Source of the DNA: Elusimicrobia bacterium HGW-Elusimicrobia-2
Lineage (GTDB): Bacteria; CG03
Length of the DNA: 40,204 nt
Assembly: GCA_002841685.1 (NCBI GenBank)
Contig: PHAM01000007.1
Span: 1-40,204, forward strand
Direction: 5' to 3'
The position numbers were made by a program, and so were the translations under genes. This document shows positions 1 to 40,204 of this stretch, piece after piece (within the stretch, counting starts at the first letter, position 1; each line of letters opens with the position of its first letter). Under the pieces are notes generated by a model. The model saw only the letters and a program-made list of their open reading frames with translations, was not told where the DNA came from and ran no database searches.

Positions 1-1
1 G

Positions 2-1954
2 CAGTGGGTGGAATTTACAAGCAATGACAGTTACGCGGTACTCCCGTCGTCATATCAGTTTACGACGACGGATGCCGGAGTGCATTCATGGACAAACGGA
101 GTGACATTCAAGACATCCGGAGCGGGGAAGAAGCTGACTTTGCAGGATGAAGACGATGTCCCCGCGATTTCAACGACGACGACATACGGGGTAATTCCGG
201 GCGATTTGCAGTATTTCCAGGTGAGCGTCACTCCGCAGGCGGGAGACCCGAATAAAGCAAAAGGAATAACCGCCGGTTGGCTGTCGGAAATCGTGGTTAC
301 GGCTTATGACGGACAAAAGGATTATAACGCTTCCGCGCGGACGGGAGGGAATATAAAGACGAATTATGTGGGTACGGCAAAATTCAGCGCGTCCGATTCC
401 GCGGCGCGGATACCGGCTGATTATAAGTTTACGACATTCGGCAGTCCCGACGACGACGGAAGCCACACATGGGCCGTTGCCTCGTCTACGGGAGTGACTT
501 TCAAAACAAAGAATATGAACGGCGCGTGGCTCGCGGTCAAGGATTCGGTGGTAAGCGTTTCTTCCGGTTCGGCAAAAAATTTAATTATTTATCCGGGCCA
601 GAAAACGAGTTTTAATGTGACGGTCGCCACCGGCCCTCACACGGCCGGTCACAGTCCCGTGGATATGGCCGTTTCCGCCGTTGACTTGTACGGCAATAGA
701 TGTTCAACAGGGAATTATAATTATACAGGCGCGGCGGCATTTACTTCATCCGACGGTAAAGTTTATTTTGGGAACACAAAATCGACGACGACATATACTT
801 TTACAACAGGCGTCGGAGGGGACAACGGTTATCATTTGTTTTCTTCCACAGTTCAGTTCAGAACAGTGGGAACACATTTGGTAAACGCGAATGACGGTTC
901 AATCACAGGCCAGAAAACCGGGATAAAAGTGAATCCCGCCCCCGCGAGCAAATTTACAGTAACGGTTTCAACAACTGTGACGGCAGGCGTATGGAATACT
1001 GTCACCGTTGAGGCGCTTGACGTTTATAACAACAGAGACACAAATTACGATTCGCTTTACGATGACGGCGAAGGAATAAAATTCAGCGGTTCCGCGGGAA
1101 GTTCTTTTGATACGGCCTGGCCGGCCGGCACAGAGGACTTTCTCGCCGTATCGCTTGGAATTCAAGAATATTCGGAACAGGCGAAATTCATAATTGCGGG
1201 GACAGGGAATTCTGTCACGGTTTCTTCAGGAGCAATTACGGGAACGCAGTCGGGCATTAAAGTCCAAAACGCTGCCGCAAATTATTTTACGCTTGACCAG
1301 TACACAAATCCGCTTACGGCGGGAGCGCAGTCATTTTTAAGGGTGACGGCAAAAGACGCATTCGGGAACAAGTGCGCCGACCCTGCATATACAGGGGGAG
1401 TTGAATTTACCTCATCTGATAGCGGGGCAAAATTTGACACTTACGCCGCGGCCGGAGAGCAGTCAACATACACTTTTGTGACAGGTGACATCGGTTGGAA
1501 GACATTTTCGGGGGGGCTTGGCTTCCGGCTTTATACAACGGGGCCGCAGGAAGTGAGGGTTCACAGAATCGCCGGCTATTCTGTGACCGGGGCGACAGCT
1601 ACGATAACCGTTAATCCCGCGACGCTTGACCACTTTGCCGTCGGGTGCTCTACAAATCAGACATTCGATGAAAGATATTCAATAACCGTTGAGGCAAAAG
1701 ATATTTTTGAAAACAGGGTGACGGTTTACGCGGGGACAATCACATTTTCTTCCCTTGGCTCGCCTGTTGATTTTATACCGGCAACATATAGATTTTCTTC
1801 CGGATACGGCGGCGCGGATTATGGTATTCACATATTTGAAGCTGCGAATTACGGCGTAAAATTTTCAACGAGGGGAACATGGTATGTGAAAGCAGCGGAT
1901 AACAGCGCAGCTAAAGAGGGACAGCAGTCCGGAATTTATGTTACGACCCGCCCT
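2..1954 (+). repeat. Type A Ig-like array 1 (six domains, first one cut by the window edge)
   Basis: Domain starts are about 2 (partial), 197, 596, 938, 1271 and 1619. Shared features are a TAG segment followed by VTV.A.D..(N/G)N (for example TVEALDVYNNR and RVTAKDAFGNK), a strand with F.SSD, a LP..Y.F or P..Y.F segment, a GxHxF-like segment, and a G.(Q/T)(S/T)GI.V.. ending. This resembles bacterial Ig-like (Big_1/invasin-like) stalk domains; the exact Pfam family is not established here. The second domain has a distinctive TAYDG insertion that recurs at the second position of the other two A arrays, so the array matches arrays 2 and 3 domain for domain. The last domain leads straight into type B with a PDS..TFP junction. 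Confidence 0.85.
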
Positions 1955-4900
1955 GACTCAAAACTGACATTTCCCGCGAATAATGACAATATAAACGCCC
2001 TCACGCCGCCCGCGATTGCCGGTACTCTTTACGACGATGAAAGCGTCATTGAACTGAAAATAAAAATAATCAAAGGCACTGACCAATGGGATGAATCTAT
2101 CTCCAATTGGGTTGCGTATGAATATTGGAACGTTTGTAATGTCTATTCATCTTCATGGACATATACGGCAACCCAGCCCGGCTGGATATCAGGGGGTAAT
2201 TTTAAAATTGTTTCAAGAGCAAAGGACAACAAAAATAATTTTGATGTAAATCTTACGACAATAACATTTCTCTTTGACAATGACGCCCCCATTACCGTTT
2301 TTACTGTTCCTCTGCAGGGCGGCCACAGGAACACCGTTCCGTTCAGAGTTGAGGGTACGGCTGTTGACGAGCCTGCAAATGATTCGGGGCTAGCGGAATT
2401 AAAAATAAAAATTGCGCAAATGAGGCCGCCGACTCTTACCGATGGTGCGACTTATTACTGGGATGAGTTTACAAAAGCATGGGTCAGTGTTGACCCGGGC
2501 TGGTCATCTGAAACAGCAGGGGAATACTGGATTCAAGAGACAACTCCCACATGGGGAACCCCCGCTGACGGTTTACGATACAACATTTTCGCGTATCACA
2601 AAGATTTTGCGGGGAATACCGAAAGCACAAAAACCGTGACATTTATATATGACAAAACGGCGCCGGACTCGTATGTGGGCAAACCGGTCAATCCTTTTGA
2701 GAGTGACGTGTCGCTTACCAAAATTTGGGGAACAACCGTTGACCATCCTGATGCGCCCTACTGGAATTCGGGTGTGGGCAGCGCCGAGGTGAGAATTTCA
2801 TCCGGTTCCGGCACAGGAATTTACTGGAACGGAAGTTCGTGGGAAAGTTTAACTCCCGAAAACGCCTGGCAGAATGCCTCTCTCTGGACTTCTTCATGGA
2901 CTTATACTTCGGGAATTCCGGGCTGTTTTTCGGAGGGTTTGACTTATGTGGTGAATTCCCGCGCGAAGGATCTCACCACATCAGACGGAACAAGCAACCC
3001 GAATATAGAAGTTTCAATAACGACGCAGACATTTATATATGACACAACCGAACCGCAGTCGTGGATGACCGTTCCCGCCAACGCAGCAGAATATGAAACG
3101 ATGAATAGCATCTACGGCACGGCTTCGGATTCTTTGCCGGGCGAGGTTGATAATGTCAAAATAAAAATAAAGCAGATTTCCGGAGGAAACTACACCGGGC
3201 AATTCTGGGACTGGCAGAACGATGCATGGAGTGGTTCTCCCGCGCAGGAATGGTCTTCACCGATTACACCGGCAGGTCAAAATTGGAATATAACTACATC
3301 GGGAATCAGTTGGGAAGCTACGGCCGACGGCGTTGAGTATTACACTTATTTCAGGGCTTCTGATAAAGCGGGAAATATTGAGGCGGAAGATTATCATTCA
3401 TGGACATTCAAGTCTCCGTATCCGGATACTGTCGTAACGAGCCTTCTGGGCACGGGCCTGAACCCTAATTATTATTTCAAGCCCTCTCAGATACAGGGAA
3501 CGGCCGATCAGTACACAACGGCGAACAGCGTGTGGGTCATCCTCTCCTCGGCGCCGTCTTACGGCACTTTCTGGAATAACGATGCGGAATCGTGGGGATC
3601 TTCTTATGAGAATCTTGTTGATACTCCAACAGGATCTTTCCCAGCCGGCAACCCGTGGACTTTCACTATTTCGACAAAGGCGTGGGTTAATGGAACCAAA
3701 TATTTGGCTAAATCAAAGGGGCAGGGGCCTGCCGGCGACGAGCAGGATCTGACAGACAGATATTTTGTCATTGACCAGACAAAACCGGATTCAGAAACCA
3801 TAAATCCCGCCGACGGCGAGCACGATACGACGCTCGCTCAGATTTCGGGCACATCCTGGGATTACGCTTTGGGTAAAGTGGGGGGGGCGGAGATCATAAT
3901 ACAGAATGCCTCGCTCGGTTATTATCAGGAAGGATCCTGGAGCGGTTCCGTTCACTGGATAAGCTGTTTGCCGGTTGACGGGGATTTTGATTCTATCGGC
4001 GAAGGCTGGAAATGGAAAGTTGATTATCCGACGGAGTGCTGGAAAGAGGATGGCAACTATACGATACAGTCAAGGGCTAAAGATAAGGTCACGCCTTCGG
4101 CTAATGTTGAGCCGTCGCCCTATTACAGCGTTGGTATTGTCATTGACAATTCCCCGCCGTCGTCCTGGATGATTACGCCCACGACCTACACATATTACTA
4201 TAACAGCCTTGCGTTGATTAAAGGAACAGGCGCCGACGACGCCCCCGGGTTATGGAATAGTATAAAATTTCAGATACTGAATGTTGACACAACCCGATTC
4301 TGGGATGGCGGCTCATGGCTTTTTGGACCGAGTGAGTACTGGCTCACAAACACCGATCCTGATATGTCAATTTACTCTTCTTCATGGACTTATACGGGCG
4401 TCAGCTGGCTGTCGGGTTATAAATACCGTCTGACGGAATTGGGGATTGACAAAGCGGGGAATATTGAGACATCTTCGCATACGGCGTTTATTCTTTACGA
4501 TAATCAAAAGCCTCTTTCCGGCGGAACACAGCCTTCTCCCGCCGGTTATTATAATGCGCTTGATGAGATTACGGGAACTGCCGCAGATTATACGGTCGGG
4601 CAGCAGAGAGTTTCAGATGTGAAGGGTGTGAAAATAGCTTACAGAGGATTAACTCTGCCCAACACAAATTATTGGAATCAGAGCGATTGGACGGACACAA
4701 GCCCTAAATGGTTTGACGCTGATTATTCAAAGGTGACGGATAATTGGGTTGAAGATGGGGAAAATCCTTTTGATAATGATCCTAAGCCATCAGACGGTCA
4801 ATATCAGGTTATAATGCAGCCGTATGACGAGGCGGGTAATTATAATACGAATTATACTACTGCGACATTCACATGGGATAGAACGGCCCCGGGATTCAGT

Positions 4901-7900
4901 AATATTACGCCATCTACCGGAGCGACGGTAAAAATAATGGATGCGGCAGTGAAGCTCGGCGAAAAAATGACTGTCGGCGAAACAAAGGTTATTTATTACG
5001 CCGAATCAAGTTGGAATACCGAGACAGTAAATTCTTCTTACACGGCGATATTAAGCGCGGAGCAGTGCGTTGATACGACAACCGTTCAGTCAATTCCCGC
5101 CTCTCAGTTTGATGGGGCGCTCATTGACGGAAATAAATATAAACTGAAAATTACGGGGCAGGACATTGCGGGCAATCAGGACGACGGTTCGTGGTTTACC
5201 GGCGGCACAATTTTTGACCAGACTGAGCCGGCCGCGAATATTGCATATCCTTATAGATATTACAATTCGTCAATGACGGTAATTTCTGGGGCCGCGACAG
5301 ATAATCCTGTTGTCGCGGGGGCATTCGCAAGCGCTGTGGATTATAATCAGATAAAAATAACAAAAAATCCCGGAGGCACTCCTTCATACTGGGACGGTTC
5401 AAAGTGGCAGGGAACAATTTACTGGCTTGCTTGCGCGGGAGAATCTCCATGGACTTACACTTCCGCGATCAGTACCGCGTTTGTTCACAGTATTGAGTAT
5501 CGCGTTGACATTATCGCAACCGATAATTCCGCTAATACTCAAACAACCGCGAATAACTATGTATTCAAAATGGACACAAACACGCCTCAGGGTGAGGTGG
5601 CATACCCTGTTAACGGGAATTATTACAAAACAATGACGAATCTTTCAGGGCCGGCGACCGATGATTTAGCCGATATTGAAACAACGGGCGTTTTGATTCA
5701 GATAAAGAAAGCCATCGCCCCTATTAAGTATTGGTCCGGGTCTATATGGGATAATGATGAAAAATGGTTGCAGGCGACTTATGAGCCTGCGACGGATAAT
5801 TGGAGTTATGCATCCGGACCCGACGGAAGCGCCGCGGGCCTCGGCGCGCATGACGACGGCACGAGTTATGAGGTAAGGGCAAGAATTACGGATAAGGCGG
5901 GAAATCTGCGTATTTCAAATACCATAACTTTTTACAACGACATCACCGGCCCGTCTGCCGGTGTGAGCAATGTAGCCGACGGCAGCTACTATAATGCTTC
6001 TGCATTGAGCGATATTGACGGCACAGCCCTTGACGTTACCGGAGGGATAAACAGAGTTGAAATTTGTGTGAAGGAAGAAGACGCTTTCTGGCATGATGGC
6101 ACAAAAGAATGGATTTCCGGTATAGCGAATATAAACTGGATTGTGGCATATGCCACGACGACGGTTCCTTATGAGGTATGGCATGTGACGGGAATCAACT
6201 GGATAGACGGTATAGACCATTATATATGGATGAGAGTTTATGATAACGCCGGCAACCTGACAAAATACGGTAATTTCGACGGCGAAGGCGCCGGCCAAAA
6301 TATAGACAACAATTTGATTTATCACAAAAAATTCACTTACGACGAATCGGCGCCGTCTTCGGAAATAATTGCCGACGACGGAATTGTGCCGGATAACCTT
6401 AGTTATTATAGTGTGAAATACGGCACTTTTACCGGCACATGCGATGACCCCGTTCCCGGCAGCGGTATTTCTTATGTGAAATGCAGGATTCAGAGAGCCT
6501 TCGACGGGAAGTGGTGGAGAAATACTTACTGGGGAGATGCGCTTGATCTGTCTGCTGATTACACTGCGCCTTCCGACTGGAAATATGTTATAGCCGATCC
6601 CACTGACAGAAACGTATTTTATGAAAAAACCGTAGAGAAGTATGTGTTTTACTCCATCGCTTATGATTTCGCCGGAAATATAGAGGCACTGACTGGTAAA
6701 TGCACTTTTTATTATGATGTTGTAAAACCGACTTCTTCCGTGAAACTTCCGTCCACAGCCGCTTCAAGCGAATATTACACAACGGGAAACTTGATAAACA
6801 CGAAAATCTGGGGCAAATCTTACGACGGTTATTCAGGGATAGATTATGTGCAGATAAAGATTTCGTCGGGTTCTTACTACTGGACAGGAAATTCATGGAC
6901 TGCGGCAAACCAGTGGACAAATACCAATGCAAATGTGTGGGCGTCCTCGTGGACATACATTTCGCTTCCTTCGTGGCAGAACGCCGCCGTCTATACGGTT
7001 GTAAGCCGGGCGGCGGATGTTGCCGGAAATTTTGAAGCTGCGCCTGTAAGCAAGTCATTTACCTATGATAAATCCAAGCCGTATTCGGTCGTGACAACTC
7101 CGGCCGACGGCGGCGGTTATGAGTCGTTGAGCGCAATTAGCGGAACCGCCGCGGACGATTTAAGCGGCGTGAATTATGCGGAAGTTTCAATACAGCAGAA
7201 TTTCGGGGATTTCAAATATTACGATATATCCAATTCATCCTGGAAAGTGTCGGTTATTTACAATACGGCAACTCTCAATGCGGGCAATTGGAACTGTAAT
7301 TCGTCAAATATTCCATGGGAAGACGATAAGGAATATAAGATACAATCAAGAGCGGTTGATAATGTAAGCATAGCCGAGACAAACCTGACGGATGGGTCGC
7401 AGAGCGTTTTCCATTATTATAAACCGGCCGCTTCACTGGCTCTCCAGAAGTCAAACGGGGATCCTTTCCCGACAGAAACAACGGCTGGGGTAATTATTCC
7501 CATAAAAGTGACCGCCCGAAACGCTGACAGCAGCCCGGCTAAATGGTATCAGGGAACGGTGGAATTTTTGTGTAAGTCCGCTTACGACACAGTGCCCTCA
7601 AGTTACACATTTACTACTGCCGATGCGGGGATAAAAATTTTTGACGGAACTCTTTCAACAACCACTCTTAAATTTGTTTACAGGGATGCCGCGAGCAACG
7701 TGACTGTCCGGGAGCTTGGCGGCGCTATGCCGAATCAGAAAGTGCTCAATGTAAAGTGGTCGGGGCTGTATCCCGACGGAAAATTCACAGTTTCCGGCAT
7801 AAATAATCCCGCCACGGCGGGAGTGGCGGAATCGCCCTTTGTTACGGCGTATGACGGAAAATGGGGAGCGCTCGGAAACAAGGTTGAGGATTACACAGGT

Positions 7901-10900
7901 AACGTCACTTTTACCAGCGACGATCCATATCCTGCCGTTCTGCCGTCAAATTACCAGTTTACATGCGGGACGCACACATTTACAGGTGAGCTGATTTTTA
8001 AAACAGCGAAGGCCTCCGGCGGATGGTATTTAACGGTTAAAGATGTGTCAACACAGACCATAACCGGTTCTCAGTCAGGAATTCTCGTAAAGCCCGGAAC
8101 GTTGGACCATTTCACGGTGTCGCAAATAGAGGACCCATTTACGGCGGGCGATTCCACCGGCGCTGTTGTTGAAGTTTTTGACGCATACAATAACAGAAAA
8201 ACGAATTATGCGGGAATCGTGATTTTTGGCAGTGACGATACTCACGGCTCGATAAAGCTGCCGTCAAATTATCAGTTTACATCGGGCTCGGGAGCTGATA
8301 ACGGCCTCCATAGTTTTTATAATTTTGAGGGCGACAGTATAACGCTCTGCACATCAGGAAGCAAATCAGTTTGGGCGAAGGATTCTGTTTATACGTTAAG
8401 GAGAGGCACCCAGACTGTGACAGTCAATCCGACTTATGCCTCTGCTTTTGTCGTGACAATGGACACTTTTAGTGTGACGGCGGGCGCATGGAATAATATT
8501 AACGTGAAGGCGGTTGACGCCTACGGTAACAAGCAGTCCGCATATACCGGCGCCGACGCCGTTGTGACTTTTACATCGAATAACGGAAGTTATGATACCG
8601 GCGGCACAGACGAGGTGACGAACGGCGAGAGGTTTTTTACTTCGTGGATACAATTGAAAGAATCAAGTGATCCTGACTCGACAAGGTTTTCTGTTACGGC
8701 CACCGACAGCGACGGTTACCCCGCTAACGGCAATACTCTTATTCAGGGAACGCAAAGCATAATAAAAGTTGATGCCGCGTCGGCGAATAAAATAGTTCTT
8801 ACGGGGGTTCCCGCGGGCGCTTCGGCGACGGCGGGATTCGCCGATACTGCGAATGTGAGGATAAGAGACGAATTTAATAATATGGTTTACTCATGGAGCG
8901 GAATAATTACGTTTCACACAAACGGCACCGATAATTCCGCAACTGTTGAAGCGAAAGTCGTGCCTTCCACTCAAACGCTTTCAGGAGGAGTGGGTAATTA
9001 TGCCGTTAAATTCTTTAGCGCCGGCTCAAACAGACAGTTGTGGGTTTATTCAGGCGCTCTTAGTTCCGCTTCAAAGACGGGCATTACTGTAAGCCCCTCG
9101 GGTCTGCATCATTTTGGCGTTACTTTAGGGGGGCTCAGTGAGGGCCTCGCTGTGACAAAAGACAGGGCTATAAATCTTACCGTTGAGGCTCAGGATGTTT
9201 ACAATAACAGAGTGGCGAGTTATATTTCAACCGTAACGTTTTCCTCGGATGATCTTCCGGCGGATCTTCCCGCGACGTATCATTTTTCGTCAACAACTAA
9301 TGCGGGAATTAAAACGTGGACGAATGGCGTGACCTTCCATTCGTCCAATACGTCCTCGGGCTGGAGAGTGCAAGTTGTTGACGCCAACACGGCGGAAGAG
9401 GGTTACAGCCAGTATGCCAAAGTCCTGCTCGCCCCGGACTCGCTTGTGACGATGCCGATGGATAATTTACATGCGAGCGGCCTGTCAATATCAAGCGGCA
9501 CGGCTTATCCGCATAATGCATCTTACGCGCAGTTGACGGGAGTGAAACTTCGGATGCAGTGCACGCAGGGCGTGGCCGCGACAGTAAATAAATACTGGAA
9601 CACGGTTTCCTGGCAGACGGACCCATACTGGCTCGGCTGTAATTATAAGGTATCCGGCGGAACATTTACATTTTCGTCGATGCCTAACTGGAATTCGTAT
9701 CTTGACGGTTCATTAAACGGGAAATTTGAATTCGCGAGCGTTTCATATGATACGCTTTTCGGAACGGAAACAGTGGGCGCTGTCAACACTTTTTTCTGTG
9801 ATAATGGCCTGCCGACTGCCGGAATATCTGTTCCGGCCTCCGGAAATTATGCTTCAATCGTGAGTATTGAGGGCACATCCCAGGATCCCGGTTCTTTTTC
9901 AAACATCACAAAAGTAGAACTTCAGATAAGTTATCTTAATGTTCCGACAACATATTACTGGGATGAAGCAGGAGCGTCCACGACGACAACGCCCACATGG
10001 TTTTCGCAGAACGTAAATGCCGTGGATTTAACTTTTGACGGGCCCACCGAGGACTGGATATATAATTCCGCGGGAGTCTGGTGGCAGAATCAGAAATCGC
10101 ATACGATAAAAGTCCGAACGAAAGACTCGGCGGGGAATACGGGAGTTACCTCACAGGTAGTTGTCACTTATGACACGGATGTTCCGGATTCGGATATAAA
10201 CTCGCCGTCAGACGGGGCAGTAGGAAATTCAGAACCGGTAATTTCCGGAACGGCCCAGGACACACAGGGTATCGGTTATGTGCGGGCTCGAATTAGAAAG
10301 AAAGAAGGCGGAACAACGGACAAGTGGTGGGACGGCTCGGCATGGCAGACATACGAGTCCTGGCTGGGCGGCGCGACGGGCGCATGGGGAAATTCTTCTG
10401 TAAATTGGAGTTTTACCGTCCCCGGCAGTCCTTTTGCCGAAAACACGACATATTATTTTACATCAAAATCTACGGATACGGCGGGAAATACGGAGCCCGA
10501 TCCGGGAAGTTTAACAGAGAGAAAGTTTATCTACGACACTGTGAAACCGACTGCGACGATTATTTCTCCGCAGGATAGTGATAACAAGAACTGGAGTTTT
10601 GTGAATGTTACGGGAACATCATTTGATATGAACGGGATTGACAAGGTTGAAGTTGTCCAGAAGAAACTGAGCGACTACTGGAGCGGTACGCAGTGGGTGG
10701 ATGAACTCAAATGGATTACCGCGGGGACCGCTGATACTTTTGCGAACTGGCTCAGTTCAGCAACTTGGATTGACGGGCAAGACCACCGTATATGGGTGAG
10801 AGTCACGGACAAAGCAGGCAATAAGACCGCTTATAACACGGAATCCGCTGGGACAATAGAAAGCAATAACGGTTATGCGGTGAAGTTTTTGTATGACGCT

Positions 10901-13900
10901 TCAACCCCTACAAGCGGCGTGGATTATCCTGCTAACAGTGGTAATTATAATGTGAAAATCCCCACCTATACGGGCACTGCGGTAGAACCGGAACAAGGGA
11001 CGCAGTCGGGCGCTTCCGAGGTAAAAATCAGAATAAGGAGGAGCAATAAAAATGCGAACAGGTGGTGGCAGGTTAATTCGTGGATAGCAAGTGAATACGA
11101 CAACTCTACTAGCCTGACGGGTGAGGACTGGTATTTTGACATCGTTGAAAAAGGCGGCTCTCTCAGCGTGTTTTATCCCGCCGGAGGCGAGGAAACTTAC
11201 GAACTTTACACGAAGGCGAAGGATTATGCCACCAACGAAGAAACCTGGCAGCTGAAGACGACGTTCAAATATGATGTTGTGAAACCGACTTCGTCCATAA
11301 CATATCCCGTAAATAGTCAGTATTACACTTCCGTAGCGCCGGCAGAAATTAAGGGCGGGATGTTTGATAATTATTCGGGAGTTGATTTTGTGAAGGTTAA
11401 GATCTCGTCCGCCTCGTATAACTGGACAGGAAGCTCGTGGACAACAGCCGCGCACTGGCTTGACGCGAATGTTTTTACATCGTCCTGGACATACACTTCA
11501 CTCGCCAGCGCCTGGCAGAACGCCGGAGTTTATAGCATTACAACTTATGTTTCGGATAAAGCGGGCATGATACAGTCGTCCACGCCGACAGTTTCTTTCA
11601 CTTATGATTCAAGCGAGCCGAATTCTTTTATTAGTGTTCCGGAAGACAGCCAGATGCGTGAAGAGTTGCTTGTTGTTAAGAGCACCGCTTCCGACGCTCT
11701 TTCCGGAGTTTCCGAGGTGAGAATGGCCGTCCAGCAGGATTTCGGTAATTATTTTTACTGGTCTTCAACGGCCAGCATCTGGACAAACGGGCCCATATAC
11801 AATACCGCCACTGTTAACGCGGATTTTTATGAACTTGACACTTCGCAGATACAGTGGGTTAATGACAGCTGGTATAAAATTTATTCCAAAGCCTATGATA
11901 AGGTGGGTATAGTGGAAACGTCTCCGGATATGAATTTGTTCAAGTTCGTCAAACCGGCGGTGAGCCTCTCTCTTGAATTTATAGGAGGCGGTGATATAGC
12001 GGGCTCAACTCTTACTGCGGGAGTTGAATACGATATAAGGGTGAGGGCGCTTAATGAGGACCTCACCCCGGCGCTGGCTTTTGACAAGACTATAACTTTT
12101 TCAGTTGTCGGCGGAGGTAATCCCGCCGAGGATATTTTGCCGGATGATTACACCTTTAAGATAAGCGATGGCGGCGTTCATAATTTTGATTTTGCCACGT
12201 CCACAGGGATAAATCTTCATCAAACGGGCTCATGGTCGGTAAAAGTAGAAAGGCAGGGCGGCATTACTCCTCCCTCGTCTGACACGGATGCCGTTTATGT
12301 CAAATGCGGCGCGATTTCAAAAATGACTCTTACGGGAGTTGCCGCCGAAGTGACGGCGGGGGTAGCCCTCTCTCCCGTTGTAAAGCTTTATGACGGACAG
12401 TACGCTCCCGACGGAAACAAAGTTGACGATTACGCCGTTACCGTGCAATTTGAAAGCACAGACCCGTATCCTCTGACAAAAGGCGACGGTCTGCCGGTTG
12501 ACTACACATTCGTGACGGAGGGCGGCGGCACTGATGGAGGAGAACATCTATTTTCGGGCTTATTGAAAATGAAGACAAGAAATGAAACAAGCGGTTGGAC
12601 GGTTAAAGTTAAAGATAAAGATTTCCCCGCGGTTTATTTTGATGAGATAACGGTTAAGGTAAAACCCGCAGCGCTTCATCATTTTGCCGTGAGCGGTTTG
12701 CCGGATCCGTATGCAGCGGGGCTGAGCACGCACATAACGGTTGAGGCCAGAGATATATTTGAGAATAGGAAGACGGATTACGCAGGCACAATTGAATTTA
12801 ACACAAATGATACGCACGGCTCGAAGCAGGTGCCGGGGAATTATACGTTCACGACTTTCGGCTCGCCGGAAGACGACGGGATACACACTTTTGAGCCTTC
12901 GGCCGGTTCAAGTGTGACATTGTGCACGACGGGTAATATCTATGTGAGAGTGAAAGATACGGCTTACAGCCTCTGGCAGGGCACACAAACTGTTACGGTG
13001 AATCCCGCGACGAGGAATCATTATGAGGTTACTTTTGCGACAAATCTGACGGCCGGCGTTTATTACAACATTACCGTTACGGCAAAAGATCAGTTCGGGA
13101 ATATTGATACGACAAATGATGATGCTGTTGAGTTTGTGACGAATGAACCTGTCACATATTATGACCTTCCGACGGGCGGTGTGAACCTGGTCAACGGAGT
13201 GAAGACATGGTCAGATACCGACGGCGTCGCTTTAATGAAATCCTCGTGGACATCAGCGGGCGTTATTACCAGCCCCTGGGAAGTTAAAGCCCAGTGGGTG
13301 GATAATCCTTCTTCGATATACGGCAGTAAGCAAAATATAAAAGTCAATCCGCTTTCTGCTTCAAAATTCAGCGTGAGCGGAATAGCGAGCCCCTTTACGG
13401 CCGGAAGCGAGGATCCGTTCTACGTGACGGCGCTGGATAAATATGACAACCGCGATGTGAATTATTTATCCACCATCACTTTTAAGTCGGATAACGGGTC
13501 GTGGTCTGTGTCGCCTTCAACTTATGTTTTTGTTCCCGCCAGCGACCGCGGGAAGCATCTTTTAAACGTCATATTAAATAACACAGGTTCCAACGGTTCC
13601 AACTTTTATGTTGAAGCGTGGCAGAGCGTGCCGTCTTCTCCTACTCTCAATGGTCAGCAGTCGCCCATAGAAGTGGTGCATGCCTCTTTCAGCGGCTTCA
13701 GTTTGTCGGGTATTGCCGATCCTCAAAGAATAGATTATGTGACTTATAACGTTAAGGCGCGTGCGCTGGACACTTTTGGCAATACCGTGACGAACTATGG
13801 TTCAACAGTGGCTTTTTCCTGCGCGACCGATCCTCTTATGATTGTCGCGCCCGCACAGTACTGGTTTCAGGCCTATGATAACGGCGTGGCTACTTTTACC

Positions 13901-16900
13901 GTTAAAATGAGGACATCCGGTTCATCGCATGATGTTCAGGTTTATGACATAAACGACACAGCTAAAAAGGGCTGGCAGAACGGCGTGACGGTGACGACGG
14001 AGCCTGTTTCCGCCGCGGCAATGCCTTTCAATAATTTGCACACAAATTCTCTCGCGAATCTCATAGGTACGGCTTTTGCTTACAATCCGGCGGAAGTGAG
14101 TTCTGTTGAGATAGAATTAAAGTGCATCGACGGGCCGGCAGCTGAAAATAACAAATACTGGCAGGGCGGAATTTCATGGCTTGCGGATGAAAAATGGATG
14201 CTTACAACGGGGACAACCGACTGGACAATCGGAAAGCCCACCGTTTGGCCGACAAAAGAGGCTTCTTCGGCGGCGAAATTTCAGCTGTGGACTAAATCTC
14301 ACGATAACTTAGGTTCTACTGAGACGGTGACGGGTTCAATTGTGTTCTACTATGACAAAGGCGAACCGGCAAGCGCTGTTTACGACCCGTCCGGCGAATA
14401 TGTAAACAGCAAGCCGCTTATAAAGGGCACGGCGGTTGACCCGCCGGGCAATACGGGAACAACTAATGACAACATTACGAATGTAGAAATAGCGATTAAA
14501 ATTATAACAGGCACGGTGACAGGCACGACTTACTACTGGCAGCATTATGTCTCATCCGGCGCATGGAAGGCTGGTGTTACGCCGTTGTGGTTTAATGCTG
14601 ATGCTCAGGATGGTAATTTTGACGGAACGCAGGAAGAGCCGTGGTCGTGGAATTCGGCGGAGGTTGATTGGAAAGACCAGACAGAGCATTTTGTGTATTC
14701 AAGGTCTTATGATGGAGCGGGCAATATGGAAGACCCGCCGATTGTAAAGAGGATTGTTTATGATGTGCAGACGGGAGTATCCGTTGTGACTCTTCCTTCC
14801 GGAAGCCCTCAGAACTACAATTCAATGGCGTCAATTTCCGGTACAGCCTCGGATGTCCAGGGCATTGATTATGTGGAGATAAGTTTATTTAACGGCGTCA
14901 ATTATTTTGACCCCGCCCCGTGGACTTTCAGTTCGACGCCGGAACTCTGGATAGTGTGCGCGGGTTCCTCGTCATGGTCGTGGAATTCGTCAACCGTCAC
15001 ATTTAATTATGGGACATCTTATACGGCGAAATCCAAAATGACGGATAAGGCGGGCAATCCGCAAAGTCCCGGCGCGGGCAAAACTTTTGTATGGGATAAT
15101 GCCGCGCCGTCATCTTATGTTCAATATCCGGAGGAAGGAGCTTATGAAAAAATAAATGATTCAACATCAACCTTTACAATTTACGGCACCGCATCCGACC
15201 TTTATTCCAATGTCAGCAAAGTGGAAATTGCGATAAAGAAGGGCGCGGGGAACCTTTACTGGAACGGCCTCACATGGCAGACTGTGGCCGAATACTGGGT
15301 TGAGGCGGATTTGTGGGCGTCTTCCTGGACATACACGGGCGTCAATTGCGGCGACGGCTCCAATCACAGAATATGGGTCAAGGCTTATGACAATGTTCTG
15401 CCGGTAAACAACAAACAGGCCCCGACTGTCGGCGTGGAGGATAGTGAGAATTCAAAATTCAAGTATGATATAACCGACCCTGTTAGTGATATCAGCTATC
15501 CCGGAAAAGGCATTGCGTATAATGTGAAAACCGGCACTTATACAGGAACTTTTGATGACCCTAATTTTGGAAGCGATGTCTTCGATGTGCAAGTTGTCAT
15601 AAGGAGAGATTCCGACAATTTATACTGGTTTGGCGACGCGCCTTACTGGTCGACTAAGCAGGCGCTTGCGGCCTCCCTCATCACGGATACCACGTTTGAG
15701 TTCTATATTTCGGATGTTTCCGAGTTCTATAAAAAATCCGGGGAGGAAAAATACTTCATTTATACAAAAGCCAGAGATTATGCGAACAATTACGAGGATG
15801 GAGCGGCAGACTGGAGTGTTTGGAAATCAACTTTTATTTATGATGCCGTGAATCCTCTGATTTTGATTTCAACGCCGACGCACCTGGCGCATTACAATGC
15901 GCTTGCTGAAATAGGCGGCACTTCTTTTGATAACTGGAGCGGGATTGATTTTGTGGATGTGAGAATTTCAACGAACTCTTCTTATTTCTGGACGGGTTCA
16001 TCCTGGACCGCGGCATCAAACTGGCTTAACGCGACCGGCGGAGCAGCTTGGACATATTCAACGCTTCCGGCCTGGCGCGACGGGGTCGTATATAAGACGG
16101 AAGCGCGCGTATGGGATAAGGCCGGAAATTATAAACTTGCAATCGCGACTTTCACCTTTGATGTTTCTTTCCCGACGGCAACGATCTCGACGCCTCCGGG
16201 CTCTGAGCAGCATTACAACACAGCGTCTTTACCCGCCAATTTCGCGGGCGTATCCACGGATACAGCTCCGGGCGCGCCGGCGAAAGTATATGTCGCCGTA
16301 AAGCATGTTATCTCGGGTGACTGGTGGACGGGCGGCGGCTGGACGACGCAGGGGGCGCCATACTGGCTTGATAATACATCGGGCGTTAGTTCATGGCAGT
16401 GGCCGGTAAGTGTCACATGGAAAAACGCTTCCGTTGATGAAAAATATATTTTCTATGCTATTGCGGAAGACAAAGCCGGCAACATTCAATACAACGCAAA
16501 CGCTTCCTCGGCTGCTTTCTGGTTCCAGGGAAATATGCCTGAGACACTGATAACAAAGCCGATTGAAGGGAGTTATTATAACCATGAAGCCAACGGGCTG
16601 ATTGCTATTCAGGGCACGTCAAATTACGCGAGCCAATGTTCCGTGCGGCTGCAAAAGCCGAATGGCGACTGCTGGGACCAGTCGGAGAAATTATGGAAAT
16701 CATCTGGCACTTTTGAATGGAATGTTATAACGGGGCTAAACAACAACGGCGCCGACGCATGGTCGCTTGTTATTGACACAAACGCCTGGGCGAATAATAC
16801 GCTATATAAAACGACTTCAAAAGGTTTCAGCGCTTCGCTGAATACCACAGAGCCCGACTGGGGCTCGAAAGCGGAAACTAACAAGAATTTTACGATGGAT

Positions 16901-19900
16901 ATTCAAAATCCCGCGGCGGGGACGACGCTTCCATCAGACGGCGCTTACAGGCGCGCGCTCTCCGAAATCAAAGGCACGGCTACTGATGCCGTAGCGGGCG
17001 TGAGAGAAGTAAAAATAACATTAAAGGACATTGATAATGAAAACAGATATTGGAGAGTGACAGATTCCTCATGGGTTATTTCGGTGACATGGTCCACCTC
17101 AACTTTCTCGGCGGGGGTGTGGGCTTTTTCAAATGTGCCGAACTGGATTCACGGCCACGAGTATAAGATTCAGCCGAAAGCATTTGATGATATAAATGAC
17201 GGAGCCGGAAGTTATAACGAGGCGGCGGGGCCGGAAATTTTGTTCACTTATGATGTTGTCGCGCCCACGGCTGTAATTACATCGCCCTCAAATGGTTTAT
17301 ATCCTTCCGCGCTTTCGTCAATAAAAGGAACGCAGAACGATGAGTTTACCGTTCCTTCAATCTTCCTGCAGATTAAAAATAAAAAGACGACAAATTACTG
17401 GAACGGCGGTTGGTTTACAAGCGAAAGGTGGGCTTCCGTCTCAATCTGGTCTTCGTCATGGACATATTCCGGTGTGCCGGCGTGGGATAACGCGACCGAA
17501 TATCAGCTGAAAGTCAAGGCATGGGACGGGGCGGGTTCCACTTCGTCGATTCCGACGAGTAATTTTATTTTTGACAATACGGAGCCGGATTCAGGTCTGA
17601 CGCAGCCTTCGCCATCCGACCCCTATGTCGGCTCAATTGCTTCAATAGGCGGCACGGCCTCCGATGCCGTCTCGGGCGTCCCCGAAGCGGCAACGAAGAA
17701 TCAGATTATTGACCTCACGCTGCCCGCGACCGGTTATTACATTGGCGGCGGCTCATGGGATCCATTGCCCGCCTGGCTTGACACGACGGGGGATGTTGGC
17801 TGGTCTCAGGATTATACTCTTCCGACTTGGATATCCGGAAATAAATACAGAATTATATCAAAAGTTTTTCAGGATAACGCGACGCCTGTAAATGTGGAAA
17901 GTTTGCCTTATTCTTTTGACGTTGTTTATGACACTGTTCCACCGGTTTCAACAGTGACGTATCCCGGCGACGGAAAGAAAGAAAAAGCGGTTAGCAAAAT
18001 CAGGGGAGATTGCGAGGACGACTGGTCATCGGTTCAAAACGACTGGGCTAATTATCCTCTCGAACTTGAAATTATCGCGTTAAAAGGCAGCTTCTGGTCC
18101 GACGATGAATACTGGACGGGTTCCTCATGGACAGTGACTTCCGGGTACAAGGTCTATCCCAATGTTTTTGTTTCTTCGTGGACTTATAGTTTCAGCGGGA
18201 CATGGGACTCCGGCAGGGAATATAAATTGACTCCGAAAATTTACGATAAGGTTCCGAACGAACAGACTGATATTTCATTTAACACGTTTCTTTTTGACAA
18301 TGACCTGCCCGCTTGCGCGGTCACAAATCCTGACGGGAATCTGAATACTGCTCCGCCTGTTGTAAAAGGAACATCAATAGACAATCCGATTGCGCCGAAG
18401 CAAAATTCCGGAATTTCGCTCGTGTATCTTAAAATTCAGGACCTTGAATACAGCGCCACGTACTGGAACGCGACGGAGTGGACGAATTCGGAAACCTGGT
18501 TTGCCATCGCATCCGACACATGGGCATACACTGTGCCTTATCCGACGAGCACCTGGACAGACGGCCACACTTATAAGATCTGGTGCAAAGCCTACGACAT
18601 CGCCGGCAATCTTTATGAGAATTCCGGTGAATACAAGACCTTTGTTTATGATATAACCGACCCTGAATCCGGCGTCGCTGTGCCGGTTGACGACGCTTAT
18701 TATCCCGCCGGAAGCCCGTCCGTTCTTTCGGGAACGGCTGCGGATCCCGGCTGGCCGTCGCTGGGCACCGATATTTATCAGGTTAAGGTCAGAGTGCAGA
18801 GATATTCCGACGGCTATCAATATAATCCGGCGTTTTCTCCGTTTTGGAGAGATCCCGACAATGTTGGCGAGCAGTGGCTTACGGCTAACTACAATTCCAC
18901 GACTGATGAATGGGATTACACCGTTCCGGTTTCATCCTGGCCCTGGGCTAACGGTGAGAAATATGCCGTCTGGTCCGAGGCGCTGGATAACGCGGGGAAT
19001 TCTAAAATTTCCCTGTCTTCAAGTGTATTTATATATGACGCTACAATTCCTCAAGCAGAAGCAATATATCCTGAGGACAGCGATTATCTCAATGCGTCTC
19101 CTATACTTATTTTAAGAGGAATAGACACGGATCCGGGAGAGATAAATGAAGTAAAAGTGAGAATCTGGCGCAGTGATCCGTCAAACCCATATTGGGATGA
19201 AGACGGGGATTCGTGGCGGAGCAATGAATTCTGGAACACCGCGAATCCGTCGGGTTCACCATGGCAGGAAAGCACATTGTGGAAATCGTCATGGACATGG
19301 CAGGGAGAGGGGGTCTTTAATTGGGCTAACGGGGGTAATTATAAAATAGCGGCAAAGAGTAAAGATGAGGCCGGTAATTGGTCAGCTATCTCATCATCTA
19401 ACACTTTTATTACCGATTACTCTTCGCCCACGTCAAGAGTTACCGCTCCCATGGATACAAAATATTATAAAACTCTTGTCAAAATAGAAGGCACTGCGCA
19501 GGATGCCGCGGTAGGGCCTCTCCCTTCACGCGTATGGACGAAGGATAATATAGAAGTGAGAATAGCTGACCTGACACTTGCTACCACAAAGTACTGGGGC
19601 GGCCCTTATGACGGTTGGGGAACAGATGTGAAATGGCGTCCTGCTACTGAGTATAATGATGGGACGTATGCATGGGAATATTCGGATACCGCAGTAGAAG
19701 ATAACAGTGTATGGACAATGAACGGGCTCGGCCACAAATTTGAGGTAACGGTTAAAACCATAGACAGAGCAACCAACGCGGAGCAGCCTATTGCCGCTAA
19801 CACGGTTTCTTTTTATTTTGACAACACCGTCTCAACTTCTATCGTGACTGCGCCCGTCAATTTGGCAAGTTATAACGCTCTCAACTTGATCACCGGCTCC

Positions 19901-22900
19901 GCGTCGGATGGAGCTTCCGGAGTTCATCCTTCCGGAGTGGGCGGAGCGTCGGTTAGGATACGAAAATATGCGGACGGCCTTTTCTGGAAGGAATCGGTTA
20001 AATCCTGGATAGGTTCGGAATGGTGGAATGTCGCCTCCGGCTCTGTTTCATGGCAGATGTCTGTTTCAACGGACGCCTGGGAAACTTCGGGTTCATCTTA
20101 TTCGGTTAATTCCAAATCTTACGATAAGGTGACAGAACCTTCCGCGAATTATGAAGTTCTTTATTCAACGATAATTTTCCGGATAGATAATGCCGCTCCG
20201 GATTCGCTTTTAACAAAACCCGTATATAACGCTTTTACGGGAACTCCCTGGTATGGAAACGGTATGATTTCTATTACAGGCACTTCTTCCGATGATGTGG
20301 GTGTAGCTAAAACAGAAATCTGGATTAAAAAAGAGGACAGCTCTTACGCATGGAACGGTTCCACATGGGTGAATACGGCAAATGAACTTTGGATTCAGTC
20401 CGGCGCGGAAGATGTTTCTCCATGGACATATTCGATTTCCACTTCCGCATGGTTGGCGGGAGAAAGATACAGGGTCATTTCGAGGGCAAAAGATACCTGT
20501 AATTACTATCCGAATTATCAGGCCGTAAGATCCACAAAATGTTTTATTTTTGATAATGTGCCGCCTGTTTCAAGAATAACAAAGCCGCTTAACAGCGCCG
20601 GCTATGGTTCTCTTTCCTCTCTTACCGGCACATCGACCGATATAAATCAGGGTTCGTATCCAAGCGGCGTAAACGGCGCATCCGGCATTAAGTTATCTCT
20701 GCAGATAGACCCTAACGGCACGCCTCCGGGGAAATTCTGGGACGGCACCAGTTCAACGAGTTCATGGTCAAGCGACACTGAAGTGTGGCACAGCGCTGCG
20801 TCTTATACAAATCCGGACTGGTCGGTTGATTTCCCGACTGCCGCATGGATTACAGGCTATGCGTATAAAGTTAAAGTGAAATCATTGGATAAGGTTCCGA
20901 CCGGCGCAAACGAGGAGTCTGTTTTTGAGACAGGAAGAAACCAGAATGTTTTTTCTATTGATTCCAAATCGCCGGAAAGTTATATACAGAAACCCGCGTC
21001 AGGCGGTTCCTATAACGGCACGGATAACAAACTGACGAAAGTTTACGGCACCTGTACCGACTGGACGGGCGGCTCGGGCGTTAACAAAGTTGAAATAGGC
21101 CTGCGGGATCTTGACAGCGTCGGCCAGCCATGGCTGCAGGATAATTATTCGTGGTCGGGGACGGAAAACTGGATTGACGCCAATTTGTCATCGGGCGCCA
21201 CATACTGGGAAAAAGCCGCTCCTTCATGGGTGTCGGGCCATGAATACAGGCTTTATTCCAAATCGGCGGATAACACATCGGATCCCGCGCCCAATGTCGA
21301 GGCGGCGCACTCTCTGCAGTTTATTGTTGACGAAGAACCTCCCGATACAAAAGTTACTGAGCCCGAAAATTTTTCATTTATCGCGTCAATTCCATATGTG
21401 GGAGGAACCGTGACGGATGATTTCGGAGGTTCCCAAAATGCGGGAGTTGATACCGTGAATCTCAAAATTGCCGATTTTACGAATAACGCGACATGGTATT
21501 ACTGGGATGGCACAGGATGGCCGAGTGACGAAAAATGGCTTGCTGACGTGTCTGTGTCAACGCCGGCCTGGCAGTATAACAGCATAGGCACCGCCAATCT
21601 GACTTTGGGCCATAGATATTACGCTATTCCCAAAGGCCTTGATAAAGCCAATAATCTTGAAATATCGCTTTCCACATCCGTATTTTATTTTGATAATTCC
21701 GCTCCGGACTCTAATGTATCCGTGCCTGCGGCAGGCATTTATTACAAAAGCCTTGTCAGTTTAACGGGAACATCGCAGGATCAGCCTCAGGGGAGTTTTG
21801 AGGGTTCTGTTCTCTCATCCGCCGGAGTAAAGGAAGTTTATATAAAGCTTAAAGACGATACCGCTTCAAAATACTGGACGGGGTCGTCGTGGACGCTGAC
21901 GGGGCAGTTCTGGCTGGCGGTCGAAGGCAAAGAATCGTGGTCTTATCCTTTCAATAACAGTGACTGGATAAGCAATCACAAATATATTGTAAACACAAAG
22001 GCCCGCGATAACACGGATGTGCCGGGGCCGAATGTTGAGGTTTCTATTTCAACAAGGACTTTCTATATAGATCAATCATCGCCGACGGCGGTGACGGTGT
22101 CGGCGCCGTCAGGTGACCTGAAAACAAGGCCCGCGGCAGTAAGCGGCACGGCAAAGGACGACACGGGCGTGTTTGAATCCGGCATTATAATGGTAAAGTT
22201 TTTCATTTACGACCTTGACGCGCTGAGGTTCTGGAACGTGGAGCAGTCTTCCTGGCAGGTTGCGGTCTACTGGGCCACGACGACCCTGACGGGTGCGCCT
22301 GTGACCGGCTGGAACGCCGCGATATCCACGGCCGCCTGGATAGACGGCCATCAATACAGCATGAAATGCGAAGCATGGGATTTCGCGGGTAATGGAAAGC
22401 TGTCGGATTATACATATTTCACTTTTGATGAAACCTCACCCGAATCTTTCGTTTCCGTGCCCGTCCACGGCGCTTATTATCCCGAGGGGTCTCCGTCTTC
22501 GCTTTCCGGAACGGCTTCGGACAACAAGAGCGGCGTTACAGAGGTTCTTGTGCGGCTGATGAAAAAGTCGGGCGTTGGCGCGGGTAAGCACTGGAGAATT
22601 TCTGATAATTCGTGGAGGCTTGCTTCCGAGGGCATTGTCTGGTCGACGACGACGCTGACGGGTTCAGGCCCCTGGAATTGGGAAATCCTGTTGGCAAATC
22701 TCCCGCCAAACTACGGTGAAGGCTGGGATAACGGCCAGAACTATCTTGTGGTTGCGAAATCGAAAGACGCCGCGAACAATGAAGAAAGCGTCTTCAACGT
22801 CACTGTTGATTCCAACACGTTTACGTATGATATCAGTTATCCGACGTCGTCTGTGACAAATCCCTCGGGGGACACAAACAGCCCGCCGATACTGATGGGG

Positions 22901-25900
22901 AAATGTTTTGACCCGTCGCCGGGAGTTGTTGCGGAAGTCAGCTACAGATTGCGGACGCAGGGCAGTAAGTACTGGAATAAGCTCGGCCCCGGCTGGGGAG
23001 AGGCGGGCGTTGAGTACTGGAATACAGCGACGCTGTCGTCGGGGGCGACGGCGTGGTGGGAGACGGTGAGCGTGTGGTATGACGAAATAACATATTATCT
23101 CAACAGCCGCGCGAAGGATGACGCTGGGAACTGGGAGCTCAATTTTTCCACGAGGAGTTTTACTTATGATTCTGTTAAACCGGTGTCGGTTTCAACGACG
23201 CCGTACAGCGCGGCATATAAATATCTTAGTTACATAGGCGGCACGGCTTTTGACGGGGATTTCGGAAGCGGCATTGTCGAGGTCAGAGTTGAGGTGACGG
23301 ATATAACCTCGGACACAACATATTACTGGAACGGTCCTGAGCCGAAGTGGCAGTCGGCAACTCCGGCGTGGCTGCCTGCGACGGATCTAACAGAGTGGTC
23401 ATATGCGGATATACTGGATACGCATTGGCGGCTCAGGGGAACGGGGCATAGATTCAGGATAAAAACGAAAGCGAGAGATAATTCAAATAACTGGGAAACG
23501 CCGTCGGCGGGATTTGAGTTTGTGTATGACACGAGCACGCCGGTGTCGGTATCAACGGGGCCTGTAAATAATACGAGCTACTCGTTTACGAGCGGGCAGG
23601 TGATGCTCGCCGGAACCGCGAAAGACGAGCCGAACTTAGCTTTACCAAGGGCGGGCAACGCGGGGCTTAATGTTGTGAATATCTCGCTGAAAAACAAATC
23701 CACCTCTGAGTGCTGGACGGGTTCGAGCTGGACGGCGACAAACCCGTTCTGGGTGACATCGTCAGGGCTGGCAAACTGGAGTTACGGAATATCCACAGGG
23801 AACCTTACCTCGGACAGGGATTATGAGGTGAGGAGCCGCGCGAAAGATAATGTTGCGCTTTATGAGACGAACATAACGACGGTGGTTTTCACATTTGACA
23901 ATGTGCCGCCGGCCAGCGCCGTCAGTGTTCCGTCGGCGCAGTGGTACGGGAACAATCTCGCGCAGTTTTCGGGTAGCGTAAACGACACAAAGACAGGCGT
24001 CAACAGGGTTGACTTGTGGCTGAAATGGGAATCCACTTCGCCCGTGAAATATTATAACGGGAGCGCTTGGACGAGCGAGAAATGGTTTAACACGGGCTCG
24101 CCCGTGTGGACTTATGCTATTTCGACACCGACGTTTAAGAGCGGGCATCAGTACAAGATAAAGAGCAGAGGCGTTGACAACACGGAGTACAGCGCAAATA
24201 TTGAGAATGGTGAATTAAAAAGCCAAACGACATTTTATTTTGATAATGTGAAACCCGCCACTGTTGTCCTGTATCCCGCGGATTCGGGCGAATATACAAT
24301 CATAAACAAAATCAGCGGCACGGCATCGGATGATCCCGGCGGTATTTATCAGTATGAAGCGGGGATGAAAGTGACGGATATAGCGCTGAAGGATGACACG
24401 CTCGGGAAGTGGTGGGATGGTACGGGAACAAGCACAAGCTCGTTCAGCAGCGACGCCGCGGTGTGGAAAGGAACGACGAGCTGGAGCGCGCCGAACTGGG
24501 AAGTGGCGCTCGCCACGACAATCTTTACATCGGGGCATTCGTATCTGGTAAAGAGCAGAGGCACGGACAAAGTGCCGGGAACGGGCGTGAATATTGAAGT
24601 TCCGACTTTGGAGAATACTTTTGAGATTGATTTTGCCGCTCCGGCCAGTTACATAACTATGCCTATAAGCAATAAATTCCACAATGAAAGCCCGCTGACG
24701 GCAGCGGGGACGGCAGAAGACGATCATGCGGGAGTTTCCGGCGTTGCGCTGACGGTGCAGGATTTGACGAAGAGTCAATACTGGCATCAGGGGTTAGGCT
24801 GGCTCGGGGGAATTGAATGGCTCATCGCTTCGTCAACGCCATCCGGTCTTAATGCCGATTGGAGCTATGCGGGAATAAACTGGATTACCGGCAAGAAATA
24901 CGCCCTGAATGTGAAGGCCTATGACGCCTACGGCAATACGGAAACCGTGCACGGAATTAATTTTTACATTGACTATGACAGGCCTGTTTCGACGCTGACA
25001 TCTCCTGCCCCCGCTTCGGTTGTCAGCTCCCTTGCTCTGATAGCGGGGACGGTGACGGACGATTTCGGGGGATATTATTCAACGATGAGCAAGGTTATGG
25101 TCCACATCAGGGATGTTTATTACACGACGCCGAACAAATACTGGACGGGAGCGTCGTGGCTGGATGTTTCCGGAGCGCCTGTTTTCATAGATGTCTCGAC
25201 GCCGACGGTGGAGAGCTGGGATTATAACATGAGCGACTGGACGAGCGGTCACGAGTATGAGATCACGCCGAAGGCGTGGGATAAAGCGGGCAATATTGAA
25301 GCCGCGCTTTCTACGGGCTCGTTTGTTTTTGACAGTGACGCGCCTGACACGGGAGTGAGCGCGCCTCTAAATGGCCTGCCCTATCAGGGCGTGGCGCAGA
25401 TAACGGGAACCGGCGCTGACCTGCCATTCGTGGACGATTTGCAGAACGCGGGATTGGCCGATGTAAGAGTGAAGATCCGCGACGACACCGCTGATCCGGA
25501 TAAATGGTGGACGGGCACGGTGTGGTCGACATGGACGATAAACTGGCTGACAGTTACCCCGCCCTATACCGGCTGGGCATATAACACATCCGCGGTTGCC
25601 TGGACGACGAACAGAAGATATTATGTAAACACAAAGGGCTGGGATAACGCCAATACGTCCAACGAGGAAATGACGATTTCAACAATGAGTTTTGTGATAG
25701 ACAGAAGCTCTCCGACGAGCGTTATAAGTTTCCCGGCTGACGGGGCTAATCTTCCGTCAAAGCCGGCGCAGCTCACAGGGACGAGCAAAGACGATGATAC
25801 TGCTCCGGAGAAAGCGGGAATAGACAGGGTGTGGGTTGAGTTAGTGGATATGACACTTTCAACACAGCCGTTCTGGAACAGCGGGACGACGAGCTGGCAG

Positions 25901-28900
25901 GAAACCACGCCTTACTGGATAGAGACAAACAATAATGAGCCGGATTGGGCGGTATCTATAGACACGCACGCGTGGACGGACACGCATCAGTACAGGATCA
26001 GAATAAAGGCGAAGGATAAGGCGGGCAACTGGCGTTACGGCTCGACCGAATACACTTATTTTTATTATGACGAGACAGAACCGGAGAGCGGAATAACGGT
26101 TCCCGAAGACAATCAATATTATGCGTTGGGTTTACCGTCGGAGCTTACGGGGACATCAAGCGACTTAGGGGCGGGCGTTAATAAAGTTGAGATACAGGTT
26201 AAGAGGCACAGCGACGGACAGTATTTATCGGGTTCCGATCAGAAGTTTACCGGAACCTTGGCATGGATAGATGTGGAGGTTACGCCCGGGCCTAATCCCC
26301 CGTGGACTTACGGAATAGATTATCCGACGGCCACCTGGTCAAACGGCATTGAATATCTTGTCACGAGCCGCGCGACGGATAAGGCGACTAATGAGCAGAG
26401 CGTTTTCGGCGCGGGCGTTTCGTCCAACACGTTTGTTTACGATACGAGCCTGCCTGAGGTTGCCGTTACCACACCGAGTTACCATGTAAATTATTTCCCC
26501 GTTATTTACGGGACATCCTCCGACTCCACCCCCGGTATCGTCAATGAAGTGAAACTCAGGATCCGCCGTCAGGATGGTGTTTACTGGACAGGTTCGGGCT
26601 GGGGCGCTGGAGGGGTGCAATACTGGATTTCCGCATCGGGCACAAATTCATGGAGCTATGATAACGTGAGTGTATGGAGTAATGAAGTGGAGTACAAAGT
26701 TGCCGCAAAAGCGAAAGACAACGCGCTCAACTGGTCCGCTGTTTCTTCCTCACAAACATTCATTGTTGACAAATCTTCGCCGCTGACGAGTGTGTCCATT
26801 CCCGTCGAAGCTAAATATTATAAGACTTTTTCACCCAATCAGTTGAGCGGCCAGGCCAACGATAAGGACGGCATAGGAGATGCCAGCGTCAGCGATGTTG
26901 ATCAGACGGAGCTGAAGGTGCAGATAAAGGATGAGGATACGGGGAATTGCTGGAGAGGGACGGTCGATCAGTGGGGGGGCATTGAAGATTGGAAGGCTGT
27001 GACAGACTACACTCCGGGTTTCCCGGGGAACTGGATTTACGACGAGCTGCTTACTGCTGACGGTACATGGGTTTCCGGACATCAATATAGGGTGAAAACT
27101 AAAGCCGCCGATAACGCGGGCAATTACGAACAACCTTTGCCGGGCAACCTGTTTATATTTGACAATGTCTGCGCAATTTCAACGGTGAGCGTGCCCGTTC
27201 CAGGCGAGTCGTACAGCAGTCTTTCATCTATAACAGGGACGGCCTCCGACGGAGCTTCCGGCCTTCACCCCGCCGGTGTTGACTTCGTTGAAGTCAGAAT
27301 TAAAAATGAGACCAATAATCAGTATCTTACGTCGCCGGCGACTTGGGGCGGCGTCTCAAAATGGAACGTGGCCGCGGGCTCGACTTCATGGTCGCTTTCG
27401 GCCACCTCATGGGCGTCAAGCACAACTTACACGATAAATACCAGAGCGTATGATAAAGTGACGGAACCCTCGGCGAATATTGAAGTGAATTTTGATACTT
27501 TTACATTTACATTTGATAACGTCGCGCCTGATTCACATATATCCGCGCCGACGGCTAATCTATACTCATCCAATCTGTCGGCTGTTTCAGGCACCGTTTA
27601 TGACCACACAACAGGTGTTGATAACCTTATGAAAGTCGCGGTGAAAGGGAAAACCGGTTGGCACACGGACAGATACTGGAATGCCTCCACATGGACGGCG
27701 CCGGGTGTGGAATTCTGGCTTGACGCGTCAGGGGCATTTCCTTCCGCTGCCGGAGCGACTGAAAATTTCTCATGGGCTACATCAACGAGCGCGTGGACAT
27801 CAGGAGAAAGATTTGAACTGTTTTCAAAAGCAACCGACCGGACGGATAATTCGGCAAACACGGAGACTCAGGGGGCATCGGGAATAATTTTCACATTTGA
27901 TAATGTGAAACCGGTTTCAATTACGACATATCCCGCATCCGGCGTCGGCTACAGTGATCTTCCCGCCATTTACGGGACCGCCAGCGATTCTTTATCGGGC
28001 GTTTATCCCGCGGGGGTTCAAAATGTTCAGCTTGCCATACAGATAGACCCCGACGGGGGCGACTGGTGGGACGGTAATGGTTGGGACAGCGCGACAGAAG
28101 TCTGGTTTGGCGCATCCCTCGCCGCCGGCAAATGGTCGTATAATACATCCACAGTTACCTGGACCAGCGGCCACACGTACAAAATTAAATCTAAATCGTC
28201 GGATAAAGCGGCGCCCGCAAACTCTGAAAGTGAGCCCTTAAACAATGTGACATTTACAATAGATAATGTCGCCCCGGACTCGTATTTTATCAAGCCATCC
28301 AGCGGGTCATCATACAACAATTCTGGCAACGTGCTCACTTCTCTTTACGGTACAGCTTCGGATGACGCCAGCGGAATCAAAAAAGTTGAGATTGCAATCC
28401 GGAACTTCTCATTAGGGAATTATTATTATAACGGTGCTGGCGGCTGGCCTCCCTCTGAAAATCCCATCTGGCTTGTTACCTCATCCACCCCAACCGGGCT
28501 TAACGCCGACTGGTCGTATCCGGCGCCGGTGTGGAATTCCGGCGATTATTACAAGGCATATATTAAAGCGACCGATAACACCGCGGTGCCCGCGCCCAAT
28601 GTTGAAGCTGGTCATTTTGTGCAGTTCAGCATTGATATAAGCGCTCCGGAAATTGATGTGACATCTCCCTCTGACGGGGTGTTCAGGAACAGCGTGACTT
28701 CAATTGACGGCACTTCATTTGATGATTTTTCCGGCGTGAATACGGTGATACTTAAGATTCTTGAAGTGAACACAACAAAACAGTGGAATGGTATCTCTTT
28801 TGCAGTCGGGGAGAGCCCCCTGGTTATTTCAACAACGACCCCCGGACTTCCAGCGTGGCAGTACACCGGAATCACGGATGATAAATGGACGTCAGGATTC

Positions 28901-31900
28901 ACATATAAACTTATTCCCGGCGGCAGCGATAAGGCGGCCAATGTGGTAGTTAACTATTCCACTTCCGTATTTTATTACGATAATTCAGCTCCGGCGTCAG
29001 AAGTTAAAATTCCGGTTGACGGCAATTACTATAAAGATACAAATCTGTCTTCTCTCTCGGGTACATCATCCGACATGCCGGATACAGCCGGCTTAACCAA
29101 TGCCGGACTCAGTAAAGTTGACATAAAGCTTCTTGATACGAATGACGGCGCCTGCTGGACGGATTCGGGCTGGTCAACCACGACGGTTCAATGGCGTCTC
29201 GCGGACGGCACAACAAGCTGGTCATTCACATTTAATCCCACAAACTGGGAAACAGGTCATAAATACACTTTAACGCCGCGCGGACTGGACAATATTTCTA
29301 ATGAAGAGACCATTTTTTCTACGGCGACTTTTTATATAGATTCCGATGCGCCGGCATCTCATATAGCCACGCCCTCGCAGAACGCCAATGTCGCGTCACT
29401 TTCTGAGATTAATGGTACTTCGTCTGATCTTCCGACGGGTGGCGGGCTGTTTAATTCCTCGGTGGTAAATATGAAAATACAGGTTTATGATTTAACAGCA
29501 GGCTCGACCGGTTACTGGAACGGAAACGCATTTCAGACCGGCGGCATATGGCTTTCCGCAGCGGGGACGGGTTCATGGTATTATACGGTTGTTTATTCCA
29601 CAATGTGGGATAACGGCCACACATACAGAATAAAATCCAAAGGGCAGGATACCGCCGGAAATATTGAGACGCCTTCAGCGGGTACAGTTTTTAACTTTGA
29701 TGAACAGGACCCCGAATCCACGGTCACCGCGCCGCAGAATAATCAGCATGTAAAATATCTTGACACGGTTTCCGGCACATCTTTGGATAATCTTTCCGGA
29801 GTGAAGACGGTTTATGTTTCAATAAAAAGAACTGCCGACTCGTGGTACTACGACGGAGCGATTTTTGTAAATACCAGCGGCGTTCCGACATGGAATAATA
29901 TTGGTTCGGCGGCATCTCCCTGGAATTTCGCGGTTTCATCTTCCGTGTGGGAAAACGGTAAAACTTATACGGCGCAATCCTATGCGGAAGATAATGTGAC
30001 GATACCATCTTCTAATACCGAAGTTCCCGTTTCCTCCAGCACTTTTGTTTTTGACACTTCCGTTCCCGCGTCCGGAGTTGCCGTGCCCGAAGACGGCGAA
30101 GCTTATACCGGCAAACCGGTTATAGACGGCACGGCGCAGGATGATTCGCCGGGCATTATAAATAAGGTTGAGGTGAGAATATGGCGTGAAGCGGGGCCTA
30201 ATTTCTGGTGGAGCGATTCTTCCGGATGGGGCGCGAACGAATCATGGAATATGGCTTACAGCACATCAGCCTGGACGGTGTGGCATTCAACTTACACAGA
30301 AAAATTTGCGATTGAGGCGCAATATAAAATAGCTTCCCGCGTGACGGACAAAGCGGGCAATATTGAAGTCGTTACGTCCTCTAACACTTTTAAGATTGAC
30401 AGAAGCTCGCCTACTTCGGAAATAGAAGTTCCTTCGCCCGGTGATTTTTATCAGACAACGGAGGTCTCCGGCACTTCCGACGACGCCGGCCCCGGCTCAT
30501 CCGCTTCGGGTGTTAGTGTGGTTAAAATTCAGATAAAGAAGTTTATAGCCGGTACCACACATTACTGGTCAAATTTCAGCCATTTTGACACAACCGATGA
30601 AAATTGGGTAGACGCCTCGGGATTTGCTCCGTGGGATTTCACCACTATAGAGGACGCTTATTGGGTGAGCGGTTATCAGTACCAGGCAAAAATTAAATCA
30701 AGGGATTTTGCGTTAAACACGGAAGTAAATTTACCGTCTATTAATTTCTTCATAGATAAAGACGCTCCGCTGTCGGGCGTTGTGACGCCGCCGGATAATT
30801 CTTACAAAAAAGAGCTGACAGCGATTAAGGGCACGGCAAAAGACGAACCTTCCTCGCTTTATAATTCGGGATTAAACAATGTGAAGGTGCGAATTTATGA
30901 CAATACAACAGCCAATCCGGAAAAATACTGGGATAGCGGTAATAACATATGGTCGTCAACCTCAACATGGAATAGTACATCTCTTTTTGTTTCTTCATGG
31001 TCATACAATTCAACGAATGTGACTTGGACAAATGAGCATGTGTATAAACTGAATGTCAGGGCTTGGGATAATCTGTCCATTGCGGAAGTAGCTTTCACGA
31101 CTAAAACTTTTACATTTGATAATGTCGCGGGAAATTCTGTTATAACGCTTCCCGTAAACGGCGGTGAATATAATTCAATGCTTTCTATTTCGGGAAACGC
31201 TAACGCGTCGCCCGCGCCTCCCGCGAGCGTTCAGGTTGAAATTGCCGACACCACTCCCAACCCTGATCTTTATTGGAACGGTTCCACCTGGACAATAACG
31301 GCTGTGTGGAATGGCGCGTCCGCTCCGCCTGCGTGGTCATACACCGTTGATTTTAATACTGTCACATGGAAAGACGGGCATCTTTATTTTATAAGGACGA
31401 GAGTGTGGGATGAGGCGGGGAACGATTCGGTTCCCGGCGGCGCGGGGAATTCCTTCACTTATGATATAACAAAACCGAATTCGGGCGTTTCATCTCCCTT
31501 GGATAATTCTTATATCAATTCGCTTTCGCAGATTTCAGGCACATCGTCGGATGAAAAAACAGGTATTGATTATATTAAAATTCTGATAACCCAGGATCCG
31601 TATGGCACGCCGCAGTATTGGGACGGTTCTGTGTGGTCGCCGTCGGCGGATAACTGGCGCGCAACGAAACTTGTTGACGGCGTGAAGGGCGGACTTTCGG
31701 AAGATTGGTCTTATTCCGTTTTGAAAGCCACTTCCTTAACCAGCGGAACGCAATACAAAGTTCAGTCGTCGGCGTGGGATGAAGCCGGAAACTTTCAAAT
31801 TACATATCCTGAGATTGAATTTACGGCTGACTTTGATGAAGCTCAAACAGCAATAACATGGCCTAATGAAGGCGGCACGTACACCGTTGATTTCTCTTCT

Positions 31901-34900
31901 TTTGCCGGCACCGCTGTAGATAACGAAAGTTTTGTAACAAAGACGGAATTTTCGCTGCTGAATAAAAATACGGCAAAATATTATCAATTGGGTTCCGGCT
32001 GGGTGAGTGGCAGATACTGGAACAGTGTTTCCACAGCAAATCTGCCGACTTGGTCGTATAACCGTCCGGCCCTTGCGTCCAACAGCGATTATCAGCTTGT
32101 CGCGAGGTCTTATGATTCCGCGAACAACATGGAAATTTCCTATTCTACGGTGAATTTTACCTATGACGAGACCGGCCCGGCAAGTCAGGTAACAATTCCC
32201 GCCGATGGTATTCTTATAAATGAGCTTGCTCAAATAGAGGGGACAGCTTATGACGAGACGGCGGGTGTAGGAGAGGTTGAAATTTATATTCATGATTTTA
32301 TTCAGGGGAGATTTTGGACGGGGCTGTGGATGGCAACCACGACGATTCAATGGGTTGGCGCGGATATTCCATCTCCCGGCGTCGGCGTTGTCGCATGGGA
32401 ATACACGGGAATTAATCAGAGTAACTGGGTCGCTAACGGAGACACACAGTATAGAATTCGCCCTCGCGCGAAGGATAGCGTAGGCAATACGGGCGTTCTC
32501 GGCTCTACTCATACATTTACTTTTGATGTGACGCAGCCTGAATCGAGAATTACAAAACCGGTGAGCGACGGTGTTCATTTAAATGTTCTCTCAAGCATTG
32601 ACGGCACCGCCTACGACGTGACCGCCGGAATTGACAAAATCTATTTGAGAATTAAGAGAAATACAGACGGCTACACATGGGCGGGTTCGTCTTTTGTTGC
32701 CGCGAGCAGCCGTGTTCTTGCGACGGAGCTTACGCCTGACGCCACGAAATGGACTTACACTTCGCTTCCCAGCTGGGTGAGCGGGTCTTCCTATACGCTG
32801 AATATCCAGTCGCTGGATTTTTCAACAAACTGGGAAACGGATTTTACGACAATGACGTTTGTGTGGGATACGACGGGCCCTGAGACGGCCGTAACAGCGC
32901 CTGTTGGAGCCAATCTTTACGCACCGGGTCAGATAACCGGCACAGCATCCGACGCGGTGGGTTCCGTGGCGCTGGTTGAGCTCCGAATAAAAAGAATTGC
33001 CGACGCGAAATATTGGAATCCTGTTGACGGTTCTTCATGGACCGCCGCCGACACATGGTTTGACCCCGGCAATATAAGCTGGTTTTATAATGAAGGGTTA
33101 TGGAATTGGGCGAAAGACAATCAGTACAGCGTTGAATGCCGCGGCACCGATGAACTCGGAAACGTTGAAATCGCTCCGTACGATAAAAAAACTTTTAAGA
33201 TTGACCAGGATGCCCCATCCTCGGGAATGACAAAACCCGTTCATAACGGCAGATATTACGCTCTTAATGAAATAACGGGCACATCAGCAGACCCCGGAAG
33301 TTATCCGACGCTTGTGGCCAGAACCATGGTGGCAATAAAACACGGCACCGATTATCTGCAAAGCGACAAATTATCGTGGGGCGCGGGCATTTCTTCTTTT
33401 ACCGCGACGGGCACCCCGTGGACGGTGACGCTTGACACCAACGCCTGGAAGGACGGTGACACCTACACTGTCCTGACGAGAGCGTATGATAATACCGGAA
33501 ATGCCGAAGCTGAAGGAAGCCCCGACGCGGCAAACGCCAAAAATTTTATATCAGACAAAACAAAACCGCAATCATTGATTGTCAATCCCGTGCACAATGT
33601 TAGTAATTATGACAATTTGTCCCAGCTTCCGAGAATAGACGGAACGGCCTTTGATGCTTTTGGAGTGTCGCAGGTTGAAATTTGGGTCAAAAAAACCCTC
33701 GGTAATGTTTACTGGGACGGCGCCGCATGGGGTGATTTTGAAACCTGGCTGCCCGCGAATTTGTCGTCGGGAGCCACTTACTGGTGGTATGACAGCGTTA
33801 ATTTTAACACATCCTGCGACTATCTGGTCAAGTCAAGAGCTTATGATTCGGCGAATCCGGTCAATGCCGAAGCCGCCGGTACGGAAGGCGCCGATAACTT
33901 TCACCGAGCGACAATTGATATGAACGCTCCTGATTCTCTTATCCAGACACCGGCCGCCGGCGCGACGCTCAGTTCTTTGCCGGGTACGGCAATTGCCGGC
34001 ACAGCGGTTGATACGCAAAGTGATATCACTTTTGTAAAAATAAGGGTTTCCGATATTACCTCTCCCGCCACAAAATATTATAATCTTGCGGGATGGGACA
34101 CAAACTCCGCCAACTGGCATAACACCAACTTCGTGTCCGGAATGAGCATTACATGGGACGCTGACGGCCTTAACATTACAGACGCGATTTGGACTTCTGG
34201 CTATAATTACCGTCTTGAAACATTCGCTAAGGATTCGGCGAACCCCGAAAATACTGAGGTCACTTATTCAACGAAGACATTTACTTTTGACGCGGCGCCT
34301 CCGGTGTCCGGAGTGAAGTTTCCCGTTCATAACGCGCATTATAAATCCGGCGCTCTCGGACAAACGATCACAGGAACGGCCACAGACGCCACTTCGGACG
34401 TGGAATATGTTTATGTGAGTATTCTTGAAGAAGGCACGGCGAAATGGTTTAACGGCGCCGGTTTCCTTTCGGACACGACTTCTTGGCGTGATACGGGAAT
34501 TACTTTGGGCGCCACCAACTGGAGTTATACAAACGCGGCGATTGCCTGGACGAACGGACAGAGATATCTTTTTAAGACATACGCGATTGATGAGATAGGG
34601 AACACTTCGGATCCGACATCGGGTTTGAGAATTGTTTATGATACAGCCGAGCCGAATTCTTCGGTTACAAATCCTGCGGATGGTTCCACGAAGCAGAAGG
34701 ATACTCTTTCTCTTCTTTCAGGGAACGCTTCGGACACCTCACCAGGGCTTGTTAATAATGTGAAAATTTCTCTGATGATAAAAGACTATCCTGCTGGCGG
34801 GACGAATTATCACTGGGACGGTTCCACATGGACGGATAACGGTGGAAGTGACTTGTGGCTTGCCGCGGAATATACGCAGGATACGCAATCGGGCGTATGG

Positions 34901-37900
34901 TCATATTCTTTTACGGCGTCAAAATGGGTGACGGGGAAATATTATGAGTTAAAGACAAAGGCGCAGGACAAAGCGCTTAATCCCGAAACAAGCTTTGGGC
35001 TTTCAACTTTCAGAGTTGTAAAAGAAGCTTCTGAATTCGCTGTGAATGTTGTGGGCGCGGCGCCCGCAACAGCAGGGTCATTCTATGACGTAACGGTTAC
35101 CGCAAAAGACAACGAAGGGAACATTGCTTTAACTTATGAAGGAACTGTCAAGTTTGTCACAAAAGATACGCTTGCCCTTAAAGGCCATCCGGCCGCAGAA
35201 TGGGCGGAAAGCGATATACAGACTTATGGGGTTGGCTTTGACACGTATACATTCAAACTTGCGGAAGAAGGTTATCATCTGTTCAATAATCTCGTGAGAT
35301 TTAAGACGGCATCTCTTGGCGCGGGCACTCTTAAATTTGTTCTTGTTTATGATACGGCATCCGTCGCTGATACCGAAGCGCCGGATATTCTCGGAGAGCA
35401 TAAGAACATTGTTGTAAATCCGAAAGCTGCCGACCGCATTCAGGTCATTCTGCCGGGTGAAACGGCAGTTGCCGGCATAACTTCGGGCAAAATAGATTTG
35501 CCATCCCCTCAAACCGCGGGCGCGGGATTTTATGCGACCGTCAAGATTTGTGATGAATACTGGAATGTCACAACAGCCACAAACACAATAAACATTACAA
35601 CAACTGACCCGAATGACACTAATCCCGGCAATAAATACGTTTCGGGTTCTACAACGACGCAAATCACGATGCTGACTGCCGGAAGCAGAGATGTTGAAGC
35701 GTTTTCCGTCGGCGGGGTTTTTAATGATTTTGACAAAGACAATCCATATAATAATTCTGTTACGGTTGCCGCTGATGTGCCTACACGCCTCCAGGTCATT
35801 CTTCCGGGGGTGACGGCTAAGCCCGGCACTCCATTGGGCAAAGAAAATACTCCGACGGCGCAGCCGGCCGGCGTTGAATTTACGGCGACTGTTTACGCGA
35901 CTGATTCCAACTGGAACGTTAACACTTCCACAACCGTCTGGGCGGGTTTTGAAACGACGGATATTTATGATACGCCCACGTCAAGCAAATCTCTCGCAAG
36001 CGGCCAGACACAGGTAATCTTCAAGATGTATGAGGCAAAGGTGCAGACAATCACCGCGACAAATTTAGACAGTTCGCTTATTGAATCAAAAGCCGCCCTG
36101 ACGATTAAGTATGGCGCGGGGCAGAAACTCCAGGTGCTTGTCCCGGGTGAAAATTATCTACCGGGTTCGTCGCAGGGTAAAGATGGCGCTGTGCAGGAGC
36201 AGACGGCCGGAGTGCAGTTTACCGTGACGGCGCGTCTTTGCGACGATAACTGGAATGTTAAAACGGATTCGGCGGTTACCGTCGCTGTGACTGGCAACGA
36301 CCCGAACGGCTCTGTCCCCACGCCTTATATGATTACAGGCGTTGGGCCGTTTAATGTGACATATAAAACGGCATGGCAGGGAACTGTCCAGGCGACATGG
36401 ACGGTGACGGGGACTGCCGCGGGATGGACTTCCTACACTTCCGCTAAAATTTCCGTTAAGCCGGCTTCCGTAAAACATCTGCAGGTTCTGTTGCCCGGTG
36501 AGGAGTCCTCTCCCGGCTCATCAACGGGAAAAACCGGCTCCGTTTCCACGCAGACGGCGGGAGCCCAGTTTATAATAACGGTGAAAGCTGTTGACGAATT
36601 CTGGAATATACAGCCCACATCCAATCCTATCGTAGGCATTGCTGTGAACAGCGCTTATTTTGAAAAACAGAGCGCTCATGGCCTTGTAAACGGAACGACA
36701 GTTTTCTGGATGCTCCTCAAAGACGCCGAAAGAGACCCGTGGAAGATAACCGCTTCAACTTCGGACGGCAAATCTATTCTGCCCGATATGTCCTCGGATA
36801 TATATGTGCAGGGCGCCGCGGTCCAAAAACTTATGATTCTCGCTCCCGGCGAAATTTGGAATCCCGGATCCAGTGAAGGCAGAACGGGTGTTCCGTCGAC
36901 CAGAACAGCAGGCGTTAATTTTAATATGACATTAAGGACAGTGGACGCTTACTGGAACCAGTCAAATTCCGTCGCGAATGTAAAATTGACATCGACTGAC
37001 CCGAATAAGAATGAAGTGACGGGAATTGCCTTCAATGGATTACAGGTGCAAACATATGCTTTAAGAACGGCTAACAATTCATGGTCGGTGACCGTTTCAA
37101 CTACGGCCGGAGAGAATTTTGCTTCTCATACGACGCAGAATATTTATGTTGATCCCGCCTCGGCGAGCCGGCTTCTTGTTATCGCTCCCGGAGAAACATT
37201 TGATGAGGGTTCTGCCGACGGTAAAGATGACGCGCCGATTAATCAGACGGCAGGGACTCCTTTCAACATAACTGTTATTGCTTGCGACGCTTACTTTAAT
37301 AAAACAACGGTTGAACCCACGGTGGGAATTACAACCACCGATCCGTATGACGGCGCCATAGCTTCACAGCAGCTTGTCGCGGGCGCCACGACATTTATGC
37401 TCAATTTCAGAAAAGCTCATTCATCATGGACAATAACGACTTCAAACGACGGAGGCTATGCTAATAACACTTCTTCGCAGATTTATGTTAATCCCGGCAC
37501 AGCGATAAAGCTTCAGGCTCTCGCTCCCGGCGAAACTGCCGACGACGGCAATGTGTCAAACGGCGGAAAATCGGGTTCTGTCAATGAGCAGCAGGCGGGC
37601 GTGAGTTTTACGGTGACGGTGCGCGGCGTGGACCAATTCTGGAACTTACAGGAATCCGCGGTGGCGGAAGCGATGCTTACAAGCAATTATGCCGGAGATT
37701 ACATCGTTCCTGTGTCATCGCCTTTGGCCGGTGACGGCTTGGCTGTGTTCGATGTGTCTCTTGTGAAAGCTAACACCACCTCGTATCTTACAGTTGATGA
37801 TATAGACGGCATAGCGCTGGCGCAGTATAATCACGCGGGCATAAAATGCGTTCCGGGCTCTCCCGCGTATCTTATGGTTCTTCTGCCAGGCGAGACACAA

Positions 37901-40204
37901 ACTCCCGCTGTAGATCCCGGAAAAGAAGACCCGCCGACGGTTCAGACAGCCGGAGGAGAGTTTATATTTACAGTGCTGTCTGTTGACAGTAATTATAACA
38001 TAACTCCGACGACGGCAACCGTGCAAATAGGTTCGTCCGATTCAAATGCCGTTGTGCCCTCAACGAATACGCTTGTAAACGGAACAACAACTTTTACGCT
38101 CACTCTGAAAACGGCAAACGCTTACAGAACGGTTTTTGCCGGTGAATATGATACGGGCTACGGTTTTTCTTCCAATGCTGTTTCAACTTCAACGGTGTAT
38201 CTCAATCCTGACAACCCCGTAAAGCTGGCCGCTATTCTGCCGGGGCAAACCTACGGCCCCGGAACGCAAAACGGAAAATCCGGCGCGCCCGCGCAGCAGA
38301 CGGCAGGTATTCAATTTACCATAACGGTCCGGGCGGTTGACGAATACTGGAACACAAACGCATCAACAGCTCCGACAGTTTCAATAACGCTTGAGGATAC
38401 CAACGCGCCGCCCCCCGACAACAGAGTTCTTAGCAACGGTGTGTCAACATTTACGGTGACATTTAAAACGGCTGATGCGCTTGTGGGTAAAAAATGGACA
38501 ATAACAGCGGCGGATGTTACCGGGGCGCTTGTCTCGACGATAACCGCCGAGGTACCAGTGATGCCCAACTATAACAATAAACGCCTGCTTGCGGTTCTTC
38601 CGAATCAGACAAGAACTCCCGGCCAAAATCCCGGAAGAACGGGAACCGTTTCATGGCATGCCGCCGGCTCCACTTTTACTATTACGATTTATGATACGGA
38701 TAATAATTTTAACCTGTGCGACGGCAGAGGAGGCGGAAATTATCCTGATGTTTTTATCAATTCCACTGACGGATATGGCTTTGATGAGGGTGACAAGTTT
38801 CTTCTTAACGGCCAGCGGGATTTCTGGATTAGTCCGAGAATAGCGAATACCACTCACACTGTTACCGCGACCGCCGCCTCTTATACGCAGAATATTTCTT
38901 CTCAATATGAAGTGAAAGCGGACACGAACGATTACCGATTGATTACGCTTCTGCCGGGTATGACTTATGACCCGGGTTCGGATAGCGGTTATCAAGATTC
39001 TCCTGATTCACATCTTGCCGGCTCAACATTTACGGTCAATGTGAAAGCTGTTGACAGGCACTGGAATCTGCTCAATACGAGAACGGATGAGGTGACGCTT
39101 GCCGTAGCGGATCCGAATGCCGGTATTCTCGTGAATCCGCAGTTCCTCACTTTCGGCGAAAAGAATTTTGATATTGTACCGAAAACCGTCGGCTCCACAT
39201 GGACCGTGATTACATCGGCCGGAGGATATGTCACTTACAGAACGCCGCAGTTTGAAATTACTCCGTCTCCCGCGGTCAAACTCCAGGTTCTGCTTCCCGG
39301 CGAAACCGCCGTTCCGGGGACAGTCGCGGGCAAAACCGGAACGCCGGCCAATCGGGTTGCGGGCGAAGTATTCACGATTACGGTGAATGCTGTGGATGAT
39401 GACTGGAACAGAAATAATCTTGACAATCCTCTTGTGGGCATTACCACAACTGATCCAGATGATACCCATCCCGGCAATAAATATCTTACGAATGGAGCGA
39501 CGACATTCGTGATAACGTTTAAAACCGCGAACAGCTCATGGACAATAACCGCGGTCGACCATGCCGGCGGAAGAAGCTCTTATGCAACGGGCGTTTCCGC
39601 CGGGGTTTATGTTAATCCCAATACGCCCGTAAAACTGCTTGTTCTTCTGCCGGGCGAAGCGGATGACCCCGGTTCCGCGCCGGGCTCCGAGCCATTCGGC
39701 GGAAGCGAAGGAAAATCAGACTGGACGCCTGATAATCAGACGGCGGGGGCCGCATTTACCGTCACGGTTAAGGCTGTTGACTCATGGTGGAACATAAACA
39801 CCGGCACTTCTCCGACGGTGGAGATAACATCTACCGATAGCAATGCTGATTTGAGCGATAATAACAAAGCCCTGACGAATGGAACGACAACGTTTAGTGT
39901 GATAATGAAAACGGCTAATACATCATGGAAAATCGGAGCGAAAGATGTTGCGGTGGTTTTAAGCTCATATACGAGTCCCGCGGTTTATATTAACCCTAAT
40001 GAGCCGACAAGATTGAGGATTATTGTGCCAAACCAGACGAGGACTCCCGGCACCGTCGCCGGCAAGAGCGGCGGCCCCTCAAACAGAACAGCGGGCGCGC
40101 AGTTCACTATAACCGTTGACGCCTGCGATGACTGGTGGAACACAAATGCTGCGAGCGCTCCGCTAGTGGCGATAACAAGTGAAGACACAAACGCGAGTCT
40201 GCCG
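2..40204 (+). CDS. Internal fragment of a giant Ig-like repeat protein (at least 13,401 residues)
   Basis: One reading frame, with codons beginning at base 2, has no stop over 13,401 codons and runs off both window ends. The translation is coherent throughout: rich in Thr, Ser, Gly, Asp, Tyr and Trp, poor in Cys, and built of about 113 tandem beta-sandwich-like domains. Domain order is A x6 (the first cut by the window edge; residues 1-651), B x15 (652-2475), A x6 (2476-3145), B x7 (3146-3985), A x6 (3986-4668), B x58 (4669-11674), A x1 (11675-11807) and C x14 (11808-13401). Bacterial proteins of this make-up are usually secreted surface stalks, adhesins or fibres. That role is inferred, because no enzyme domain, signal peptide, membrane segment, sorting signal or secretion domain is visible; the true N and C termini lie outside. 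No internal start is proposed: Met codons occur inside domains and the domain pattern is continuous across them. No frameshift or premature stop is seen. Alternatives such as several genes or a pseudogene are excluded by the unbroken frame. Confidence 0.97.
1955..7426 (+). repeat. Type B Ig-like array 1 (15 domains, units 1-15)
   Basis: Unit starts: 1955, 2291, 2666, 3056, 3425, 3788, 4160, 4514, 4892, 5231, 5588, 5954, 6356, 6731, 7082. Mean length is about 122 residues. Each unit typically has a P.D/P.N turn near residue 8, (S/T)GTA.D near residue 25, V.I.I strands, a YW.G..W aromatic insert, SSWTYT, a W..G..Y strand, D.AGN.E and a closing F.YD...P. The D.AGN motif is common in bacterial Ig-like and FnIII-like domains. 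Unit 9 is degenerate (separate entry). Units 12-15 match units 19-22 in order, and units 3-8 match units 28-33, which gives this block a composite look. Pure structural repeat; no catalytic residues recognised. Confidence 0.85.
4892..5230 (+). repeat. Degenerate type B domain (unit 9)
   Basis: This unit keeps the length (113 residues), the ITPS opening, a late D.AGN and the closing FDQTEP of type B. It lacks the (S/T)GTA.D motif, which is replaced by a stretch around AAVKLGEKM, and the aromatic insert is reduced to ESSWN. It may be a diverged B unit or a different Ig-like subtype inserted in register. The frame is intact and both borders are normal. Confidence 0.6.
7427..9436 (+). repeat. Type A Ig-like array 2 (six domains)
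   Basis: Domain starts: 7427, about 7760, 8096, 8432, 8774, 9098; mean about 112 residues. The array follows a KPAASL junction. Position 2 carries the TAYDG insertion. Position 3 has DTHGS, TLCTSG and GTQTVTVNP, found again at position 3 of array 3. Position 6 ends APDS..TMP before type B resumes. Position-for-position agreement with array 3 (offset about 4.53-4.58 kb) shows that the six domains were copied as a block, not singly. Confidence 0.85.
9437..11956 (+). repeat. Type B Ig-like array 2 (seven domains, units 16-22)
   Basis: Unit starts: 9437, 9815, 10187, 10550, 10910, 11288, 11621; mean 120 residues. Unit 16 opens MPMDNLH and matches unit 23 (MPFNNLH), which likewise follows an A array. 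Unit 19 has W.DG.DHRIWVRV, shared with units 12 and 26. Unit 20 has TYTGT and IRR, shared with units 13 and 27. Unit 21 has the W.GSSWT.A..W pattern of units 14 and 28. Unit 22 (QQDFG, YNTATVNA) matches unit 15. With A array 2 this block makes one full copy of the 13-domain cassette. Confidence 0.85.
11957..14005 (+). repeat. Type A Ig-like array 3 (six domains)
   Basis: Domain starts: 11957, 12308, 12668, 13007, 13352, 13682; mean about 114 residues. It enters through a KPAVSL junction like array 2 (KPAASL). Position 2 carries KLYDG. Position 3 carries DTHGS, TLCTTG and GTQTVTVNP. Position 4 carries TAG(V/A)xxNI.V like its counterparts. It leaves through EPVS..AMP into type B. Domain order is the same as in arrays 1 and 2. 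Confidence 0.85.
18665..22441 (+). repeat. 10-domain B cassette, copy 1 (units 36-45, positions a-j)
   Basis: Starts of positions a-j: 18665, 19052, 19430, 19835, 20201, 20567, 20975, 21344, 21707, 22085. Hallmarks: a = YYP.GSPS.LSGTA; b = DPGEINEVKVRI; d = SDGASG.HP.GV and KVTEPSAN; e = WYGN; f = LQIDPNG and STSS.SSD; g = DPAPNVEA; h = GTVTDDFGG; j = W.DGH.Y. Order and spacing recur in the following copies. The preceding unit at 18311 looks like position j of an earlier partial copy (W.DGH.YKIWCKAYD.AGN). Confidence 0.75.
22442..26083 (+). repeat. 10-domain B cassette, copy 2 (units 46-55, positions a-j)
   Basis: Starts of positions a-j: 22442, 22844, 23183, 23543, 23912, 24257, 24644, 24986, 25346, 25715. 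Position a repeats YYPEGSPSSLSGTA, e repeats WYGN, f repeats STSSFSSD, g has STPSGLNADWSY (as in copy 3) and h repeats GTVTDDFGG. Position d lacks the DGASG signature seen in copies 1 and 3, so copies have diverged unevenly. Confidence 0.75.
26084..29713 (+). repeat. 10-domain B cassette, copy 3 (units 56-65, positions a-j)
   Basis: Starts of positions a-j: 26084, 26456, 26783, 27176, 27530, 27914, 28277, 28649, 28994, 29354. Position b repeats PGIVNEVKLRI; c repeats KYYKT and W.SGHQY; d repeats SDGASG.HPAGV and KVTEPSAN; f repeats IQIDPDG; g repeats STPTGLNADWSY and PAPNVEAGH. These are the clearest matches to copies 1 and 2. Confidence 0.75.
29714..33217 (+). repeat. 10-domain B cassette, copy 4, more diverged (units 66-75)
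   Basis: Starts: 29714, 30068, 30413, 30770, 31133, 31478, 31847, 32180, 32540, 32882. Position b keeps SPGIINKVEVRIW, c keeps WVSGYQY and f keeps TQDPYGTP (compare QIDPNGTPP). Other positions are hard to assign by eye. Unit 80 (34655) again has a b-like SPGLVNNVK, so a fifth copy may start out of step, about 13 units after b of copy 4. Confidence 0.5.
35024..35422 (+). repeat. Single type A domain at the B-to-C switch
   Basis: About 133 residues. It has ATAGSFYDVTVTAKDNEGN, an EGTVKFVTKD strand, a GYHLFNN segment and an IVVNP ending, all type A features. It is longer than the usual A unit because of the segment between the VKFVTKD strand and YTFKL. It stands alone between 58 B domains and the C array, so it is the only A domain outside a six-pack. 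It may be a remnant of another array or a linker fixed at the class boundary. Confidence 0.75.
35423..40204 (+). repeat. Type C 'LPGET' Ig-like array (13 full domains plus one cut by the window end)
   Basis: Unit starts: 35423, 35783, 36116, 36464, 36815, 37157, 37496, 37856, 38210, 38567, 38921, 39266, 39620, 39998 (partial). Full units average about 117 residues. Consensus: (K/R)L.VLLPGET..PG...GK.G, QTAG..F.(V/I)TV.AVD..WN, ITTTDP(N/D)D, L.NG.TTF.(V/I).(F/L)KTA, SWTI.A and (I/V)Y(V/I)NP. From memory, this repeat is common in very large surface proteins of poorly studied bacterial phyla; I cannot name a Pfam family for it. The TAG..F.VTV.A.D..N core resembles type A, so C may be a related fold with a different N-terminal hairpin. 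Unit 10 is the most diverged (LPNQT, a CDGRGGG insertion). The array continues past the window end. Confidence 0.85.

Follow-up and report, generated by a model that had tools for sequence, protein, structure and literature searches.

The window analysed here is the complete contig C42 (40,204 bp, no Ns) of Elusimicrobia bacterium HGW-Elusimicrobia-2, whose MAG (G000) comprises 1.78 Mb in 94 contigs and is 96% complete. It is occupied from edge to edge by the middle part of a single intact bacterial gene, other pieces of which lie on further contigs of the same MAG. Frame +2 contains no stop among the 13,401 codons between bases 2 and 40,204; the five other frames contain 1003, 634, 348, 584 and 639 stops, and none of them stays open for more than 283 codons; mononucleotide shuffles give a mean of 687 stops in frame +2, with a minimum of 656. 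Codon-usage phase, a weak test, preferred frame +2 in 49 of 67 windows, the remainder pointing to an antisense frame with hundreds of stops. Scans of the window for tRNAs and Rfam RNAs found none. A preliminary description had proposed one gene of at least 13,401 codons with neither end visible, and both points hold, since the frame has no stop, the domains are in register throughout, and the edges that cut the gene are those of the contig itself. The features of the window are as follows.

2..40204, + strand: 13,401 codons from the interior of one giant gene, running off the contig on both sides
2..1948, + strand: B-type block 1, six filamin/invasin-like Ig-type domains, the first partial (profile tiling)
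1949..7417, + strand: A-type block, 15 Trp-rich bacterial Ig-like domains of ~121 aa each (profile tiling)
7433..9433, + strand: B-type block 2, six domains (profile tiling)
9431..11950, + strand: A-type block, 7 domains (profile tiling)
11993..14005, + strand: B-type block 3, six domains (profile tiling)
14000..35017, + strand: A-type array, 58 consecutive Ig-like domains (profile tiling)
35030..40204, + strand: one B and 14 C-type Ig-like domains ('LLPGET..PG') (profile tiling)
40136..40204, + strand: exact in-frame overlap of 69 bp with the start of contig C74 (sequence match)

With regard to domain content, Pfam recognised scattered bacterial Ig-like domains, few of which individually passed the Big_* cut-offs, and three profiles were therefore built for the tiling. 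Together they place 113 Ig-like domains over 13,271 of the 13,401 residues, the largest gap being 14 aa, in the block order B6-A15-B6-A7-B6-A58-B/C15, where A denotes the Trp-rich class, and B and C are both filamin/invasin-like Ig-type domains. The A7-B6 unit differs in copy number among relatives, and the C-type array runs on into contig C74 with nine further C domains, so that the whole chain would carry about 150 Ig-like domains. AlphaFold2 models of an A and a C domain are confident beta-sandwiches (pLDDT of 94.1 and 93.8, respectively). The A profile finds the MpAFP RII structure 4p99 (E 5e-10), SiiE and an RTX adhesin; for the B/C profile, the matches are an intimin/invasin-type protein and Ig domains of S-layers; and Foldseek searches against the PDB returned generic Ig-like matches only. 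The tiling, the predicted fold and the 4p99 match make this region a BIg-fold array. Neither a ligand-binding or catalytic domain nor, more specifically, a hydrolase domain was recognised by Pfam/NCBIfam in the pieces scanned.

The A copies share a mean identity of 31%, and the A58 array shows a weak higher-order periodicity of 10 and 20 domains, which suggests old block duplications; from the low identity and the faintness of the periodic signal, the array is taken to be old. The 10-domain signal is also present in contig C2 of a relative (G007). Tandem Repeats Finder, run on the window DNA, detected no near-identical tandem array and a single short match.

The 3' end of the gene lies on C74, the only contig in the bin that shares the 3' end of C42. 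Past the overlap, the C74 frame, 3,847 codons in all, ends at a stop. The junction is spanned by single contigs in two relatives, namely, G007:C2, which covers C42 residues 6553–13395 and proceeds straight into C74-like sequence, and G011:C219, which does so from residues 9255–13395. C42 and C74 together encode at least 17,225 aa (1.87 MDa). A microcompartment locus adjoins the gene on its 3' side (C74 11593–15670: triosephosphate isomerase, phosphate propanoyltransferase, BMC shell protein and aldehyde dehydrogenase), and the same locus is found 3' of the giant gene on the syntenic contigs of G001–G003.

The same gene was found in seven further genomes of the phylum. In other MAGs, orthologous contigs account for almost the whole of C42 and keep its order, with the frame open and 60–93% identity; among them are single-contig ORFs of 9,254 and 12,757 aa, and in G009 the same block order is found on one 138-kb contig. 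Searches with the N-terminal piece on C88 (see below) gave matches in 8 of 61 genomes, all 8 within the phylum, and the C-terminal piece has matches in 14 of 16 phylum genomes, some of them through the shared sorting tail only. The dN/dS ratio is 0.14–0.21 for every aligned contig tested. The selection against truncation that the preliminary description had deduced from the open frame is thus borne out: purifying selection along the whole length, rather than chance or decay, keeps the frame.

These comparisons also bear on the soundness of the assembly. The preliminary description had named as its refutation a mis-assembly that joined several genes, and an artefact of this kind, by collapse of repeats or fusion of genes in the metagenome assembly, would suit a repetitive gene in a fragmented MAG, the more so as contigs of the giant gene break in every related genome and near-identical contigs occur in two bins. 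It is nevertheless very improbable: other MAGs reproduce C42 collinearly, the low dN/dS extends over the full length, and repeats that have diverged to 31% identity and form no tandem DNA arrays leave nothing for a collapse of identical repeats to act upon. Still more remote is a decaying pseudogene that happens to be open. One in-frame TAG is indeed present in G003:C135, a single substitution relative to the TAT of a 99.97%-identical contig, but the window has no stop at all, its dN/dS is low, and the frame is kept in every other orthologous contig of the relatives examined.

In other respects, the giant-gene contigs G001:C141 and G003:C135, which are 99.97% identical, belong to bins of different species, and the binning of these contigs is consequently unreliable. 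Synonymous divergence along the gene is very uneven, with dS from 0.1 to 2.5 between G000 and the G001/G003 segments; in flanking genes, it is 0.10–0.27 (G003) and about 1.0–1.6 (G001). Within one contig, G003:C165, dS relative to C74 falls from about 2.4 to 0.26, giving a mosaic. This patchiness suggests recombination, with misbinning or chimerism as a partial explanation. An exchange of genes across species was considered and set aside, since misbinning explains part of the pattern and only the within-contig gradients stand; these, including that of G003:C165, may themselves stem from chimeric assembly.

As to the 5' end, we infer that it probably lies on contig C88. Its ORF of 3,201 codons encodes A10-B6-A7 and part of a B domain, and begins, as judged by eye, with a basic n-region, a hydrophobic core and a VFA-type site, resembling a signal peptide. 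In C88, as in G007:C5, G008:C79 and G009:C57, the giant gene starts directly where a HEAT-repeat gene ends, and the HEAT-linked giant ORF of G007 and G009 continues into C42-like sequence. C88, C42 and C74, if one gene, would encode about 20,426 aa (2.2 MDa). C88 also carries mutS in two overlapping frames (1972–3888, 639 aa, and 3812–4504 for the rest); MutS is one ORF of ~850 aa in relatives, and the split reflects a frameshift or an assembly error. A TPR gene that lies upstream of the G003 N-terminus was looked for in G000 and not found.

A simple overlap between C88 and C42 was sought and none was found: the two ends are different versions of one position, the ~31 residues that close C88 and the ~31 that open C42 being 71% identical and falling at the same place in relatives. 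The bin may accordingly contain two giant genes, one starting on C88 next to the HEAT-repeat gene, and another that includes the window, ends on C74 and has an unassembled TIG-array N-terminus like those of G001, G003 and G007. This is a serious contender, if somewhat short of even odds. Besides the non-identical ends, it is favoured by the low identity of C88 (~31%) to what precedes the C42 orthologue on G001:C124, compared with 93% downstream, and by G003, where the genes syntenic with C88 lead to glycosyltransferases instead of the giant gene. However, a 96%-complete bin holds neither a second set of middle and C-terminal contigs nor a TIG-type N-terminus, and it is on this ground that a single giant gene is favoured, its junction being either unassembled or recombined. 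Furthermore, the HEAT-linked N-terminus reads into C42-like sequence in two relatives, and the identity between C88 and C124 does not stay at ~30%, but rises to 56–81% near the junction.

The MAG assembly has distributed a single gene among two contigs at the least, and probably among three. When a giant gene is taken as a frame of >20 kb, the 13,401 codons of the window are closed by a stop on C74 and, if C88 and C42 form one gene, opened by a start codon on C88. Of the terminal parts that the preliminary description had sought, the 3' one is thus located and the 5' one is only probable. Its placing of the gene among the largest bacterial coding sequences stands in so far as the gene is large, but the protein is about half the size of the 39,678-aa example from Omnitrophota (PMC10066038).

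Several elements point to a type IX-like route of export. The last 150 aa of the protein score 23.9 bits against TIGR04183 (T9SS type-A sorting; cut-off 23), a longer piece scoring 21.6, and the PF18962 tail model remains below threshold (16.4 bits versus a cut-off of 27). G000 also encodes a SprA-like ORF of 1,716 aa (C93 2995–8142; E 9e-44), whose match is made of collinear pieces and reaches 149 bits versus a curated cut-off of 200; a MotB-like gene lies near it (C93 740–1576). In G008, G009 and G011, a PorV/PorQ-family gene is directly downstream of the giant gene (122–133 bits versus a cut-off of 90). In the C-terminal pieces, no RTX family was found, and T1SS_rpt_143 scored 13.8 bits versus 66, so far as features of RTX/type I adhesins are concerned. 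From these signals, we infer that the giant protein is probably exported by a type IX-like system: the putative Sec signal peptide at the N-terminus on C88 would direct the chain to the periplasm, and the T9SS type-A-like sorting domain at the C-terminus on C74 would then take it through the SprA-like outer-membrane translocon.

The PorV/PorQ-family gene is also the first of a set of neighbours that recall motors, arranged in the relatives as follows.

G008:C132, G009:C65 and G011:C145, downstream of the giant gene: PorV/PorQ-family TPR protein, then FliF/FliG-like protein

In G009, the FliF/FliG-like protein is followed by a long uncharacterised protein, MotA and MotB. In the genus of the window, by contrast, the giant gene (G000–G003) is flanked on its 3' side by the TPI/PduL/microcompartment genes instead of this PorV-motor set. 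Elsewhere in G000, contig C48 carries FliG-like, MotA and two MotB-like genes (2330–5910) and, ~11 kb from them, a complete paralogue of 4,085 aa with parallel-beta-helix and Ig repeats and a similar C-terminal tail (16605–28859). FlhA (PF00771) is absent from all nine genomes, with control genomes positive, which makes a flagellum unlikely. From gene order, which provides a lead only, the giant fibre is possibly motor-linked, and a proton-driven motor could serve to anchor or move it. The full proposal, in which an aflagellate phylum would join a motor of flagellar type, made of MotA/MotB and a FliF/FliG-like fusion, to PorV/SprA-like export to display and drive an Ig fibre of ~20,000 residues, is speculative and, on present indications, rather unlikely.

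Taken with the predicted pI of 4.6, these features lead us to read the window as the central ~13,400 codons of a gene for a secreted, acidic, multi-MDa surface fibre or adhesin, with a probability of roughly 0.7. About 150 beta-sandwich domains would form an extender of roughly 0.6–0.7 µm holding the adhesin off the cell, at ~4.5 nm per domain and assuming the dimensions of MpAFP RII, a domain 45 angstrom long (PMC4083281). A mainly structural protein, forming an S-layer-like coat or mesh, or a factor for predation or host attachment, is a less likely alternative, to which we would give about one chance in four. The matches of the B/C profile to S-layer Ig domains are in keeping with it, and giant ORFs of Omnitrophota have been proposed as coat or predation factors (PMC10066038), but the block order and the run of 58 A domains resemble extender regions, and the scans recovered no hydrolase.

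Among known systems, MpAFP, a 1.5-MDa RTX-type ice adhesin with identical 104-aa repeats and a known ice-binding region (PMC4083281), offers a close parallel to the fibre or adhesin proposed here, with its very long run of bacterial Ig-like domains, the match of the A profile to its RII domain and the proposed extender geometry. It differs in the identity of its repeats, which contrasts with the divergence of the A copies, in being of the RTX type, where the tail of the present protein is T9SS-like, and in its ice-binding region, for which no ligand-binding counterpart was found. The SprB-type T9SS adhesins of gliding Bacteroidota are likewise large and repetitive, with a signal peptide and a C-terminal T9SS-type tail for which the giant protein has putative counterparts, although SprB is smaller; the likeness extends to the SprA-like translocon in the genome, and to the PorV/PorQ-family and motor-type genes adjoining the giant gene in relatives. 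However, SprB is a type B T9SS substrate (PMC10994853), whereas the tail is here type A-like, and the motor genes linked to the giant gene resemble FliF/FliG and MotA/MotB, not GldL/GldM.

The giant ORFs of Omnitrophota and Chlorobium chlorochromatii, to the first of which, and to those of Chlorobium, the preliminary description had likened the gene, are also single uninterrupted genes for predicted surface proteins in uncultured or small-genome bacteria, and the comparison holds for size and kind, homology being no part of it. The ORF of V. archaeovorus (Omnitrophota), cited above for its length, has 42 predicted TM helices, and the giant ORFs of Velamenicoccia are described as poorly conserved with few annotated domains (PMC10066038); the present gene, in contrast, is conserved across its phylum, and Ig-like domains tile it completely. 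SiiE, intimin-invasin and the Geobacillus S-layer Ig domains resemble it in single-domain sequence matches, but have other secretion systems, sizes and architectures. The gene is a new, conserved variant of the giant Ig-repeat surface proteins, a known class, in an unusual genetic setting, and its interest lies in the probable type IX export together with the FliF/FliG genes conserved next to it, which MotA/MotB join in G009.

Many reports of giant bacterial proteins concern one genome each, list few homologues and leave the export route obscure. Here, the block order is conserved across several families of one uncultured phylum, which makes the architecture, the selection and the neighbourhood readable. 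The neighbourhood leads to a testable hypothesis, namely, type IX-like export of a fibre of ~2 MDa tied to FliG/MotAB genes without FlhA. If the combined motor and export reading were true, these bacteria would possess a surface-motility or fibre-moving machine unlike either the flagellum or GldLM-SprB gliding.
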